Source: a virus. Taken from it: a stretch of DNA of 57,189 nucleotides. Every line of letters starts with the position of its first letter. Positions within the stretch are counted from its first letter, which is position 1. Shown piece after piece: positions 1-57,189 of this stretch. Below the pieces are notes generated by a model, which ran no database searches, was not told where the DNA came from, and saw only the letters and a program-made list of their open reading frames with translations. The position numbers and the translations under genes are program-made. The DNA lies in the IMG/VR virus record IMGVR_UViG_3300035703_000112, positions 1 to 57,189 of that record; one strand, written 5' to 3'.

Positions 1-148
1 GAGTTGTGCCATGTGGACAAGAGGGGGAGTCGGGGCATGGGTTGGGTATTGGTCGCGTCTATGTGTGTTCTCTCTCTCTATCTCTATGTGTTTGTTTTGA
101 TTGATTAATAGGGGGGGGAAGTGTTAACATAATATTTGGTAAATAATG
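1..148. other. Non-coding left edge of the window
   Basis: No gene of its own is visible before 195. Bases 1-60 are unusually G-rich for this genome, 65-90 is a CT/GT low-complexity tract, and 111-118 is a run of eight G. The composition is unlike the rest of the window, so this could be a genome end, a regulatory leader or an assembly edge. If the window is a closed circle, the frame of the partial gene at the right edge stays open through here to a TGA at 98-100. Confidence 0.5.
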
Positions 149-179
149 TTTGTTTTTCCGGTAAACAACACTATGTTTG
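149..179 (+). promoter_or_regulatory. Bacteroidota-type promoter
   Basis: TTTG at 149-152, a 19-base spacer, then TATGTTTG at 172-179. This fits the Bacteroidota consensus TTTG-N19/20-TAnnTTTG. Transcription would start around 185, about ten bases before the ATG at 195, giving a very short leader. Confidence 0.65.
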
Positions 180-194
180 CATAAACATTAGAAA

Positions 195-407
195 ATGGAA
201 AAAGAAAAACAATTGCCAGCAGATGTAGACCTAACTGTTTGGGTGACTCAGCAAGCATTAGCAGACGAACTGAGCAAAACCATTCATACCGTACACAATT
301 GGGTTCAAAGGGGTAAAATTGAGTGGGGATACCTTCCCGGAAGTAGTATTAAGCTTGTAAACAAGAATACAGTATCTATCAACTTCAATCATTACAAAAA
401 CAAATGA
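195..407 (+). CDS. Small HTH DNA-binding protein (excisionase/MerR-like)
   Basis: A 70-residue protein. Its centre (VTQQALADELSKTIHTVHNW) reads as a helix-turn-helix like that of excisionase or MerR-type helix-turn-helix domains, followed by a short wing-like stretch (YLPGSSIKLV). It contains little beyond the HTH, so it probably binds DNA as a small regulator or recombination directionality-like factor. No integrase is visible, so a regulatory role for the plus-strand early genes seems likelier. It is the first gene after the promoter at 149-179, and its stop overlaps the next start (ATGA). The fold is inferred from pattern only. Confidence 0.6.
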   Translation: MEKEKQLPADVDLTVWVTQQALADELSKTIHTVHNWVQRGKIEWGYLPGSSIKLVNKNTVSINFNHYKNK

Positions 408-577
408 TTAAACAACTTAAAAACAACTGGGCTATTTTTTTATTAATTGCAACTTGCATTTATATAATGTCCCTGTCTAGCATAAGGGCGGAAAAAGCTG
501 AAAAAGAAGTAAAAAAATACAAAAATTACTTAGACTCATTGAATTTGACTAACGAATCAATGCGAAATAAAAAATAA
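404..577 (+). CDS. Small membrane protein with coiled tail
   Basis: A 57-residue ORF starting at the ATGA overlap with the HTH gene, which suggests translational coupling. Residues about 9-24 are hydrophobic (WAIFLLIATCIYIM), a single membrane span. The rest is a charged, probably helical tail rich in Lys and Glu. It resembles small phage membrane proteins of unknown role, and no family was recognised. Coding status rests on the tight spacing and the clean membrane-plus-tail layout. Confidence 0.5.
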   Translation: MIKQLKNNWAIFLLIATCIYIMSLSSIRAEKAEKEVKKYKNYLDSLNLTNESMRNKK

Positions 578-581
578 TAAA

Positions 582-704
582 ATGGCTGAAATTATGATAT
601 GTCTAATCGTAGCAGTAATAGTGTCTTATGCTTGGGCAAACGCAATAGATAAACAAAACAAAAATTTCCCAGACTACAAAGGAGATGACTTTCTTGAATA
701 CTAA
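582..704 (+). CDS. Very small membrane protein
   Basis: A 40-residue ORF four bases after the previous stop, with the A-rich ATAAA-ATG start context typical of this genome. Residues 4-19 form one hydrophobic helix (IMICLIVAVIVSYAWA), followed by a polar tail. Function unknown. It is supported mainly by position in a compact gene string. Confidence 0.45.
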   Translation: MAEIMICLIVAVIVSYAWANAIDKQNKNFPDYKGDDFLEY

Positions 705-712
705 ATAAACAA

Positions 713-892
713 ATGATGATTAAGATTATCGACCCGCCATCTGGATGGCTTTATGGATTCCCAAAAGAAATACCAGAAGATATTAAAGATGTAAGAGGGT
801 GGCTTGTTCAGAATGGTTACCCAATGGAAGAACTAGAGGCATTTGGTGATACATTTACATATAGATGCTGGTATGAGGGAGATGATGATTGA
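713..892 (+). CDS. Hypothetical small acidic protein
   Basis: A 59-residue ORF with a tandem ATG start at 713/716, lying between the small membrane gene and the ThyX pair. It has a Pro/Gly/Trp-rich N-terminal half and an acidic end (EGDDD). I do not recognise it. The compact spacing favours a real gene. Confidence 0.45.
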   Translation: MMIKIIDPPSGWLYGFPKEIPEDIKDVRGWLVQNGYPMEELEAFGDTFTYRCWYEGDDD

Positions 893-951
893 TGATTGTC
901 AGCATGTAAGCTTACAAACTGACAAAATTCGGAAAATCGTAAATCTATACT

Positions 952-1155
952 ATGACAACAAAACAAACAGCAGTAGAATGGTTACAAGAATGTTTATCAA
1001 TCCACTTAAGTCATCAACAACAAATGCAATTTGAAGGCTTGTTTCAACAAGCCAAAGCAATGGAGAAAGAGCATATTGAAGATGCTTTTGATACTGGAAC
1101 TACGGATGATGACAGAATAGGAAAAGAATACTACAACGAAACATATGGCAAATAA
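952..1155 (+). CDS. Hypothetical 67-residue protein upstream of thyX
   Basis: Begins MTTKQTAVEWLQECL and looks mostly helical and acidic. Short proteins with an 'AVEWL...' opening are common in phages, but their function is unknown to me. Its end overlaps the ThyX start by 11 bases, which suggests the two are co-translated. Another reading frame starts at 843, but the 952 frame has the better composition and the overlap with thyX. Confidence 0.5.
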   Translation: MTTKQTAVEWLQECLSIHLSHQQQMQFEGLFQQAKAMEKEHIEDAFDTGTTDDDRIGKEYYNETYGK

Positions 1156-1765
1156 TGTAGAGCTATTAGGATGGTATGGGGATGATTTGACACATGCATG
1201 TTCTGCATGGACAAGTACAAGCAGGGAACTCACTGATGAGAAGATAGCCAGAGTTCCAAAGCTGCTTACTATGCTTGCATCTGAGGGTCATTTTACACCT
1301 TTTGAGAAGTCTAGCTTACATTTCTTAGTTACAGTAGAGCAAGCTACGCATATTCACTTACTTAAACACAGGATTGGTGTAAGCATCAATGGTGAGAGTG
1401 CTCGCTATAAAGAACTGAAAGAGGATAAGTATTACATTCCTGTCGATTGGGAAGAAAGATGGGTTATTGCTCTACACAACTACACAGAAATGGGTAATAA
1501 GCTCTATCATAATTGTTTGAGGGAACTGACACCTGTTATAGGCAGAAAGAGGGCTAAAGAATCAGCTCGTTTCTTCAAAACATTTAATTCCCAAATCACA
1601 ATGGATGTCATGTTCAACTGGAGAAGCTTCTACCACTTCCAACAGCTTAGAAACAGTGAGCATGCACAGCTTGAGGTGAGACAGCTTGCTCAGGATATGC
1701 TAAACTTGGTTAAGCAAATTGAGGGGAATCCATTCGAGCACACATTAAAAGCATTCAACCTGTAA
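1145..1765 (+). CDS. thyX: FAD-dependent thymidylate synthase ThyX
   Basis: A 206-residue flavin-dependent thymidylate synthase, which methylates dUMP to dTMP using methylene-tetrahydrofolate and NADPH. The signature region is at residues 74-88: KHR, then eight residues, then SARY. This corresponds to the family RHR-X7-S motif, with Lys for the first Arg and one extra residue. HFTPFEKS at 49-56 is the usual upstream substrate-binding stretch, and the C-terminal half carries the conserved helix QLRNSEHAQLEVRQLA. The length is normal for the family. The gene gives the phage its own dTMP supply. It ends four bases before the convergent minus-strand operon, and I see no terminator between them. 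Confidence 0.93.
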   Translation: MANNVELLGWYGDDLTHACSAWTSTSRELTDEKIARVPKLLTMLASEGHFTPFEKSSLHFLVTVEQATHIHLLKHRIGVSINGESARYKELKEDKYYIPVDWEERWVIALHNYTEMGNKLYHNCLRELTPVIGRKRAKESARFFKTFNSQITMDVMFNWRSFYHFQQLRNSEHAQLEVRQLAQDMLNLVKQIEGNPFEHTLKAFNL

Positions 1766-1769
1766 AAGA

Positions 1770-2027
1770 TTACTTTACTTCAACCCAACGAAAGTTGTTA
1801 TCCCAAAGAAATCTAGCAGTTTTGCTGGATTCTTTGCTAACTTTCGTCTCACTCCAATCTGGGTGTTTTATGTGGTAGAATTCGTGTAATATGTATAATA
1901 AATGCCTGTACCCCTCAAGTCTCGTATCTAGCTCAATAGTATTATTGGCGAAATCGGCTAACCCGTAGGCCCTTTCTTTACCTAGCGGCCTATAAATTAC
2001 TTTTGGCTTCTTGTATGTTCTGGGCAT
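1770..2027 (-). CDS. Small HEXXH metallopeptidase-like protein
   Basis: An 85-residue protein containing YILHEFYHIKHPD, an HEXXH zinc-site motif as in ImmA/IrrE-like and related small peptidase-like phage proteins. A Zn-dependent hydrolase or binding fold is suggested, but the protein is shorter than true ImmA peptidases and no third zinc ligand can be assigned with confidence. It is the last gene of the minus-strand operon and overlaps its upstream neighbour by 38 bases. It may act on a regulator or be a minimal metal-binding protein. Confidence 0.55.
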   Translation of the reverse strand: MPRTYKKPKVIYRPLGKERAYGLADFANNTIELDTRLEGYRHLLYILHEFYHIKHPDWSETKVSKESSKTARFLWDNNFRWVEVK

Positions 2028-2220
2028 TTTCTATCTTTTTTATAGCCGCTTTTAAGTATATACACTTATCCAAACACTCTTCATAAGCTTCTTGTAGCCA
2101 GTTTTTAAGTTCATAGTCATCTCGGTCTACGGTTGTTCCGTATGTCTCCAGACCCTTTACTTCCCTTTCAAAAAGGTCATCAATCACTTCTTGCAGTATT
2201 TTACTCTTCGCTCTCATCAT
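1990..2220 (-). CDS. Conserved small phage protein, helical
   Basis: A 76-residue helical protein with the stretch YGTTVDRDDYELKNWLQEAY followed by EECLDKCIYLKAAIKK. This W-hydrophobic-EA-EE-LD-YL pattern recurs in small phage proteins often found near nucleotide-metabolism genes and recalls MazG-like helix pairs, but I cannot assign an activity. The gene overlaps both neighbours (38 bases downstream, 20 upstream), showing tight translational coupling within the operon. Confidence 0.55.
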   Translation of the reverse strand: MMRAKSKILQEVIDDLFEREVKGLETYGTTVDRDDYELKNWLQEAYEECLDKCIYLKAAIKKIENAQNIQEAKSNL

Positions 2221-2488
2221 CTTCTTCTTTTAGGCTTTCAAGGGAAGTGATGAAAATAGACATATCATCATAACCCTCCCTTATTATTAATTCATCTCCA
2301 CTATAAAGTCTAATCTTGCACTCCTCATCAGTACCCGGAATTTCAATAATCCTTTCTATATCGTCAAAGTGAACATTAACTCTTCTCACCTTATATTTCC
2401 TACGCACAGAAAGTCCAAGCTTTTCTAACGTATCGTCTTCTTGGTCGGCTTCTATATATTTCTCTATCAGTTCTATGCGGAAACCCAT
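2201..2488 (-). CDS. Hypothetical protein with acidic C-terminus
   Basis: The frame is open further upstream, but that would overlap the phosphoesterase by 74 bases. The ATG at 2488 (MGFRIELIEKYIEADQEDD) leaves a 19-base gap behind an A/T-rich leader and is the better start, giving 95 residues. The protein has a short beta-rich centre and ends in a strongly acidic tail (LKEEDDESEE). Function unknown. Confidence 0.5.
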   Translation of the reverse strand: MGFRIELIEKYIEADQEDDTLEKLGLSVRRKYKVRRVNVHFDDIERIIEIPGTDEECKIRLYSGDELIIREGYDDMSIFITSLESLKEEDDESEE

Positions 2489-2507
2489 GCCCAAATTTAA
2501 CGAATTA

Positions 2508-3518
2508 CTACAGGACTTTACCTTTGAATATTCGTTTGTTTCTAACCTCAAACCCATCTTCAGCTGAATCAATGATGGCAAATCCGTGGTTCCATTTATT
2601 GATAGGGGAATAGGCAGGATGCAGTTCGCTCAAACAGCCTGTAGACCAAGTAGTTGTGATTTTGCCATTCATGTCACTTTCAGTATGCTCGGATGTCTGA
2701 TGGTTGTGCCCTTGGATAGCCGATGTTTTAGCGCGAAGGAATAATCCCCTAGCCACATTTACGGGGCTGAAAAAGCCACTGGAAAACTCATGACCATGAA
2801 TTATGTTTAATCCATTTAGGTTAATTATTCGCTTATCTGAAACATATTCAATACCCTCAGCTCTAGCTTTAATAATATTTTCAAAATCAAATTCTGAAAC
2901 ATCTGTAAGTTCGGCAGCTTTAGACCATAAGAAATGTTGATACCTTTCCTCATGATTTCCCACCTTAAATATGATTTTTGAGCTAGGGAAAACATTCTTC
3001 AAAATATCCATGAATTGTTTAAAAGCATTTAATTCATGTGATACACTTCTCTTTTTAGGGTCTCTTACAAATCTTGATAGGCCATGAAAATCCAATGTAT
3101 CCCCATTCAACAGTATACAATCGGGGTTTTCTTTCTCTGCAAATTCCAAAGCTGCCGTAAGCGCATTAATAGAATGATATGGTATATGTATGTCTGACAA
3201 AAGCAAAACCCGTTTAGCATTTAATATAAACGGGTCGTAGTTTGTTTCATCACTTTCCGGCAATGAATATGGGTTACAATTTCTATCCTTTTCCATATAA
3301 TATTTTGAATTTTTAATGTAAGAATTAATTCTCTTACTACCCACTTTGCCTTCAATATACCTCAAACAATACCTTACATCTTCTTTGTCCTTAAATAAAA
3401 GCTTATTTTCTTCGTAAATGATTTTAGCCAACATAGCTGTTGGCATATCTGAGCCATATTTATCTCTATACTTTCTACAACAATCCAATCTAGCACTTTT
3501 TTGCTGGCCAAATGGCAT
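2508..3518 (-). CDS. Calcineurin-like metallophosphoesterase
   Basis: A 336-residue protein with all the metal-binding blocks of the calcineurin-like phosphoesterase fold: DIH at 109-111, GDTLD at 139-143, GNHE at 187-190, HGHE at 241-244 and GHNH at 270-273. Two divalent metals would be held for phosphomonoester, phosphodiester or nucleotide hydrolysis. Residues 1-100 form a separate helical N-terminal part (LAKIIYEENKLLF...RYIEGKVG) common to phage members and possibly nucleic-acid binding. The gene has its own promoter at 3537-3568, directly behind a terminator. The substrate is unknown; nucleic acid or signalling nucleotides are plausible. Confidence 0.88.
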   Translation of the reverse strand: MPFGQQKSARLDCCRKYRDKYGSDMPTAMLAKIIYEENKLLFKDKEDVRYCLRYIEGKVGSKRINSYIKNSKYYMEKDRNCNPYSLPESDETNYDPFILNAKRVLLLSDIHIPYHSINALTAALEFAEKENPDCILLNGDTLDFHGLSRFVRDPKKRSVSHELNAFKQFMDILKNVFPSSKIIFKVGNHEERYQHFLWSKAAELTDVSEFDFENIIKARAEGIEYVSDKRIINLNGLNIIHGHEFSSGFFSPVNVARGLFLRAKTSAIQGHNHQTSEHTESDMNGKITTTWSTGCLSELHPAYSPINKWNHGFAIIDSAEDGFEVRNKRIFKGKVL

Positions 3519-3536
3519 AATGTATTATTTTGCTAC

Positions 3537-3568
3537 CAAAGCTACAAACCAAAATTCAAATAAACAAA
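3537..3568 (-). promoter_or_regulatory. Bacteroidota-type promoter for the phosphoesterase unit
   Basis: On the minus strand TTTG (3565-3568), a 20-base spacer, then TAGCTTTG (3537-3544), matching TTTG-N19/20-TAnnTTTG. The start codon at 3518 lies 18 bases beyond the -7 element. The promoter sits immediately after the terminator at 3578-3607, so one transcription unit ends where the next begins. Confidence 0.65.
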
Positions 3569-3577
3569 TTTTGGAAC

Positions 3578-3607
3578 AAAAAACCCCCACCGTAGAAACG
3601 GCAGGGG
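3578..3607 (-). terminator. Intrinsic terminator, minus strand
   Basis: Read on the minus strand: CCCC-TG-CCGT, loop TTCT, ACGG-T-GGGG, then G and six T (3578-3583). This is a GC-rich stem with a small bulge followed by a U-tract. It closes the transcript that comes down through the primase-helicase and the small genes to 3645. Confidence 0.75.
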
Positions 3608-3644
3608 ACATTAACCAAAAACAAACGCTAGATTAAAATATTAT

Positions 3645-3950
3645 TCAATCATTATAATTATATAGCGGATTTGTGTTATAGATACTCTTGTTCTCAGTTT
3701 TAGGTCTTTTAATTTTCGAATTTTCTTTTTTTGGCACTACTTTATCAAGCATTTTTTCCATAGCATCATAATCATAATTCTCAGTCAATTCTGGAGATAT
3801 AATGATATAACATCTATAAAAAGCTCCTGCATAAAGCTTCTTCCAATTATTTACAATTTCTCTTCTATTTATTCTGTCGGAATACTTCCTTGTTGATATG
3901 GGCAAATTTGTGTCAGAATCATATAAATAAATAAGTCCTTTACTTGGCAT
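3645..3950 (-). CDS. Hypothetical protein
   Basis: A 101-residue protein beginning MPSKGLIYLYDSDTNLPIS, with a basic Lys-rich segment near residues 70-85 (KKENSKIKRPKTENK) that could contact nucleic acid. No family recognised. It is the last gene before the minus-strand terminator and overlaps its upstream neighbour by 11 bases, so it belongs to the replication operon. Confidence 0.5.
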   Translation of the reverse strand: MPSKGLIYLYDSDTNLPISTRKYSDRINRREIVNNWKKLYAGAFYRCYIIISPELTENYDYDAMEKMLDKVVPKKENSKIKRPKTENKSIYNTNPLYNYND

Positions 3951-4269
3951 CAGTTATATTTTTTTTCAATACTTGTATTATTTCATCTAAAGAATCTTCA
4001 GAAAGGCCAAACACAGTATCAAAAAGCTCGGCTAATAGCATAACCTCATTACCTCTAAATTCTTTCTTAAATATATCCCTATATAATTCAGAGCTATACT
4101 GGTTGTGAATAAACCAATTCTCAACTGATTCCACAGATTTTATTACAGTATTAACTCTTTTTCTAAGGTCATACTTAGTAGAATCAACTAATTGTCTTGC
4201 GCCATATTCTGCTATTATGCACCCAATGACCATTTTTTTAATTGCAGAAACGGATTGTTTTTGGTCCAT
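3940..4269 (-). CDS. Hypothetical helical protein
   Basis: A 109-residue protein, predicted mostly helical by eye, with no catalytic motif that I recognise. Position 1 of the next gene's stop is separated by a single base from this start region (4271), so translation is likely coupled. Part of the minus-strand replication operon. Function unknown. Confidence 0.5.
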   Translation of the reverse strand: MDQKQSVSAIKKMVIGCIIAEYGARQLVDSTKYDLRKRVNTVIKSVESVENWFIHNQYSSELYRDIFKKEFRGNEVMLLAELFDTVFGLSEDSLDEIIQVLKKNITDAK

Positions 4270-4270
4270 G

Positions 4271-4501
4271 TTAATTGTGTATTTTTAATAATGTAAATCT
4301 TTTGATAATAACCAGCTCGTCACCCTTTACATCATCAAATACGTCTGGAATCATTTTTATGCGCTTTGGGATTGGCACAAATTTCCCATTACTATAAACA
4401 CACTTTACACCGACTAAAACAAAATCTCCATCTTGAAGTTCAAGAGTACCCTTAGCTTCTACTGCAATTGCTTGGCCTTCTGATAATTCTGAAAGTTTCA
4501 T
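4271..4501 (-). CDS. Hypothetical small beta-rich protein
   Basis: A 76-residue protein with alternating hydrophobic/polar strands (EGQAIAVEAKGTLELQDGDFVLVGVK), suggesting a small beta barrel or SH3/OB-type fold. It lies directly downstream of the SSB-like gene. I do not recognise a family. A role alongside ssDNA binding or priming is inferred only from position. Confidence 0.5.
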   Translation of the reverse strand: MKLSELSEGQAIAVEAKGTLELQDGDFVLVGVKCVYSNGKFVPIPKRIKMIPDVFDDVKGDELVIIKRFTLLKIHN

Positions 4502-4511
4502 TTATGTTTTT

Positions 4512-4832
4512 TTAAAATGGCAAATCTGTGTTAGATGTTAAATTTGATATATCAGAACCACTAACATTACTTGTAGAATTTTGCTTTCTTTCAATTGGTT
4601 TGAAATTACCAACATACACCTTGCCCTCAGTCTCTTTATTTTCTTTCTTTGAATTTAACTGAAGCGAATGGCTATTATTGTACTTGTCTAGCGTTGAGTT
4701 TTCCCAAAGCAGGACATTACAATAAATTTTTCCATTAGATTCTACTTTAATAAATGAGCTATGCCCATCTTTCAATTTTTGCATTAAATCTGTAATGCAA
4801 ATGGTTCCTGAGAAAAGTTTGCTTTCTTTCAT
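4512..4832 (-). CDS. SSB-like protein with acidic DLPF tail
   Basis: A 106-residue protein. Its N-terminal about 75 residues look beta-rich with aromatic and basic positions (GKIYCNVLLWENSTLDKY...KVYVGNFKPIERK), compatible with an OB fold. A Ser/Asn-rich linker follows, and the last residues are NTDLPF. A disordered linker ending in D-x-PF is the classic protein-docking tail of bacterial and phage single-strand binding proteins. Overlap with the upstream gene by four bases and the nearby primase-helicase fit a replication role. The OB core is not diagnostic by eye. Confidence 0.6.
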   Translation of the reverse strand: MKESKLFSGTICITDLMQKLKDGHSSFIKVESNGKIYCNVLLWENSTLDKYNNSHSLQLNSKKENKETEGKVYVGNFKPIERKQNSTSNVSGSDISNLTSNTDLPF

Positions 4833-5059
4833 TTTTCTAATTTTTGATAGTTATCAATTGTTAATCCAAGTTCTGATATAAGAGTTTGTACTATAGGGAA
4901 GTCGTTGAGTATTTTAGTGGCTTGCAAATTTATCTTAAATATCTTCTTAGCCATTTCATCAGAAACTTCCCCTTCCACACCAGTAATTAAGTTTTTATAC
5001 TTACTATCTCCTAAGTACTGGTATAATTGATTGTTTTGTATGTTTCTAACTATTGCCAT
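4829..5059 (-). CDS. Conserved small phage protein of replication operon
   Basis: A 76-residue protein. The N-terminal half (NNQLYQYLGDSKYKNLITGVEG) resembles a short beta motif often seen in small phage proteins near replication genes. The C-terminal half (VSDEMAKKIFKINLQATKI) is helical. It is packed between the SSB-like gene (four-base overlap) and the 5059-5313 gene (one-base overlap). Molecular function unknown. Confidence 0.55.
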   Translation of the reverse strand: MAIVRNIQNNQLYQYLGDSKYKNLITGVEGEVSDEMAKKIFKINLQATKILNDFPIVQTLISELGLTIDNYQKLEK

Positions 5060-5313
5060 TAAAAGTAATCTTCACAAAGTATTGGTGTCTTCTCTCCAAT
5101 ATAAGAGCCAGCAATATTATATTCGAAAAACTCAACAGCCTCGGGCTCTGACATTTCGTTTCTCAAATTTTTAATTATAGATGAAACTGAATAAATTAAT
5201 CTCATTGATTGTAAATCAACACCAATCACTGCATTATCATGACCATCCATCTTAATGAACTCTTCTTCATCAAATGCGTCTAGAATATAATCTAGCACTA
5301 GTTTGTTTTTCAT
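5059..5313 (-). CDS. Widely conserved small phage protein (GHDNAVIGVD type)
   Basis: An 84-residue protein of a type I recognise from many unrelated phages: MDGHDNAVIGVD near the N-terminus, YSVSSIIKNL in the middle, and an acidic/aromatic end (FFEYNI-GSYIGEKTPILCEDYF). The conserved pattern implies a specific role, but the function is not known to me. It sits immediately downstream of the primase-helicase and probably serves DNA replication. Confidence 0.65.
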   Translation of the reverse strand: MKNKLVLDYILDAFDEEEFIKMDGHDNAVIGVDLQSMRLIYSVSSIIKNLRNEMSEPEAVEFFEYNIAGSYIGEKTPILCEDYF

Positions 5314-5334
5314 TGTTTTAGGTTTTAATCAAAA

Positions 5335-7182
5335 TTAGAAGTTTATATCTGTTTCAGGAAATTCTCTCCATATTTCTTGTGGAGTGAAATCATTTTTTTC
5401 CTGCATCTTAGATTTTTTAGCAAATAATGGGTCGCAAGGCATTTCGCTGTTACTATTAATATATCTCTTTTTAGCCCAGTTTAGTGTTAAAGGGAAGTGC
5501 CCAAGTTTACCCCCTGTTCTTTTCCTTTTAAGTTTCTGGACATAAACCTCAACATCTGGGCTATTCTTATCTTCATGAAATCTTGGCCTATAATAAGCTA
5601 AAATTTGGTCAGACTTATTAGCCCACATACTACCGCCATGCAAATCGTAACTATCTGGTACTGGAAGTGAACGGTCTTGATTATATGTTGGGTTTTTAGG
5701 ATGAGCAATTATGCAGTAAGATATATTATTCAATAAAGCGAATCTTTTGATATCTTTAAGTATTGTACTAAGATACTGGTCATCTCTTTCATATGCCTTT
5801 TGAGTCCTATCTAATTGATTAAATGGGTCAATCATAACTCCATCAATTCCTTTTTTCAAAATAAGATATCTAAACTTCTCATGTATAGAATTTATGTCAT
5901 GCTCGCTTTCTGGATAAACATAATAGATATGCTCAGAAATAAAATTACAAGCCTCTGTATATTCATCTACTGTCATATCCTTTAACCACTTCCCGGCATA
6001 CATCTCCACGATATCATCATAAAAGTCATTTGGAGGATAATTCTCAGGAGAAAATATCGCCCACTTCCAACCATCCCAAATAGATTTAGTAATCATCAAT
6101 TGAAGCATAAAAAATGATTTGCCATGATTACCGTACCCAGTACACAAAGTAATATCTCCCTTTTTCCATCTGAAGAAATCATCCATTTCACCAAACCTTG
6201 TCGTTGGTGCAAGTTGAACTCCTTCTTTAAAAGATTCCAGCATATCAGGGAATATGCTTTCTAAGTAATAAACACCATCTACAGGAATCAAGTTGGATTC
6301 AAGTAATATTTTTATTACCTCGTCCTTGCCATATTTAAGCAATACTTCATTTAAATCTTTACAATCATTTGGATATTCAACTACTCGACATTTCTCAACT
6401 CCAAGCCTTCTAACTAATTCATCTTTCAATTTTCTACCAGCATCATCTGAGTCAGTTGCAATGATAAATTCATCAATAGAAGACAACCATTCGCTACAAT
6501 TATCAAGATATTCTAATTGTTGGTTTCCTTTACTTGCACCATTTGGAACTGATAATACAGCCCACCTTCCAAGTTCGTGCTCTACCACTTCTCCATCATC
6601 ATTTGGTTCTGGTTCATAATTGTTTCCAAAACCACATTCATATGCAACTAACATATCCCATTCGCCTTCAGTTATAATAGCGCAATGTCTTCCCTCAATA
6701 GTTTGCATACCAAAGAATATCAATTCAGCATCTTTAATCAATCTAAAGTTTTTAGCTCCATCTCTATACTTTGCATTTACAATTTGGGAATCTCTTATAT
6801 ATGGGAAAACAATACAACGCTCTTTTTTCTGTGTCGCTGGCATCCATTCTTCTTTTCCATGTATGAAGAATTTTTTTAATGTTTCATGTGAAACACCACG
6901 ACTTTCAGAGTATGCAACGATACGCTCATTCAACTGAATATTTTCGAGCATTGATTTATCCGGCCTAGAATATTTTTTTGACGATTCCCGGCGTTCAAAA
7001 GATTTTACGTTTCCACGCCAACCACAATGATGGCAATTGTAAGTTCCCTCAGTTACATTAACTGACAAACAAGGGTCTTTTTTATTTCTGCGGGAATCTG
7101 AGCACTTTGGGCACACTGTTTTTTCCTGTCCACTTCTTCTTCGGATTTTGATATCAAGTTTAGTAAGCTGGTTGTAGTACAT
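5335..7182 (-). CDS. DNA primase-helicase (T7 gp4/Twinkle-like)
   Basis: A 615-residue two-headed replication enzyme. An N-terminal zinc ribbon uses C24, C27, C50 and C53. A TOPRIM primase core has ITEGEWD around residue 172 and TDSDDAG around 242, with an acidic insertion between them. The RecA-type hexameric helicase domain has Walker A GYGNHGKS near 347-354 and a Walker B-like stretch (GVMIDPFNQ) near 445. It would make RNA primers and unwind the fork, as T7 gp4 does. No phage DNA polymerase is present in the window, so it probably works with a host polymerase or one encoded elsewhere. The C-terminus (PETDINF) is acidic and could bind partners. Confidence 0.92.
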   Translation of the reverse strand: MYYNQLTKLDIKIRRRSGQEKTVCPKCSDSRRNKKDPCLSVNVTEGTYNCHHCGWRGNVKSFERRESSKKYSRPDKSMLENIQLNERIVAYSESRGVSHETLKKFFIHGKEEWMPATQKKERCIVFPYIRDSQIVNAKYRDGAKNFRLIKDAELIFFGMQTIEGRHCAIITEGEWDMLVAYECGFGNNYEPEPNDDGEVVEHELGRWAVLSVPNGASKGNQQLEYLDNCSEWLSSIDEFIIATDSDDAGRKLKDELVRRLGVEKCRVVEYPNDCKDLNEVLLKYGKDEVIKILLESNLIPVDGVYYLESIFPDMLESFKEGVQLAPTTRFGEMDDFFRWKKGDITLCTGYGNHGKSFFMLQLMITKSIWDGWKWAIFSPENYPPNDFYDDIVEMYAGKWLKDMTVDEYTEACNFISEHIYYVYPESEHDINSIHEKFRYLILKKGIDGVMIDPFNQLDRTQKAYERDDQYLSTILKDIKRFALLNNISYCIIAHPKNPTYNQDRSLPVPDSYDLHGGSMWANKSDQILAYYRPRFHEDKNSPDVEVYVQKLKRKRTGGKLGHFPLTLNWAKKRYINSNSEMPCDPLFAKKSKMQEKNDFTPQEIWREFPETDINF

Positions 7183-7307
7183 TACAAATTATTTTTGGTC
7201 AATTGATTTTAAGGCGATTCTAGCCCCTGTTTTTTTTGAGTAAGGTGTTGATACCTTTTTGCGTTTTGACGCGAAATTTGGGCCGTTTCCGTGCGTCTGA
7301 TGCGATT
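7183..7307. promoter_or_regulatory. Structured intergenic segment between primase and DUF4373 gene
   Basis: A 125-base gap, the longest inside the replication operon. It contains a 10-bp direct repeat GCGATTCTAG at 7214-7223 and again spanning into the next gene end at 7302-7311. It also has small inverted repeats AAGGT..ACCTT (7242-7256) and GCGT-TTTG-ACGC (7261-7272), and a T8 run. Position between a replication-initiator-like gene and the primase-helicase makes it a candidate origin or regulatory site; this is inference. Confidence 0.35.
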
Positions 7308-8033
7308 CTAGGTTCCTGCATCAACCTCGGAAAGCGGTTTGAGCAGCTCCGGCACGGCTTCGATGTGGTAAGGCCGAATTTCCTTTTTTGCCCATAGTGC
7401 GAATTCTTCCTCGGTCATAGGCTGGCACGTTTCATCTTCGAAAACCACAACTTTCAACTTAGGCAAAACATACATCCCAACTTTTTTTGGTTTGGGAACT
7501 CGTGGTGAAATCCTTTTTTCTTCTTTTTCTTTTTCTTTTTTATTTATTTTTTCTTTTTCTTTTTGTTCTTTTTTAGAAAAGTCCTTAGTTTCTAAGTTAC
7601 TTTCTTTTATTTCATTTCTTTCTTTTATTTTATTTATAGCATTGCTGTCGCATTCCGAACGCAATGCGTTCGCATTACCCCATCTGTAACTAGCTGATTC
7701 TCTTGCTTTTATAGATTTAGAATTTACCTCATCTAACCTCCTCTGCACCGACTTGGAACCGAAAAAATTCTCCGAAATTTCGAACAAACCGAAGTCCTCA
7801 ACAACACTCTTTACAACGTCGCATTGCGCTCGCAAATCGAACGCAATGCCTTCGTAGTCCGTTCGCAATGCGTTCGCATTATGATACAAATCCTCCACAA
7901 TTGACCAGTAAATTCCATAGCCAATCATGCCGTGTTTTCTAATCAAAATTTTAATTTTTTCGTCATTTCTGGCGTTATAATCGTGGCTGAAGTAAAAGGT
8001 TAATTTAGGCATAGGAAAAGGTGGCTTGCCCAT
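7308..8033 (-). CDS. DUF4373 (Lin1244/Lin1753-like) replication protein
   Basis: The N-terminal domain has the features of DUF4373 proteins: YFSHDYNARNDEKIKILIRK, GYGIYWSIVEDLYH and FGSKSVQRRLDEV. These phage and plasmid proteins are DnaD-like and associated with replication initiation or helicase loading. The middle is a highly charged Lys/Glu linker (about residues 150-175) and the C-terminus is Pro-rich. The frame is open to a GTG at 8057. ATG 8033 (MGKPPFPMPKLTF) or ATG 8012 (MPKLTFYFSHD) is a better start and leaves the inverted repeat at 8040-8142 non-coding. Unusual palindromic DNA repeats encode NANALR peptides within the domain. Confidence 0.75.
   Translation of the reverse strand: MGKPPFPMPKLTFYFSHDYNARNDEKIKILIRKHGMIGYGIYWSIVEDLYHNANALRTDYEGIAFDLRAQCDVVKSVVEDFGLFEISENFFGSKSVQRRLDEVNSKSIKARESASYRWGNANALRSECDSNAINKIKERNEIKESNLETKDFSKKEQKEKEKINKKEKEKEEKRISPRVPKPKKVGMYVLPKLKVVVFEDETCQPMTEEEFALWAKKEIRPYHIEAVPELLKPLSEVDAGT
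7656..7881 (-). repeat. In-frame palindromic repeats within the DUF4373 gene
   Basis: GCAATGCGTTCGCATTA occurs exactly at 7661-7677 and 7865-7881, and CGAACGCAATGC at 7656-7667 and 7838-7849. A related GCATTGCGCTCGCA lies near 7821. The core AATGCG-TT-CGCATT is an inverted repeat. On the coding strand these units give NANALR peptides at two places in the protein. Both GC content and repetition differ from the flanks. Confidence 0.8.
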
Positions 8034-8039
8034 GCTGTT

Positions 8040-8142
8040 GCTAAAAGTTATAACCACCCCAAACGAGCGACTTTAACGCAGCACAAGACAAGCCTAATTT
8101 TATCAGTAAAATGGTAATGAAATCAATGTTATAACTTTTAGC
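8040..8142. repeat. Perfect 15-bp inverted repeat with 73-bp spacer
   Basis: GCTAAAAGTTATAAC at 8040-8054 and its exact complement GTTATAACTTTTAGC at 8128-8142. They lie just upstream of the DUF4373 gene (start 8033 or 8012). Each arm also contains the internal palindrome GTTATAAC. Possible uses are a pair of operator sites, a looping element or part of an origin. No other copies were seen in the window. Confidence 0.7.
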
Positions 8143-8189
8143 GATTCCAAAGATAGGAGCTAAATATTTTTGCGTCAAATATTTTTTTA

Positions 8190-8627
8190 TCAATAATGAG
8201 TGTATCTATTTTCTTCAATTTTTTCTATACTATCTTTCTCTTTTGCTAATGAAAAATAATAGATGTTAGTTTTATTTAATATGGCATTCATTAAATATGT
8301 ATCTCCTGATGAGTTTATGCATTCATACCAATTGTCAAAGACTTTTGCATTAACTGTTGAGTGAAAATATTCATCAGACTCTATTTCTATAATTTTATAA
8401 ATTTCCTGATTGATGATAATTTCATTTTTCTTTATTACAACTAAATTTCTTTCATTCAAAGAATCTATGGGTTTTAAGTCTTTTTTATCAGTATTATAGA
8501 TGGCTTTTACAACTTTCCCAAACAAAGCGACATGGTAATCTTTAACGTATAAATCATTTAGTGGTTGGCAATTCACTGAAATGTGAATGATAATAATTGC
8601 GACAAGTGTTGTGATTGTTTTTTTCAT
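8190..8627 (-). CDS. Putative exported or lipoprotein, unknown function
   Basis: The frame is open to 8660, but ATG 8627 gives a clean signal peptide (MKKTITTLVAIIIIHISVNC) and avoids overlap with the upstream gene, so I use it (145 residues). The hydrophobic core ends at a Cys in SVNC|QPL, a possible lipobox. The mature part is rich in Lys, Ile and Asn with no recognised fold. A secreted or membrane-anchored protein inside a replication operon is unusual; it might modify the infected cell's envelope. Confidence 0.5.
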   Translation of the reverse strand: MKKTITTLVAIIIIHISVNCQPLNDLYVKDYHVALFGKVVKAIYNTDKKDLKPIDSLNERNLVVIKKNEIIINQEIYKIIEIESDEYFHSTVNAKVFDNWYECINSSGDTYLMNAILNKTNIYYFSLAKEKDSIEKIEENRYTHY

Positions 8628-8643
8628 TGTTTTTTGTTTTTGG

Positions 8644-8865
8644 TTAGTAAAGATATTCAATAGACTTATCCTTGTGTGTTAAAGCATAGTTAAGGTCTAT
8701 TTTTCTGACATCCCATATATTTTTATATGGTTTTTTTTCATATTGAGAAAGTTGTTTTTTAGACAGTATTCTTAGCATGAATACTTCATAGCTTACTGTC
8801 CCCAATCTTTCATCATTATAAAATATAGATATGTTCTCAACACCTTGCTTTATTTCAATTCTCAT
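8644..8865 (-). CDS. Hypothetical small protein
   Basis: A 73-residue basic protein (MRIEIKQGVENISIFYNDE) with no recognised motif. It overlaps the upstream HNH gene by 11 bases, so it is probably translated from the same message. Function unknown. Confidence 0.45.
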   Translation of the reverse strand: MRIEIKQGVENISIFYNDERLGTVSYEVFMLRILSKKQLSQYEKKPYKNIWDVRKIDLNYALTHKDKSIEYLY

Positions 8866-9361
8866 TGTTGAAATATTTAAATGGGTCGTTGTCGTCTAAT
8901 ATCTTTTGAAAAAAATCTGGAATGCGAGATGTTTCTTTTATGTCTGGTGATATCATGATGAATCTATCTATAGCCTCTTTGAATATTGGCATTTTTCTCG
9001 CTGCATCCCAATTGCTATCGTAAGTTCCATGACAATTGCACCACTTCCCTAAAATCATATAATTGAGACGGTGTGTAGATACTGATGGGAATATAGACTT
9101 AGGTAGAACATGTGCTATGCATGCATGCCAATCTTGTTTATTGTAGTGGGCGAGAGATTCGCCACAATTCCAGCATTGCTTGTCTTCCCGGGCCATAATA
9201 CCCTCATACCACTTTTGTAGTTCGGAGGGAATTCCTGCCTCTTTAAATTCTAATTCTTTGGCAATCTTTTTTGCTGACTTTTTAGGGATACTATAAACCT
9301 TCTTAGGTTTATCTGGTTTCCCATTAAGTTTTTGATTGAAGCGTTGTTCTAGGTAACTCAT
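8855..9361 (-). CDS. HNH-like zinc-finger nuclease-type protein
   Basis: A 168-residue protein with a basic N-terminus (residues about 15-35, Lys-rich) and a compact metal-binding centre: CWNCGESL, then IAHVLPKS, RLNYM and KWCNCHGTYD. C-x2-C followed by H...N...C-x-CH is the layout of HNH/treble-clef endonucleases. It could process replication or recombination intermediates, as NinG-like phage proteins do, or be a free-standing HNH enzyme. It is the first gene of the minus-strand operon, with the promoter at 9366-9397 almost touching its ATG. Confidence 0.6.
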   Translation of the reverse strand: MSYLEQRFNQKLNGKPDKPKKVYSIPKKSAKKIAKELEFKEAGIPSELQKWYEGIMAREDKQCWNCGESLAHYNKQDWHACIAHVLPKSIFPSVSTHRLNYMILGKWCNCHGTYDSNWDAARKMPIFKEAIDRFIMISPDIKETSRIPDFFQKILDDNDPFKYFNNEN

Positions 9362-9365
9362 GATG

Positions 9366-9397
9366 CAAACATAAACAAACTAAACAATCTGGCCAAA
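9366..9397 (-). promoter_or_regulatory. Main promoter of the minus-strand replication operon
   Basis: Minus strand TTTG (9394-9397), a 20-base spacer, TATGTTTG (9366-9373), then CATC and the ATG at 9361. The start site predicted from the element spacing falls at or next to the initiation codon, so the message may be leaderless. It would drive the genes from 9361 down to the terminator near 3600. Confidence 0.7.
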
Positions 9398-9442
9398 TTT
9401 ATTTTGTTAAAAAAATATTTTTTTATTTTAAAAATGTTGCAT

Positions 9443-9450
9443 TATATTTG
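9443..9450 (+). promoter_or_regulatory. Candidate plus-strand promoter (-7 element)
   Basis: TATATTTG at 9443-9450 followed by CAC matches the TAnnTTTG -7 element. The expected -33 position holds only TTTT rather than TTTG. It lies back to back with the minus-strand promoter at 9366-9397, making 9362-9530 a divergent control region. Confidence 0.45.
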
Positions 9451-9481
9451 CACTTGCATAGCAAATAGAGTTGGTTTACAC

Positions 9482-9512
9482 CCGCCTGTATCTTTATACT
9501 GGGCGGATTTTT
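9482..9512 (+). terminator. Terminator-like hairpin in the leader of the HTH gene
   Basis: CCGCC (9482-9486) with GTAT, loop, ATAC and GGCGG (9502-9506), then ATTTTT. This is a stem with small internal bulges followed by a T-run, on the plus strand between the candidate promoter at 9443 and the ATG at 9531. It could attenuate the downstream gene or end a roughly 55-nt small RNA. Confidence 0.6.
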
Positions 9513-9530
9513 AAAAACAAAATTTAAATT

Positions 9531-9755
9531 ATGTCTACAGATTCAATCATTAAAATTGATGTAACTCCTACAGAACAAGAAAAACTTTGGGTAAAAGCAC
9601 TTGCTTCAGGCGAAAAGGCAAACAAAATTGCTGAAGATTTTGGTATGAACAGAAATACATTTGCCTACCATTTGCGTTTTCTGCGAGCTAAATTTCAGTG
9701 CAAAAACACAAATCAGCTTATCTCTTATTTTTTGCGCAATAATTTAATTGACTAA
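9531..9755 (+). CDS. LuxR/GerE-type HTH regulator
   Basis: A 74-residue protein consisting almost entirely of a LuxR-type C-terminal HTH: TPTEQEKLWVKALASGEKA, then KIAEDFGMNRNTFAYHLRFL, then RAKFQCKNTNQLISYFL. Such stand-alone effector domains bind DNA without a sensory domain. Its location at the divergent control region between replication and structural modules suggests a switch for early or late genes. A terminator-like leader hairpin precedes it. The stop overlaps the next frame (TAATG). Confidence 0.75.
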   Translation: MSTDSIIKIDVTPTEQEKLWVKALASGEKANKIAEDFGMNRNTFAYHLRFLRAKFQCKNTNQLISYFLRNNLID

Positions 9756-9793
9756 TGTTTTGGTCCCCATTTACCATAAAAATTCAAATTAAA

Positions 9794-10000
9794 ATGAAAA
9801 TCAAACTCGAACGTCTGACAAAAGAACTATCTAAGGGTACTGCTATTGAGCAATATCAAGCTCTAAAAGAATTGAAATCTTTTGTTGTTAGCTCTCTTGA
9901 AAAAGAACAACAGGGTTTGCAGTCAAGTGTTTCTGGTCTTCAAGACCTAGTTAATGAAATTAACGGTAATATTTATGGGAATATCCCATCTGGCGACTAA
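9794..10000 (+). CDS. Small coiled-coil protein
   Basis: The frame opens at 9755, but ATG 9794 has the A-rich context (AAATTAAAATG) typical here and gives MKIKLERLTKELSKGT. The 68-residue product is a helical coiled coil (EKEQQGLQSSVSGLQDLVNEI) with a Gly/Asn tail. It follows the HTH regulator and may be co-transcribed with it. Its TAA overlaps the stop of the convergent minus gene at 9997. Confidence 0.5.
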   Translation: MKIKLERLTKELSKGTAIEQYQALKELKSFVVSSLEKEQQGLQSSVSGLQDLVNEINGNIYGNIPSGD

Positions 10001-10239
10001 TTGTTAGAGTCGGATATTAATTGAGTAGCTGTTTCTGCTGCAAAATATGTCTTTGATGGTCTATTTGAAGATACTATTTCGATTGCAGAATTGCATGATG
10101 CGCCTTGAAATGTTATAGCCGGATTGACTGGTCTAATAATAATACTGTTTGTTGGGAATCCCATTTTAATGCCATTTGGCCCAGAAAAATTCGGGTTGGC
10201 TTGATAGCTGTAAATAGATGCAAATAATATTTTACTCAT
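9997..10239 (-). CDS. Small structural-type protein, YQANPNF domain family
   Basis: An 80-residue protein (MSKILFASIYSYQANPNF...) closely matching the N-terminal domain of the 11455-13311 protein (MSNIVTASIYSFQANPNF). Shared positions include IGFP/MGFP, VIIR/IIIR, FQG, and YASETATTLIS/FAAETATQLIS near the end. The frame extends to 10296, but that would place a terminator hairpin inside the gene, and the paralogue supports ATG 10239. It is probably a virion surface or adaptor domain, here as a stand-alone protein on the strand opposite to the structural genes. Confidence 0.65.
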   Translation of the reverse strand: MSKILFASIYSYQANPNFSGPNGIKMGFPTNSIIIRPVNPAITFQGASCNSAIEIVSSNRPSKTYFAAETATQLISDSNN

Positions 10240-10250
10240 ATTGCGAAAAT

Positions 10251-10276
10251 AAAAAATCCGGGTTATCCCCGGATTT
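10251..10276 (-). terminator. Intrinsic terminator between two minus-strand genes
   Basis: AAATCCGGG (10254-10262), loop TTATC, CCCGGATTT (10268-10276): a perfect 9-bp stem. On the minus strand it is followed by a T-run (10251-10256) and TATTTT. It lies just after the 10296-10553 gene and just before the 10239 start. On the plus strand it is followed by TCTTTCC, so weaker termination in that direction is possible. Confidence 0.75.
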
Positions 10277-10295
10277 CTTTCCTTCAAATTTGCCA

Positions 10296-10553
10296 TTATG
10301 CATTAGCGGCAGACAGGATGGTTGCAACGGGGGTAGCGGTAAAGAACTTGGTCGATACCTGATTCAACCCGGTTGGCAGCAATTCAACTACAGCTGCGCA
10401 AGTTACGTTGGCCTGACCACGAACTTCGGTGGTAGGATAAACGTGAATTCCTTGAACAGGGAACAGATTCTGCTGTCCTCCAGCGGCTTTAATTTCGGTT
10501 TGTCCGCCGGGTCCGTCGATTCCGTAAACAAAAACACTAACTACTTGTGCCAT
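10296..10553 (-). CDS. Small structural-type protein, VYGIDG domain family
   Basis: An 85-residue protein beginning MAQVVSVFVYGIDGPGG; the ATG at 10553 was chosen over 10607 because the upstream residues look non-coding. It shares the pattern of a family of virion-type domains in this genome: a V-x-V-Y-x-I-D-G opening, a central strand pair, and an end resembling FxATPVATILSAANA, equivalent to YASET..TL..AN elsewhere. Codon use is richer in G and C than in neighbours, as in the capsid gene, which suggests high expression. Probably a decoration or adaptor protein. Confidence 0.6.
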   Translation of the reverse strand: MAQVVSVFVYGIDGPGGQTEIKAAGGQQNLFPVQGIHVYPTTEVRGQANVTCAAVVELLPTGLNQVSTKFFTATPVATILSAANA

Positions 10554-10582
10554 GTTTAAAAATTTGATTGTGAAGAAAACTC

Positions 10583-10600
10583 TTCGCAAACGCTTGCGAA
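10583..10600. promoter_or_regulatory. Inverted repeat in the divergent gap
   Basis: TTCGCAA (10583-10589), ACGC, TTGCGAA (10594-10600) in the 63-base gap between the minus gene starting at 10553 and the plus gene at 10617. It could be an operator controlling both directions. No clear TAnnTTTG element accompanies it. Confidence 0.45.
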
Positions 10601-10616
10601 ATATCATTGTAAAATT

Positions 10617-11429
10617 ATGAATATACCGTTAAAGTACAAAACATCATCCCCTGCTGGAGATTTAATCAGTTTTTTGGCTGGGGTAAAAAAAATGTGGGAA
10701 GACACGGGTCGAAAGGGTATTATCTATCAACGTATAGGCATGCAGGGTATTGGCTATGAGGGAAGTATACACCCATTTCAAAATAGTGAAGGAGAAACTG
10801 TTTGTATGTCTGAGTATATGTTTGATATGTTAAAGCCATTGATTGAGGAACAGGAATATGTTGAATCTTTTTTGATTTGGAAAGGAGAAGATTTTGATGT
10901 TGACTTTGATTTAATTAGACTAGAGAGATATACAAATCAGCCAAAAGGCTGTTTAAATAGATGGTTTAATTATGTTTTCCCTCAAATGGCTTCAGACCTT
11001 TCTAAGCCTTGGATAACACTTCCCACCACTCTAAATTTTGCATTTCCTTGGCATGATAAAATCCTAATCAATTTTACTCAACGGTATAGAAATTATCTAA
11101 TTACATATCATTTCTTAAAAAAACATCAAAATGATATAATGTTCTTGGGTCTTCCTAAAGAAAAGGATATTTTCTGTAAAACTTGGGATTTAGAAATAGA
11201 GCACTATCAACCTGATAATTTCTATCAACTAGCTCAGGCTATTAAAAATTGCAGATTTTTCTTAGGCAATCAAAGTTTTTGTTTTCAATTAGCTGAAGCA
11301 TTAAAAACGCCTAGAGTTTTAGAGACTTTTACTTTGATGCCCAACGTAATACCTGTTGGAGAAAAAGCCTATGATTTCTATCACCAAGGTGGTTTGGAAT
11401 ATTATTTTGAAAAACTATCACAATCGTAG
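10617..11429 (+). CDS. GT-B glycosyltransferase, family 9-like
   Basis: A 270-residue protein with a GT9-like opening (AGDLISFLAGVKKMWEDTG, comparable to the GD-hydrophobic start of heptosyltransferases). It also has a C-terminal nucleotide-sugar site of the same style (FFLGNQSFCFQLAEALKTPRVLE ending near a Pro/Gly turn). Phage members of this group are shorter than bacterial heptosyltransferases. It stands among virion genes, so glycosylation of a structural protein is plausible. Acceptor and donor sugars cannot be read from the sequence. Confidence 0.6.
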   Translation: MNIPLKYKTSSPAGDLISFLAGVKKMWEDTGRKGIIYQRIGMQGIGYEGSIHPFQNSEGETVCMSEYMFDMLKPLIEEQEYVESFLIWKGEDFDVDFDLIRLERYTNQPKGCLNRWFNYVFPQMASDLSKPWITLPTTLNFAFPWHDKILINFTQRYRNYLITYHFLKKHQNDIMFLGLPKEKDIFCKTWDLEIEHYQPDNFYQLAQAIKNCRFFLGNQSFCFQLAEALKTPRVLETFTLMPNVIPVGEKAYDFYHQGGLEYYFEKLSQS

Positions 11430-11454
11430 ACAAAATTAATTTGTATCTTCGGGC

Positions 11455-13311
11455 ATGTCTAATATTGTAACAGCATCTATTTATAGCTTTCAAGCTAACC
11501 CAAATTTTACAGACCAGTATGGGGTACAAATTGGATTCCCTGTTGAAACTGTAATAATTAGAGATTTGCCAACTCCTTTGCCATTTCAGGGAGTTGATTG
11601 TTATTCAACTATAGAAGTTATATCTCAGGGTGAGCCGTTCCCAACATATTATGCTTCTGAAACAGCGACCACATTAATATCTAATGCTAATACTGCACCT
11701 TCAACTCCTGTAACTGGTTCTGTTACTTTAAATCCGGGAACTAATTATGTTGGTAAAGTTCGGCTTACGGATGGCACAACAGATGCTGAGGTTGTGCCAT
11801 TGGCTGGTTATAGTGCTCAAGCTGTTGCTATTGTAGATGGTTCTGGTAATCAGGTGACAAGTTTTGGTGGTGGTACTCAATATACTGATGGTTCAGCCGT
11901 AGCTACGCCCACTGGTACTGTATCTCTAGGATTTGATGGGTCAAATGTTCAAGCTATTAGCACTACAGCATCTGGTGCTGTAAATATATCGGATGCGGGT
12001 GGAAGTATTACTGTTGATGGTACAGTTACTGCAAATGCTGGTACGGGTAATTTTACTGTTGTTCAAGCAAGCGCTGCAAATCTTAATGCTACAGTAACTG
12101 GTTCTGTGTCAGTATCAAATTTTCCCGCTACACAACCAATTAGCGGAACTGTTGCAGCCACTCAATCTGGTTTTTGGAGCGTAGATGTAAATAACGCTGG
12201 TGGCGCATCTGCTGTAAACATTCAAGATGGGGGCAATAGCATAACCGTTGATGGTACTGTTACGGCTAACGCTGGTACAGGTACTTTTACGGTTGGGGGG
12301 ACTGTCACTGCAAATGCTGGTACTGGTAATTTTACTGTGGTTCAAGCAACGGCTGCGAACTTAAACGCTACTGTTACTGGAACTGTAACTGCTGACACAG
12401 AACTTCCCACAGCGGCAGCATTATCAGATTCAACAGCCAATCCAACAACTCCTATTATTGGTGCTGCATTAGAGGGGTATAATGGTACTACATGGGATAG
12501 ATTAAAAACAGATACCGCACTTGCTGGCACATCGGCGAATGATACTGTAGTTGGTGTTCTTGCTGCTGGGATAGGTCCGGGTTTTTCAATAAGGTTAAAT
12601 CCAACAAACTTAGGAACTGCTGTAAACTCGGCATCAACTATTAATGTTGATGGCGCAACAACTATGTCAATTGGTATAGGTACAACCACTACGGGTACAT
12701 TTATTTTTGAAGGTACTGCTGATGCTACTAACTGGTTTTCTGTTGAAGTTTTTGATGCAACTTCTGATTTGTGGGTCTCTGGACAAAATTTAACACCCAC
12801 ACTTGGTAAAACTTATCATATTGCATCAGGCGGGTTAAGGCAAATTAGATTAAGAACAGTTACTACATTGGGCACAACAATGGCTCATGTTGTTAATCTT
12901 AGTTTATCTCAACAGTTAATTGCAGGTATAGATACCGGAGCTGCCCCTCATAATTTTGGCTATTCAAATTTGCATAAAGATGGAGAATATACAACACAGC
13001 AAACAGGAACTGCATTGTGGACTCCAGCTTCTGGTAAAAAATTTGTAGTTACGGATATTACAATAACAACTGGTGGTACAACGTCAGGAATTGTTACTTT
13101 ATGGCAAGGAGCTGTTGCAGACACTACTTATACTGTTGGTACAGACCCTGCTGTATTCAGGGGAGAATTTGCCCCTTCTGCAAACTCAAAACCGGGCGTT
13201 GTAAAATCGTTTAATGTTCCTTATGTTTCAACCGCCGTCGACCATATATTAAGGATTACAACTTCTGCTGCAATGACTTTATACGTTCAATGTAATGGAT
13301 ATGAAATATAA
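11455..13311 (+). CDS. Large Thr/Gly-rich virion (fibre-like) protein
   Basis: A 618-residue protein. Residues 1-80 are a copy of the YQANPNF domain also found in the 9997-10239 protein. Residues about 180-315 contain repeats of ITVDGTVTANAGTG and NFTVVQA.AANLNATVTG, a beta-strand-rich low-complexity stalk. The C-terminal part looks like beta-sandwich segments. There is no Cys-rich or enzymatic motif. The domain order (small anchoring head, repetitive shaft, globular end) is that of head fibres or tail fibres. Abundant Thr and Ser make it a possible target of the neighbouring glycosyltransferases. Confidence 0.65.
   Translation: MSNIVTASIYSFQANPNFTDQYGVQIGFPVETVIIRDLPTPLPFQGVDCYSTIEVISQGEPFPTYYASETATTLISNANTAPSTPVTGSVTLNPGTNYVGKVRLTDGTTDAEVVPLAGYSAQAVAIVDGSGNQVTSFGGGTQYTDGSAVATPTGTVSLGFDGSNVQAISTTASGAVNISDAGGSITVDGTVTANAGTGNFTVVQASAANLNATVTGSVSVSNFPATQPISGTVAATQSGFWSVDVNNAGGASAVNIQDGGNSITVDGTVTANAGTGTFTVGGTVTANAGTGNFTVVQATAANLNATVTGTVTADTELPTAAALSDSTANPTTPIIGAALEGYNGTTWDRLKTDTALAGTSANDTVVGVLAAGIGPGFSIRLNPTNLGTAVNSASTINVDGATTMSIGIGTTTTGTFIFEGTADATNWFSVEVFDATSDLWVSGQNLTPTLGKTYHIASGGLRQIRLRTVTTLGTTMAHVVNLSLSQQLIAGIDTGAAPHNFGYSNLHKDGEYTTQQTGTALWTPASGKKFVVTDITITTGGTTSGIVTLWQGAVADTTYTVGTDPAVFRGEFAPSANSKPGVVKSFNVPYVSTAVDHILRITTSAAMTLYVQCNGYEI
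12000..12390 (+). repeat. Internal repeats in the fibre-like gene
   Basis: Two long units and one partial unit. A stretch encoding ITVDGTVTANAGTG followed by FTVVQA and AANLNATVTG occurs around 12005-12100 and again around 12240-12385. An extra GTVTANAGTG lies inside the second unit. The DNA copies have drifted at third positions, so the duplication is not recent. Confidence 0.7.
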
Positions 13312-13316
13312 TATAT

Positions 13317-13523
13317 ATGATTACTCAAGAAATATTACTAGTGGAAAAGGTTGACAATGGGGATGGTACTACATCTATGATAGCTGAATTATCTGTTTAT
13401 CGAAATGGAATATTTATCCATCACGATAGTAGAAGCCCATTTAATTTCCCTAGCGATATGACAGACCAAGAAATAATTGATTATCTATGGGACAATGAAT
13501 ATTTGAAGTATAAAATAGTTTAA
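13317..13523 (+). CDS. Hypothetical small protein between structural genes
   Basis: A 68-residue acidic protein (MITQEILLVEKVDNGDGT) ending in DYLWDNEYLKYKIV. Six bases after the fibre-like gene and sharing its last base with the next start. Likely a small accessory virion or assembly protein, with no recognised family. Confidence 0.5.
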   Translation: MITQEILLVEKVDNGDGTTSMIAELSVYRNGIFIHHDSRSPFNFPSDMTDQEIIDYLWDNEYLKYKIV

Positions 13524-14251
13524 TGGCTGTATTTAACTTACACGGTGTAACACCTGTTCCTGCGGATAATGGAACAAACGCCACAACAACCATTACTATC
13601 ACCCCCCCAGCATCTATGCTAGATGGTGATTTAGTGGTAGTATACTTACAGCAAAGGGGCACTGCTACATTCTCTGTAGGCGTGACTGGCGGTCAAACTT
13701 GGACTCCAATAGGAAGAAATGCTGTTACTGCGAACGTATCAATGGAAACTTATTGGGCTAGATTCAATGGTACATGGGCTGCTAACCCAAGGTTCGACTT
13801 TTCTGCTGGTACAAACACTTCAGCAGTAATGCTTGTCTTTAGGTCAGATGTACCTACAAATCAATGGGGTACAGAAAGTATACAGACAGTCAATGCTGCT
13901 GCTGCCGCCACTATTACTATAACTGGTGTCACTCCCGCAAACCCTGATAGTGTGACAGTTGGTAGTTGGATGACAGCAGATGATAACACATGGGGTACAC
14001 TCACTGGTGCTGGCTGGAGCAAACTAGGTCTTACAGCTCAGTATAGGAACTTGGCAGGTAACGACCAGTCTTCTACATACGCATATTATTTACAATCTTT
14101 AGGTCCATCTGCTATACCCAATACTTCCCAGACACAGCTTACGCTTGGTAATGATGCTACAGCTTGGAGAAGAATAACATTTTATAATTTTGCTGCCTCA
14201 GCATTTACCCCATCTGACCCTATGGGTATGTTAGGAATATTTGGAATATAA
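13523..14251 (+). CDS. Beta-sandwich virion protein
   Basis: A 242-residue protein rich in Thr, Ala and Gly with strand-like repeats (TTTITITPPASMLDGDLVVV, ATITITGVTPANPDSVTVG). The opening 'DGDLVVVYL' plus 'WTPIG' pattern is common in phage and prophage surface proteins of the jelly-roll type. It is a probable tail or head surface protein acting next to the fibre. There is no enzymatic motif. Confidence 0.55.
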   Translation: MAVFNLHGVTPVPADNGTNATTTITITPPASMLDGDLVVVYLQQRGTATFSVGVTGGQTWTPIGRNAVTANVSMETYWARFNGTWAANPRFDFSAGTNTSAVMLVFRSDVPTNQWGTESIQTVNAAAAATITITGVTPANPDSVTVGSWMTADDNTWGTLTGAGWSKLGLTAQYRNLAGNDQSSTYAYYLQSLGPSAIPNTSQTQLTLGNDATAWRRITFYNFAASAFTPSDPMGMLGIFGI

Positions 14252-14256
14252 AATAT

Positions 14257-14478
14257 ATGATACATCAATTTACAACCCCACTCGCAGTTCACACACCATA
14301 TGGTGAAGGTGAAGCAATATTATTAATAGATTATTCTATTGATATTAGTACTGTATGGCTAATTAGATTAAATGATGGTTCCGTTGTCCATTGTATGTCT
14401 GAAGACATAAGGATATATGGTAACCCAATGTATGGTAAAGAATATGCTATAAATATACCTGATGGATGGATTAAATAA
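14257..14478 (+). CDS. Small protein, tandem paralogue 1
   Basis: A 73-residue protein. It shares a spaced pattern with the next gene: YGEGEAI, a 'YSI' strand, WLIRLNDGS, and IYGNPMYGKEY near the end. It is probably a compact beta fold. The pairing of two duplicates ahead of the glycosyltransferases suggests a virion or sugar-related accessory function, otherwise unknown. Confidence 0.55.
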   Translation: MIHQFTTPLAVHTPYGEGEAILLIDYSIDISTVWLIRLNDGSVVHCMSEDIRIYGNPMYGKEYAINIPDGWIK

Positions 14479-14493
14479 TTAAATATTGTTTTA

Positions 14494-14802
14494 ATGATAG
14501 TTCAAACTATACATGAAATAGTTAACCCATTTGATGTTGAAGTTAATAAGCTTGGCTATGGGGTAGCTATTTTCATGATAGCTGGTAGTATTCATTCTAA
14601 TCCACAGTTTATAGTTCGTTTTTATAATACAGGAGAACTTAGAACTGTTGACCAAAATGATTTACTAGTTTACGGCAACCCTAGTGCTGGGGAATCCTTA
14701 ACGCCACTTAAATCTAATGAAAAAGTTAGTAAAGGAAGCAGGTGGGGCATAGGCGCTGTAAGAAATACAGATTTTTTAAAAACAAAAAATCATGATAAAT
14801 AG
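14494..14802 (+). CDS. Small protein, tandem paralogue 2
   Basis: A 102-residue relative of the preceding protein: YGVAIFMIAGSI, FIVRFYNTGELRTV and VYGNPSAGES align with its neighbour. It has an extra basic C-terminal tail (KSNEKVSKGSRWGIG). It overlaps the following glycosyltransferase start by 11 bases. Function unknown. Confidence 0.55.
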   Translation: MIVQTIHEIVNPFDVEVNKLGYGVAIFMIAGSIHSNPQFIVRFYNTGELRTVDQNDLLVYGNPSAGESLTPLKSNEKVSKGSRWGIGAVRNTDFLKTKNHDK

Positions 14803-16240
14803 TAAGAAGAAATTACATAATGTTACACTGATTTGTATAGATTGTCAAAATTATAAAGGAGCTGTTGATGCCTTAAAAAAAAGTACAGAAGATTGTGAAT
14901 TTTATTCTGTAAAATTATTAACAGACATTGACATAAAAGTAAAAGGAATAGATGTCGTAAAAATTGAATCAATAAAATCAAAAGAACAATATTCAGAATT
15001 TGTTGTAAAAAAATTAAATTCTTTTTTTGATACAGAATATGTTCTTGTTTGTCAGCATGATGGGTATGTCCTAGACGGGAATTGTTGGGACGATGAATTT
15101 ATAAAGTATGATTATATAGGTGCTCCTTGGCTTTATATTGATGGCAAAAATGTTGGTAATGGTGGATTTTCCCTTCGTTCAAAAAAACTACAAAATGCAT
15201 TAGCTGAAGATGATTTTATATCAGCAACTGACCCAGAAGACCAAGCTATAGGTAGGCTTTACCGAGATTACTTAATTAAAAAATACGATATTAAATTTGC
15301 CTCAGAAGAGGTTGCAGATAAATTTTCTTTTGAATTAAGGCAGCCAGCGCAACCCACATTTGGCTTTCATGGTAAATTCCATGAGCCTTATAAGTCAGTT
15401 GTGGTTTTGAAGAGAATGGGTGCAATGGGTGATGTAATACGACTAGAACCAGTTATGAGATATTTTCATGATACTGGTCATATGGTTGTATTACATACAA
15501 CAAACAATTTTTATAATCTGTTTATAAATCATGACTATAAGATACATAATATTAATTTAGTTGATGGTAGATTGTTAAAAAATGCGAAACACTACGACTT
15601 AGATATGTCGTATGAAAATAACCCACAAGTTCCTCATCTAATATCATATTTCGAGGCTTGCGGAGTTTGCAAATATGATTACAAGAAATACCTAACTAAG
15701 CAAAAATTGTCATTAGGATTTCAGGTTAATCAGTATACAAAATTATTTAACAAATATGCCGTACTTCACATTGATGACAGACCTCAGCCAAGCAGAAATA
15801 TTTATGGGGTTGATTGGCAAATAGTCGCTTATGAATTAAGGCGTAATGGATATGATGTAATACAGGTTGGATTTCAAAATAAAGAAATAATAGGGACTAC
15901 ATATATGAGGACAATAAATGAAAATTTGTTGTCTTATCTAGTTGCTGGCGCAGATATGTTCATAGGCGTGGATAGCGGTATAAGTCACATAGCAGCTGGT
16001 TTTAATGTTCCAAGCATGATATTTTTTGGAAATGTAAATCCTGATATTATTCATGTTGACCTTGATAATATTGTAGTTGTAACTAACCATAGTCAAGAAA
16101 GCCCTATTTGTGAAAAGCCATATTGCTGGCATTCAGTAGTTGGGTGTGCGGGTGTTACATGCTATATAAGTGAAACTAGTCCTCCTTGTTCAAGTTTCTC
16201 AACTAAACAAGTTATTAATTTCATAAAACTGATGAAATGA
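14792..16240 (+). CDS. Two-domain glycosyltransferase (DUF5672 + GT9-like)
   Basis: A 482-residue fusion. The N-terminal about 190 residues match the DUF5672 glycosyltransferase type: YVLVCQHDGYVL near 86, YIGAPW, then GNGGFSLRSKKL. The C-terminal half is GT9/heptosyltransferase-like: VVLKRMGAMGDVIRLEPVM around 202-221 and FIGVDSGISHIAAGFNVPS around 390-409. A Cys/Trp/His-rich segment follows (CEKPYCWHSVVGCAGVTCY). It could add two different sugars or act stepwise on one acceptor. It overlaps the next gene by four bases, forming a glycosylation cassette. Confidence 0.8.
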   Translation: MINSKKKLHNVTLICIDCQNYKGAVDALKKSTEDCEFYSVKLLTDIDIKVKGIDVVKIESIKSKEQYSEFVVKKLNSFFDTEYVLVCQHDGYVLDGNCWDDEFIKYDYIGAPWLYIDGKNVGNGGFSLRSKKLQNALAEDDFISATDPEDQAIGRLYRDYLIKKYDIKFASEEVADKFSFELRQPAQPTFGFHGKFHEPYKSVVVLKRMGAMGDVIRLEPVMRYFHDTGHMVVLHTTNNFYNLFINHDYKIHNINLVDGRLLKNAKHYDLDMSYENNPQVPHLISYFEACGVCKYDYKKYLTKQKLSLGFQVNQYTKLFNKYAVLHIDDRPQPSRNIYGVDWQIVAYELRRNGYDVIQVGFQNKEIIGTTYMRTINENLLSYLVAGADMFIGVDSGISHIAAGFNVPSMIFFGNVNPDIIHVDLDNIVVVTNHSQESPICEKPYCWHSVVGCAGVTCYISETSPPCSSFSTKQVINFIKLMK

Positions 16241-16974
16241 TTTGGGATTGTTTTACATATAATGGGGAAGAGGATTTGCTTAAGATAAGGTGTGAAGAGT
16301 TGTCTGGTCTTGATGTTACACATATTTTAATAGAAAGCAATTACACATTTACAGGGAAATGGAAGTCACTTAGCTATAAGAATAAACTTCCATACAAGAT
16401 AGAACATTTTGTGGCTAATCATTTACCCAATAATGGTAATGCTTGGGAAAATGAAAAGGAGCAGAGAAATCACATATTATTCGCATTAAATCAGCTAGGG
16501 GCTTCTGAAAATGATATTGTAATTATATCTGATGCAGATGAAATTATTAGACGTTCTACAATAGAAAACTACAATCCCATCAGTTCCCTTACAGCCCTTA
16601 AAATGGATACTTACAGATATTACTTCAATTGTCTTGAGGGGAAGCAGAACTGGGATATGGCTAGGGTGATGAATTTTTCTTACTTAAAAGATAAGACACC
16701 TGACTCCGTAAGGAATAGCGGATTTGAGAGAGTTATTCATGATGCTGGTTGGCATTTCAGTTATATGGGTGGTTATGATAAAATAATTGAGAAAATAGAA
16801 TCTTTTTCTCATACTGAATTAAATACTGAAGAATTTAAATCAAAGATTAAATATAAGCAAGAAAGTTGCCAATCTTTGTTTGGCGATGATTTTTGGCAAA
16901 TTGTTCAAGTTGACAACTCATTCCCTATTGAAGTATTGAAAAATATCACAGCATATCAAAAACATATAAAGTGA
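16237..16974 (+). CDS. Glycosyltransferase family 17
   Basis: A 245-residue protein with the GT17 (beta-1,4-N-acetylglucosaminyltransferase) signature: DCFTYNGEEDLLKIR at the N-terminus, ILIESNYTFTGKWKSL, and the metal-binding ISDADEI near residue 97. Phage and bacterial GT17 proteins are usually found in sugar-modification clusters. It overlaps both neighbours by four bases and is therefore co-translated in the cassette. The acceptor could be a virion protein or host glycan. Confidence 0.82.
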   Translation: MIWDCFTYNGEEDLLKIRCEELSGLDVTHILIESNYTFTGKWKSLSYKNKLPYKIEHFVANHLPNNGNAWENEKEQRNHILFALNQLGASENDIVIISDADEIIRRSTIENYNPISSLTALKMDTYRYYFNCLEGKQNWDMARVMNFSYLKDKTPDSVRNSGFERVIHDAGWHFSYMGGYDKIIEKIESFSHTELNTEEFKSKIKYKQESCQSLFGDDFWQIVQVDNSFPIEVLKNITAYQKHIK

Positions 16975-17735
16975 AACTAGCTGGTACAACATTTATTAGA
17001 AACGGAGAAACTTATGACTATTGTTATATGGAAACAATAGCTTGTTTATTGGAGTTTTGTGACCATGTGTTTGTTGTTGATGCGGGAAGTGATGATGGCA
17101 CTTGCGAAAAAATAGAAGCCATTAATTCCCCCAATTTAACATTAATAAAGCGTTCTAAAGAAGAATGGGATTTGCAGAAGGGTAAAGGGAAGACAAAGCT
17201 TTGTTATTTTACGGATATGGCTCTTTATGCAGCACATGAAGCAGGCTATGATTACAGTTTTTATTTACAATGTGATGAGATATTGCATGAGCGTTCATAT
17301 AATAGTGTTCGGGAAGCCATAAAATCAAATATTGCTGGATACTTGTGCAAAAGGATTAATCTATGGGATAGCCCATACACTCAATTGAAAGTTCCCCAAA
17401 ATAGAATGCCTTGCTCACCTGAAGTAGTCAGGCTTACCCAAGCTGAATACCGTTCATATGGAGATGCTGAAAGTATTGCTGTCCCAATACTTGATAAAAA
17501 CTGGGTTGAACAGATATGTATATACCATATGGGTTTTGTTAGGAAGCGGGAAGTGATGAAAGATAAGGTTATAAATATGCAGGAAAACGTATTTGAACTT
17601 GGCCATCACGACCCCAAGCTAGACTTGGATACCATATTTCAGCCTAAGTTTTGGTTTATCGAAGATGAGTTGGAACTTATTGAAGAGCCACTTCCCCAGA
17701 TTATAAAAAAATGGGCCATAGAGCGTGTATATTGA
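16971..17735 (+). CDS. Glycosyltransferase family 2-like (GT-A)
   Basis: A 254-residue protein starting at a GTG in a GTGA overlap with the GT17 gene. The GT-A motifs are visible: FVVDAGSDDGT at 34-44 for nucleotide-sugar binding and YLQCDEIL near 97-104, the DxD-like site in modified form. A C-terminal Trp/His-rich region resembles processive-type partners. It is the last of four glycosyltransferases in this segment. Confidence 0.78.
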   Translation: MKLAGTTFIRNGETYDYCYMETIACLLEFCDHVFVVDAGSDDGTCEKIEAINSPNLTLIKRSKEEWDLQKGKGKTKLCYFTDMALYAAHEAGYDYSFYLQCDEILHERSYNSVREAIKSNIAGYLCKRINLWDSPYTQLKVPQNRMPCSPEVVRLTQAEYRSYGDAESIAVPILDKNWVEQICIYHMGFVRKREVMKDKVINMQENVFELGHHDPKLDLDTIFQPKFWFIEDELELIEEPLPQIIKKWAIERVY

Positions 17736-17755
17736 AAAATATATTAATTTTGGGT

Positions 17756-18067
17756 ATGGCAAAGATTAGAGTAAAGTCAGCTGCTTGGCAGCGTAAGGAG
17801 GGGAAAAATCCTGAAGGCGGTTTGAACGCTAAGGGGAGAGCCTCTTATAAAGCCGAGACGGGTGGAACTCTCAAAGCCCCAGTTAAGTCTGGAGACAATC
17901 CTCGGCGTGCTAGTTTTTTGGCTAGAATGGGAGGTATGCCCGGTCCTGAATATAAAGATGGTAAGCCTACAAGACTTTTACTATCTTTGAAGGCATGGGG
18001 AGCATCCTCTAAAGCTGATGCTAAATCTAAAGCTAAAAACATTTCAGAACGAAATAAAAATAAATAA
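17756..18067 (+). CDS. DUF6321-like small basic virion-type protein
   Basis: Starts at ATG 17756 (the frame is open to 17711 but that overlaps the glycosyltransferase). The 103-residue product contains AAWQRKEGKNPEGGLNAKGR, PVKSGDNPRRASFLARM and PTRLLLSLKAWGASSKADA. I recognise this pattern from many podovirus and cyanophage genomes (DUF6321-like). It is strongly basic and Gly-rich. These proteins are thought to be small virion-associated proteins, but the function is not established. It begins a run of three small basic genes. Confidence 0.75.
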   Translation: MAKIRVKSAAWQRKEGKNPEGGLNAKGRASYKAETGGTLKAPVKSGDNPRRASFLARMGGMPGPEYKDGKPTRLLLSLKAWGASSKADAKSKAKNISERNKNK

Positions 18068-18068
18068 G

Positions 18069-18263
18069 ATGGAAAAAATGAAAAAAATAAAAGTAAAATT
18101 CAAAAGCCCAAAAGGGAATATGTATAGTGGTTATATGGGCGATGGGAATCAGATGAAAGATGAAGCTAGAAGTTTGAGAGCAGAAAATTTGCGCAAAGAA
18201 AATATGGGCTCTAAATTAATTGATGCTGCCCGTAAACTTCGTGCTAAAAATCTTAAAAAATAA
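18069..18263 (+). CDS. Small basic protein with KIKVKFK motif
   Basis: A 64-residue Lys/Arg-rich protein starting one base after the previous stop: MEKMKKIKVKFKSPKGN, later ARSLRAENLRKEN and ARKLRAKNLKK, a short internal repeat. Possibly a DNA-binding or virion-packaged basic peptide. The frame is open to 18018, but the ATG at 18069 has the standard A-rich context. Confidence 0.55.
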   Translation: MEKMKKIKVKFKSPKGNMYSGYMGDGNQMKDEARSLRAENLRKENMGSKLIDAARKLRAKNLKK

Positions 18264-18267
18264 TAAA

Positions 18268-18717
18268 ATGGCAATCGACCCACTGAAAAAGAAAAAACGT
18301 ATTAAGGTAAAGGTTAAAGCGGGTCAAGAAGCTCCATCTATCCCTGTTGGATATGAAAAAGACCCTGCTAAAAGTAAGTCTGGCAAAGACATTTACGTTA
18401 AAAAAACAACTACCGTAACGGCTTCTGATGCTGGTGTTGGACGTGAGGCTACTGCTGCTGAAAAGAAGGCTATGGTTGAGGGAACTTTTTATAGCTCAAA
18501 CAAGGCTCAATACCGTGATGGAGAATCTGTTAAAACAGATAAAAGCGAATTTATTGTTAAAAAGAAAGAGCCTAAATTTAAAGAAGATGGGCCATCTTTT
18601 ACAGGTAAAGAAAAAAGAGAAGCTCGTAGAGCTGAGAGGCAAATGAGATGTGCGGGTAAAAAGTTTAGTGTTGGTTGTAAAGTTGGTTCTGGTAGAGTTA
18701 GTAAAGCACGTTATTAA
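18268..18717 (+). CDS. Basic Lys-rich protein
   Basis: A 149-residue protein from ATG 18268 (MAIDPLKKKKRIKVKVKAG). It is Lys/Arg-rich throughout with a C-terminal Cys/Gly-rich piece (RQMRCAGKKFSVGCKVGSGR). The N-terminal I-K-V-K-V-K stretch is shared with the 18069 and 26160 proteins. It may be a minor virion protein or nucleic-acid binder. No enzymatic motif. Followed by a strong hairpin. Confidence 0.55.
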   Translation: MAIDPLKKKKRIKVKVKAGQEAPSIPVGYEKDPAKSKSGKDIYVKKTTTVTASDAGVGREATAAEKKAMVEGTFYSSNKAQYRDGESVKTDKSEFIVKKKEPKFKEDGPSFTGKEKREARRAERQMRCAGKKFSVGCKVGSGRVSKARY

Positions 18718-18721
18718 TAAA

Positions 18722-18753
18722 TAGAGGTAGCTAGTTAAATCTAGCTACCTCTA
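18722..18753 (+). terminator. Strong hairpin after the basic-protein genes
   Basis: TAGAGGTAGCTAG (18722-18734), loop TTAAAT, CTAGCTACCTCTA (18741-18753): a perfect 13-bp stem. It lacks a U-tract (AATACCTA follows), so it may work as a terminator, an mRNA 3'-end stabiliser or a processing site separating the glycosylation/basic-protein message from the packaging genes. Confidence 0.6.
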
Positions 18754-18777
18754 ATACCTAAAACAAAATAAATTTTT

Positions 18778-19443
18778 ATGTCTGAACTTAAGTGGGTTCA
18801 AGGCAAGGTAATAATCAGCGTAGATTTAGAGAGTAAAAATAGTCACACGTTTTCTGACGGGACTAAAATACGCATTGAACGCCAATGGAATAATTTAAAT
18901 AAAAGGGAAACTCATCCCGTAAATGCTACTGTAATAAGCGGTGATGGTATTAAGTCTGGTAGTCAGATATTAATTCATCCAAACATGACTCACGATACTT
19001 ACAGGGTATTTGATTTCACACCATTATCTGGTGAAATTGAGGGAAGTGATATGAGATATTATTCTATACCTTCTGAACAATGTTACGCTTGGCTTGATGG
19101 TGATACTTGGAAGCCATTAAAGGGGTTTGATTTTGGATTGAGAGTTTTTATGCCATATGAAGGCAAGTTGTCCGGAATCGAGCCATCACTTATTAATGAT
19201 GTTCTTTATGTTACAACAGGTGAATTTAATGGTAAGATAGTTCATACACTTAAGGCTTGTGATTATGAAATTATATTTCAGGGAACTAATGGTCAAGAAG
19301 ATAGATTGATACGATTTAGGCATTTCCCTGACGAAGAAAATGAAAGGGAAGAGGTAATAGCTATAGATGATTATTTGACTGATAAGTTGAATAAAGGTGA
19401 ATTGCTCGTAGGTTTAACTCCAACTAAAGCCAAAACAATATGA
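18778..19443 (+). CDS. Conserved phage protein of packaging region, unknown
   Basis: A 221-residue protein. The first half has the beta-rich feel of a GroES/Cpn10-like barrel (NATVISGDGIKSGSQILIHP; later EQCYAWLDGDTWKPLKGF). The second half includes VHTLKACDYEIIFQGTNGQ and RFRHFPDEENEREEV. I associate this arrangement with proteins encoded beside terminase in Bacteroidota phages, but no function is established. It overlaps the next gene by four bases. Confidence 0.5.
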   Translation: MSELKWVQGKVIISVDLESKNSHTFSDGTKIRIERQWNNLNKRETHPVNATVISGDGIKSGSQILIHPNMTHDTYRVFDFTPLSGEIEGSDMRYYSIPSEQCYAWLDGDTWKPLKGFDFGLRVFMPYEGKLSGIEPSLINDVLYVTTGEFNGKIVHTLKACDYEIIFQGTNGQEDRLIRFRHFPDEENEREEVIAIDDYLTDKLNKGELLVGLTPTKAKTI

Positions 19444-19778
19444 ATGACGCTGTAAAAAGTATTATTGAAAAAGAAATTGAAGACTTGAGGTCTAGATTGA
19501 AATCATACGAAGAGAATGGTGCTGCTAAATTATTTTATTCATTACAAAGAAAGGCTAATGAAATGGCTGATTTGTTGAATGGTAATAGTTTGGCTAGGAT
19601 AAATCTAGATGACCCAAAGGATAAAAGTTTTGATAGGATTTTTAAGATTTTAGAAAAAAGCCAAACGGTAAGTGAATCTATTAGAAGTTTAAGAGACGCT
19701 GCTGGTATCACTGGCAATGAAAAAGCTGACGTAGAAAAGAAACCATTTTTGGATAGAATAGCTGAAAAAAGAGATTAA
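19440..19778 (+). CDS. Helical protein upstream of terminase (possible small terminase)
   Basis: A 112-residue, strongly helical, charged protein (IEKEIEDLRSRLKSYEENG). It lies two genes upstream of the large terminase, where a small terminase subunit is often found. No HTH could be identified, so the small-terminase idea rests on position and size only. A coiled-coil assembly factor is the alternative. Confidence 0.4.
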   Translation: MNDAVKSIIEKEIEDLRSRLKSYEENGAAKLFYSLQRKANEMADLLNGNSLARINLDDPKDKSFDRIFKILEKSQTVSESIRSLRDAAGITGNEKADVEKKPFLDRIAEKRD

Positions 19779-19779
19779 T

Positions 19780-19902
19780 ATGGCAAAGGGGAGTAGTTCA
19801 TCAACAAAAATAACCTTTGGCGCTAGAAAAGGCGGCAAACCTCGTAAAAGTCGAAATAAGCACGATAAAAAGGAACGTAACTATCGTGGGCAGGGCAGAT
19901 AA
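19780..19902 (+). CDS. Tiny basic protein before terminase
   Basis: A 40-residue ORF filling the gap exactly between its neighbours: MAKGSSSSTKITFGARKGG then a very basic tail (KPRKSRNKHDKKERNY). Nearly half of the residues are Lys, Arg or Gly. Probably a nucleic-acid-contacting peptide linked to packaging. The spacing to the terminase start (two bases) supports it being real. Confidence 0.5.
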   Translation: MAKGSSSSTKITFGARKGGKPRKSRNKHDKKERNYRGQGR

Positions 19903-19904
19903 TT

Positions 19905-21968
19905 ATGTCTGATTTTGATATTATATACGGCCACAAAATAAAGTTACCTCCATGTCCATCGGATGAGGAAGTAATTAATTATGGACTTCCGGAAGATGAC
20001 CAGATGTGGGTTAGGGAAGAACTACCTTCATATTTTGAAAGAGTAGAATACAATAAGGCCGGAGACCTGATATTGACTGAAGCTCAAGAGGACTATGCGA
20101 CTAGGGAATTGATGAGGTGTAAAAATGGAGTTTGGATTTTCATAAAAGGGAAGCCATACTACATAACCAAAAAGTACTATTTCTATTTACAGTGGTGGAC
20201 ACTTGAGGATGGCTCTAGGCCGGAATACAGGGATTGCGATAGAAGATATTTCATATACTTAGAGCATTGGGAAAATGTACTGTGGTGTCTTGGAATCATA
20301 AGAGGTAAAAAGCGACGTGAAGGTGCTTCTTCCCAAGCAACATCAAATCTTGTATACGACGCTATATTTTATAAGAACTCAAACTGCGGACTTATATCTA
20401 AGTCCAATGAAGACGGTAGAGCTACCTTTACTGAGATGGTTGCCTATGGCTATAGGCAGTTACCTGCTTTCTTGAAGCCTAAGCAGATGAATCGTGAAGA
20501 TAGCGTTACTGAATTGGTTTTTGCCCAAAAATCTTCTAACGTAAAGGATGGAGTAGCTGCTACACAAAAAGATGATGAAGGTAATAGGTCTAAAATCAAT
20601 TATCGAGCTCCAGTACTAAACGCATATGACCGTGGTCGTATGAGCAGGATATTATTGGATGAGTTTGGTAAGTTAGAAAAGGATGTCCCAGCTTCACAAT
20701 TATTTGCTATCGTTTCAAAAACCCTTGTGAAAGGGGTAAAAAGGGTTGGATTTGTTGAAATGCCTTCTACGGTCAACAAGATGACTAAAGGTGGCTCTGA
20801 GTTTAAAATGCTGTGGGAGAATGCTGATTTAGGGAAAAGGACACCTACCGTAAACAGGCTTGTAAGATACTTTAGTCCAGCTTTCGATGGATATGAAGGT
20901 TTTATCGATAAGTATGGTTTTAGTGTCATGGATTCCCCCACAGAAGAACAGGCACAATATCTAATTGAAAAGTGGGTTAGAAAAGATGAGGATGGGAACA
21001 CAATAAGTGAACTTTCAGAAGAAGACATTAGGCTTGGAGCAAGAGCTTACATTCAGAAAAGAAGGGAGGGGCGGAAGGGTGATGACTTAGAGGAAGAGAT
21101 TCGTATGAATCCATGCAACGAGGTTGAGCTGTTTATGTCAGCTAATGCGGATTGCATTTTTAATGTTATGAAGATTAATGAAAGAGTTGAATATCTTAAA
21201 AATAATAACATATATAAGCGTAAGTTATTGTTTTACAGGGATATAGACCAAAAGGTTAAGTGGAGAGATGCGAAAGAAACTGAAGAAAATTTTTGTTGGG
21301 AATTTGTGGGGGATTTGAATTTAAGGGGAGAAGATAACAAGTCATATTGGGATGGGCCATTTAAAAAACCATCTAGAACTGATATAGGAGTTATCGGATT
21401 GGATAGCTATTCAAATAGTCAGGGCGGTAAAAAGTACGGCTCAAAAGCATCTGCTTGGGTTTACTTAAAATATGATTTGAAAGACCCTGTAAACACTGGG
21501 CTATTTACAGGCCATTTATATGGCAGACCTATAGAGAAGGATGACCTGCATAATCAGGTAATGCTTTGCGCAGAATATTTGGGATACCAGATTTACATAG
21601 AATTTGTGGCTGATGATTACTATTCTTATTATAAGGATAGAGGTAGATTGGGATACCTAGCAAAATTTCCCTTAAATGCCATTGACCCTAACAGGCGAAA
21701 AACAGGTTCATTTGATAGGCACTACGGCTTCCCTGTAACTGATTTTGCTATGACTAAGCAGAATGATGCCATGATTAGTTATGTGGAACACTATTGCGAT
21801 AAAATATATTGGATTGAACTTTTGGAAGATTTAAAGGTCTATGACCCTTCAAAGCGTACCCCAAGTGACCGTACTGTAAGTGCTATGATTGCGCTGGTCG
21901 GAGGCTTAGAGCCAGTATACAAACCACCTCCCCCAAGAGAACCACTTGTAAAGGTTTATCCACGATAA
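19905..21968 (+). CDS. terL: Terminase large subunit
   Basis: A 687-residue packaging motor. The ATPase P-loop is of the phage type GKKRREGASS at 134-143, and the Walker B is RILLDEFGK near 249-257 with its acidic pair. The C-terminal nuclease domain begins around residue 494 with IGVIGLDSYS, an RNase-H-like strand with the first catalytic Asp; FVADDYYSYY supplies a later acidic pair. It translocates DNA into the prohead through the portal encoded next. The length matches large terminases of Bacteroidota podovirus-like phages. Confidence 0.88.
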   Translation: MSDFDIIYGHKIKLPPCPSDEEVINYGLPEDDQMWVREELPSYFERVEYNKAGDLILTEAQEDYATRELMRCKNGVWIFIKGKPYYITKKYYFYLQWWTLEDGSRPEYRDCDRRYFIYLEHWENVLWCLGIIRGKKRREGASSQATSNLVYDAIFYKNSNCGLISKSNEDGRATFTEMVAYGYRQLPAFLKPKQMNREDSVTELVFAQKSSNVKDGVAATQKDDEGNRSKINYRAPVLNAYDRGRMSRILLDEFGKLEKDVPASQLFAIVSKTLVKGVKRVGFVEMPSTVNKMTKGGSEFKMLWENADLGKRTPTVNRLVRYFSPAFDGYEGFIDKYGFSVMDSPTEEQAQYLIEKWVRKDEDGNTISELSEEDIRLGARAYIQKRREGRKGDDLEEEIRMNPCNEVELFMSANADCIFNVMKINERVEYLKNNNIYKRKLLFYRDIDQKVKWRDAKETEENFCWEFVGDLNLRGEDNKSYWDGPFKKPSRTDIGVIGLDSYSNSQGGKKYGSKASAWVYLKYDLKDPVNTGLFTGHLYGRPIEKDDLHNQVMLCAEYLGYQIYIEFVADDYYSYYKDRGRLGYLAKFPLNAIDPNRRKTGSFDRHYGFPVTDFAMTKQNDAMISYVEHYCDKIYWIELLEDLKVYDPSKRTPSDRTVSAMIALVGGLEPVYKPPPPREPLVKVYPR

Positions 21969-21983
21969 AAAAAATTTTTTGAT

Positions 21984-22000
21984 AAAAAAACTTATATTTG
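21984..22000 (+). promoter_or_regulatory. Late-promoter-like motif upstream of the portal gene
   Basis: AAAAAA-A-CTTATATTTG. It contains TATATTTG, a TAnnTTTG -7 element, and shares the AAAAAA-N-CTTAwwTTTG layout with two other sites (24486-24502, 50655-50671). The -33 TTTG is absent. It lies 40 bases ahead of the portal ATG. Confidence 0.55.
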
Positions 22001-22039
22001 TTCTGGAATAGTGGGTTAATTTTTATTAAAAAATTGTAG

Positions 22040-24487
22040 ATGCAGCAGAATTCTGCACAAATACTAAAGGATTTCCAGCTCAACAATTTATCTATTAAAG
22101 ATAAATCTGACTGGGATTACGGCAAGCAACTTGCTCAATATATTAATACTACAATAACTGGAGGTATATCTAGTTATTTCTGGGTTCGAAATGCTCGTTG
22201 GCGTACTAATCGTGGTTACGCTAATGGTCGTGTGCCTATGAGCAAATTCCAAGATTTGCTTGAATTCAATGGCAAGATAAACTATATAAATATTAATTGG
22301 CAGTCAATCAATGTCGTTAATCGTGTTGTATCTGGTTTGGTTGGTCGTTGGATGAGTAGAAGCGAAAAGATTAGAGTTACTGCCATAGATTCCCTATCAG
22401 TAAAACAGAAGAAAGACCAATTAGATGAGATTGAGTTCATGGTTAGTAATAGGGAAGAGCTAGAGCAATTGGAGGCTGAAGCTGGTATTCAGATTATCCC
22501 AAAGCATGAGCAACTCCCGGCTGACAAAGAAGAACTTTTGATTTGGAAAGAGCAGTTCCAGCGTTTGCCTGAAGAAATAGAGTATGAAATGTCTTGCAAT
22601 GACATTCTTGCTGCTAATGGATTTTTTGATGTCATGAAGGAAAAAATGCTTCATGATTCTGCTACTACAGGTTTTGTTGGTACTTATACTTATATGGATG
22701 ACCAAGGGGTCGTTCACGTTGAACTGTTGAAGCCAGAGAACTGCTTTTATTCTTATTCTAACTATAATGATTTCCGGGATACCACTTGGCGTGGAGTAAT
22801 CCGTACCCTAAAAATTAGTGAAATACGTCGTAGATATGGTAAGGAGTTTGGCGGTAAGTTAACTGAAGAAGAAATCTGGAAAATTGCTCAGTTTGCTAAA
22901 GAATTCCAATTGTATGATAATATTACTTGGCTTACTGAGTGGAATGTAACTTTCCTTCGTCCTTATGATGAATGGAATATTGATATTTTGGAATTTGAGC
23001 TCAAGACTGTAGATAGCGAACCATATACCGTAGTTACTACAAAGAAGAATAAGAGCACCATTGTAAAGAAGGGAAGACCTGAAAAGGTTGCAGAAAATGA
23101 GGAAGTTATCGCTGATACTCATTGGAATATATATCGTGGAGTATTTTGTCGCCAACTTAATCTGATGCTTGATTGGGGTATCAAGAAAAATATGATTCGC
23201 CCCGAAGACCCTAAAGAGGTAGGTAATGCAGAGTTCTCATATAGTTTCTATATGGTTCAGAACTATGACATGACTTCCCTCGCTATCCCAGAAAAGATTC
23301 AAGAGCCAGTTGACCAAATGATTATTGCTCGTCTAAAGATGCAGCAATTGGTGGCTAAAATGCGCCCAGTGGGTTCTCTCATTAACTGGGACGCTCTTCA
23401 AAATATTGATTACGGATTGGGAGATGGTAATAAAGCAATTGACGTAAAGAAATTGTACGACCAAACGGGTGACCTTTATTATCGAGGCAAAGACGCTGAA
23501 GGGAACCCAGTACCTGTACCTGTAACAGAATTGGCTAATTCAGGGTTCCTGAGTCAGCTTCAGGGTCTTATTTTGCTTTATGACAAGCACTATTCAATCC
23601 TTAAAGATGAATTAGGGGAAGACCCGAACTTGATTTCCCAAGCCATCCAGCCACGAGTTGCTGTATCTAATATCGATACTGCTCAGCAAGCTGCTCAGTT
23701 TGCTACTGACTATTTCTATTGGGCATATACAAACTGTATCGCTGAAACTGCTAAGAAGATTTCATGCCTTCTTAAGAATTCAGTTAAGTATGGTGCTGAT
23801 GCATATCGTGGTATGAATAAGCAAAAGCTTGCAGGTAAGATGTTTTCGACTAGAATTCAACTTCTACCTGACCAAGGGGAACTTATGCGCTTTGAGGCTT
23901 TGCTTAACCAAACTCTGGCAACTAACCCAGATTTTGTTATGTATGTAGACCCATTCCAAATTATGCGTGTAGCTAAGGAAGATGTTAAATTAGCAGAAGC
24001 TTTATTCCGTCGTGCCCAGAAGAAAATGATTGTTACTCAGCAGGAGATGGCTATGCAAAATCAGCAAATAACCTTCCAAGGTCAAATGCAAGCTGCTCAA
24101 GCTGCTGAAGAGGCAAAACGTCAAACGAAAGAATTGGAGGGCCAGATTGATATCAAGCGAGCTCAAATGACAGCAGAAGCACAGAATCGTACTAGCGTAT
24201 TGCAAATGGCTACGGCTTTGTATTTAAAGATGCAAGAAACTGGACAACCAATTCCCGCAGAACTGCAACCACTTATCCAAGCAGTTATGGAGAATGTAGG
24301 TCTGGCTGCTGTGGTTTCAACAGATGAGCAAAAGCAAATGATTGCAGCTCAAATGCAAGCAGCACAACAACAGGCGATGATGGAACAGCAAGCTATGCAA
24401 GAGCAAGGTCAAATTCCTGAAGGGGAAATGCCACCACAAGAAGAAGCTCCACTTCCCGAAGAACAAGAAATTCCCCAGCAACAATAA
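22040..24487 (+). CDS. Portal protein
   Basis: An 815-residue protein following terminase. The N-terminal region (NVVNRVVSGLVGRWMSRSEKI) and the long mixed alpha/beta core are typical of P22-type and Bacteroidota podovirus portals, as is the C-terminal Gln/Ala-rich helical tail from about residue 660 (QQEMAMQNQQITFQGQMQAA), which would form the barrel. The portal is the twelve-subunit ring through which DNA enters and leaves the head. Length is in the P22-like range. A candidate late promoter lies just upstream. Confidence 0.85.
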   Translation: MQQNSAQILKDFQLNNLSIKDKSDWDYGKQLAQYINTTITGGISSYFWVRNARWRTNRGYANGRVPMSKFQDLLEFNGKINYININWQSINVVNRVVSGLVGRWMSRSEKIRVTAIDSLSVKQKKDQLDEIEFMVSNREELEQLEAEAGIQIIPKHEQLPADKEELLIWKEQFQRLPEEIEYEMSCNDILAANGFFDVMKEKMLHDSATTGFVGTYTYMDDQGVVHVELLKPENCFYSYSNYNDFRDTTWRGVIRTLKISEIRRRYGKEFGGKLTEEEIWKIAQFAKEFQLYDNITWLTEWNVTFLRPYDEWNIDILEFELKTVDSEPYTVVTTKKNKSTIVKKGRPEKVAENEEVIADTHWNIYRGVFCRQLNLMLDWGIKKNMIRPEDPKEVGNAEFSYSFYMVQNYDMTSLAIPEKIQEPVDQMIIARLKMQQLVAKMRPVGSLINWDALQNIDYGLGDGNKAIDVKKLYDQTGDLYYRGKDAEGNPVPVPVTELANSGFLSQLQGLILLYDKHYSILKDELGEDPNLISQAIQPRVAVSNIDTAQQAAQFATDYFYWAYTNCIAETAKKISCLLKNSVKYGADAYRGMNKQKLAGKMFSTRIQLLPDQGELMRFEALLNQTLATNPDFVMYVDPFQIMRVAKEDVKLAEALFRRAQKKMIVTQQEMAMQNQQITFQGQMQAAQAAEEAKRQTKELEGQIDIKRAQMTAEAQNRTSVLQMATALYLKMQETGQPIPAELQPLIQAVMENVGLAAVVSTDEQKQMIAAQMQAAQQQAMMEQQAMQEQGQIPEGEMPPQEEAPLPEEQEIPQQQ

Positions 24488-24502
24488 AAAATCTTAAATT
24501 TG
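24486..24502 (+). promoter_or_regulatory. Late-promoter-like motif upstream of head accessory genes
   Basis: AAAAAA-T-CTTAAATTTG overlapping the end of the portal gene. The -7 element TAAATTTG is at 24495-24502, 17 bases ahead of the ATG at 24519. Same layout as 21984-22000 and 50655-50671. Confidence 0.55.
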
Positions 24503-24518
24503 TATAAAATATATTATA

Positions 24519-24788
24519 ATGCCAACAATTAATTTCACAAATCAGGTTGCATCACAAGCTTTACGTGGTCAAAATGTTGTTGTTTCTTTGGATGCAACAG
24601 AATCTGCTGATTTATCTCAACTTGAAGTAGGGATGGAGTGCCAAGAAGATGTATTTTCTACTATTGGATATATATCAAGTATTGATTTATATGGACATTC
24701 TTTCGAAGTAGCTCCTGCTCAGCCAGATTTTGTTTTTGGAGGGGAAGGGTATTTGCCTGCTACTGCAATCATTGACGTAACAATTTAA
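24519..24788 (+). CDS. Small head accessory protein, ALRGQ family member 1
   Basis: An 89-residue beta-rich protein (VASQALRGQNVVVSLDATES). It shares with the 25179 protein: ALRGQ-x-V-x-V-x-L, a VG, then GYISSIDLYGHSF and P-x-QP-x-F. The small size, position between portal and scaffold, and duplication suggest head decoration or head-completion proteins. No known family recognised. Confidence 0.55.
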   Translation: MPTINFTNQVASQALRGQNVVVSLDATESADLSQLEVGMECQEDVFSTIGYISSIDLYGHSFEVAPAQPDFVFGGEGYLPATAIIDVTI

Positions 24789-24798
24789 ATTATAAAAA

Positions 24799-25176
24799 AT
24801 GTCAGTTCAAATTGTTTTAGATGTAACTAATGAATATACTACTGGTTCTGAATCTGGAACTGCTCGTTTAGCCAAATTAGACATTGGTGGATTTGATTAT
24901 GCAGTTGTTCAGGTTGTCAGCCCTACCGCAGCCGTATCATTTACGAATACAAATGATTCTGGAGATATCCAAGGAGTGTCTGACGGTAGTGCTGTTTCGG
25001 CTACAAATGCAGTTACTGTTCAAGGAACAAATCTAGCAAACGGTAGTGCGGTATCTTCTTTAGCAGCTAGCGGTCTTGTACGGTTTCAGTCTATTGGTCG
25101 ATATTTATTTATAGATGGTACTGCGACTAGTGCAGATATTACTAAACTTCTTGTTCGTCTTTATAAAATTCATTGA
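24799..25176 (+). CDS. Head accessory or decoration-type protein
   Basis: A 125-residue Thr/Ala/Ser-rich beta protein (AVVQVVSPTAAVSFTNTNDSG, ATNAVTVQGTNLANGSAVSS). Ends with FLFIDGT-like YLFIDGTATSADITKLLVRL. Probably a surface protein of the capsid. It lies between the two ALRGQ-family genes. No diagnostic motif, so the assignment is by context. Confidence 0.5.
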   Translation: MSVQIVLDVTNEYTTGSESGTARLAKLDIGGFDYAVVQVVSPTAAVSFTNTNDSGDIQGVSDGSAVSATNAVTVQGTNLANGSAVSSLAASGLVRFQSIGRYLFIDGTATSADITKLLVRLYKIH

Positions 25177-25178
25177 TA

Positions 25179-25526
25179 ATGATATCTGTAACCAGCATAC
25201 TTTCTTACCAAGCTCTTAGGGGTCAATCCGTAAGAGTTTATTTGAGTAACTCAGATTCCTCTATTCTGGGTTCATTGTATGTAGGACAGATTATAGAGAT
25301 TAATTCAACGAATGTTTTAGGTTATATTGTAAGCGTAGATGAATACGGGAGAAGTTTCTTGATTTCCCCAATACAACCTAATTTTACATTAGAATCTGCC
25401 GGGACTCCCGGATATTTTGATGCTGGGGAAATTGTATATATTGATGGACAATTAAACTTGCTTTTGCAGGAAGATGATTATGCTCTTCTTCAAGAAGATG
25501 GGGGAGCAATTTTACTAGAAAATTAA
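25179..25526 (+). CDS. Small head accessory protein, ALRGQ family member 2
   Basis: A 115-residue relative of the 24519 protein (SYQALRGQSVRVYLSNSDSS, GYIVSVDEYGRSF, P-I-QP-N-F). It adds a C-terminal tail LLLQEDDYALLQEDGGAILLE, a repeated LLQED signature often found at the ends of phage and prophage surface proteins. The ATG at 25179 was chosen over a TTG at 25173 because the earlier codon lies inside the preceding stop context. Confidence 0.55.
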   Translation: MISVTSILSYQALRGQSVRVYLSNSDSSILGSLYVGQIIEINSTNVLGYIVSVDEYGRSFLISPIQPNFTLESAGTPGYFDAGEIVYIDGQLNLLLQEDDYALLQEDGGAILLEN

Positions 25527-25532
25527 AAAATA

Positions 25533-25991
25533 ATGGCTGATAAATCAATATCCCAACTCATTAGTGCTTCCACTCCTCTCGCAGGGTCTGAAGAATTGGC
25601 GATTGTACAGAGTGGAAGTACAGTGAAAGCAACAGCTCAGGACATTGCTGACTTGGCTGCTGGCATTCCTTACAAAAGTTATGTAGCAATAGTTAACCAA
25701 TCTGGTACAAATAACCCTACGGTTTCAGTTCTTGAAAATACTATTGGTACTATGACTGTAACAAGAAATGCCGTAGGAGTTTATTATTTTGCATCTTCTG
25801 GATTTGGTGGATTTGCTGGGAATAATAAAGTTGTTGTTTTAATTACAAATGGGCAAAGCACAACAGGTTTGTATCAAGGACAATATGTTCCTCCTATTGG
25901 AACAGTTACAGTTACTTCTCTTAATACATCAAATTCTGCTACTGACGGATTACTTAGTAATGCAACTATTGAAATTCGCTTATACCCCTAA
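25533..25991 (+). CDS. Head-fibre-like protein
   Basis: A 152-residue protein starting with MADKSISQLISASTPLAGSEEL then QSGSTVKATAQDIADLAAG. This start is the common anchoring segment of phage fibre-like proteins ('SISQL...A..L.G.E.L.IVQ.G.T.KAT..DIA'). The remainder is a compact beta domain. Position between portal and scaffold suggests head attachment. Confidence 0.65.
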   Translation: MADKSISQLISASTPLAGSEELAIVQSGSTVKATAQDIADLAAGIPYKSYVAIVNQSGTNNPTVSVLENTIGTMTVTRNAVGVYYFASSGFGGFAGNNKVVVLITNGQSTTGLYQGQYVPPIGTVTVTSLNTSNSATDGLLSNATIEIRLYP

Positions 25992-26002
25992 AACCTAAAT
26001 AA

Positions 26003-26155
26003 ATGAAAGAGATGATTAAACGTGCAGATGGTTCTTACTCGCAAAGAGGTCTTTGGGATAATATCCGTGCGAATAAGGGAAGTGGTAAAGAACCTACCAA
26101 AGAAATGTTGAAGCAGGAGAAAAAAATTAAATTAAAGGTTAAAAAGAAAAACTAA
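26003..26155 (+). CDS. Small basic virion-type protein (RADGSYS..GLWDNIR)
   Basis: A 50-residue protein: RADGSYSQRGLWDNIRANKG, then GKEPTKEMLKQEKKIK and a Lys-rich end. The GLWDNIR...GSGK.PTKEML pattern is one I have seen in small proteins next to capsid genes of many tailed phages. Role unknown; a tiny virion or DNA-associated component is likely. It begins an operon segment leading to the scaffold. Confidence 0.65.
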   Translation: MKEMIKRADGSYSQRGLWDNIRANKGSGKEPTKEMLKQEKKIKLKVKKKN

Positions 26156-26159
26156 TTTT

Positions 26160-26387
26160 ATGAAAATAAAATTAAAAGTAAAAAAGCAATCAGAAATTGG
26201 TAATGATAAAGGTGCTTTGAGAGCGGCAAAGCAAGGAGCCAAAGCGCAAGTAAAGTCTGAATTTAAGGCCAAGGTAGCTGAGGCAAAATCTGATATGCCT
26301 AAAAAAGAAGCTAAAATGGTTATCGGGAAAGAGCGTAAAAACTATATGGCTGCTAAGAAAGAAATTAGAAAATACACAGATTACTAA
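26160..26387 (+). CDS. Small Lys-rich protein
   Basis: A 75-residue very basic protein (MKIKLKVKKQSEIGN; AKAQVKSEFKAKVAEAK; KERKNYMAAKKEIRK), helical by pattern. Its opening K-I-K-L-K-V-K-K echoes the end of the preceding protein and the starts of the 18069 and 18268 proteins. Possibly packaged with DNA. Function unknown. Confidence 0.55.
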   Translation: MKIKLKVKKQSEIGNDKGALRAAKQGAKAQVKSEFKAKVAEAKSDMPKKEAKMVIGKERKNYMAAKKEIRKYTDY

Positions 26388-26397
26388 AAAAAATAAA

Positions 26398-26814
26398 ATG
26401 GCTACTGTTTTTAAAGTTCGGGAAGATATGGCTAAGTCTAAAATGACTCCAGAGGATATTCAGTCTAAACTTTTTTATTTGTCTGATGCAGCTCACAAGC
26501 TACATTTAGATACAAAATCTTATGCTGAGCATAAAGCTTTAGGTAAACTGTATGAAGGTCTTATTGGATTTCGTGATGAAATTTCTGAAAAGCTGATGGG
26601 GTATATGAATGGGAAGCGCATTGGAGGGTTTTCTGTTGGTAAACTTCCTGAATATTCTGCTGGGGAATCAATGAAATTAGCTGATGAGGTTGTTGACTTC
26701 GCTAAAGATTTGTGTGATTATGCAGCTGCTAACAAATTTATTGATTTGGAAAACGTAGGTCAAAGCTTAAGTGGCCTTGGAGCTCAAACCAAATATCTTC
26801 TCACTCTTAAGTAA
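26398..26814 (+). CDS. DUF5856/Dps-like helical protein
   Basis: A 138-residue all-helical protein. The stretch LHLDTKSYAEHKALGKLYEGLIGFRDEI with its spaced His, Tyr, His and Asp/Glu is ferritin/Dps-like and similar to DUF5856 proteins found in Bacteroidota phages. Metal-binding residues of a true ferroxidase centre are incomplete by eye. It may be a small head-associated or stress-protective protein. It lies directly before the scaffold gene. Confidence 0.5.
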   Translation: MATVFKVREDMAKSKMTPEDIQSKLFYLSDAAHKLHLDTKSYAEHKALGKLYEGLIGFRDEISEKLMGYMNGKRIGGFSVGKLPEYSAGESMKLADEVVDFAKDLCDYAAANKFIDLENVGQSLSGLGAQTKYLLTLK

Positions 26815-26839
26815 TTTATTTCTAACCTAAAATATAATC

Positions 26840-28045
26840 ATGTCTGAAACAACACAAAATTTGCAGCAAGAATCAACAGAACAGGTACAACAGCCATCTG
26901 CTGAGCAAAGTCAACAGCCATCATTTAATCCTTTTTCTGATAGCAGTTGGGTGACCCCATCTGAAGATGGTAATATCAACTTTGCTTCTGAGGCCACCTC
27001 TTCCCAGCAACCTACATCAACAGAAGAAGAATACGAAGAAGAAATCGTAGAACCTTCTGAATGGCTTAAGCGTGAATTTAATTGGGAAAGTGTTGACGCT
27101 GCAAAACAAGAACTTGAGGAGCTTCGGAAACTTAAAGAATCTAGTGTAGAAAGTGAAGTAGAGTTTGAAAATGAAGAAAGTTTAAATCTTTTCCGTTTAT
27201 TTAAAGAAGGTAAACAGGATGAGGTATATAGTTATTTAGAGACTCGTCGTAAACTTAATAGTTTGATTGACGGGGAATTGAATAGAGATTCTGCTGTTGA
27301 AATCGTAAAGATGAACATGCGGAATAGCTATCCTGATTTAACCAAAGAAGAAATTGAGTTTCAGTTTAATCGAAACTTTGGTGTTCCCGCAAAACCAGTC
27401 CAAAAAGATATCGAGACTGACGAGGAGTATCAAGAGCGTTTGGATACTTGGCAAAATCAAGTAAAAGAAGCTGAAACAGAACTAATGATTGAAGCAAAGC
27501 TGGCTAAACCAGATTTGCAGAAATATCGTAATGAGCTAGTTTTTCCAGAAATAGAAGATGGTCGCAGTTCTTATGAGCCAACCCAAGAAGAATTGGAGGC
27601 TCAGTCGAAACTTGTAGACTATTTCAAAAACTCTGCTAATGATGCTCTTTCATCTTTTGATGGGTTTAGCGTTTCGGTTAAAGACGAAGAAGTCGACATA
27701 CCGTTGTCTTACGCTATCTCCCAAGAAGAGAAAGGTGTTGTTGCACAGCAACTTGAACGGTTTGCTGATTCAGGATTTGATGCAAATGTAATCTTGGCTG
27801 AAAGGTGGTTGACGCAAGACGGAAACATCAACACAAATCAAATTGTAAAAGATTTGGCTTTGTTGTTAAGTGAGGGGAAGATGAGTCAGAAGTTTGTGAA
27901 CGAGGCTGCTTCAAAGCGTCTCGCTGAACACATTCGTCGGACTAGTAACATTAATGTTACTTCCCGAACCCCACAGAATACCTTCAGCCCAGAATCCAAA
28001 TCTGACAGGGATAAGCAAATTGAATATATCTGGAAGAATAGTTGA
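26840..28045 (+). CDS. Scaffolding-like protein
   Basis: A 401-residue, strongly acidic protein with a Gln/Ser/Pro-rich disordered N-terminus (about 1-70) and long charged helices (VDAAKQELEELRKLKES; KEAETELMIEAKLAKPDLQ). It ends with a basic/polar tail (SPESKSDRDKQIEYIWK). Acidic, helical proteins immediately upstream of the major capsid gene are typical scaffolds that guide prohead assembly and then leave. Assignment is by position and composition. Confidence 0.7.
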   Translation: MSETTQNLQQESTEQVQQPSAEQSQQPSFNPFSDSSWVTPSEDGNINFASEATSSQQPTSTEEEYEEEIVEPSEWLKREFNWESVDAAKQELEELRKLKESSVESEVEFENEESLNLFRLFKEGKQDEVYSYLETRRKLNSLIDGELNRDSAVEIVKMNMRNSYPDLTKEEIEFQFNRNFGVPAKPVQKDIETDEEYQERLDTWQNQVKEAETELMIEAKLAKPDLQKYRNELVFPEIEDGRSSYEPTQEELEAQSKLVDYFKNSANDALSSFDGFSVSVKDEEVDIPLSYAISQEEKGVVAQQLERFADSGFDANVILAERWLTQDGNINTNQIVKDLALLLSEGKMSQKFVNEAASKRLAEHIRRTSNINVTSRTPQNTFSPESKSDRDKQIEYIWKNS

Positions 28046-28077
28046 TATATATTCAATAACAATTAAAATTTAACAAA

Positions 28078-29517
28078 ATGGCTGGTATTCCTACGTCGAA
28101 TATACTCCAACCGGGTAATATAAGTCTCTCCGGCGGTATAACTAGACAACTCGTGTCGGACCTACAACTCCTGACACCTCAGTATTACAAGAACTATGTT
28201 GAAAAATATGGTTCTGAAGATTTCACTTGGTGGCTCGCTACCTACGCTGGTATGGAAGAAGTTAAAAACCGTGACTTCTTTTGGTTTGAAAACCGTGGTA
28301 AACTTATCACTGGTATTCAGGCTGCTGCCAACGTATCTGGCGCTACAGCAGGTGCTACTATCACCGTAACTTTGGCTGCTGCTTATCACTACAACAGTGG
28401 TACTCAAGCTCCTTTGCGTCCGGGTGAAACTGTTCGTGTAGCCTCTACCAACGTAGAAGGTCAAATTTTGGCCATCACTGGTACTACACCGAGCGCCTTC
28501 ACTTTCACAGTTCGCCCTAAAATCTCTACTCAGTCTTTGTCATCTGCTGGTGCAACTAATCAGCTCCTTGCTACTGATGTATTGATTTTTGGTGGTATCA
28601 TGGATGCTGGTGAAGCTTCTACTTCTAATCAACCAATGATTCAGTTGGATGAGAAGTACACTAACACCATCACTGAAATGCGTGAAACTTTCACAGCAAC
28701 TGACCTCGCTGAGATGACCGAAGTGTATTACACTGGTGGTTTCTCTGGTGATGTTCCTGCTGGTGGTGCACAAGCTGGTACTTCCCTCTTCACACTGAAA
28801 GGGCTGGTAAAATCTAACGTACGTTTCAAAGATGACGTTGAGATGAAGCTGATGCGCGGTAATATCGTAAATAACAGTGGTCTGTCTACTTCAACTTCAG
28901 TAGGTTCTGAGGGTATCATCCCTAAGGTACTGGCTGATGGTGAAACAGTAGGTTATACTGCTGGTAACCTCGATATCGCCAAAATCCACGAAATCACCCG
29001 TATCATGGATGTGAACGGTTGTACTAGTGAGAACATGTGGCTGCAAGACATCTATCAGAACCAAAACTTCTCTGATGGTCTGTTTGCTGCATACCCTGCT
29101 GGTGCTTGGGTTTGGGGAAGTAACGAAAAATCTGAAGAGGCTGCAATCAGCTATGGTTGCAAATCTATCGCTATCGATGGATACCACTTCAAGGTTAAGA
29201 AGTATCGTCCTTTCAACTCTGAGTATCTGACTGGTGTTACTCCTACGAATGACTTCTTCCGTAACTTCGGTATGATTTGCCCTCAGGGTGAAACTCGCGA
29301 TGCCAAGGATGCAAGCAAAACGTACAAGAACATCTCCATCATGTACCAGCAACCTCCCAAAGGTGGTACTATCGGAAACGGTATTCGTGTATGGCAATGG
29401 GGTGGTGGTTCTCAGAATCCCACAACCGGAACCATGAACGATAACGTGGAAATGATTACTTATCGTGGAAGCCGCGTTGTTGCTGCTAACCAGTTTGTAA
29501 TCGTACAAGCTTCCTAA
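28078..29517 (+). CDS. Major capsid protein
   Basis: A 479-residue protein between the scaffold and connector genes, followed by a strong terminator. It starts MAGIPTSNILQPGNISLSGG; the region EDFTWWLATYAGMEEVKNRDFFWFE and the C-terminal WQWGGGSQNPTTGTMND resemble major capsid proteins of Bacteroidota podovirus-like phages. The length is in the expected HK97-fold range. Codon choice shifts to G/C-ending codons compared with neighbours (CTG, ACC, AAC, GGT), as expected for the most abundant protein. Motif evidence alone is weak, context is strong. Confidence 0.8.
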   Translation: MAGIPTSNILQPGNISLSGGITRQLVSDLQLLTPQYYKNYVEKYGSEDFTWWLATYAGMEEVKNRDFFWFENRGKLITGIQAAANVSGATAGATITVTLAAAYHYNSGTQAPLRPGETVRVASTNVEGQILAITGTTPSAFTFTVRPKISTQSLSSAGATNQLLATDVLIFGGIMDAGEASTSNQPMIQLDEKYTNTITEMRETFTATDLAEMTEVYYTGGFSGDVPAGGAQAGTSLFTLKGLVKSNVRFKDDVEMKLMRGNIVNNSGLSTSTSVGSEGIIPKVLADGETVGYTAGNLDIAKIHEITRIMDVNGCTSENMWLQDIYQNQNFSDGLFAAYPAGAWVWGSNEKSEEAAISYGCKSIAIDGYHFKVKKYRPFNSEYLTGVTPTNDFFRNFGMICPQGETRDAKDASKTYKNISIMYQQPPKGGTIGNGIRVWQWGGGSQNPTTGTMNDNVEMITYRGSRVVAANQFVIVQAS

Positions 29518-29534
29518 TATTTAGGAACAAACTA

Positions 29535-29564
29535 GGGGGCGGTGAAATATCCGCCCCCATTTTT
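29535..29564 (+). terminator. Strong intrinsic terminator after the capsid gene
   Basis: GGGGGCGG (29535-29542), loop TGAAATAT, CCGCCCCC (29551-29558), then ATTTTT. A perfect 8-bp GC-rich stem with a U-tract. It would limit read-through from the highly expressed capsid gene into the connector genes. Confidence 0.88.
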
Positions 29565-29626
29565 AAATCACACCGCCCATACAAATGGGGTCATTAGTTA
29601 CTTAAATGGTATAAAAATTAATTAAA

Positions 29627-30517
29627 ATGGCAAAATTGTCAGATGTCCAGTTTTCACTGGGCGGAGAGCCCCAAAATAGTGGGCCATCAGAAGGAGAGAA
29701 AATAGTTATCAATGAAATTCGGGAAGTCACGCCTACTGGTGTGAAATTTCACATTTTTAAGCTTGTATCTAATACAAGAAAAGGTGGAGTACACGTTCCG
29801 GGAATTGATGACGTAATCAATCCTAAAACAGGAAAGATGGAACGGATTCGTTTGCTTACTGGTGTTGACACTATTTGGCTTAAAGAGCAAAAAGATGTCA
29901 CTGCTGATTATGCAAAAATGAATCAAAGAAATTTGAGCTTTGTTCGTGGTACTAAGATTTTACGAATTCCCGACTACGACAATACAGCTCTTGAATTTGC
30001 TCGGTTGACTCGACACAATATCGGAAGCCCTGCAAATAAAACAGGAAGTCATTTTGAATTCTATGAGTACAATCCAGAACGAGAACAACAAGAGTTGCTG
30101 CGTAAGGAGGAACTTGAGATAAAAATGGCTATCTTAGCACAAGGAATGCAAGCGGAAAAAATGAAAAAACATGCTGCATTCTTAGGAATCCGACTCATTG
30201 ATGACCTCGGGTTGCCGAAGTCGGAAGAAGGTTTGCGTAGAGAATATATGATTTACGCAAAACGGAATCCAGATTATTTTGGGAAAACGGTAGAATCTAA
30301 AGAAGTAGAGTTGGCATGGTTAGTGAAACGAGCTATTTTGGATTCTAAGCTTGAGATTGGACGGGAAGCTGGTAAAGTTTATTGGGCAAATGGCGGCGGT
30401 TTTATCGCAGCAATTCCCCGAAATGAAAACGTAGAAAGCTACCTAGTTAATCTCGCGCTTACAAATACCGAAGAAGGGCGTGAATTTAAAGATAGATTAA
30501 CGAAAGTAACATCTTAA
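29627..30517 (+). CDS. Head-associated protein downstream of capsid, unknown
   Basis: A 296-residue protein (starts MAKLSDVQFSLGGEPQNSG). The middle section is helical and charged (REQQELLRKEELEIKMAIL) and the rest mixed. It holds the position commonly occupied by a head-completion or head-tail joining protein just after the major capsid gene. It abuts the following connector by two bases. No family recognised. Confidence 0.5.
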   Translation: MAKLSDVQFSLGGEPQNSGPSEGEKIVINEIREVTPTGVKFHIFKLVSNTRKGGVHVPGIDDVINPKTGKMERIRLLTGVDTIWLKEQKDVTADYAKMNQRNLSFVRGTKILRIPDYDNTALEFARLTRHNIGSPANKTGSHFEFYEYNPEREQQELLRKEELEIKMAILAQGMQAEKMKKHAAFLGIRLIDDLGLPKSEEGLRREYMIYAKRNPDYFGKTVESKEVELAWLVKRAILDSKLEIGREAGKVYWANGGGFIAAIPRNENVESYLVNLALTNTEEGREFKDRLTKVTS

Positions 30518-30519
30518 CA

Positions 30520-31197
30520 ATGGCATACACGGTTGATGACGTATATCAAATAGTTACTTATAGTGTAGGGAAGAACCTTCAGCAAGGGTACGTTTCTCCT
30601 GCTGACTTCAACCTTGTCATCAATCAGGCTCAAAAGAGCTATGCTTCCTACTTGTTAGGGAACTTTCAACAATATCAACCGGGAAGACCCCAAGCTAGGG
30701 TTGAATTTGGGCAGAACACGGTAGTACGTCAGCGCTTGACTCCAATTATTTATGGATATAATTTAAGTGTTGATTCTTCCGGGTTCTCCCCATACCCCGG
30801 TGATTATTTACAACAAGATGCTATGTGGAGCTTCTACGGATATAATAGAGTCCGGGAAGTGCAGCAACAATATTTTTATTCTATTTACAACTCTGTTATT
30901 GACCCAGTTGGTGGTTGGCCAGTATATATGCTTGAATATGATGGATTTCGGTTCTTCCCTAATAACATAGGAGCAGCCAAGCTATCATACGTTAGAAACC
31001 CTCCAGATATGATTTGGGGGTATACATTGAACGTGAACGGAATCCCCGTCTACAATCCTGCGTCTAGTACACAACCAGTGTGGGATGATGCTTCAATCCT
31101 TGAAATTATTGTGCGGGCTCTTCGTATAATTGGAGTAAATTTGCAATACAATGATGTTAATGCCTACGCAAACGAAATAAAGCAAATAGGACAGTAA
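30520..31197 (+). CDS. Head-tail connector (ring) protein 1
   Basis: A 225-residue protein beginning with helices that match connector-type openings (YTVDDVYQIVTYSVGK, SPADFNLVINQAQKSYASYLLG), followed by a Tyr/Pro-rich beta region and a helical end (ASILEIIVRALRIIGVNLQ). The set of three connector-sized proteins in this area (225, 210 and 256 residues) agrees with ring proteins linking portal and tail in podovirus-like phages. Assigned by pattern and position. Confidence 0.6.
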   Translation: MAYTVDDVYQIVTYSVGKNLQQGYVSPADFNLVINQAQKSYASYLLGNFQQYQPGRPQARVEFGQNTVVRQRLTPIIYGYNLSVDSSGFSPYPGDYLQQDAMWSFYGYNRVREVQQQYFYSIYNSVIDPVGGWPVYMLEYDGFRFFPNNIGAAKLSYVRNPPDMIWGYTLNVNGIPVYNPASSTQPVWDDASILEIIVRALRIIGVNLQYNDVNAYANEIKQIGQ

Positions 31198-31198
31198 A

Positions 31199-32164
31199 AT
31201 GGCTAACCAGATACAGGCTACGGTATATCAAATTGATGGAAGCCCATTAAACTCTCCAATACAAATGTCGTTTTTGACAAGCGACATAATGATTAAAGAG
31301 GCATCGGTTAGCACTAATAATAGTATTAATTCTGCAATATTTTATTACCCAAATACAAGTAATAAATTACAAGACCAAGTTTTTTATGCGTCTGAAACGC
31401 TGACTCAACTTCGTAATGCATCAAATGTTGGTACTACTTCTCAAGTCCAAGCAACTGTTCTTCAAATTAATGAAGACCCTCAAATTCCCGGAGGTGTACA
31501 ATATACTTTCCCAGTTGATAATATCGCTATTTGGGAAAATGTAAATTCAAATATTGGCGTTAATTCCCTCATCCAATATAAGAATAAATATTATGGTGTA
31601 GCTGAAACAGAAGCAGTTCTGGTTACAGCTTCAAATGTTGTCATCCCAGCAGTAACAGGATTATTTGCTCAAACAGGAAATAGTACAGTTATTTCTGGAA
31701 CAACAGTTGAAACAACCCTTATAAATGGAGGTGTAGGAACTTTAAGTGTCCCAGCCAATGCATTTGCTGTTGGTGACAGTTTTAGAGTAGTTATGGGTGG
31801 CGCAATGAGCGCTGCAAATAATCAAACAATAAGATTTAAAGTAAAATCTGGTTCTGTTGTTTTTATTGATAGCGGTGCGCAACCTTTAACAAGCAGCATA
31901 ACAAATGATATTTGGGAGCTTAATGTAGATTTTACTGTTAGGCAAGTTGGTGCTGCTGGAGTTGCATCTATTGTTACTATAGCAAAATTTGCGTATACCA
32001 AACAGAATAATAACACTGTACAAGGGTTCGGAATTAATGCTATCAATAACACAACATTTGATACTACCATAAATAATGCATTGGATATTACTGTTGAATG
32101 GGGAAGTAATAATGCTGGTAATAGTATTTACAGCGATATTTTTATATTAAATAAAACATATTAA
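31199..32164 (+). CDS. Fibre-like protein with two ATVYQIDG domains
   Basis: A 321-residue protein. Residues 1-75 (MANQIQATVYQIDGSPLN...FYASETLTQLRNASN) and about 80-152 (SQVQATVLQINEDPQ...GVAETEAVLVTASN) are tandem copies of the same domain. The C-terminal part (LSVPANAFAVGDSFRVVMGG; FRFKVKSGSVVF-like strands; NDIWELNVDFTVRQ) is a jelly-roll-like domain seen in many phage surface proteins. The N-terminal pair probably anchors it to the virion. Confidence 0.65.
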   Translation: MANQIQATVYQIDGSPLNSPIQMSFLTSDIMIKEASVSTNNSINSAIFYYPNTSNKLQDQVFYASETLTQLRNASNVGTTSQVQATVLQINEDPQIPGGVQYTFPVDNIAIWENVNSNIGVNSLIQYKNKYYGVAETEAVLVTASNVVIPAVTGLFAQTGNSTVISGTTVETTLINGGVGTLSVPANAFAVGDSFRVVMGGAMSAANNQTIRFKVKSGSVVFIDSGAQPLTSSITNDIWELNVDFTVRQVGAAGVASIVTIAKFAYTKQNNNTVQGFGINAINNTTFDTTINNALDITVEWGSNNAGNSIYSDIFILNKTY

Positions 32165-32165
32165 A

Positions 32166-33404
32166 ATGGCTAATCTAATTCAAGCGACAGTATATCAGAT
32201 TGACGGGTCACCACTTCCCGCAGCAGCAACATTGGATTTCCAAACAAGTAATTTGGTTATCCGGGAAGCGACAGTACCCACTATTGCAGCTGTACAATCT
32301 GCTATTTCATATTACAATGTGCCCAATAATAGTCTTAGCGTACAGACATTCTTTGTAAGCGAAACTATTGCTACGCTTGTGGCAGATGCTAATAATGCGG
32401 GAACTACTCAAACACAAGTAACCGTACTTACAATTAACGAAGACCCACAAGTTCCCGGAGGAGTACAATATAGTTTCCCATCAAATGAAATTTTGGTCGG
32501 GGAATTCACGGATGCTTCAATCGGCGTTCAAGCGTATGTTCAGTTTAAGAATGTAAAATATTACACCCAAGAAAACGAAGCAGCTATCTTGGCTGCAAGT
32601 AATAATACTGGCGTAGCGGCAGGTACTAACCCCACTTCCCTCTTCATACCATACAATAACGGCGGAATCTTTGGAGATAGCTACTTTGAAAACGATACTC
32701 TGAATAGTACACTTAAATCTGTATATAGTGCAAATGATGTAGGATTAAAGCTAGATTTTGCAGCAAATACATTTTCATTTGGTGATTTAGACTATATCAA
32801 TAATGGTGCATACATATTAATTGATGACCAAAATAGATTTATTGAAATAAATGGAGGGGGAAATTCTAATAACACCGCACTATTTGTAGAAGATATTACT
32901 TCTAAAATAAGAACATCATATACCAATACAGATTATGGAATAGAACTTGATTTTGCAAATAGAAATTTTACCCTTGGTGATTATGCAGGTAATTTTAACG
33001 AAACTAGATTTATTGTTGATGATACAAATACTATTGTAAAAACAACATTTCAAAATAACGACATAGGATTACAGCTGGATTTTGCGAACAATGTATATAA
33101 ATTTGGTGATTATACTAACGTAGGTGGAAGTGCTTCTAATTTGTTAATACTTGGTTCAGAAGTAGCAGTGGAAACAGTATTATATGGTATAAGTGGATTT
33201 AAGGCTGATGGAACACTGGCAAGTGCTTGGTTAGGAGATTTTAACGGTAACGCTAATAATACATTTTTGATATTGGATGATGTTCTTCAGCGTTTAGAAC
33301 TTTCTGGAAATCTAGAAGCGTCAACAGCTGGTGCTAGTTCTGGTAAATTCTTGAAGATTACAATTGGTGGAGTAGATTACAAAATAGCCCTTCTGAATAA
33401 CTAA
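32166..33404 (+). CDS. Fibre-like protein with two ATVYQIDG domains and shaft repeats
   Basis: A 412-residue paralogue of the preceding protein at its N-terminus (MANLIQATVYQIDGSPLP...VSETIATLVADANN; then QTQVTVLTINEDPQVPGG...). It differs at the C-terminus, which has three roughly 45-residue repeats of the form T-x-Y/F-x-N-x-D-x-G-L/I-x-LDFA-x(4)-F-x-L/FGDY. Two adjacent genes sharing anchors but not tips is typical of adsorption or surface fibres that diversify host contact. Confidence 0.65.
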   Translation: MANLIQATVYQIDGSPLPAAATLDFQTSNLVIREATVPTIAAVQSAISYYNVPNNSLSVQTFFVSETIATLVADANNAGTTQTQVTVLTINEDPQVPGGVQYSFPSNEILVGEFTDASIGVQAYVQFKNVKYYTQENEAAILAASNNTGVAAGTNPTSLFIPYNNGGIFGDSYFENDTLNSTLKSVYSANDVGLKLDFAANTFSFGDLDYINNGAYILIDDQNRFIEINGGGNSNNTALFVEDITSKIRTSYTNTDYGIELDFANRNFTLGDYAGNFNETRFIVDDTNTIVKTTFQNNDIGLQLDFANNVYKFGDYTNVGGSASNLLILGSEVAVETVLYGISGFKADGTLASAWLGDFNGNANNTFLILDDVLQRLELSGNLEASTAGASSGKFLKITIGGVDYKIALLNN

Positions 33405-33421
33405 TAAAACCTAAAACCAAT

Positions 33422-33580
33422 ATGGAAAAACAACAAGCCTTAACAATTTTGAAACAAGTGATTGACCAAGCTATTCAATCTGGGGTGTTTAAGAATGCTG
33501 AGAGTGTAGGAGCGGTAATACAAGCATTTCAGGTTGTTGTTAATGAGCTGGGAAGTGATGGGTCTATAAAAAAATCATAA
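33422..33580 (+). CDS. Small helical protein
   Basis: A 52-residue helical protein (MEKQQALTILKQVIDQAIQS; ESVGAVIQAFQVVVNEL), two bases upstream of the next connector gene. This short amphipathic type (often with Q/A/V helices) recurs in tailed phage genomes near connector genes. Function unknown. Confidence 0.55.
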   Translation: MEKQQALTILKQVIDQAIQSGVFKNAESVGAVIQAFQVVVNELGSDGSIKKS

Positions 33581-33581
33581 A

Positions 33582-34214
33582 ATGACCAGAGCAGAATTCA
33601 TAGAGCGGACTCTTCGCCAGATTTATGGCGGTTATGTATCGGAGGATTCTTCGATTACACCCATGCTTGTAAACTCATGGCTAAACGATGCTATTGCTCT
33701 TGCTGCAAAAACAAACTATACTGACAACCTTAAGTTGGATGGTATTGGTTATGTAAATAATTCTTTTTATACGACATTTAAGGGAATTGCTCCCACTTTA
33801 GACGAAACAAATCTTTGGAAATTGCAGCTTCCTCAGATTCCTGTGGGAATTGGAGCCAATGAGGGAATTAATACCATTGTGTTTAAAGACGGAAACGGAA
33901 CAATTAGTTTTCCATTAATTCCCCTGACTGCAAACCAAAAAACATATTTCCGCTCTATGCGTCCTATCCCAAATAAGACGCTTTATTATAATGAGGGGGA
34001 ATTTGTGTATGTCGTTACTTCCCTAGCATTAAACAACTACACTGCAAGCGTTACAATGGTCAGCGGAGGAGATTCATCAAACCTGAACAGCACCTTAAAC
34101 GTGCCTTCAGATTATTGGCCAACTATGGTTGCATATGTGCAGCAACAGCTAAATATTATGAAATCTACTCCAAAAGATTTGAGTAACGATGGTCAAGATT
34201 TATCTGTAAACTAA
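33582..34214 (+). CDS. Head-tail connector protein 2
   Basis: A 210-residue protein with a helical opening (MTRAEFIERTLRQIYGGYVS; MLVNSWLNDAIALAAKTNY) that resembles head-tail adaptor proteins, then a mixed beta region and a helical end (YWPTMVAYVQQQLNIMK). It fits the connector/ring protein series of this phage type. Position between fibre-like genes and the second connector. Confidence 0.55.
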   Translation: MTRAEFIERTLRQIYGGYVSEDSSITPMLVNSWLNDAIALAAKTNYTDNLKLDGIGYVNNSFYTTFKGIAPTLDETNLWKLQLPQIPVGIGANEGINTIVFKDGNGTISFPLIPLTANQKTYFRSMRPIPNKTLYYNEGEFVYVVTSLALNNYTASVTMVSGGDSSNLNSTLNVPSDYWPTMVAYVQQQLNIMKSTPKDLSNDGQDLSVN

Positions 34215-34225
34215 AATTTAAGTAT

Positions 34226-34327
34226 ATGTTTTCATGGGGAATTATCACAGGAATGGCTATTACCCTTCTCTTTGCAGAAATCGGTAAGGCTGGTCTTACA
34301 TGGTTTAAACAAAAATTTTTTAAATGA
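34226..34327 (+). CDS. Tiny single-span membrane protein
   Basis: A 33-residue ORF (MFSWGIITGMAITLLFAEIG...) with one hydrophobic helix and a basic end (FKQKFFK). Its stop overlaps the GroES-like start (ATGA). Such tiny membrane proteins beside connector genes are common but not understood. Confidence 0.4.
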   Translation: MFSWGIITGMAITLLFAEIGKAGLTWFKQKFFK

Positions 34328-34587
34328 AACCAATACGTTCAAACGTACTTGTAAAACCATTTCCCCCATCAGAGATTTCTGAAGGGGGAATTTTCGTACC
34401 TTTATCAGTAAGAAAGGAAAACAATCGGGTTACAATTATCTCTGTGGGAAATGGTACTAAAGACCGTCCCATGCAGTTTAAGCCCGGTCAAGTTGCTTAT
34501 AGGGTTAAATCATGGGGCACTCCTGTTGAAATAAATGGAGAAATGCATTATTTAATGGATGACTCTGCAATTTTAGCTACAGAATAA
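34324..34587 (+). CDS. GroES-like co-chaperonin
   Basis: An 87-residue protein resembling Cpn10/GroES: MKPIRSNVLVKPFPPSEISE at the start, a mobile-loop-like GGIFVPLSV, then IISVGNGTKDRPMQFKPGQ and a C-terminal strand (YLMDDSAILA). GroES-type proteins cap host GroEL; phages (as T4 gp31) encode one to fold their capsid proteins. The length is near the 95-residue norm. The residues that would bind GroEL are partly altered (IFVP), so partner specificity is uncertain. Confidence 0.75.
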   Translation: MKPIRSNVLVKPFPPSEISEGGIFVPLSVRKENNRVTIISVGNGTKDRPMQFKPGQVAYRVKSWGTPVEINGEMHYLMDDSAILATE

Positions 34588-35088
34588 CTAAATGTGCGAC
34601 CAAGTCTTTCTATTTATTATATGATAAATATTGGAAATACTAGTACAAAACATGATTGCCAATTTAGAATATGATTTAATGCTTGGATATAATTCCCTTA
34701 TTTCCAATACTTGCATTTTGTTTAGTTTGGCAAAATTAGATTTTTCTCCTTTTGATGCTTTTCTTAATCCGGTTTTAAATGCATGTAATGTATTTTCCTT
34801 AATAGTACACCATTCTAAATTTTCAACCATATTATCAATTTTTATTCCATTTTTGTGGTTGACGTATGGTTTATTTTCTTTTTTTTCTAAAAAATTTGAT
34901 GCTACTAATCTGTGCACTGCAATAGACCGTTCTATTCCATCAAATCCGGTCAAATCTGCTCTAATGTATCCATTTTTTGTTGGCTTTGGATTTAACCATC
35001 TATTTTTTTTAATACTAAAAATTTTGCCTAAAGAGGATATTTTATACAATCCTTCATACCCTGATAAATCTTTTATCAATTCTTCCAT
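34588..35088 (-). CDS. HNH homing endonuclease (NUMOD4-HNH)
   Basis: A 166-residue protein on the strand opposite to its neighbours, from ATG 35088 (the frame is open to 35181, but those residues look non-coding). It begins MEELIKDLSGYEGLYKISSLG (NUMOD4). The HNH core is IAVHRLVASNFL, YVNHKNGIKIDNMVENLEW, and CT-K-EN, followed by an AP2/NUMOD-like helical end. This is a free-standing mobile endonuclease inserted between intact genes at 34587 and 35211. Its own leader has a strong hairpin (35102-35153). Confidence 0.85.
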   Translation of the reverse strand: MEELIKDLSGYEGLYKISSLGKIFSIKKNRWLNPKPTKNGYIRADLTGFDGIERSIAVHRLVASNFLEKKENKPYVNHKNGIKIDNMVENLEWCTIKENTLHAFKTGLRKASKGEKSNFAKLNKMQVLEIRELYPSIKSYSKLAIMFCTSISNIYHIINRKTWSHI

Positions 35089-35101
35089 AATAATTAGTAA
35101 A

Positions 35102-35153
35102 TTGCCTCTAAATTTAAAGGGTTGTGGTAGAAACCCTAAAAATAAAGAGGCAA
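35102..35153 (-). repeat. Nested inverted repeat upstream of the homing endonuclease
   Basis: Outer arms TTGCCTCT (35102-35109) and AGAGGCAA (35146-35153); inner arms AGGGTT (35118-35123) and AACCCT (35132-35137). On the minus strand this lies 14 bases ahead of the endonuclease ATG. It could hide the start region until a certain stage, or act as a plus-strand transcript terminator or boundary of the inserted element. Confidence 0.6.
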
Positions 35154-35210
35154 CAATAAATTTATTTTGCCATCCTACCACAAATGGCGGTACAAATATA
35201 ATGTATTAAA

Positions 35211-35981
35211 ATGGCTCTTCAAAATAGACAATGGATTTCTCTTGATGATGCTATAACGTCGTATTTAGACGAATCGGAACAGTCTAATTCAAAGTATTTT
35301 AAGCTTTGGAATTTGGCTTTTCGAGCAATGACGGAATTAGGATTGGACTTCTTCTATTCTGTTAAATCGGTAAAGCTGCCTGTAAATCCAAACCTTACAG
35401 TAACACTTCCCGAAGATTATCTTAATTATACAAAGGTGGGAGTTCTTGATAACCAAGGACAAATAATTCCCCTAGACGTAAATAATAACCTAACAGTAGC
35501 CTTTGACCTACAACCTACTCGTCTATCCCAAGTAGTAGACCCAACCATTATGACGGCCTATAGCCCTCAGGGAATTGTTTGGTGGAACTACTGGAATGGA
35601 TACGGACTGAGCAATCTCTATGGTTTGCCCTCAGGTTCCCCATTTGTAGGACAATTTAAGATTGATGCGGGAAATGGTGTAATCGTTCTTGATATCAACT
35701 TCAACTTCGAATATATCATGCTCGAGTATGTTGCATCTCCTATGGCCGGAGGGGAATACTTCGTTCCCATTCAGTTTAAGGAGGCTTTAATCGCTTATTT
35801 GCGCTGGAAGGATATCATTTCCCTCCCTACATCAAGAAAAGGCTCCCTAGGTGATAAACGTGACCGTAGAAACGACTACTACAATGAACGTCGCTTGGCT
35901 ATCGCTCGCTACGATGCAGTTAACCTGACTGACTTGTACGAATGGAATCTCAAAAATCAGCGGATGACCGTAAAAGGATAA
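35211..35981 (+). CDS. Head-tail connector (ring) protein 3
   Basis: A 256-residue protein (SLDDAITSYLDESEQSN; FKLWNLAFRAMTELGLDFFY) with long Pro/Gly/Tyr-containing strands in the middle and a helical basic C-terminal part (KGSLGDKRDRRNDYYNERRLAIARYDA). It resembles connector/tail-ring proteins of crAss-like and related Bacteroidota podovirus genomes. Assignment is based on position and general pattern. Confidence 0.6.
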   Translation: MALQNRQWISLDDAITSYLDESEQSNSKYFKLWNLAFRAMTELGLDFFYSVKSVKLPVNPNLTVTLPEDYLNYTKVGVLDNQGQIIPLDVNNNLTVAFDLQPTRLSQVVDPTIMTAYSPQGIVWWNYWNGYGLSNLYGLPSGSPFVGQFKIDAGNGVIVLDINFNFEYIMLEYVASPMAGGEYFVPIQFKEALIAYLRWKDIISLPTSRKGSLGDKRDRRNDYYNERRLAIARYDAVNLTDLYEWNLKNQRMTVKG

Positions 35982-35995
35982 AATACAAAAAAGGA

Positions 35996-36047
35996 TTACA
36001 ATTCCAGAAAACACAAAAAATACAAATCTGGAATCAATGAATTGTAA
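35996..36047. repeat. Inverted repeat after connector 3
   Basis: TTACA+ATTCCAG (35996-36007) faces CTGGAAT (36028-36034) and TGTAA (36043-36047), with an A-rich loop. An imperfect hairpin in the 79-base gap between two plus-strand genes. It may end or process the message; no U-tract follows. Confidence 0.4.
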
Positions 36048-36060
36048 ATAAAATTAAAAT

Positions 36061-36333
36061 ATGTCACTTTCCGCAATACTTGGTCCGGGTTTGGTTTCGA
36101 TATACGGTGCGGGAAGTCCTGCCAGCACTACTACAGGGATGATTGTACCAAACGGTAGCTTTTTATTTGGTATTGTTGACCAGACTTGGAACGGGTTGCC
36201 GGGAAATGTTTCTGTAGGTCAATCTATTCTTTTCCAAGAAAGCGATGTTTTTGCCAGATTAGTATATACTAACCAAACATATACTTTAATTCAAGAAGAT
36301 AAAGTAATTTTGATAGAAGTTACCCCGCCATGA
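36061..36333 (+). CDS. Small virion-type protein
   Basis: A 90-residue beta-rich protein (MSLSAILGPGLVSIYGAGSP; VGQSILFQESDVFARLVYTNQTYTLIQEDKVILIEV). The ending shows the same LLQED-like signature as the 25179 protein (YTLIQED-VILIE). Four-base overlap with the following nozzle-like gene. Probably a minor structural component. Confidence 0.5.
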   Translation: MSLSAILGPGLVSIYGAGSPASTTTGMIVPNGSFLFGIVDQTWNGLPGNVSVGQSILFQESDVFARLVYTNQTYTLIQEDKVILIEVTPP

Positions 36334-39300
36334 TAGAAACTAAACGATTTTCTGGAGTTTTAAATACGGATGATAATCCGGAAAACGTCGCTGGCCCACA
36401 GCACATTGACGCAAAGAATGTTCGTTTTTATGGTGGCCAAAATGGACTTACTGCTGAAAATATTAAGGGTAATTACTTAATTAATAATGCTAATTTACCA
36501 GCTGGAAGTAACGAATGTATAGGTTCTTTTTTTGATTCAGTTAAACAAAGAATAATTTGGTTTAACTGGAACAGCAACGGGGATAATGGTATTTATTCTT
36601 TGGATTTAGCTACAGATGTTGTTTCAAAGATTTTTCTTTGCGGCACTGATTCTGCTACTGATATACTTAACTTTTCCCCTGATTACCCTGTACATTCTTG
36701 CAATTTAGTTTATAGAACGGTTGGGGATGGTGACCTTTTGTATTGGACTGACGGATATAATCGTCCTCGGTATATTAATATTGATACCGTTTCTTCCCTT
36801 GCACCATTTACAGAAGATATGATTAATGCGGCCAAGAATGCGCCACTTGAGCCACCAGCTACAGACTATCAATCTAATAGCGCCGTAAATGTAAATAATT
36901 TACGAAGAAAATTATTTAGAGCTTGCTATCGATGGGTATATAAGAACGGAGAAAAGTCCACCTTTTCCCCCATATCTAAAATGCCACTTCCCACAATTGG
37001 TTATGACCCAAATTCAAGCAACAATCCAACTATAGACAATAATGTAAAAATTGATGTTGTAGCGGGGGGAGATGACTATCAAGCTATAGAAATTGCTGGA
37101 CAGTTTAATATTGGCAATACATGGAGTGATTTCTTTTTAATTGATAAACTAGATAGAACTGAGTATAATATTGCTCCTAACGCAACATACAGCTATTACT
37201 TCTTTAATGATGGTGCATATACTCAAATAGACCCTCAGGAAACAGACTTGTATTTTAGTTGGTTGCCAAATAAATCCAACACTCTTGAGCTTTTAAATGG
37301 AAATGTTATTGTTTACGGAGGAATTACTGATGGATATAATACATTGCAAAGAAGTGAGGTTGATGTAACAGTAACTGTTGGGACTGGTAATCCCAATACT
37401 CCTACTATTAGTTTTGCATATGCCGGAGCGAATGTTTTCAATGTGCAAATTGGCGCAATCATTCCAGTTGTTCCTCCATTCGCAACATTTAATATTCAAT
37501 TCACATATAACTCAACACTTCCCGGAGACGCATCGCCTAAGAATATAAACTATACTACAACCTTTGGGCAAAGTCAAGATAGTGTAGCTAATGCGATAGC
37601 TTTGGCTGTAAGCGGTAACAATATTACGGGTACAAATTTGGGAAGTGGTCTTATAAGAATAAATGTTACTGGATTCCCACCGGGAAGTACAATTACAAAT
37701 GTTTCAGTATCTGTGAGTTTAGCTGGTACTGCTGTTGCTGATTCTTCTTGGAAATGGAGTTGTCCGGGGAGACTTGGTTTGGTTTATTTTGATGAAAGAG
37801 GAAAGACAAATGGCGTTATTTCTTATGTATCCGAAGGTGCATTGGATACTACAGATTTTGCATTCAATACTCCAGATTTTGTAATGAATGGGAATATTCC
37901 ACAAGTCCCAATTGTATCTGCATCAATTAATCATACTCCCCCTACTTGGGCAACCAGTTTCCAGTGGGTAAGGGCTAATCTTATACCAACAAGCTTTTTG
38001 TACTGGGTCACCTGCGACTATAAGACAGATGCAGATTATTTATATTTTGGTATTGATAACTTGACTAAACAAAAAGCTGATAATACTGGGTTTGTCCCAT
38101 CATATGAATTTACTCAAGGAGATAGAATTCGTATTATAGCAGCATATACTGCTGGCAATTACGTCACATACAATACTCAGCTTGACATGGAGATTTTGGG
38201 AGATGTTGAGCTAACGATGTCTCCACCAAATGCTGCTACTCCCGGAAGATTTATAAAAGCATACAAGCCAACTACTTTACCATCTGCTCCTTATCAAGGT
38301 CAAATGCTTGTGGAAATATATACCCCAAGGCAAGTTCAATCTACGGGTACTCAATTTTTTTATGAGTGGGGTGAAAAATATGATATATATACTCTTCTTG
38401 GCAATAGGTATCACCGGGGAAGTGTTGATGACCAAACATCCACGCAACCAGCCACTTTTGAATGGTTTGATGGAGATATTTACTACTATAATAGGAGATT
38501 CTATGAATTTTCTAATTCTACTTCTGCATCAATTACTAACTATATAATGGATGCAAATCAGAATGATTATTTCCCAAGTGCAGTAAATTCAAATGGTAGA
38601 GCTTGGGTTATTGATGAAAATGCAAGAGAAGAATATAATTCAGTATTAGTTCGTTGGGGCGGGAAATATCAAAGTGGTACAAACATTAATAACCTGTCTA
38701 TTTTTAGGCCAAATGATTTTGATGAGGTAGATAGGTCTAAAGGTGACATTCAAAGGTTTAAATCAAGAGATAGGATTTTGCGTGTATTCCAAGACCGGGG
38801 AACTGGTCAGTATGGAGTATATATGCGCTTTATATCAAATAACCAAGGTCAACAAGAATTGGTTACTACAAATGAGATTATCACAACAAACAATATCCAA
38901 TACTATCAAGGCGTTTACGGGGTATCAGGATATCCAACAAATTTGGTTAGCACTCAAAATGCTGACTACTTTGTAGATGTGGTAACTGGACGTGCTATTA
39001 GACTTGGGGGAAATGGTCTTACAGACTTGGGTCTTGCTTATAAAGGGCAATTCTATCTTAGCCAATTAGTACTTCCCTACAATAAAGACATAGTAAGGTC
39101 TGGAGGATTTAAGTCTAAGGTGATGGGCTTTTTCGATTATTTCGATAATCAGTATAATGTATTACTTCAGGGAAGTGTGAGCGACTTTGTAATTAATTCG
39201 CAGAGTTCAGGGCAAGTAGGTACTTATGAATTATCACTCGCTGGAAACCCCAAAACCGGAGATGTGATATCATTACAATTAACTGATAGTTTATCTACTA

Positions 39301-40028
39301 CACAAACATATTCGTATACTGCTGCCATAGGTGATACTGCAATAGATATGCTAAATGGGTTGTTGGCGGATATAAATGGTGGAGTTGATTTCGTTGCTAC
39401 ATTTATTAGCGCTTCCCCATATTCAAACATAGAAGTAGTATCTGCATATCCATTAATAACGGTTGAGGGAATTGCTAGCATAACCTATAACACCTCTGGA
39501 GATATAAACCCGCATAACTTTAGTTTTAACGAAACAAGAAACGGGTTCTGCTCTTTCTATGACTTCAACCCAGAATGGGCCACAGGAGCTAATGACATGG
39601 TTTATACTTGGAAAAATGGGCTGCTCTGGAAACATGACAGCAATACCTATTGCAATTTCTACGGAGACCAATATTCAGCCTACCTGACCGCCGTTTTTAA
39701 CAATAATTTGTTGCTCAAAAAGTCTTGGCATAGCATAAACGAGATAGCAAGCGGTACATGGTCAGTTCCCCTAATGTATACCAATACCAAATCCTACGGA
39801 AGCCAAAGACAAGAATCTAGCCTTGTAGACGCAGAATTTACTATTTTGGAAGGGAATCCGTCATCGGCTATCAAAAGGGATGCCAACTCCCAAGGCGGAA
39901 AAATCAACGGGGATTTCATGAAAGGCAACTATTTAGTTGCTAAATTTGAGAAACAAAATGCTTCAAATTATATAACTTTGTCAGAGGTCTCTGTCCGTAA
40001 TACGGATAGCCCATTGACAGCAAAATAA
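36330..40028 (+). CDS. Large tail nozzle/hub-like protein
   Basis: A 1232-residue protein. The start (ETKRFSGVLNTDDNPENVAG then HIDAKNVRFYGG) resembles the N-terminal segment of T7 gp12-like and crAss-like tail nozzle or stabilisation proteins, in which many beta blades follow. Long repeats of beta-strand-rich sequence with aromatic residues fill the rest. No enzymatic motif. It would form the tail tip channel through which DNA and internal proteins pass. The length is normal for this role. Confidence 0.65.
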   Translation: MIETKRFSGVLNTDDNPENVAGPQHIDAKNVRFYGGQNGLTAENIKGNYLINNANLPAGSNECIGSFFDSVKQRIIWFNWNSNGDNGIYSLDLATDVVSKIFLCGTDSATDILNFSPDYPVHSCNLVYRTVGDGDLLYWTDGYNRPRYINIDTVSSLAPFTEDMINAAKNAPLEPPATDYQSNSAVNVNNLRRKLFRACYRWVYKNGEKSTFSPISKMPLPTIGYDPNSSNNPTIDNNVKIDVVAGGDDYQAIEIAGQFNIGNTWSDFFLIDKLDRTEYNIAPNATYSYYFFNDGAYTQIDPQETDLYFSWLPNKSNTLELLNGNVIVYGGITDGYNTLQRSEVDVTVTVGTGNPNTPTISFAYAGANVFNVQIGAIIPVVPPFATFNIQFTYNSTLPGDASPKNINYTTTFGQSQDSVANAIALAVSGNNITGTNLGSGLIRINVTGFPPGSTITNVSVSVSLAGTAVADSSWKWSCPGRLGLVYFDERGKTNGVISYVSEGALDTTDFAFNTPDFVMNGNIPQVPIVSASINHTPPTWATSFQWVRANLIPTSFLYWVTCDYKTDADYLYFGIDNLTKQKADNTGFVPSYEFTQGDRIRIIAAYTAGNYVTYNTQLDMEILGDVELTMSPPNAATPGRFIKAYKPTTLPSAPYQGQMLVEIYTPRQVQSTGTQFFYEWGEKYDIYTLLGNRYHRGSVDDQTSTQPATFEWFDGDIYYYNRRFYEFSNSTSASITNYIMDANQNDYFPSAVNSNGRAWVIDENAREEYNSVLVRWGGKYQSGTNINNLSIFRPNDFDEVDRSKGDIQRFKSRDRILRVFQDRGTGQYGVYMRFISNNQGQQELVTTNEIITTNNIQYYQGVYGVSGYPTNLVSTQNADYFVDVVTGRAIRLGGNGLTDLGLAYKGQFYLSQLVLPYNKDIVRSGGFKSKVMGFFDYFDNQYNVLLQGSVSDFVINSQSSGQVGTYELSLAGNPKTGDVISLQLTDSLSTTQTYSYTAAIGDTAIDMLNGLLADINGGVDFVATFISASPYSNIEVVSAYPLITVEGIASITYNTSGDINPHNFSFNETRNGFCSFYDFNPEWATGANDMVYTWKNGLLWKHDSNTYCNFYGDQYSAYLTAVFNNNLLLKKSWHSINEIASGTWSVPLMYTNTKSYGSQRQESSLVDAEFTILEGNPSSAIKRDANSQGGKINGDFMKGNYLVAKFEKQNASNYITLSEVSVRNTDSPLTAK

Positions 40029-40035
40029 ATATATT

Positions 40036-40662
40036 ATGGCAGCATCACCAGAATCACTTAAAGCATTATTGGGTAGCGGCTCAGGAATAGCTAGTGGCCT
40101 TCAAGCTGGAGTAGGATTAGCTCAATTTGTCGGCGGTCTTATTGGTCAAGCAAAAGGTCGTAAAGAGCTCAAAGGGTTGATGAAAAATACTCCAAAGTAT
40201 GGGGAAGACACGGGTATTATGGGGTATTATAATCAAGCTCTTCAACGTGCTGGCGTTTCCCCTGCCCAATCTTCAATGTATAAGCGCCAAATGCAAAATA
40301 TTGGACGAAGTGCAGCACAAGGATTGCAAGCTTCTCAAGACCGTCGTGGAGGATTGGCTGCTGCTTCATCTATATCTCGTGGTATGAGTGACGCTGCTCT
40401 TGCTGCTGAGGGAGCTGCTGAAGCTCAACAGGAGCGTAGATTTGGATTATTGGGAAGTGCTGCGCAAATGGCTGCCGGAGAACGTCGTCGTGCATTTGAT
40501 ATTAATGTTATGCAGCCTTTTGAAATGAAAAGACAAATGGCTGCCCAACGTGCTGCCAGCGGGGCTCAAACAGCTAATATGGGTATTTCAAACATTTTTA
40601 GAGCTGGAACAACTCTTGCGCAAGCTGATATGTATAGAAGAAGGAAAGATGATGAAGTATAA
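40036..40662 (+). CDS. Internal virion protein-like (Ala-rich)
   Basis: A 208-residue protein with a Gly/Ala-rich amphipathic N-terminus (GSGIASGLQAGVGLAQFVGG) and helical Ala/Gln/Arg-rich body (RRGGLAAASSISRGMSDAAL). The composition matches T7 gp14-like and crAss-like cargo proteins that are ejected ahead of the DNA. The next genes continue this internal-protein series. Confidence 0.6.
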   Translation: MAASPESLKALLGSGSGIASGLQAGVGLAQFVGGLIGQAKGRKELKGLMKNTPKYGEDTGIMGYYNQALQRAGVSPAQSSMYKRQMQNIGRSAAQGLQASQDRRGGLAAASSISRGMSDAALAAEGAAEAQQERRFGLLGSAAQMAAGERRRAFDINVMQPFEMKRQMAAQRAASGAQTANMGISNIFRAGTTLAQADMYRRRKDDEV

Positions 40663-40686
40663 TCCATAAGAGCAATAAAATTTATA

Positions 40687-41967
40687 ATGGCTACTCCAAT
40701 TCCCAATATATATACTTTTGGCCAAGTCCAGCTAGATACACAACCACTAGCTCAATTACAAGGTAAACTTCTTGCCCAACAAGAGGCAAAGCAAGAAGCT
40801 TTGAATAAGTATTTTAATAAGCAAATGGGTGATTTGTCAAGAGAGGGAATTGCTGAAAATGATGTAGCTGACTGGAACACTTCTTTGGGTGAATTAAAAA
40901 ATTTTTGGAAAAGTAATTCTAACGAAATTAAAAAGGGTGGAGAAGCTAAGTTAGAGTTTGATAAAAGGTTGCAAGAAATAAAAGACCTTACATATCAATC
41001 AAAAGAGAAAAAAAAGGAATTGAGTGAGCTTGGTAAAATGGCAACCATTCAGGGGAAGCAATTTACAGATAGCGATATGAAGGTGATTGATGGAATGGGT
41101 AAGCCAATAAGAAGTAAAGAAAGAATAAACCCATCTACTGGTAAGCCTTGGGGTTATTTAGACCTCTCAACTCAAGTTCCCCCATTCGATGCAAGTAAAA
41201 GAGGGGCTTGGTTTGGTAACATATCTTCTGGTATAGAACCTGCAATTGCTAAAGAAGTACCAAAATCTAGAAAAACATTGCCGGGGGGAGACATACAAGA
41301 AGATATTGAATATTCTTATGGTGATAATCAGCTTAAGTTTATGGAGAAAAAGGCTGTGTCATTTCTTCCCGCTGATAGGTCAGCTACCACTGAATATGAA
41401 AGATTACTTACAGACCCAACTAGCAAAAGATTTATAGAATTGAAAGAAGCTTGGGATGCAGCACCTTGGCATAAGGGTGACCCTATGGATACCAAAGAGG
41501 ATTTGGCTGCTGCTGACGTTTTGAGAGAATATTATTTAAGACCTGCTGCTAGAAAGCCAAAAATATATCAAGTACCTCAAAAGTCAGGTGGTGCTGGTGG
41601 AGCTGTTGATGCAGATATTCGTCCTTATTTAGTATTCCCTAAGTATACCGCAGCTACAGTAACATTGCCAGATGGTAGAAAAGCAGTTCCCTCCACTGAA
41701 ATATCACCTAACGATTTGTCAAAAATTAAAGTAACTCCTGAATATATTGGAGGAAAAGATTACTATATTGTGGAGGCTGATGGTGTATGGAGGGGAGAAG
41801 GAGGTCAAAGAATTGTAGATGAAGACTTGGCTGTGCAAGCTGCACCTTCAGATATTAGAGAATCATATTTGAAAAGAAAAACGTCTGGTGGGAAACCAAG
41901 CCAGACTAAAAAAACAACTACTCCTGCCGGAACTAAAAAGAAAACTGGGGCTAGTGGATTAAATTAA
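40687..41967 (+). CDS. Internal virion or cargo protein
   Basis: A 426-residue, Lys/Glu-rich helical protein with a long charged helix near residues 20-110 (LAQLQGKLLAQQEAKQEALNK; LEFDKRLQEIKDLTYQ). A basic disordered tail ends the protein (KTTTPAGTKKKTGA). It lies between the Ala-rich protein and the giant protein. Composition and position suggest ejection with the DNA. No family recognised. Confidence 0.5.
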   Translation: MATPIPNIYTFGQVQLDTQPLAQLQGKLLAQQEAKQEALNKYFNKQMGDLSREGIAENDVADWNTSLGELKNFWKSNSNEIKKGGEAKLEFDKRLQEIKDLTYQSKEKKKELSELGKMATIQGKQFTDSDMKVIDGMGKPIRSKERINPSTGKPWGYLDLSTQVPPFDASKRGAWFGNISSGIEPAIAKEVPKSRKTLPGGDIQEDIEYSYGDNQLKFMEKKAVSFLPADRSATTEYERLLTDPTSKRFIELKEAWDAAPWHKGDPMDTKEDLAAADVLREYYLRPAARKPKIYQVPQKSGGAGGAVDADIRPYLVFPKYTAATVTLPDGRKAVPSTEISPNDLSKIKVTPEYIGGKDYYIVEADGVWRGEGGQRIVDEDLAVQAAPSDIRESYLKRKTSGGKPSQTKKTTTPAGTKKKTGASGLN

Positions 41968-41972
41968 TACTA

Positions 41973-44900
41973 ATGGCTGAAAATACATATACAGGACAAA
42001 ACGAAGACCCGAAATATCGTAAAAAAGTATATGATATTTTATCTTCAAATTTTGAAGACTTCAAATTGTCTGAATCTGATTTTTACAAAAAGTTGGATTC
42101 AGATACTGGGTATGCTCCTAAAGTATATAAAGTATTAAAAGACAATTTTGCTGATTTTGAGAAGCCAGAAAAAGATTTTATGTCTTTAGTCGGCCCGTCT
42201 AAAAAAAAAGACCTTTTTGGAAAAATTACTACTTCCGTTGGCCAATTGCAAAAAGAAGCTGGTAAGGCTCTGGGCGGAGTAAAAAAGGGATTGGAGACAG
42301 TAGCGGCAGCTGCTGCTGAATATGAAAAGCCAGTTTTAAGAACGGCTGGTCCCGTGCCAACAGAGGTCGCTCCAGCCAAAGAATTAGAACCTATTGTTAA
42401 GCCTAGTGTTGGTATTGTTTCTGAAAGCACAAAAGTTCCCAAAATTGATATAAAAGCTGTCCAGCAGCAGAAAGCATACGAGAAAAAAATTGCTGATGAA
42501 ACGCCAAAAGAAACTCCATATTTTGGTGGCGTATTGGGTAGCACTCTTCAAGCAATAGACAGCGAGTATTCTCCAATAGGTCAATTGGGGGTTGGTGATT
42601 TTATTGATGATATGGGAAGAGCTATAGCTTCTGGAGTTAATCAGGGCGATATAACAACTCCTGCTAATGCTCTTCTATTGGCTGGTAAAAATGCTTCCCC
42701 AGAACAAATAAGAAAATATATTGATGCGGCAAAAGATTATGAGAAGATTGGTGCTTCAGAGGAGATGATGAAATTCTCAAAGACATACCAAGACGAGGGG
42801 AAAACAATATATGGTTTTTTAAAAGGGCTTGCACAAAATCCGGGAGTAGTTGGGGAACTTATAGTTTCATCAGTTACTGCATTGGCGAATCCATCCTCTC
42901 TTGCTGCGGCAGGGGCTGTTACTGGGGGTTTTGCTACTAGTGGGGCTGTCGGCGGTGGAGCTCCGGGGGCTGCGGCAGGGGCTATATCATCTATACCTTG
43001 GGCCATCGGTGCAGCAGGAACAGCTTTGGAAACAGGTCTTACATTTTCTGAATTATTAAACGATAAGCTAAAAGAAAAGAATTTAGAATTTACTGAAGAA
43101 AATGTTAAGTCTATATTGGAGGATGAGAAAACTCTTAAAGATATAAGAACAAAATCTTTAGCAAGAGGTGTTACCATAGGTGCAATTGATGCATTGACTG
43201 GTAGGTTGGCAGGTAAGGTAGGCGCAAAATTAGCTAGTAATACGGCAGCTTCTAGAGTAAAGGCTGGTCTTGCAGCTTCAGGTATAGAAATGGCTGGAGG
43301 TTCTATTGGGGAAGCATCTGGGCGTTTGGTTGCAGGTCAACCTATGGATGTTGCTGAAATTGGATTAGAGGGAATTGCTGAGGGTCCAATGGCTATTGCT
43401 GACGTTACATCGGAAGTTCTTCGTAGGCCAATATATAAAGTTAATGGCGAAAATAGAACAGAGGCTGATGTTCAAGAAATTATAAATACTTCTTCCCCTG
43501 AAGAACTATCTCAAATAAATATCGATATTAAAAATGATGTAAAAGGTTACAAGAATAAAATACAGGATATTGTTACTAATAATGAAATGCGAAATGAGAT
43601 TCGGCAAGCGAATCCAAAAGCAGATGATGCAACAATAGATACTCTTTTGAAATTAGAAAATGAATTAAAAACATTTGAAAATAATAAAACGCAATCAGGA
43701 AAAGAACGAGCTTCATCTATACGTTCACAGATAAAACAAATACAGGAAGAAGTTTCTCAAAAACAAGAAGTAGTTAAACCTGCCGGAGAAGTTCCCCAGC
43801 AAACATTACTTGAGCAAATATCTAAACGAATTGAGGAAATAGATGCTGAGGAAAGGGGTGCTGCCGGGGAAGTCGCACCAGAAGTTCCCGCAGCACCAAA
43901 AGAAATAACAGAGCCTGTGACTGTAGTGGAAACTCAAGATTTATACAAGGGTCTGCCAATATCAAATGTTAACGGAACTGGATTCCATAGAACAAATGTT
44001 GATGTTCAATCAATATTAAAAAATGGTTTTGTAGTACCAAATCAGGGTAGAGCTAAATTTGGTTATGGTGTGTATTTTACAAGAGAACCAAAAGAAACTT
44101 CATTTGGTGAAAATATGGTTAGCTCTAATTTTGAAGGCCTTAAAATGGTTGATTTAACAAATGATGATATTATTGGAGATAAATTTAATGCATTTAATAA
44201 TGCATTTACTGAAAATGGGACAATAGATTATAAAAAATTAACAGAAGAATTAAAAGCAAACGGAATTGATGGGGTAATTACAGATAATGAAATTGTTGTT
44301 TTTGACCCATCTAAAATAAAAAATATAAAAGAATATAAAGCCGGGGAAATCGCACCAGAAGTTCCCGCAGCACCAACAGCAGCGGCTCCAGTTCCCTCCA
44401 TCATAGAAGTAAAATCTCCAAAAGAAGTAAAACAAGGAGATACTATAGTATGGAGAGGGGAAGACTTCATTGTAGAAGAAGTAAATCCAAAAGGTGGATT
44501 TAATTTGCGTAATGCAGCAGACCGTACAAATACTGTAAAAGACGCAAGAATCACAGATGAAGAGTTCCAAGGTAAACGTGGGGAAGTAGCGGCTGCTCCT
44601 AAAGTTGAAAAGTTTGGAGTAGGATTTGCTCCTTTCCGTGAAAAGAATGTATTTACTGAAGAAGAAGATGTAGATATCAGAACTTCCCCAGACTATCAAC
44701 TTCATCAAGAGAACGTACAGAAAGTAGCCCAAGGACTAGGAATCAAAATAAACAACAAGCTAGATACTTGGGGAGGATATGTAGATATGGAGACGGGAAG
44801 ACCTGTACAAGAGGTTTCCAATATTATGGAAATTGAAGCTACTCCTGAGCAAGCTCGGGTAATGGCTGCTATCTTGGGTAAGGCTGCCCCCGAAATGCAG

Positions 44901-47900
44901 GACTCCGTATTGCTTGGTAACTACAATGAGAATGGCGCAGGATTCGAACATATTGTTAAAACTGGTTCTTTCGAAAATGCTAAAGAAGCAATTAAGCTTC
45001 TGAAAGACAATGAGTTGCAGTATTTTAGCGTTGACAAAAATAGCGGAGATGTCATTATTCTTGACCTTGAAGCAACAGATACACCAAAAATTATTAACTT
45101 AGTCAAACAATTAAATGAAAATGGAATCCCAGCAAAACACAAGTATGGCAAAGTCAACGCAGAATTCATCGGTAGCGGAGACTATGATGGAATTATTGAA
45201 GCAGAGCGGAGCAGAGTTGGAGCAGAAACAGGGTTCGATATTGATGCCTTTGTCCAAGAAGCAGCGGGAAAATATGACGCAATCAAAGCAGCAAGAACCC
45301 AACCAGTAGTTTCTGAAGTTCAAAAATCTATCGCCGACAAAATTCGTGGGCTAAAGATTGATTTGTCTAAGCTGGGAGAAGGTGGCGCTCAGTCCAACAT
45401 AGCAGGACTTCCCGTAGCACTATACAACACCGTAGTAGAAGCAGTAGCCCTTGCTGTAGAGGCGGGAGTGGCTGTAAATAAAGCAATTAATGATGCTGTA
45501 AAACAATATAAGCTAGATAAGGCTAAAGATTTTGATAAAGATGTACTTACAAGGGAAATATTGAAAGGCATTGAAATAACTGAACCTCAAGTAAATCCTG
45601 TATATTTTGAAAATCTGAAAAAATTTGCAAGTGAATCTTCATTTGACAATAAAATTCAATTTAAAAATTCAATACAGAGTTTATTTGCCAAATACCTTCC
45701 AGAACTAAAGGCTAAGTTTGGTAAAGATTTTGACCCGTCAAATTACGACGAAAGAGCAAGAAAGTATTTGGTTGATTTGGTTACTAGGGAATCTTTGAAT
45801 GCAATCAAAAAGCATCCGGAAGCAATTGGATGGTATGATGAGAAGACTCAGTCTGCATTAGATGTCATATCGGCTATTCATCCTGAAATCGCCACTGATG
45901 CTGAAGCTAGAGGTGCATTTATATTGCCTTTGGCTATTATGTCAAATGGAAACAAAGTAGACTTCAATTTTGAATTGGCTGAAAAGCAATATCAATTCTT
46001 TAAAGATAATGGAAGGTTTAATCCTGATGGGGAATTTGGCCTTCAGCAATCTGGCATTAAAAAATCTTTGATGCTTATCAATTCGTTACTTGATAACGGA
46101 TTGACAATGTCAGATATAAATAAATTCTTGACATCAAAGTATCGAGCTGGTGATTTGAAAATAAAGATTGATGGTAAGGTTAAGGATTTGGCTTCAGGTG
46201 AATTGGCTGATGAGCAAGTTTATGGAGCTGTTATTTTAGGTCCAAAGATTGGTAATGGGTTTTATATGAATTTGTGGGGTCAATTCGACCAATTGACCAT
46301 GGACAGATGGTTTATGCGTACTTGGGGTCGGATGACAGGCACATTGATTGAGAAAGATGCTGCTGGTATCGCTGAAGGGAAGAAGAGACTTTCTAAGGCT
46401 CTTGATGAGATTAAGAAAGATTCTGAGGCATTGGCTATATTAAAATCATTATTGCCTAAAATATCTAGCTTATCAATTCAGGATTTAGCAAAGTCTATTG
46501 AGAAAGTTTCGATGGATAAAAAGAAGAGAGCTGAACTTTCTTCAAATCCAAAAACTGACGAATTAAGGAAGGCTGCCAATTCCCTGTCTAAAAATCTTAG
46601 CGGCGAGAAGGAAGCTCCTTCTACTGGTAAAGAAAGAAGATTCATAAGGGAAGTGTTTACTGATGTAGTAAATGATTTAAAAAATAAATATGGTATAGAG
46701 ATATCTATGGCTGACCTTCAGGCAGCTCTTTGGTATCCTGAAAAAATATTATATGAATCTTTCAAAGGCGGCGAAACATTTGAGGCTGCTGCTGAAGGTT
46801 ATACATCTGATTCTGCACCTGATTATTTAAACGCGGCTAAAAAGCTAGCCACAAAACTTGGAGTAAATGAAGAACAAATCAATCAAGCCTTATCAAGAGG
46901 AAGAGAACGTGCTGAACGAATTGCAGGAGAAGGATATCCCGAAGGCGGGCGAGCAATTAGCGAATCTTATCAAGACATCCTTGGAAGAGTCAAAGAAGCA
47001 ATCGGGGAAAAGCCAGCCACAGAAAAAGTAAGAGCAGCGGCTAAAACAGTTCGTTCTCTTAAGATTAAGCAAGAAGGTCTTCAGGCAAATATTGCGGGAA
47101 TTCCCATCGCACTTTATAACGCAGCCTTGGAAACAATCGCTACAGCTTTGGAGGCTGGGGCTAGTTTAACAGATGCTATTCGGGAAGCTATAAGAAAGCA
47201 CAAACTTAATAAGCAAAAAGATTTTGATTCTGATACATTCGTAAAACAATTAGAAAGCGTTACTGGTCAAACAGTAGAAAAAATAGGAGGTAAATATGCC
47301 ATTCAAATCGAAGCAGCAGGTGAAGTTCCTGTACAGCCAAAAGCCGGAGTTAGCGAAGAAGTGGAGGGAGGAGTTCCCGGAGCAAAACCTAAAGCAGCTC
47401 CCGAAGAAGGTAAAGCTGAAGGTGAAGAAGAAAAAGTAAGGGTATCTGGTATTAAGAAGGGCTTGGTTTCCCAAGAAGTATTATCAAGAGTAAATCTTAA
47501 TACAGTTGGAGATAAGGAGCTTTTAGAGTCGGGAAAAGCTATCATTGAAAGCGGGGAAGTAAAGCCAAAGACTGTTGTCAATCGTGTAATTGATGGTGGT
47601 CAAGGTGTCCTTACCCCTGCTGAGGTAGTCGCGATGATTACTTATAAGGCTGATTTAGATACTAAACAAGAAGACCTTTCTAAAGAAATTGAAAGAAGAA
47701 CAAAGGCTGGGGAAGACTTGGGTGACCTTTTGGTTGAATACAAGGACTTGCAGGTCGAAATAGACAACTACGACATTGCAGCTGTTATCACAGCTCAGCA
47801 ACAGTCATTAGCATTCCGTCTTCGCAGATATCTTCTTGACAGAGAGTACAACATTACTGTACAAATTAATCGTTATAAGCAAACAAACGGCGGGACAATC

Positions 47901-50642
47901 CCTGAATCTGTACTCGCTAAGTTTAAGAAGCTTAATGAAACGATAAAGGATTTGCGTAAGAAGATTAAGGAGGCTGAATCGGCTAAGTATGAAGAAGATT
48001 CTAAGGCTGCTATGCAAAACATCATCGAAGATGTAGAGCGTGAAAATCAGGCTAACGGTCCTAAATTATATACAGAGCAAGAGCTCGAGAATAAAATTAG
48101 AGAAGGAGTTCAGAAGGAAATTGATGGTATCTACGAAAAGATGCCAGCTGAAAAGAAAAGCAAAGCTCAACGGGTTGTAGATGCTCTCGATAATATTCAA
48201 CGTAAACTTCGTAGTAAGACATATGATGCTAGCTTAGGAGTTCCCGTAGCTTTCATTGATGCGGGAATTACTGCAATTAAGAATGCTATCAAGCTTGGTA
48301 TAGAAGTAGAGAAGGCTATTGAGATTGGAATTAAAACAATCAAGGATAAGCTCAATGGTGCTAAGTGGGATAAGGAGGCTGACTTCCGTAAGGATATGAT
48401 GGAAGGTTTTAAAGAGGAAGGAGTTGATGTTAAAAAAACAAAAGAAGTAAAGGCTAAGATTAATGATGATGGTACAATAACAATTCCCAACAAAGACATC
48501 CGTGATTTTGTATCTCAGGGAATTGAAGACATTGATGATTTGGCTGATGCTATATTAAATAAGTATCAAGCAGAACTTCCCGGCGTATCATCAAGACAAG
48601 TAAGAGATGCCATCACTAAGTATGGTAATGAATTATACCAAACAAGAGATGATATTTCAATAAAGCTTGGAAGAGCAAAGAGAATTGGAAGACTGCTTTC
48701 AGAGCTTGAGGATTTAAGGACTATGGATAAGGGTGCTTTCCTTTTGAAATATCAAAGAGTTAAGCCAGCCCAAGACAAGATATCTGAAAGAGAGAAGAGT
48801 CTGAAATATCTTATTCGTGAATTGGGGCGGGAAATTATGGGCGATGAGCCACTTCCCGACAACTATAACGAGCAAAAAGCCCTTGATACCGCCAAGAATA
48901 GAGTCGGTCGTAGAATCGAAGAACTTAGAGACAAAATCAGAAGAGGAGATTTCTCTAAAAAGCAAAAACGCAAAGTTCAGGCTGACCAAGAACTTCTTGA
49001 CCTTGAATCTCAACTTGAAGACGTTAAGTCTAAATATGATTTGGAGCACGAAAAGAATGAGCAAAAGAATAAGAAGTGGTATCAGAAAGCTGGCGATTTC
49101 GTATTAGAATTATTTAGCGGAATACCAAGAACATTGGTTACTGGTTTTGACCTTGGTATCATATTTACTCAAGGTATGATGAGGGTGTTTACTAATCCCG
49201 TAATGTCTGCAAAAGCATTATGGGAGGCTGGTAAGCAGTTCTTTTCAGAATCTAGACAAATAAGAATGGAGCAAGAGCTTAAATTATCTGGTGCTTATGC
49301 CTTGATTAAGAATTCTGGTCTTGCAATATCGGAAGGGTCTGAAAAAGCATCTGCTCAAGAACAGATATTTATTGTCAATTATGTAAACTTAATTTGGGAT
49401 ACATTCTCAAGAGTAATAACATTAAATTATAAGCCGGGAACTGCTTTTGTAAAAGCATTAAATCCTTTCAAGGCTTCCCAAAGATTCTTTGATGGCTACT
49501 TAAATTATATAAGAATAAATTCATTTCTTAACCTGTCAAATGCTATTGATAAAAATGGATATACTCCGGAAACGTATCCTGATGTTTACAAAGCTGCTGC
49601 TGAATTTGTAAATACTACTACTGGTAAAGGAGCAAAGAACATTCCAAAATCTCTTGGTTTATTAATGTTCTCTGCATCTAAAGTTGCTTCTGAGCTTAAG
49701 TTGTATACTCCTTATGCATTATATTATTATGCTGCAATGCCTAAGGCTGTAAGGAATAGGGCTATGCTTAACTTTGGAAAGTTTGCCTTGAGTTTTGGGA
49801 CAACTATGTTCTTGATGAGAGCCGCACTTGGCCAAGGTCAAGGCGGCGAAGATGATGATGATTTTTGGGACCCTACAAGTAGCAATTTCCTTACTTTCAA
49901 ATTTGGAAATCAAAGGGTATCATTTGCTGCTGGAGCTCGCCCAACCATTGTGTTTATGGCTAGATTGTTTAGTGGGAAGTATATTGACCAATATGGTCAA
50001 GAATCAAAATTGGGCGAGAGAACTGGTAAGCAAATTAATACTGAGTTCGACCTTATTGTTAGGTTTTTTACTGCGAAGGCAGCTCCAGTTCCCGCAGTTG
50101 CTATAAAATACTTGGATAAGAAGGCTGGTGTAGAAGTAGAAGATGATGTATTCAAAAATCTTGTTCTACCCATGTGGCTTCAGGATTCACAAGAACTTTA
50201 CGCTCAAAATCCTAAAGAAATAGGCGCATTGTATACTTTCATTTCCCTAGTCGGTGCTAACGTAAGAACGGTTGAAGAGTATACACAAAAAGAGCATAAA
50301 ATGCCTCAGAAGATTTCTTATACAGATGATTATAGTAGAAAGAGGGAAGTCGTGTTGACAGATGAGCAAAAAGCTGACTTCCAAAAAATGTTTAACGAAA
50401 AGTTCAAAAAGAATATTGACGATATACATAATTCAGAAACGTATAAAAAGCTTGAAAGCAAAAACGACAAAATATTGTTCGATGTTGTTTATGGCAAAAA
50501 AGCAAAAGACGATGCTGAATCTGATGCAAAGAAGGAGCTGATTAGAAAATATCGTGGTCCATTCAGTGAATTCCCAATAATACGAGAAACCCCAGAAGAG
50601 AAAGAAATAAATAGAATTCTGAACAGAGGCGAAAAGCGGTAA
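41973..50642 (+). CDS. Giant multidomain internal virion (polyvalent) protein
   Basis: A 2889-residue protein, the largest gene by far. Residues 18-41 and 50-73 are tandem short repeats (KVYDILSSNFEDFK / KVYKVLKDNFADFE). About 290-360 is a Gly/Ala membrane-interacting stretch. About 669-790 is a PARP/ADP-ribosyltransferase-like domain (GFHRTNVDVQSILKNGF, KFGYGVYFTREP) flanked by direct DNA repeats. Three related roughly 80-residue segments lie near 1119-1199, 1685-1761 and 2062-2146 (IAGLPVALYN / IAGIPIALYN / LGVPVAFIDA). A domain around 1275-1480 has GPKIGNGFYMNLWGQ and TMDRWFMRTWGRMTG. The C-terminal part (AAALGQGQ-like, LVLPMWLQDSQELY) resembles polyvalent giant proteins. Such proteins are packaged and injected to protect or reprogram the cell. 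Individual activities are inferred. Confidence 0.8.
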   Translation: MAENTYTGQNEDPKYRKKVYDILSSNFEDFKLSESDFYKKLDSDTGYAPKVYKVLKDNFADFEKPEKDFMSLVGPSKKKDLFGKITTSVGQLQKEAGKALGGVKKGLETVAAAAAEYEKPVLRTAGPVPTEVAPAKELEPIVKPSVGIVSESTKVPKIDIKAVQQQKAYEKKIADETPKETPYFGGVLGSTLQAIDSEYSPIGQLGVGDFIDDMGRAIASGVNQGDITTPANALLLAGKNASPEQIRKYIDAAKDYEKIGASEEMMKFSKTYQDEGKTIYGFLKGLAQNPGVVGELIVSSVTALANPSSLAAAGAVTGGFATSGAVGGGAPGAAAGAISSIPWAIGAAGTALETGLTFSELLNDKLKEKNLEFTEENVKSILEDEKTLKDIRTKSLARGVTIGAIDALTGRLAGKVGAKLASNTAASRVKAGLAASGIEMAGGSIGEASGRLVAGQPMDVAEIGLEGIAEGPMAIADVTSEVLRRPIYKVNGENRTEADVQEIINTSSPEELSQINIDIKNDVKGYKNKIQDIVTNNEMRNEIRQANPKADDATIDTLLKLENELKTFENNKTQSGKERASSIRSQIKQIQEEVSQKQEVVKPAGEVPQQTLLEQISKRIEEIDAEERGAAGEVAPEVPAAPKEITEPVTVVETQDLYKGLPISNVNGTGFHRTNVDVQSILKNGFVVPNQGRAKFGYGVYFTREPKETSFGENMVSSNFEGLKMVDLTNDDIIGDKFNAFNNAFTENGTIDYKKLTEELKANGIDGVITDNEIVVFDPSKIKNIKEYKAGEIAPEVPAAPTAAAPVPSIIEVKSPKEVKQGDTIVWRGEDFIVEEVNPKGGFNLRNAADRTNTVKDARITDEEFQGKRGEVAAAPKVEKFGVGFAPFREKNVFTEEEDVDIRTSPDYQLHQENVQKVAQGLGIKINNKLDTWGGYVDMETGRPVQEVSNIMEIEATPEQARVMAAILGKAAPEMQDSVLLGNYNENGAGFEHIVKTGSFENAKEAIKLLKDNELQYFSVDKNSGDVIILDLEATDTPKIINLVKQLNENGIPAKHKYGKVNAEFIGSGDYDGIIEAERSRVGAETGFDIDAFVQEAAGKYDAIKAARTQPVVSEVQKSIADKIRGLKIDLSKLGEGGAQSNIAGLPVALYNTVVEAVALAVEAGVAVNKAINDAVKQYKLDKAKDFDKDVLTREILKGIEITEPQVNPVYFENLKKFASESSFDNKIQFKNSIQSLFAKYLPELKAKFGKDFDPSNYDERARKYLVDLVTRESLNAIKKHPEAIGWYDEKTQSALDVISAIHPEIATDAEARGAFILPLAIMSNGNKVDFNFELAEKQYQFFKDNGRFNPDGEFGLQQSGIKKSLMLINSLLDNGLTMSDINKFLTSKYRAGDLKIKIDGKVKDLASGELADEQVYGAVILGPKIGNGFYMNLWGQFDQLTMDRWFMRTWGRMTGTLIEKDAAGIAEGKKRLSKALDEIKKDSEALAILKSLLPKISSLSIQDLAKSIEKVSMDKKKRAELSSNPKTDELRKAANSLSKNLSGEKEAPSTGKERRFIREVFTDVVNDLKNKYGIEISMADLQAALWYPEKILYESFKGGETFEAAAEGYTSDSAPDYLNAAKKLATKLGVNEEQINQALSRGRERAERIAGEGYPEGGRAISESYQDILGRVKEAIGEKPATEKVRAAAKTVRSLKIKQEGLQANIAGIPIALYNAALETIATALEAGASLTDAIREAIRKHKLNKQKDFDSDTFVKQLESVTGQTVEKIGGKYAIQIEAAGEVPVQPKAGVSEEVEGGVPGAKPKAAPEEGKAEGEEEKVRVSGIKKGLVSQEVLSRVNLNTVGDKELLESGKAIIESGEVKPKTVVNRVIDGGQGVLTPAEVVAMITYKADLDTKQEDLSKEIERRTKAGEDLGDLLVEYKDLQVEIDNYDIAAVITAQQQSLAFRLRRYLLDREYNITVQINRYKQTNGGTIPESVLAKFKKLNETIKDLRKKIKEAESAKYEEDSKAAMQNIIEDVERENQANGPKLYTEQELENKIREGVQKEIDGIYEKMPAEKKSKAQRVVDALDNIQRKLRSKTYDASLGVPVAFIDAGITAIKNAIKLGIEVEKAIEIGIKTIKDKLNGAKWDKEADFRKDMMEGFKEEGVDVKKTKEVKAKINDDGTITIPNKDIRDFVSQGIEDIDDLADAILNKYQAELPGVSSRQVRDAITKYGNELYQTRDDISIKLGRAKRIGRLLSELEDLRTMDKGAFLLKYQRVKPAQDKISEREKSLKYLIRELGREIMGDEPLPDNYNEQKALDTAKNRVGRRIEELRDKIRRGDFSKKQKRKVQADQELLDLESQLEDVKSKYDLEHEKNEQKNKKWYQKAGDFVLELFSGIPRTLVTGFDLGIIFTQGMMRVFTNPVMSAKALWEAGKQFFSESRQIRMEQELKLSGAYALIKNSGLAISEGSEKASAQEQIFIVNYVNLIWDTFSRVITLNYKPGTAFVKALNPFKASQRFFDGYLNYIRINSFLNLSNAIDKNGYTPETYPDVYKAAAEFVNTTTGKGAKNIPKSLGLLMFSASKVASELKLYTPYALYYYAAMPKAVRNRAMLNFGKFALSFGTTMFLMRAALGQGQGGEDDDDFWDPTSSNFLTFKFGNQRVSFAAGARPTIVFMARLFSGKYIDQYGQESKLGERTGKQINTEFDLIVRFFTAKAAPVPAVAIKYLDKKAGVEVEDDVFKNLVLPMWLQDSQELYAQNPKEIGALYTFISLVGANVRTVEEYTQKEHKMPQKISYTDDYSRKREVVLTDEQKADFQKMFNEKFKKNIDDIHNSETYKKLESKNDKILFDVVYGKKAKDDAESDAKKELIRKYRGPFSEFPIIRETPEEKEINRILNRGEKR
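43863..44376 (+). repeat. 37-bp direct repeats flanking the ART-like domain
   Basis: The segment beginning GCCGGGGAAGTCGCACC at 43863-43899 is repeated at 44340-44376 with one difference (36/37). Both encode an AGEVAPEVPAAP-type linker. The distance of 477 bases is a multiple of three, so recombination between copies would remove exactly 159 codons containing the ADP-ribosyltransferase-like domain and keep the frame. Confidence 0.85.
45327..48411 (+). repeat. Three related ~80-residue segments in the giant gene
   Basis: Segments at about 45327-45570, 47026-47255 and 48156-48411 encode related peptides: KIRGLKI/TVRSLKI/NIQRKLR, then IAG- or LG-type turn, P-V/I-A-L/F-Y-N-type helix, AxEAGxxxxxAIxxA/I, K-hydrophobic, and DFD/DFR with an E/K-rich end. 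They separate the larger domains, as spacer or anchoring modules would. Confidence 0.6.
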
Positions 50643-50654
50643 TAAAATGAACGT

Positions 50655-50671
50655 AAAAAACCTTAATTTTG
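50655..50671 (+). promoter_or_regulatory. Late-promoter-like motif after the giant gene
   Basis: AAAAAA-C-CTTAATTTTG with TAATTTTG at 50664-50671, 21 bases ahead of the ATG at 50692. Same 17-bp layout as 21984-22000 and 24486-24502. Confidence 0.55.
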
Positions 50672-50691
50672 ATACATAAAATACAGATAAA

Positions 50692-51219
50692 ATGCCATTA
50701 GTTCCCAATTTTTCAACTAGTCAATCAGCGGGGAGCCCTTCTGTTATAACTATAACTGATACGTCCACGGGAAGTGATGTTGCTGTTACCCAGCGCCGTG
50801 TCTATCTTTTGGACTGGCAGGGAAATTATGTCGTTCCTTCAGGTACTACTACTAATTACATTCAATGGCCTATCGCACAAGCGACAATTAATATTGATTG
50901 CTTGACTCAAGATATGGCTTTGGAGGTGACCGTTGAATGGTTGAACGTAAGCAATGTGGCTTTGTATGATAAGACTGAATTGGTAGGATTTACTCTTTAC
51001 AATGAGACTTTCTACTATGCCCTGACGCAAGCACAAGCTGCTGCTTCAACTCCCACAACTATCCTACAAGATACGTCATTCCTGCAAAATAAGTCTAATC
51101 TTCGTTTGTTTATTGATAGCGGGAATCAAGCAGTCACGCTGGGATACGATATCGTATCTGCTCAGCAGTGCTATAACTTGGCTACCAACTTAAATACTAA
51201 CCAAGACCTCTATTACTAA
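50692..51219 (+). CDS. Conserved Bacteroidota-phage structural protein A
   Basis: A 175-residue protein opening MPLVPNFSTSQSAGSPSVIT, followed by DTSTGSDVAVTQRRVYLLD, a beta-rich start that recurs as a conserved block in Bacteroidota phage genomes, paired with the next gene. The remainder has strand-like IDCLTQDMALEVTVEW. A virion-associated role is likely from its neighbours; the exact place in the particle is unknown. Confidence 0.6.
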   Translation: MPLVPNFSTSQSAGSPSVITITDTSTGSDVAVTQRRVYLLDWQGNYVVPSGTTTNYIQWPIAQATINIDCLTQDMALEVTVEWLNVSNVALYDKTELVGFTLYNETFYYALTQAQAAASTPTTILQDTSFLQNKSNLRLFIDSGNQAVTLGYDIVSAQQCYNLATNLNTNQDLYY

Positions 51220-51740
51220 TGCCACTAACAGTAGCTCAAATAATTGACATTGGGAAAATATCTCAATACCTCGCTCAGAATGATGTTCTGAAGGGAAATC
51301 TTTTCTCTCCTCCTGTGGCTAGAACTACGCCGCAGATTCTTTATTTAGAGCGAAAGGCGGTAGAATGGATGTACAATATTGACCCAGCGAACACTTCCCT
51401 TGTACAAACCTCTCAATATCTATACAGCCTTTGCAGAGGATATAATTTACAAGCACAACAAATTTCGGGAACTGCTGGTGCAATATCTCCAGTCGTTCCT
51501 GCGCAAATTCCAAATCCATATGATTTTGAGGTAGATGCAACTTCCCTGATTACAAATGGGCAGTCTAGCGTCACATTAAACGCATTTATCGGATTCAACG
51601 TATTGTTTGTTCGGAATGGTATTCCTCAATCTACCATAAATACTGGGGGAAGCTATTACTCTTGGGTAAAAGCTACAGGAGTATTTACCATTTCCCCAGC
51701 GGCGGTAACAGGTGAACAATTCCAAATTTATCCAGTATAA
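51219..51740 (+). CDS. Conserved Bacteroidota-phage structural protein B
   Basis: A 173-residue protein (PLTVAQIIDIGKISQYLAQND; LYLERKAVEWMYNIDPANTS), helical first half and a strand-like second half (FEVDATSLITNGQSSVTL). It overlaps its partner by one base and precedes the long fibre by two bases. These two proteins are usually adjacent in phages of this kind, implying a joint role, perhaps fibre attachment. Confidence 0.55.
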   Translation: MPLTVAQIIDIGKISQYLAQNDVLKGNLFSPPVARTTPQILYLERKAVEWMYNIDPANTSLVQTSQYLYSLCRGYNLQAQQISGTAGAISPVVPAQIPNPYDFEVDATSLITNGQSSVTLNAFIGFNVLFVRNGIPQSTINTGGSYYSWVKATGVFTISPAAVTGEQFQIYPV

Positions 51741-51742
51741 TT

Positions 51743-54700
51743 ATGAAGAAATTATTTTTACTTGTTCTGGGTTTAATTGTTTTCAAATTTGGGTACTCTC
51801 AGTACCCAATTCAGCAATTTATTGGGGCTGATAGCGCTATTGTTACGTCCAAAGGAGCTATGCAGAGTCGCTTTGTCAATGTTGTCTTTACTGACACTTC
51901 CCAAGCCAACACACAACGCATACGCCAATATCCCGGTGCTATGATTTATGCTGCTGGGAAGATGTGGGTCAGAAATACAACAGCTACTGGATGGACTGAA
52001 CTCGCTTATGGGCCAATATCCACAACAAATATTTACAATTCAAACGGAACATTGACGGGGAATCGTGACTTAGATGGAGGTGGTTATAATTTAACATTTA
52101 GTAGTATTGGAGGGGAATTCGGAGTTGGTGCTGATAGTATAAATTTTGTTCCAGCTTCGGGTAAATTTAGAATAAGTAGTTTAAATCAGGGAATAGGCTC
52201 TAAAGCTTTGAGATATGACCCAGTAACAAAACTTTTGTCTTATTCTGATACAACTAGTTCCCTAAATATCTACAATTCAGATGGCACACTAACAGGGAAT
52301 CGTGAACTGGATGGTAATAGCAATAATCTTACTTTCACAGCAGTAAAGAAATTTGAATTTTCTGGAGATAGCCTTTATTATATTCTTGACCCAGCGGGTA
52401 ACTTAAGGATAAAGCTCGGTAATCAGCAGCTTACAATGCAGGGGGACACGGCTTCCCTTTCTAGAAGAATATCTTACACGGGAAATCTTGGTTCTTCATT
52501 TACTAAACATAGCCTTGTAGACAAAAATTATGTGGACAGTATTGGTGTGTTAAGCCCTACAGGTTCGGGAACTACCAACTACGTTTCAAAGTGGACAGGT
52601 TCTACTGCATTGGGGAACTCACAGATATTTGATAATGGAACGAGTGTAGGAATTGGAACTGCGACTCCGAGTGCATCGTATTTGTTAGATGTTTCTGGAG
52701 CTTCAAGAATTAGTGGTAATACATATTTAGCTACTACTTCACAAACTTCACTAAACATTGGGAGTTCAAATTTTAGTGGAACACTTTGGACAGGCGGAAG
52801 TCATATATTTATTGGGTCATCTGCTAAAATATATGGTTCAACTGGGGCTGATGCTTCAATCGGTTCTAATTTATATTTTGATGGTTCTGCTGATAGAAGA
52901 ATCAGAGCCGGATTTGTTTCTGATATTTATTTTGATGCAAATGGTGATATAAATTTTAGAAGTGCTGGAAATGGTACTGCTAACTCAACATTAACTGCAA
53001 CAACAAATGCCGTAATCAAAAATAATGGCAATTTTTTAATTGGTAGCACAGTTGATGGCGGTTTCAAACTTTCAGTCACAGGCACTTTCCGTTCTACCTT
53101 AGATGCCAACATAAACGGATTGACAGTAGGTAAAGGAGGGGGAAGTGTTAGTGATAACACCGCTTTTGGTTATCAAGCAATCAACGGCACTTCAACTGGA
53201 ACATCAAACACAGCCATCGGATATATTGCGTTAAAAAGTTTAACATCAGGTTCATACAATAGTGCACTCGGTCTTAATGCTGGTAACTCACTAACCACTG
53301 GAAACCAAAACGTATTTTTGGGCTCTTATGCTGGTGGGAGTTTTACAACACAATCAAACAACGTAGCAATTGGATATTACTCGATGGTTAGCGCTACGTC
53401 AGCAGATTTCAATACTGCTATTGGTCATTCAGCATTTCAAAATACAACAAGCGCCGGAGGGGGTGTAGCGGTTGGATACCAAGCATTAAATGCAAACACG
53501 TCTGGAGATTACAATACTGGAATCGGTTACCAATCCTTACGAAGAAACACAACCGGAGCATACAATACAGCGATAGGGCATAGAACTTTGGATGCAGCGA
53601 TTACCGCAACTGGTAATACTTCTATCGGTTGGGCATCATTGATAAATGCAACTGGAGGATACAATACTGCAATAGGTAAAAATGCTGGTTATAGTACAAC
53701 TACTGGCACTTACAACATTTTCATAGGCGCAGACCCATCGTTGTCTTCTGGTAATGGTATCACAACCGGGAACTACAACACTATCATCGGTTCACAAATA
53801 ACAGGTCTCTCATCTTCCCTCTCCAATACAATCATATTAGCAGATGGACAAGGGAATCAGAGGTTGTATATTAACTCAAGTGGATATGCGGGTATTGGTA
53901 CTACTTCTCCGATTTCTCGATTATCTAATACTAACACTCAAATAACTGATGGTAATAACGGAACAAGTTTTAGCGGGATTCAATGGTCTTTAAGTGATGG
54001 AGGATATGCTTCTGCTATAAGCAATACAAATGCTTCTGCTACTGCTCACGGTCTTTTAGTTAAAGCATCTGGCGGTAGCCCATTAACAGTACAAGCGGGT
54101 AACACAACAAGATTTGTTGTTCTTCAAAATGGTAATACACTCATCGGCACAACCACAGATGCAGGCTACAAGTTAGATGTCAACGGTACTGCGAGAGTGA
54201 GTGCAGCAACAGGGAATGCTGATTTTAGTTTTTCAAGTGGCGGTAAGTTTAGAATAAGCAACAATAACTTTGCAAGCACACATTTTGAATATAATGCAAC
54301 AACAGCAACGACATCAATATATATATTCAGCACAAATAACGGAAACATAAGGAGTGATGGCTCTGGTATTTTTTACATAGGTAGTGGTCAAGATTTAAGA
54401 TTACAATCTGGTGGTTTTGCAAGTTCAAATGCTCAATCGTTTTTGATAAAAAGAAACGACCCCAATGCAACAAATGCTGTTGGGTTAGAAATAAATGATG
54501 GAGGTGCAACACCACACGCAAACTACAAACCATTTGTTGTAAAAATAAACAGTGTAGAACAAACACATTTTGACCAATATGGTGGGGGGCATTTTGGCAC
54601 ATCAACAAGTGTTTCATCTGCTATACTTTCAGCCACAAGCACAACAAAAGGTTTCCTACCTCCGAGGCAAACCCAAGCACAACGCACCGCCATAACTTCC

Positions 54701-54784
54701 CCAGCGGTCGGATTGATTGTATATCAAACGGATGCGACTGAAGGTTTGTATATTTACACCTCAACTGGATGGGTACAATTATGA
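51743..54784 (+). CDS. Long tail/host-recognition fibre with signal peptide
   Basis: A 1013-residue fibre. It begins with a host-style Sec signal peptide (MKKLFLLVLGLIVFKFGYSQ), unusual for a virion protein. Residues about 90-215 carry two copies of an IYNSNGTLTGNR / IYNSDGTLTGNR stalk motif. Residues about 470-685 contain YadA-like head repeats (NTAIGYIALKSLTSGSYN, NTAIGHRTLD), the spiral-like beta repeats of trimeric adhesins. The end (GFLPPRQTQAQRTAITSPAVG then LIVYQTD) resembles C-termini of Bacteroidota surface proteins. Likely contacts the host. Confidence 0.72.
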   Translation: MKKLFLLVLGLIVFKFGYSQYPIQQFIGADSAIVTSKGAMQSRFVNVVFTDTSQANTQRIRQYPGAMIYAAGKMWVRNTTATGWTELAYGPISTTNIYNSNGTLTGNRDLDGGGYNLTFSSIGGEFGVGADSINFVPASGKFRISSLNQGIGSKALRYDPVTKLLSYSDTTSSLNIYNSDGTLTGNRELDGNSNNLTFTAVKKFEFSGDSLYYILDPAGNLRIKLGNQQLTMQGDTASLSRRISYTGNLGSSFTKHSLVDKNYVDSIGVLSPTGSGTTNYVSKWTGSTALGNSQIFDNGTSVGIGTATPSASYLLDVSGASRISGNTYLATTSQTSLNIGSSNFSGTLWTGGSHIFIGSSAKIYGSTGADASIGSNLYFDGSADRRIRAGFVSDIYFDANGDINFRSAGNGTANSTLTATTNAVIKNNGNFLIGSTVDGGFKLSVTGTFRSTLDANINGLTVGKGGGSVSDNTAFGYQAINGTSTGTSNTAIGYIALKSLTSGSYNSALGLNAGNSLTTGNQNVFLGSYAGGSFTTQSNNVAIGYYSMVSATSADFNTAIGHSAFQNTTSAGGGVAVGYQALNANTSGDYNTGIGYQSLRRNTTGAYNTAIGHRTLDAAITATGNTSIGWASLINATGGYNTAIGKNAGYSTTTGTYNIFIGADPSLSSGNGITTGNYNTIIGSQITGLSSSLSNTIILADGQGNQRLYINSSGYAGIGTTSPISRLSNTNTQITDGNNGTSFSGIQWSLSDGGYASAISNTNASATAHGLLVKASGGSPLTVQAGNTTRFVVLQNGNTLIGTTTDAGYKLDVNGTARVSAATGNADFSFSSGGKFRISNNNFASTHFEYNATTATTSIYIFSTNNGNIRSDGSGIFYIGSGQDLRLQSGGFASSNAQSFLIKRNDPNATNAVGLEINDGGATPHANYKPFVVKINSVEQTHFDQYGGGHFGTSTSVSSAILSATSTTKGFLPPRQTQAQRTAITSPAVGLIVYQTDATEGLYIYTSTGWVQL

Positions 54785-55341
54785 TAGGAATATATAAAAT
54801 AACATTCCCTAACGGGCATTATTATTATGGCCAAGCCATCAATATAAGCAGACGATTTTCACAACACAAAAGAGAATTTAAAAAAGGAACACATACAAAT
54901 AAAAGGTTGCAAAATTGTTATCAAAAATATGGTGAGCCTATTTATGAAATCATTATTGAATGCGATAAATCCGAGTTAAACAAAATAGAATCAGAATATT
55001 TGTTTAAGCATATCGACGATGAATTGTGTTGCAATATGTGTAGAGAAGGAAGAAGCCCAAAAGGTATAAAAAGAAGTGATGAATTCAATAAAAAAATAAG
55101 TTTATACCAGCGAATGAATGGCAAGTCAAAGCCTGTTTATATGTTTAGCAGAGATAACATGGATATGCTTGGTAAATATGACACAATTCGTGATGCAGAA
55201 AAAGCTATCGGTGCCAATCCAAAAGATGTTCAAAAATCATGCAAATCAAATGGGAAATATAATGTTCGTGGTTACAAATTTATGTATGCTCAGCCTATTG
55301 ATAATTTATTAAATCATATTACAAACATTGTAAACTTTTAA
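54781..55341 (+). CDS. GIY-YIG homing endonuclease
   Basis: A 186-residue protein from ATG 54781 in an ATGA overlap with the fibre gene. The catalytic GIY-YIG module is clear: MIGIYKITFPNGHYYYGQAI, SRRFSQHKREFKKGTH with the conserved Arg, and YEIIIECDKSELNKIESEYL with the conserved Glu. A C-terminal NUMOD-like DNA-binding part follows (GKYDTIRDAEKAIGANPKDV). It is free-standing and mobile, placed at the fibre end. It may drive its own spread and co-conversion of fibre alleles. Confidence 0.88.
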   Translation: MIGIYKITFPNGHYYYGQAINISRRFSQHKREFKKGTHTNKRLQNCYQKYGEPIYEIIIECDKSELNKIESEYLFKHIDDELCCNMCREGRSPKGIKRSDEFNKKISLYQRMNGKSKPVYMFSRDNMDMLGKYDTIRDAEKAIGANPKDVQKSCKSNGKYNVRGYKFMYAQPIDNLLNHITNIVNF

Positions 55342-55351
55342 ATAAAACAAA

Positions 55352-55720
55352 ATGAAAAAAGCAATCATTACCCTTTTTCTTGCCTTTGGCTATGGTGCAA
55401 ATGCACAAACTATTGACAGCACTGTAACTAGTATTACAGCCGTTTACATTCAGCCCATCAAGGCTCAATTTACGGATTCCCTAATGTCAACAAATCTTGG
55501 TGTGCGGGTTATCGCAGATGACCTTAAAACAACCGCAACACTTTATTGGTGTTTGCTTATGTCAAATGGCGCTATATCTGTTCAGGGAAATTATACTATG
55601 ACGGGAGATGATTATACTGCTTGGTGTGCTGCTTCAAACCCAGTTCCTTGTAACATTTGGCCATTCACAGTAGTTGGTCGCGTATATAATCTTACATTTA
55701 TCAATCCATTAAATAAATAA
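55352..55720 (+). CDS. Secreted protein of unknown function
   Basis: A 122-residue protein with a clean signal peptide (MKKAIITLFLAFGYGANAQ) followed by a Thr-rich beta region (TIDSTVTSITAVYIQPIKAQ; TTATLYWCLLMSNGAISVQG) and Cys residues near the end. It may coat the phage or be exported. No enzymatic motif. It sits between the fibre/endonuclease and lysis-type genes. Confidence 0.5.
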   Translation: MKKAIITLFLAFGYGANAQTIDSTVTSITAVYIQPIKAQFTDSLMSTNLGVRVIADDLKTTATLYWCLLMSNGAISVQGNYTMTGDDYTAWCAASNPVPCNIWPFTVVGRVYNLTFINPLNK

Positions 55721-55739
55721 CCAAATAAAATTAAACAAA

Positions 55740-55991
55740 ATGAAAACTGCAATTAAAATTTCCATCTCGCTTTTTGTAATGATTGTTGTATTATCATCTT
55801 TTAGTAATTTTACGAAGGGAAATGACGCTACAACTTTGAAGTTTGAATTTACTACGGATGAGGTAAATCTCATATTTGAAGGACTAGGAGAACTTCCCGC
55901 AAAAAAATCAGAGGGTTTGAGAGTTAAAATTTATCAATCAGCACAGGAGCAACTGAAAGCGCAAGAGCAATCAGTTCCCAAGAAAAACTAA
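55740..55991 (+). CDS. Small membrane or exported protein
   Basis: An 83-residue protein with an N-terminal hydrophobic segment (ISISLFVMIVVLSSF, 7-21), followed by an acidic helical region ending in a Gln/Lys-rich tail (YQSAQEQLKAQEQSV). Topology suggests a membrane-anchored helix. Context of lysis-type genes gives a possible holin/antiholin or spanin-associated role, not provable from sequence. Confidence 0.45.
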   Translation: MKTAIKISISLFVMIVVLSSFSNFTKGNDATTLKFEFTTDEVNLIFEGLGELPAKKSEGLRVKIYQSAQEQLKAQEQSVPKKN

Positions 55992-56000
55992 TAAATAAAA

Positions 56001-56183
56001 ATGGATACTCCAGCATCAGTAGGTAACGCACACGCAAGTTTGTTTATATCAATTTTTACTGCTGCGGTATCATTTGCTGATGCCGGGGAAGCCATGAAAA
56101 GTTTAGCCGGGCTTATTTCAATTGTGGCTGGAGTTATGGCAATTCGTTACTACTATCACGCAACTAAAAATGTAAAAAAATGA
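56001..56183 (+). CDS. Holin-like small membrane protein
   Basis: A 60-residue protein with two hydrophobic helices (ASLFISIFTAAVSFA and LAGLISIVAGVMAIRYYYH) separated by a short acidic loop and a basic end (ATKNVKK). The layout is that of a small holin or membrane-permeability protein. Directly overlaps the next membrane gene by four bases. Confidence 0.5.
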   Translation: MDTPASVGNAHASLFISIFTAAVSFADAGEAMKSLAGLISIVAGVMAIRYYYHATKNVKK

Positions 56184-56497
56184 ATTATACGAATTTAGTC
56201 CTGTTTGCTTTAGGATTGTTTGGAATTTTAATCCATAATCTAATTAAGGTTGATACAATCAATCGCCAATCTGAGGGTAACTTTAAATTCAAGAAATTTA
56301 TTTCTTTGGAATGGCCATCAATCGCCATCAGCTTTTCAGTAGTTGGTGTATGCTTGATTGCCAAACACGAAGTAAAACAACTTGAAGAAGTAGGGAACTG
56401 GCTCGGCTTGGCCTTCGTTACAATCGGGTACACGGCTCAGTCAATTGTATACAAATACTTAGGAACTGCTGAAAAGAAAATAAAAGGCGATGCATAA
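56180..56497 (+). CDS. Multi-span membrane protein, holin-like
   Basis: A 105-residue protein with three hydrophobic helices (LVLFALGLFGILIHNLI; WPSIAISFSVVGVCLIA; WLGLAFVTIGYTAQSIV) and a basic C-terminus (YLGTAEKKIKGDA). It overlaps the spanin-like gene by eight bases and probably forms a lysis cassette with its neighbours. No sequence family is certain. Confidence 0.5.
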   Translation: MNYTNLVLFALGLFGILIHNLIKVDTINRQSEGNFKFKKFISLEWPSIAISFSVVGVCLIAKHEVKQLEEVGNWLGLAFVTIGYTAQSIVYKYLGTAEKKIKGDA

Positions 56498-57023
56498 TCG
56501 TGGGCTACTATATCTTATCATTTCAGTAACGTGTTTTTTCATTGCAACCAGTTGCAATACGGAAAAACGTCTTCAGAAAGCAGAGGTATTGTTAGCTTCA
56601 AAGGGCCGTCTCTCAGAGATTTGTGCGGATAGATTTCCTCCTAAAGATTCAATAGTATATAGGGATAGTGTTAAGTGGGACACGTTATATGAGGGTATTT
56701 ATAGTATTGATACTATATATGATAATGACACCGTAAAGGTGTTTTTGACACTTCCCGCCAAAATCATAACAAAAGAAGTAGTAAAGTATCGTGATATATA
56801 TAGAGAGAACACAGCTAAAGTAAAAGAACTGGAAGGTAAATTGTCTGTTTGCAGTTTGCAATCTGCAAATTATTCAATAGAGTTAGTAAAATTAAGAGCT
56901 GAATCTAGTAAATGGGAAAAGCTGGCTAAACAAAGATGGTGGTTCTTATGGATTTTAATTTTATTGGCTGTCGGATTCACGATGAGAAAAAAAATATTTA
57001 ACCTATTAAAATTATTCATATGA
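56490..57023 (+). CDS. Rz-like spanin lipoprotein candidate
   Basis: A 177-residue protein with a signal segment ending in a Cys (LIISVTCFFIATSC, Cys22), a possible lipobox. A long charged coiled-coil-like region follows (EKRLQKAEVLLASKG; TAKVKELEGKLSVCS) and a C-terminal hydrophobic helix (WWFLWILILLAVGF). A lipid anchor at one end and a membrane span at the other is the unimolecular-spanin layout that links both membranes during lysis. It overlaps its neighbours in the lysis-type group. Unimolecular form is inferred. Confidence 0.6.
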   Translation: MHNRGLLYLIISVTCFFIATSCNTEKRLQKAEVLLASKGRLSEICADRFPPKDSIVYRDSVKWDTLYEGIYSIDTIYDNDTVKVFLTLPAKIITKEVVKYRDIYRENTAKVKELEGKLSVCSLQSANYSIELVKLRAESSKWEKLAKQRWWFLWILILLAVGFTMRKKIFNLLKLFI

Positions 57024-57189
57024 AATACTTCCCTGCTGTAATCGTATTGTTAGTTGCTTTTTTATTTACATATTTTGGGTTCTTTGAGACTCAAGCTTGT
57101 GATTTAGATGCAGTTTATCTTAGCTGTAGACTTAATCCGTTTACTGCTTTCGATTTAATTGGATGCTTGTTGTTTTATGGTGGATGCGT
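57020..57189 (+). CDS. Partial membrane protein at window end
   Basis: Begins at an ATGA overlap with the spanin-like gene (MKYFPAVIVLLVAFLFTYFG) and is cut by the right edge after about 56 residues. Two hydrophobic stretches are visible, with Cys residues in between. Function unknown; probably a lysis-group member. Confidence 0.45.
   Translation, partial: MKYFPAVIVLLVAFLFTYFGFFETQACDLDAVYLSCRLNPFTAFDLIGCLLFYGGC

Follow-up and report, generated by a model that had tools for sequence, protein, structure and literature searches.

The window, the whole 57,189-nucleotide stretch of phage DNA analysed here, encodes a T7-type primase-helicase (5335–7182, minus strand) and a small LuxR-type helix-turn-helix protein with a GerE Pfam match (9531–9755, plus strand), and it is strewn with the heptamer GGGAAGT. 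Exact matching gave 58 copies, close to the 57 counted by eye in an earlier sequence-only reading; 24 of the 25 different positions quoted there were exact, and 56749 should read 56750. The plus strand carries 28 copies, at 116–122 (ahead of the first called ORF, at 195), 2242–2248, 4896–4902, 5492–5498, 10760–10766, 17084–17090, 17548–17554, 19041–19047, 26077–26083, 29115–29121, 29721–29727, 30854–30860, 32101–32107, 33550–33556, 36111–36117, 37640–37646, 37682–37688, 38417–38423, 39170–39176, 40452–40458, 43867–43873, 44581–44587, 46648–46654, 47554–47560, 49974–49980, 50344–50350, 50769–50775 and 53140–53146. The 30 copies on the minus strand, read as ACTTCCC, lie at 2159–2165, 4965–4971, 5988–5994, 9043–9049, 11018–11024, 12402–12408, 14123–14129, 17690–17696, 23273–23279, 24451–24457, 27959–27965, 28780–28786, 32213–32219, 32634–32640, 34017–34023, 35405–35411, 36986–36992, 37517–37523, 39071–39077, 44682–44688, 45407–45413, 48575–48581, 48851–48857, 51393–51399, 51540–51546, 51896–51902, 54695–54701, 55892–55898, 56750–56756 and 57027–57033. 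The window may be incomplete, as one relative (G398) is 70.6 kb long.

Base composition predicts 4.2 copies over both strands, in agreement with the earlier estimate of about five, and the strands are balanced as had been claimed (28 vs 30), with both present in 10 of the 12 5-kb bins. Fifty-five copies lie within called ORFs, and the other three, including the one at 116, fall outside ORFs or span an edge, so that the word is indeed also found outside genes. On the coding strand, the copies in ORFs are divided among the three frames as 3/10/15 for GGGAAGT and 11/2/14 for ACTTCCC, compared to 1.4/2.4/0.8 and 0.8/0.4/1.3 expected from a per-gene codon shuffle. All six frame/strand classes exceed their expectation, two of them with just 3 and 2 copies, indicating that neither a single codon pair nor a single frame explains the excess and bearing out the earlier argument against codon bias. 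The excess also persisted under codon-preserving shuffles, which the sequence-only reading had named as the test that could overturn it. Over 500 rounds each, the 55 in-gene heptamers compare with 6.4 (maximum 14) when synonymous codons were shuffled within each gene and with 10.0 (maximum 19) when the dinucleotides at codon junctions were also preserved, and the latter shuffle gave 134.6 copies of the core GGGAA (maximum 155) against 271. The heptamer thus exceeds the requirement of the genes by ~5–9x, and it is in excess on either strand and in all reading frames. Markov models of order 1, 2 and 3 predict 5.2, 6.2 and 12.2 copies. However, an order-5 background, proposed earlier as a check, left an excess that is present but small (58 vs 47.4, z 3.3, 13th among 7-mers), contrary to the other tests, because the signal already sits in the GGGAA pentamer (279 vs 182.7 at its own maximal order) and is therefore mostly absorbed by a model of maximal order.

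The unit of the word is a GGGAA core with graded bases after it, G over C, then T, then G. All but one of the 15 single-base core changes drop to 0.0–1.2x; the exception, first base G to C, stands at 2.1x (6 vs 2.9). When the window was masked iteratively, all five leading words contained GGGAA, and one word dominates. The 279 copies of the core (GGGAA/TTCCC) are spread at random over positions 1–57189 (mean gap 205 bp, CV 1.0) and include 35 copies of GGGAACT/AGTTCCC (17 + 18), whose recurrence had also been pointed out. The spread over frames, the graded core and flank preference and the codon shuffles support the DNA-level role suggested earlier, independent of codons.

A search of sibling phages, as had been proposed, recovered the same enrichment in 22 of 26 terminase relatives. 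These carriers all lie on one side of one branch of the terminase tree (support 96/92), corresponding to a single change of the trait. In a further set of 158 loci, taken from other phages that have an accessory gene in common with the window, GGGAA is carried by clade members only. The places of the heptamer shift between relatives while its number stays. In a relative at 82% DNA identity, 25 of 46 aligned heptamers were kept, compared to 27% of permuted control words; two relatives at 71% identity kept 4 of 18 and 6 of 19 (controls 13% and 12%), and nevertheless hold 49 and 47 heptamers. In three records of the second branch, set in terminase orientation, the strand counts of the word were 22:48, 17:32 and 17:30.

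Restriction-type sites are missing from the window (GATC 0 vs 148, CCWGG 0 vs 40 and CTGCAG 0 vs 20 expected). GATC is nearly absent in non-carrier relatives too (2 vs 49, 4 vs 42, 1 vs 70, 0 vs 33 and 0 vs 35), so this avoidance is not special to word carriers, a point against the Chi-like reading discussed below. The phage seems to be under strong restriction selection, which would suit two of the roles suggested earlier, a packaging signal and a target for methylation or self-recognition; the latter could belong to host or phage. However, restriction-type sites are avoided here, whereas the word is enriched, and the search for a methyltransferase that had been proposed, which covered 56 of the 73 phage ORFs with Pfam or PHROGs, matched no such family. 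A pac or cos signal would be one or a few fixed sites, unlike 58 copies scattered genome-wide on both strands that change place between relatives. We found no positive evidence for a methylation or self-recognition target, and we consider this role and a packaging signal very improbable. The primase-helicase raises another explanation, that GGGAA is its initiation site, and such sites would occur on both strands. GGTC, which we take to be the T7 primase recognition site, is mildly in excess in T7 by the same method (369 vs 280). However, this effect is 1.3x, not 8–15x, and the window has its own 1.4x enrichment of GGTC, a likely primase signal (227 vs 159; third of 136). Furthermore, the word does not follow primase identity. 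Record G416 keeps GGGAAGT (48 vs 9.4) with a primase just 32% identical to that of the window, and clade members with primases about 66–68% identical (three sisters at 66–67%) carry the word, whereas ten non-clade records with primases 56–70% identical show no excess of GGGAAGT over the reversed word. The word is independent of the primase, and such an exchange largely refutes the initiation-site explanation, which we regard as very improbable.

A mutation bias, composition or codon context could also make a word that has no function. The small order-5 excess would be consistent with this, as would the relative G001:C11, in which many G/C-rich words are in excess together, a pattern more like a context effect than a single word. 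In the window, however, a single word dominates, nearly all core changes abolish the excess, the total is far above the junction-keeping shuffle with all six classes above the per-gene one, and heptamers are kept more than control words at 82% identity, all of which make bias improbable. Alternatively, a DNA-binding or processing protein of the phage other than the primase might read GGGAA, for example in compaction, replication or nuclease protection, and the word would then change with the protein. The single change on the terminase tree fits this, and the restriction of GGGAA to clade members among the 158 loci is predicted equally well. The LuxR-type gene is a candidate: both GGGAA branches have it (83% and 62–64%), and the relatives without GGGAA that were compared lack it, an absence that is weak evidence because most of these were compared as fragments. 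However, longer dyads are the usual promoter targets of GerE-type regulators, and we know of no phage-encoded protein that reads a word of 5–7 bp whose core recurs once every 205 bp. The Maribacter phages, in which the pentamer CTGTG has opposite signs, also point to host reading instead. In Panino it tops the enriched 5-mers (198 vs 91), and Colly, a T4-like phage by annotation, strongly avoids it (19 vs 64), with a lower ratio only in four words containing CCGG or GGCC; the hosts of the two are different Maribacter species. A phage-encoded reader is thus possible but unlikely. Weighing against host reading, CTGTG is low too in the Polaribacter phage Danklef (14 vs 28), and it is not a word in either of two genomes chosen for CTGTGGTG. 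Panino encodes Erf and an exonuclease, which is not decisive since phages with a recombinase but without an inhibitor also enrich Chi, according to Bobay et al. 2013 (PMC3784561).

The Chi-like role fits best among the three suggested earlier. We hypothesize, with about even confidence, that GGGAA-(G/C)-T-(G) serves as a Chi-like word for a RecBCD- or AddAB-type enzyme of the host, which is probably a member of the Bacteroidota. This exonuclease/helicase would stop degrading from double-strand ends at the short non-palindromic word and pass the DNA to RecA. With the word recurring at intervals of a few hundred bases on each strand, phage copies that are linear or broken would be spared and then repaired or joined by the host, and a phage that seems exposed to restriction, lacking several restriction-type sites, would gain from a dense word. 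The benefit may thus be both protection and recombination. GGGAAGT is over-represented, codon-independent, short and non-palindromic, as a Chi would be. As a positive control, blind ranking of words by the same method in the first 50 kb of P1 placed the E. coli Chi, GCTGGTGG, first among 8-mers (27 vs 3.2). On a common score, the top 7-mer/8-mer reached 18.3/19.5 in the window, 18.7/19.5 in G398 and 14.2/17.5 in G416, compared to 8.6/13.0 in P1, 10.0/11.1 in Panino and 5.2–8.4 in T7, Colly, elemo, phi38:1, Danklef, Ingeline, Gundel and G001:C11. PHROGs scans of 50 of the 73 ORFs matched neither a recombinase nor a Gam family, which is weak evidence because the record may be incomplete. The same study reports that Chi is enriched in some phages and avoided in others, as CTGTG is in Panino and Colly, and that it protects against RecBCD and so against restriction (PMC3784561).

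We also sampled ten Bacteroidota genomes, none a known host; G186 and G375 were density outliers of 395 Bacteroidota genomes. Against the Chi-like reading, the GGGAA-core word was absent in all ten, though two contained GGAAGTG. In G375, where GGGAAGTG ranks first among 8-mers (34 vs 6.7), the first G is dispensable and the last G is required, so we take GGAAGTG as a different, overlapping word. Eight further genomes had no such word, though G333 had 9 copies of GGGAAGT vs 3.0 in 40 kb. G001:C11, the one phage contig binned with a bacterium, had no clear word in common with its bin, the nearest being AAGCCC (90 vs 52 within a single host contig).

Each of these phage lineages may carry one codon-independent word that is the Chi of its host, readable from phage genomes even for uncultured hosts, a generalization we hold tentatively: GGGAA-GT in this clade, CTGTG-G in Maribacter phages and GGCGG in the sister phage L019. 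In the portions of the literature searched, we found no published Chi sequence for Bacteroidota, and GGGAA-(G/C)T, if a Chi, would be a candidate for that host group. A Chi word would then be recoverable from a lone metagenomic phage contig, using codon-preserving shuffles with P1 as positive control, which would provide uncultured hosts with a self/non-self signal that can be tested and would allow phages to be linked to them. Should a phage protein turn out to be the reader, the clade would instead carry a DNA code that spans the genome and has so far gone unrecognised.

DNA uptake sequences and KOPS/AIMS, which are known from chromosomes, where they act in competence and segregation, are likewise dispersed over-represented oligomers; in contrast to these, the word is found in a phage, without strand polarity in the window and with mild polarity in second-branch relatives. 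Like the T7 primase site, it is over-represented in a phage that encodes a primase-helicase of the T7 type, but it differs in the size of the effect and does not track the primase. The AddAB-type Chi of Bacillus, AGCGG, similarly has 5 bp, as does the GGGAA core, although its sequence, and presumably its phylum, are different. From the E. coli Chi the word differs in sequence, in its 5-bp core with graded flanks and in being known from phage DNA alone. However, it shares with Chi in P1 and in recombinase-less lambdoids, as described in that study (PMC3784561), a short non-palindromic form and a codon-independent enrichment on both strands, and like the Chi-rich lambdoids this phage has no recombinase match among the scanned ORFs.

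The heptamer GGGAAGT/ACTTCCC occurs 58 times in the 57,189-base window, an IMG/VR virus record (28 GGGAAGT and 30 ACTTCCC), against 4.2 copies predicted from base composition, bearing out the over-representation that had been claimed from the sequence alone. By the same measure ACTTCCC tops the over-represented 7-mers, and CACTTCCC the 8-mers. ORFs take up 96% of the window, and the 55 heptamers within genes compare with a mean of 6.4 and a maximum of 14 when synonymous codons are shuffled per gene (500 rounds), or with 10.0 and a maximum of 19 under a more stringent shuffle in which the dinucleotides at codon junctions are preserved as well. The core GGGAA behaves likewise, with 271 copies in genes versus 112.0 and 134.6 in the two shuffles. 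All six strand and frame classes exceed the per-gene shuffle (3, 10, 15, 11, 2 and 14 copies versus 1.4, 2.4, 0.8, 0.8, 0.4 and 1.3), two of them resting on just 3 and 2 copies, and the claim that the excess is independent of frame and goes beyond codon use is thus upheld. Markov models of orders 1, 2 and 3 predict 5.2, 6.2 and 12.2 copies. The order-5 comparison proposed in the sequence-only reading also gives an excess, but a small one (58 versus 47.4), because the pentamer inside the heptamer already carries the signal. The excess in the window stands and is strong.

We also examined which bases of the word matter. Fourteen of the 15 single changes to the core G-G-G-A-A of GGGAAGT bring its count in the window to 0.0–1.2x expectation, the lone tolerated change being C at position 1 (2.1x, 6 versus 2.9), and GGGAA is contained in all of the first five words found by iterative masking. 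The flanking bases are graded: G (8.0x) is preferred over C (6.0x) and A or T (3.3x) at base 6, T (8.0x) over A and C (~3x) at base 7, where G is excluded (0.4x), and G is best at base 8 (15.6x, with A and C at ~8x). In the second branch of the phage clade that carries the word, the preferred form is GGGAAG(T/A), and GGGAAGTC reaches 52 versus 2.7 in seven pooled homologous loci, whose relatedness makes the ratio more informative than the z-score. Core spacing in the window is random (CV 1.0), and both strands bear the heptamer in 10 of 12 5-kb bins. Unlike the window, three second-branch records (G416, G405 and G410) are lopsided when read in terminase orientation, with heptamer counts on the two strands of about 1:2 (22:48, 17:32 and 17:30).

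Phages of Flavobacterium, Cellulophaga and Maribacter are distantly related to the window phage, whose terminase is ~26% identical to that of Flavobacterium elemovirus, and this kinship points to a Bacteroidota bacterium as the likely host. Among 26 loci found through the terminase, several of them near-copies, the heptamer is at 6.5–12.7x base expectation in 22 and at 0.7–1.2x in the remaining four (L019, L023, L024 and L025). Across whole records, carriers hold, for example, 86, 77 and 70 heptamers versus 12, 10 and 10 copies of the reversed word, and relatives without it hold 2 versus 7 (L019) and 4 versus 7 (L025). A tree of 29 terminase rows, built without L020, places the window and the 21 other carriers on one side of a single branch (support 96/92); the nearest rows outside are L019, whose record has its own word, GGCGG (96 versus 33.3), and L025, in which a word ranking of the record gave no strong word. 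The terminase match in L020, from G416, has 8 stops in one frame, which probably reflects a frameshift or an error of assembly. GGGAA exceeded a z of 4 in four of 158 loci from phages sharing accessory genes (160 in all, two of <4 kb being left out), and all four are clade records; a scan with the GT17 gene likewise returned four clade records and no others. In L265 GGGAAGT alone passed z >4 (4 versus 0.65, with GGGAA at 11 versus 12.4), which we take as chance among 158 loci.

Several features of gene content were recorded alongside. A ThyX-type thymidylate synthase gene (1145–1765) has a 95% identical copy in the near-copy L315 and no match in G398, a 70.6-kb relative, or in the other relatives compared; it is probably a recent acquisition. 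Glycosyltransferase genes (DUF5672/GT9, GT17 and GT2-like; 14792–18067) adjoin a DUF6321 gene that has hundreds of relatives in viral contigs. No tRNA genes were found in the window.

Between relatives the individual sites are only partly conserved. Over 43.8 kb aligned to G398 at 82% identity, 25 of 46 heptamers are kept versus 27% of permuted control words, and conservation of the core is 0.65 versus 0.40. At 71% identity, in 18–20 kb aligned to two phages of the other branch, 4 of 18 and 6 of 19 are kept versus 13% and 12% of controls, and the core is at 0.23 versus 0.22 and 0.30 versus 0.20; these two phages nevertheless hold 49 and 47 heptamer copies. From this partial conservation and the similar copy numbers it follows that the number of heptamers is maintained while their places shift.

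We looked for a host through the density of the word, first among 395 Bacteroidota genomes and then among 80 genomes of the family of two outliers, and through DNA matches to a 9.6-kb piece; no host was found. The two outliers, G186 and G375, were joined by G496 and G497 within their family. G186 and G375 were rejected as GGGAAGT genomes: their word is GGAAGTG. It is codon-independent in both (99 versus 26.2 in G375, L117–L126; 55 versus 16.3 in G186, L111–L116), and in G375, where GGGAAGTG is the top 8-mer (34 versus 6.7), the first G is dispensable and the last G required. GGAAGTG is a candidate for a Chi sequence or for some other motif of the chromosome. The GGGAAGT word was not found in eight other genomes sampled; five of them, including G214, G333 and G367 with <50 kb sampled each, gave nothing clear, G333 holding GGGAAGT at 9 versus 3.0. 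Density of CTGTGGTG in the same 395 genomes gave outliers that include G093, G128, G255, G019 and G302; on sampling, G093 and G128 had other words and were rejected, G093 showing CCTGC/GCAGG at 937 versus 467 by codon shuffles over 200 kb (L205–L214). The matches of the 9.6-kb piece in G001 are a related phage contig, C11 (L161–L163), in this Sphingobacteriia bin. The best match elsewhere (33 bp, in G259) falls at a gene end with no repeats around it, and was set aside; there are 15 weaker genome matches besides. No clear common word links C11 with its bin. In C11 G/C-rich words are jointly in excess (CGGG 199 versus 79, GGGCT 83 versus 31, TACGG 99 versus 50), and no single word accounts for the surplus.

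Recognition of GGGAA by the phage primase would be one way to explain the word, the window encoding a T7-type primase-helicase (5335–7182). This reading is disfavoured, and we rejected GGGAA as a primase site because of an exchange in G416 and ten primase relatives without the word: word and primase do not travel together. The G416 primase is just 32% identical to that of the window (66–67% in three sisters), and G416 keeps the heptamer (48 versus 9.4); outside the clade, ten records whose primases are 56–70% identical to the window's show no heptamer excess over the reversed word. Codon shuffles on 31 of 79 primase-relative loci found the word in one only, the clade record L045. A possible primase site common to the window, Panino, elemo and T7 is GGTC, the known site of the T7 primase. 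By one method it counts 369 versus 280 in T7 and 227 versus 159 in the window (third of 136 tetramers); it ranks first in the Maribacter phage Panino, is enriched in elemo, and shows no enrichment in three second-branch records.

The most probable explanation of the word, to which we give about an even chance, is a Chi-like role, in which a host RecBCD- or AddAB-type enzyme would stop degrading DNA at it. Of the 73 ORFs, 50 were compared with PHROGs and none of these matched a recombinase family, in a record that is perhaps incomplete. The window genes show strong restriction-site avoidance, with zero copies of GATC (148 expected), CCWGG (40), CTGCAG (20), AACGTT (16) and GGTACC (9). The second branch differs in its set of sites: CCWGG is at 0 or 1 versus 19–45 expected, and GATC at about half expectation in three records (71 versus 136.5, 73 versus 134.8 and 68 versus 131.4). 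GATC is nearly missing also from relatives without the word, so avoidance is not peculiar to carriers. According to Bobay et al. 2013 (PMC3784561), phages cut by restriction are the kind that profits from Chi; the avoidance is circumstantial evidence that fits such a benefit to the window phage. The main rival, which we consider rather improbable, is a reader of GGGAA encoded by the phages themselves. Its best named candidate is a LuxR-type HTH protein (9531–9755), conserved in both clade branches and not found in the other relatives compared, and the grouping of carriers within a single phage clade is compatible both with such a reader and with a clade-wide common host. Of the DNA-level roles raised in the sequence-only reading besides Chi, a methylation target is disfavoured, and so is a packaging signal for a word whose places shift between relatives; a mutation bias is unlikely as the source of an excess found in every strand and frame class.

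We also scored the top 7-mer and 8-mer of several phages on one common scale. As a positive control, E. coli Chi, GCTGGTGG, ranks first of all 8-mers in the first 50 kb of P1 (27 versus 3.2). The window scores 18.3/19.5 (7-mer/8-mer), P1 8.6/13.0 and Panino 10.0/11.1, compared with T7 7.2/6.5, Colly 7.8/7.9, elemo 6.8/5.3, phi38:1 5.5/6.5, Danklef 5.9/6.5, Ingeline 5.4/6.5, Gundel 5.9/5.2 and C11 of G001 8.4/6.8. P1 is thus little above the other phages at 7 bases, with Chi conspicuous at 8, and scores up to ~10 are also reached by words in the 31 primase-relative loci. In the available parts of the literature searched, including PMC6343036 and PMC7858055, we recognised no publication on a Bacteroidota Chi or on GGGAAGT.

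The top 5-mer of Panino, which encodes Erf and an exonuclease, is CTGTG (198 versus 91). In Colly, another phage of Maribacter, annotated as T4-like and equipped with recombination genes of its own, CTGTG is strongly avoided (19 versus 64 in 100 of 124 kb); it is fifth lowest of 494 words by ratio, the four lower words all holding CCGG or GGCC, and ranks 11th of 508 with a laxer cut-off and 15th of 512 by z-score. It is near expectation (0.88–1.12) in Ingeline and phi38:1 (Cellulophaga), Gundel (Tenacibaculum) and elemo (Flavobacterium), Gundel and phi38:1 being taken in part, and low in Danklef (Polaribacter; 14 versus 28). In lambdoid phages, as described by Bobay et al. 2013 (PMC3784561), Chi is enriched where recombinases are lacking, and likewise where a recombinase occurs without an inhibitor; phages that encode a RecBCD inhibitor avoid it. 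The Panino and Colly pair, whose hosts are different Maribacter species (M. halichondriae for Panino, M. forsetii DSM18668 for Colly), bears some resemblance to this lambdoid pattern.

Follow-up and report, generated by a model that had tools for sequence, protein, structure and literature searches.

The viral genome analysed here carries, inside a gene annotated for replication initiation, two clusters of short repeated sequences that are at the same time coding sequence, and this raises the question of whether the repeats serve the protein, in which they spell a recurrent peptide, or the DNA in which they are written. An earlier note on this locus had proposed two readings, i.e., a palindromic element that the coding sequence tolerates or iterons bound by the encoded initiator. 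The window, that is, the whole stretch analysed, is the 57,189-base IMG/VR record IMGVR_UViG_3300035703_000112 (positions 1-57,189, one strand).

The initiator gene and its repeat clusters

The product of the gene belongs to the Pfam family PF14297, Lin1244_N (formerly DUF4373), with E=6.6e-12 and 46.4 bits against a cut-off of 25, and it matches PHROG 2562, 'replication initiation protein' (E=3.2e-23); NCBIfam assigned no family to five representatives. The longest open reading frame spans positions 7308-8057 on the minus strand, beginning with a GTG at 8057; judging from the sequences of relatives, whose proteins start with M[APS]K at the corresponding place, the ATG at 8009 is the likelier start. 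The next gene downstream places the initiator in a replication context (Table 1), and in annotated phages the genes next to it encode helicase loaders, helicases or protein P. The cumulative GC-skew minimum falls near 8-10 kb of the window; since gene orientation diverges at the same place, the two are confounded and the minimum is no test of an origin. Just upstream of the likely ATG there is also a perfect 15-bp inverted repeat, GCTAAAAGTTATAAC (8040-8054 and 8128-8142, arms 73 bases apart), present too in the close relatives L001 and L002, which is possibly an operator or a second regulatory site.

Table 1. Position and content of the features of the putative replication region in the window.
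Feature	Position	Strand	Content and evidence
Primase/DnaB-type helicase gene, next downstream of the initiator	5335-7182	-	PHROG 239, E=7e-84; DnaB_C, E=1e-8
Initiator gene, DUF4373/Lin1244_N N-terminal winged-helix domain	7308-8009	-	PF14297; PHROG 2562; starts of relatives; AlphaFold
A-rich tract, 17% GC, candidate DNA-unwinding element	7510-7638	-	Immediately follows cluster 2 when read along the coding strand; composition, period, frozen codons
Putative iteron cluster 2	7631-7674	-	TGCGAACGCAT, TGCGTTCGGAA, TGCGACAGCAA, TGCTATAAATA; phasing, frozen synonymous codons, structure
Putative iteron cluster 1	7817-7878	-	TGCGAACGCAT, TGCGAACGGAC, TACGAAGGCAT, TGCGTTCGATT, TGCGAGCGCAA, TGCGACG; phasing, frozen synonymous codons, structure

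The sequence GCAATGCGTTCGCATTA has exactly two copies in the whole record, at 7661-7677 and 7865-7881, where 0.13 matches are expected by chance even allowing three mismatches. The sequence CGAACGCAATGC has exact copies at 7656-7667 and 7838-7849; allowing two mismatches at most, it gives nine matches against 2.2 expected, eight of which lie within 7639-7876. The earlier note was thus right in placing exact copies in two clusters inside the DUF4373 gene, and also in describing them as in frame, coding twice for NANALR, and GC-richer than their flanks (0.51-0.53 in the clusters, 0.39 in the gene and 0.17 in the A-rich tract). The unit that it had proposed, a palindrome, was not borne out: read on the coding (minus) strand, the clusters resolve naturally into tandem direct copies of an 11-bp unit, with consensus TGCGAACGCA[A/T], and the palindromic look arises because the unit TGCG-AA-CGCA is nearly self-complementary except for the central AA.

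Cluster 1 comprises five full units plus 7 bp (about 5.6 units) and cluster 2 three units plus a partial one (about 3.5), the units of the window being more degenerate than those of its relatives. The arrays match themselves at a level of ~0.6 for lags of 11, 22 and 33 versus 0.1-0.4 for other lags, and the lag-11 score of the window gene, 15, was reached by 6 out of 3000 synonymous-codon shuffles (mean 6.5). According to the positions retrieved by a scan of viral contigs, the spacing between the two clusters varies from 163 to 216 bp; therefore, no helical phasing between them is claimed. At the place of the A-rich tract, relatives have a T-poor tandem tract, either AAAGG (5 bp) or 7 bp long in its unit; DUF4373 genes show the 5-bp period, and most DUF1376 genes (38 out of 44) a period of 7.

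The AlphaFold model of the protein has a winged helix at residues ~17-84 (pLDDT ~95), consisting of helices 17-43, 52-59 and 63-72 and a wing at 77-84, a long helix at 86-111, and a low-confidence segment at 119-172, which is probably disordered. Cluster 1 encodes residues ~44-64, that is, the loop, helix 2 and the start of helix 3 of the predicted winged helix, and cluster 2 encodes the start of the predicted disordered linker (NANALRSECDSNAI).

Constraint on the repeat DNA and its distribution

In 18 non-redundant relatives sharing less than 92% DNA identity, the mean excess of synonymous homozygosity was 0.85 in the codons of the repeat units versus 0.27 elsewhere (P = 1.7e-6), and the codons of the AAAGG tract after cluster 2 were likewise frozen. 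Moreover, the 11-mer core is read in all three codon phases, both in DUF4373 genes (171/36/6) and in DUF1376 genes (103/82/9), so that one DNA core yields NANAL, MRTHS or CERNA according to the frame. As 11 is not a multiple of three, a period of 11 bp is incompatible with a simple peptide repeat. On these comparisons, selection is acting on the repeat DNA itself. The earlier note had taken peptides varying independently of the DNA repeat as an argument against its reading; the opposite is seen, the DNA staying while the peptide changes with the frame. A few further codons, AAA, GCA, AGA and TCA (residues 97-104, approximately 7698-7721 of the window), located about 25-40 bases before cluster 2, are nearly frozen in relatives and may mark an additional DNA element or a short block that is recent.

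The distribution of the repeat was checked at the DNA level only, by scanning 2.9 million viral contigs (IMG/VR) with the 19-mer TGCGAACGCAWTGCRAACG. It occurs at least 131 times; among the 131 matches listed, 123 fall within ORFs of the DUF4373/DUF1376 type on the same strand, four in two further ORFs that are DUF1376-like by eye, and four (L130, L133, L141 and L142) look like chance or unrelated sites. Most of the non-DUF4373 host ORFs that were sampled belong to DUF1376 (PF07120, Pfam), and in DUF1376 genes both cluster positions recur, at residues ~53-55 and 100-126. Units resembling TGCGAACGCA have a density on the coding strand of 7.3/kb in DUF4373 and 5.7/kb in DUF1376 genes versus 0.2-0.5/kb in the flanks; two of the protein searches that gathered relatives used some peptides overlapping the repeats, and the densities from those groups are not unbiased. 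The intragenic arrangement recurs in hundreds of phages and in two protein families, and the TGCGAACGCA[A/T] repeat is also present in plasmid pCT01 of a Clostridia species. One viral contig, IMGVR_UViG_3300032323_002596, harbors two near-identical, oppositely oriented initiator loci (L006 and L012; 15.8-26.2 kb and 33.7-44.1 kb), either a duplication or an assembly artefact.

The repeats of other initiator subfamilies

The earlier note had suggested searching other DUF4373 genes, and 11-bp repeats are indeed present there, with a sequence differing by subfamily. Distant DUF4373 genes harbor different sequences at the equivalent place of the linker, again with 11-bp spacing: GTTCAACCACA in L207, GGGTCATGACC in the E. 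coli phage mEp515, and repeats of the (A)GTCATGA type in Vibrio, Pantoea and Pseudoalteromonas phages. The period was examined in two groups of non-redundant genes gathered by N-terminal peptides only. In both groups, lag 11 was the strongest over synonymous shuffles, with 12 out of 18 and 20 out of 36 genes beating every shuffle at this lag, versus one or two genes at lags 13-14. The sequence, then, changes with the initiator subfamily, and the helical spacing stays. In a DUF4373 gene from a Bacteroidota genome (L324), an unusually long 11/33-bp array of the TTCAACG type fills the linker.

The domain is also found with different partners. The mEp515 protein combines the DUF4373 N-terminal domain and its own iterons with a C-terminus homologous to P22 gp18/O-like proteins, and the pCT01 protein has a DnaD-like C-terminus. 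Furthermore, the linker of YdaU (DUF1376) from the Rac prophage of E. coli K-12 (L223, 2620-3477) carries repeats resembling TGTTCAAAC, TGTTGAAGT and TGTTTGAAC (TGTT[C/T][A/G]AAC-like), spaced by some 11-13 bp and recurring at 33 bp. The Rac prophage holds an active origin, oriJ (PMC3945230), which may lie in ydaU.

A putative replication origin inside the initiator gene

What was found in the window corresponds to the layout of an intragenic iteron origin, with phased tandem repeats under DNA-level constraint inside the initiator gene and, next to them, an AT-rich candidate unwinding element. We consider it probable that the two clusters are the iterons of a phage replication origin embedded in its own initiator gene, where the N-terminal domain would bind, the tract would melt and replication would start. 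Initiator binding, melting and origin firing are steps that we infer from the repeat unit, its phasing, its constraint, its restriction to one kind of gene and the layout of the region. In such an origin, the 11-bp direct repeats would correspond to one per helical turn, and the winged helices of the DUF4373 N-terminal domains would line up next to one another on the phased 11-mers, along a single face of the DNA. Once assembled, this complex would melt the strand-asymmetric A-rich tract adjoining cluster 2, the replication helicase would be loaded, and the C-terminal part of the initiator together with the neighbouring primase/helicase would start replication. Cluster 2 would occupy the code for a disordered linker, a part of the protein that accepts many peptides. 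Cluster 1 lies in the code for the winged helix itself, so that the residues of the DNA-binding domain would be partly constrained by spelling their own likely target.

Of the two readings of the earlier note, the iteron part is supported by the DNA-level evidence (synonymous freezing, multi-frame use, an 11-bp period with subfamily-specific sequences, and the replication gene context), and the palindromic-element part is contradicted by distribution and phasing. An in-frame insertion of a mobile RPE/REP-like repeat, tolerated in the protein, would agree with a unit that is nearly palindromic and GC-richer than its surroundings, but its chances appear negligible: exact copies lie at only two places in the phage, the exact 19-mer has no match in 395 Bacteroidota genomes, and the repeats are tandem, direct and phased by 11 bp. 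Among the viral matches listed, the 19-mer is almost entirely confined to one functional class of genes, those of the initiator type, and the NANALR peptides, which had been described as insertions, occupy identical positions in close relatives, with no empty alleles seen. An RPE/REP palindromic coding element was rejected, as the exact 19-mer had no dispersed copies in the 395 Bacteroidota genomes and only rare ones outside initiator-type genes among the viral matches listed. Hardly more credible is the idea that only the NANALR peptide is selected and that the DNA is similar as a consequence; the peptide is indeed conserved in close relatives, and cluster 1 falls within a predicted folded domain, yet this explanation was rejected because it is contradicted by the frozen synonymous sites, by the reading of one DNA in different frames and by the loss of the 11-bp period upon synonymous shuffling.

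The remaining alternatives concern what recognises the sites, and to what end. If a host protein rather than the phage initiator bound the 11-mer, this would account for one 11-mer being kept in two Pfam families, in genes of phages or plasmids that come from Bacteroidota as well as Clostridia; we regard this as improbable, given that other subfamilies of the initiator domain carry other sequences with the same period, so that the sequence tracks the initiator, and given the absence of the exact 19-mer from the 395 Bacteroidota genomes. Somewhat less improbable, although still unlikely, is that the repeats are binding sites of the initiator with a mainly regulatory role (autorepression or copy control), the origin being elsewhere. 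The sites do lie inside the initiator gene itself, and autoregulation by 11-bp sites would leave an identical signature, one that by itself does not separate regulation from initiation. On the other hand, a mid-gene position next to a low-GC, strand-asymmetric tandem tract fits the layout of an origin better than that of an operator, and the mEp515 site lies between the N-terminal domain and the O-like C-terminal domain, which is the place of lambda-type origins (PMC5043065).

Origins of this general kind are known. In lambda, the iterons of ori are inside the initiator gene O and adjoin the A+T-rich region that opens; each of them is an inverted repeat of 19 bp to which O binds as a dimer (PMC5043065). 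The likeness to the lambda O/P22 gene 18 type consists in origin iterons within the initiator gene and in the O/gp18-type C-terminus of the mEp515 DUF4373 protein. The differences are the 11-bp direct repeats, an N-terminal domain of another family (PF14297/PF07120) and the second cluster inside the code for the DNA-binding domain; membership in the lambda O type was rejected, as the unit is an 11-bp direct repeat and not an 18-19 bp inverted one. SPP1 oriL, located in gene 38, combines direct repeats with an AT-rich unwinding element, both within the gene that encodes the origin-binding protein, and the SPP1 helicase loader and helicase are phage-encoded (PMC6316719); the window gene resembles it in layout only, and SPP1 differs in having a second, distant origin. 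In the RepA_N protein of pSK41, an N-terminal winged helix binds Rep boxes central in rep, and the origin sequence codes for the linker (PMC5703833), much as here a winged helix is predicted, the repeats lie within the gene and a repeat array codes for the start of the linker. A profile search found no solved relative, and two Foldseek structure searches against the PDB returned no RepA_N protein among the best 50 matches, only weak generic winged helices (Crp/Fnr, CodY and MarR); membership in RepA_N was thus rejected, and the resemblance is one of way of working. In the iteron plasmids P1, RK2 and R6K, direct repeats in helical phase lie beside an AT-rich unwinding element (PMC5043065), whereas here the array is inside the coding sequence of the initiator.

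The intragenic iteron origin is, then, a known kind; what is new is the 11-bp direct unit, the cluster in the code for the DNA-binding domain, and the occurrence in two Pfam families in different frames. The literature searched, subscription papers aside, describes no origin for DUF4373 or DUF1376 genes, which are widespread phage and prophage families. If our reading is true, the 11-bp phased array would allow the replication origin of hundreds of phages to be located by sequence alone, and a function, origin recognition, would be assigned to both DUF4373 and DUF1376. It would also be a clear example from nature of a single DNA segment constrained both as the target of a protein and as the code for that same protein, in frames that differ among relatives. 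We give about even chances to a broader proposal, namely that the winged-helix domains of DUF4373 and DUF1376, together with their 11-bp iterons, make up a self-contained initiator-plus-origin cassette that serves a very large share of tailed phages and is swapped whole between O-like, DnaD-like and primosomal C-terminal modules, in which the sequence of the DNA-binding domain would be partly dictated by its own binding site, in whichever frame this is read.
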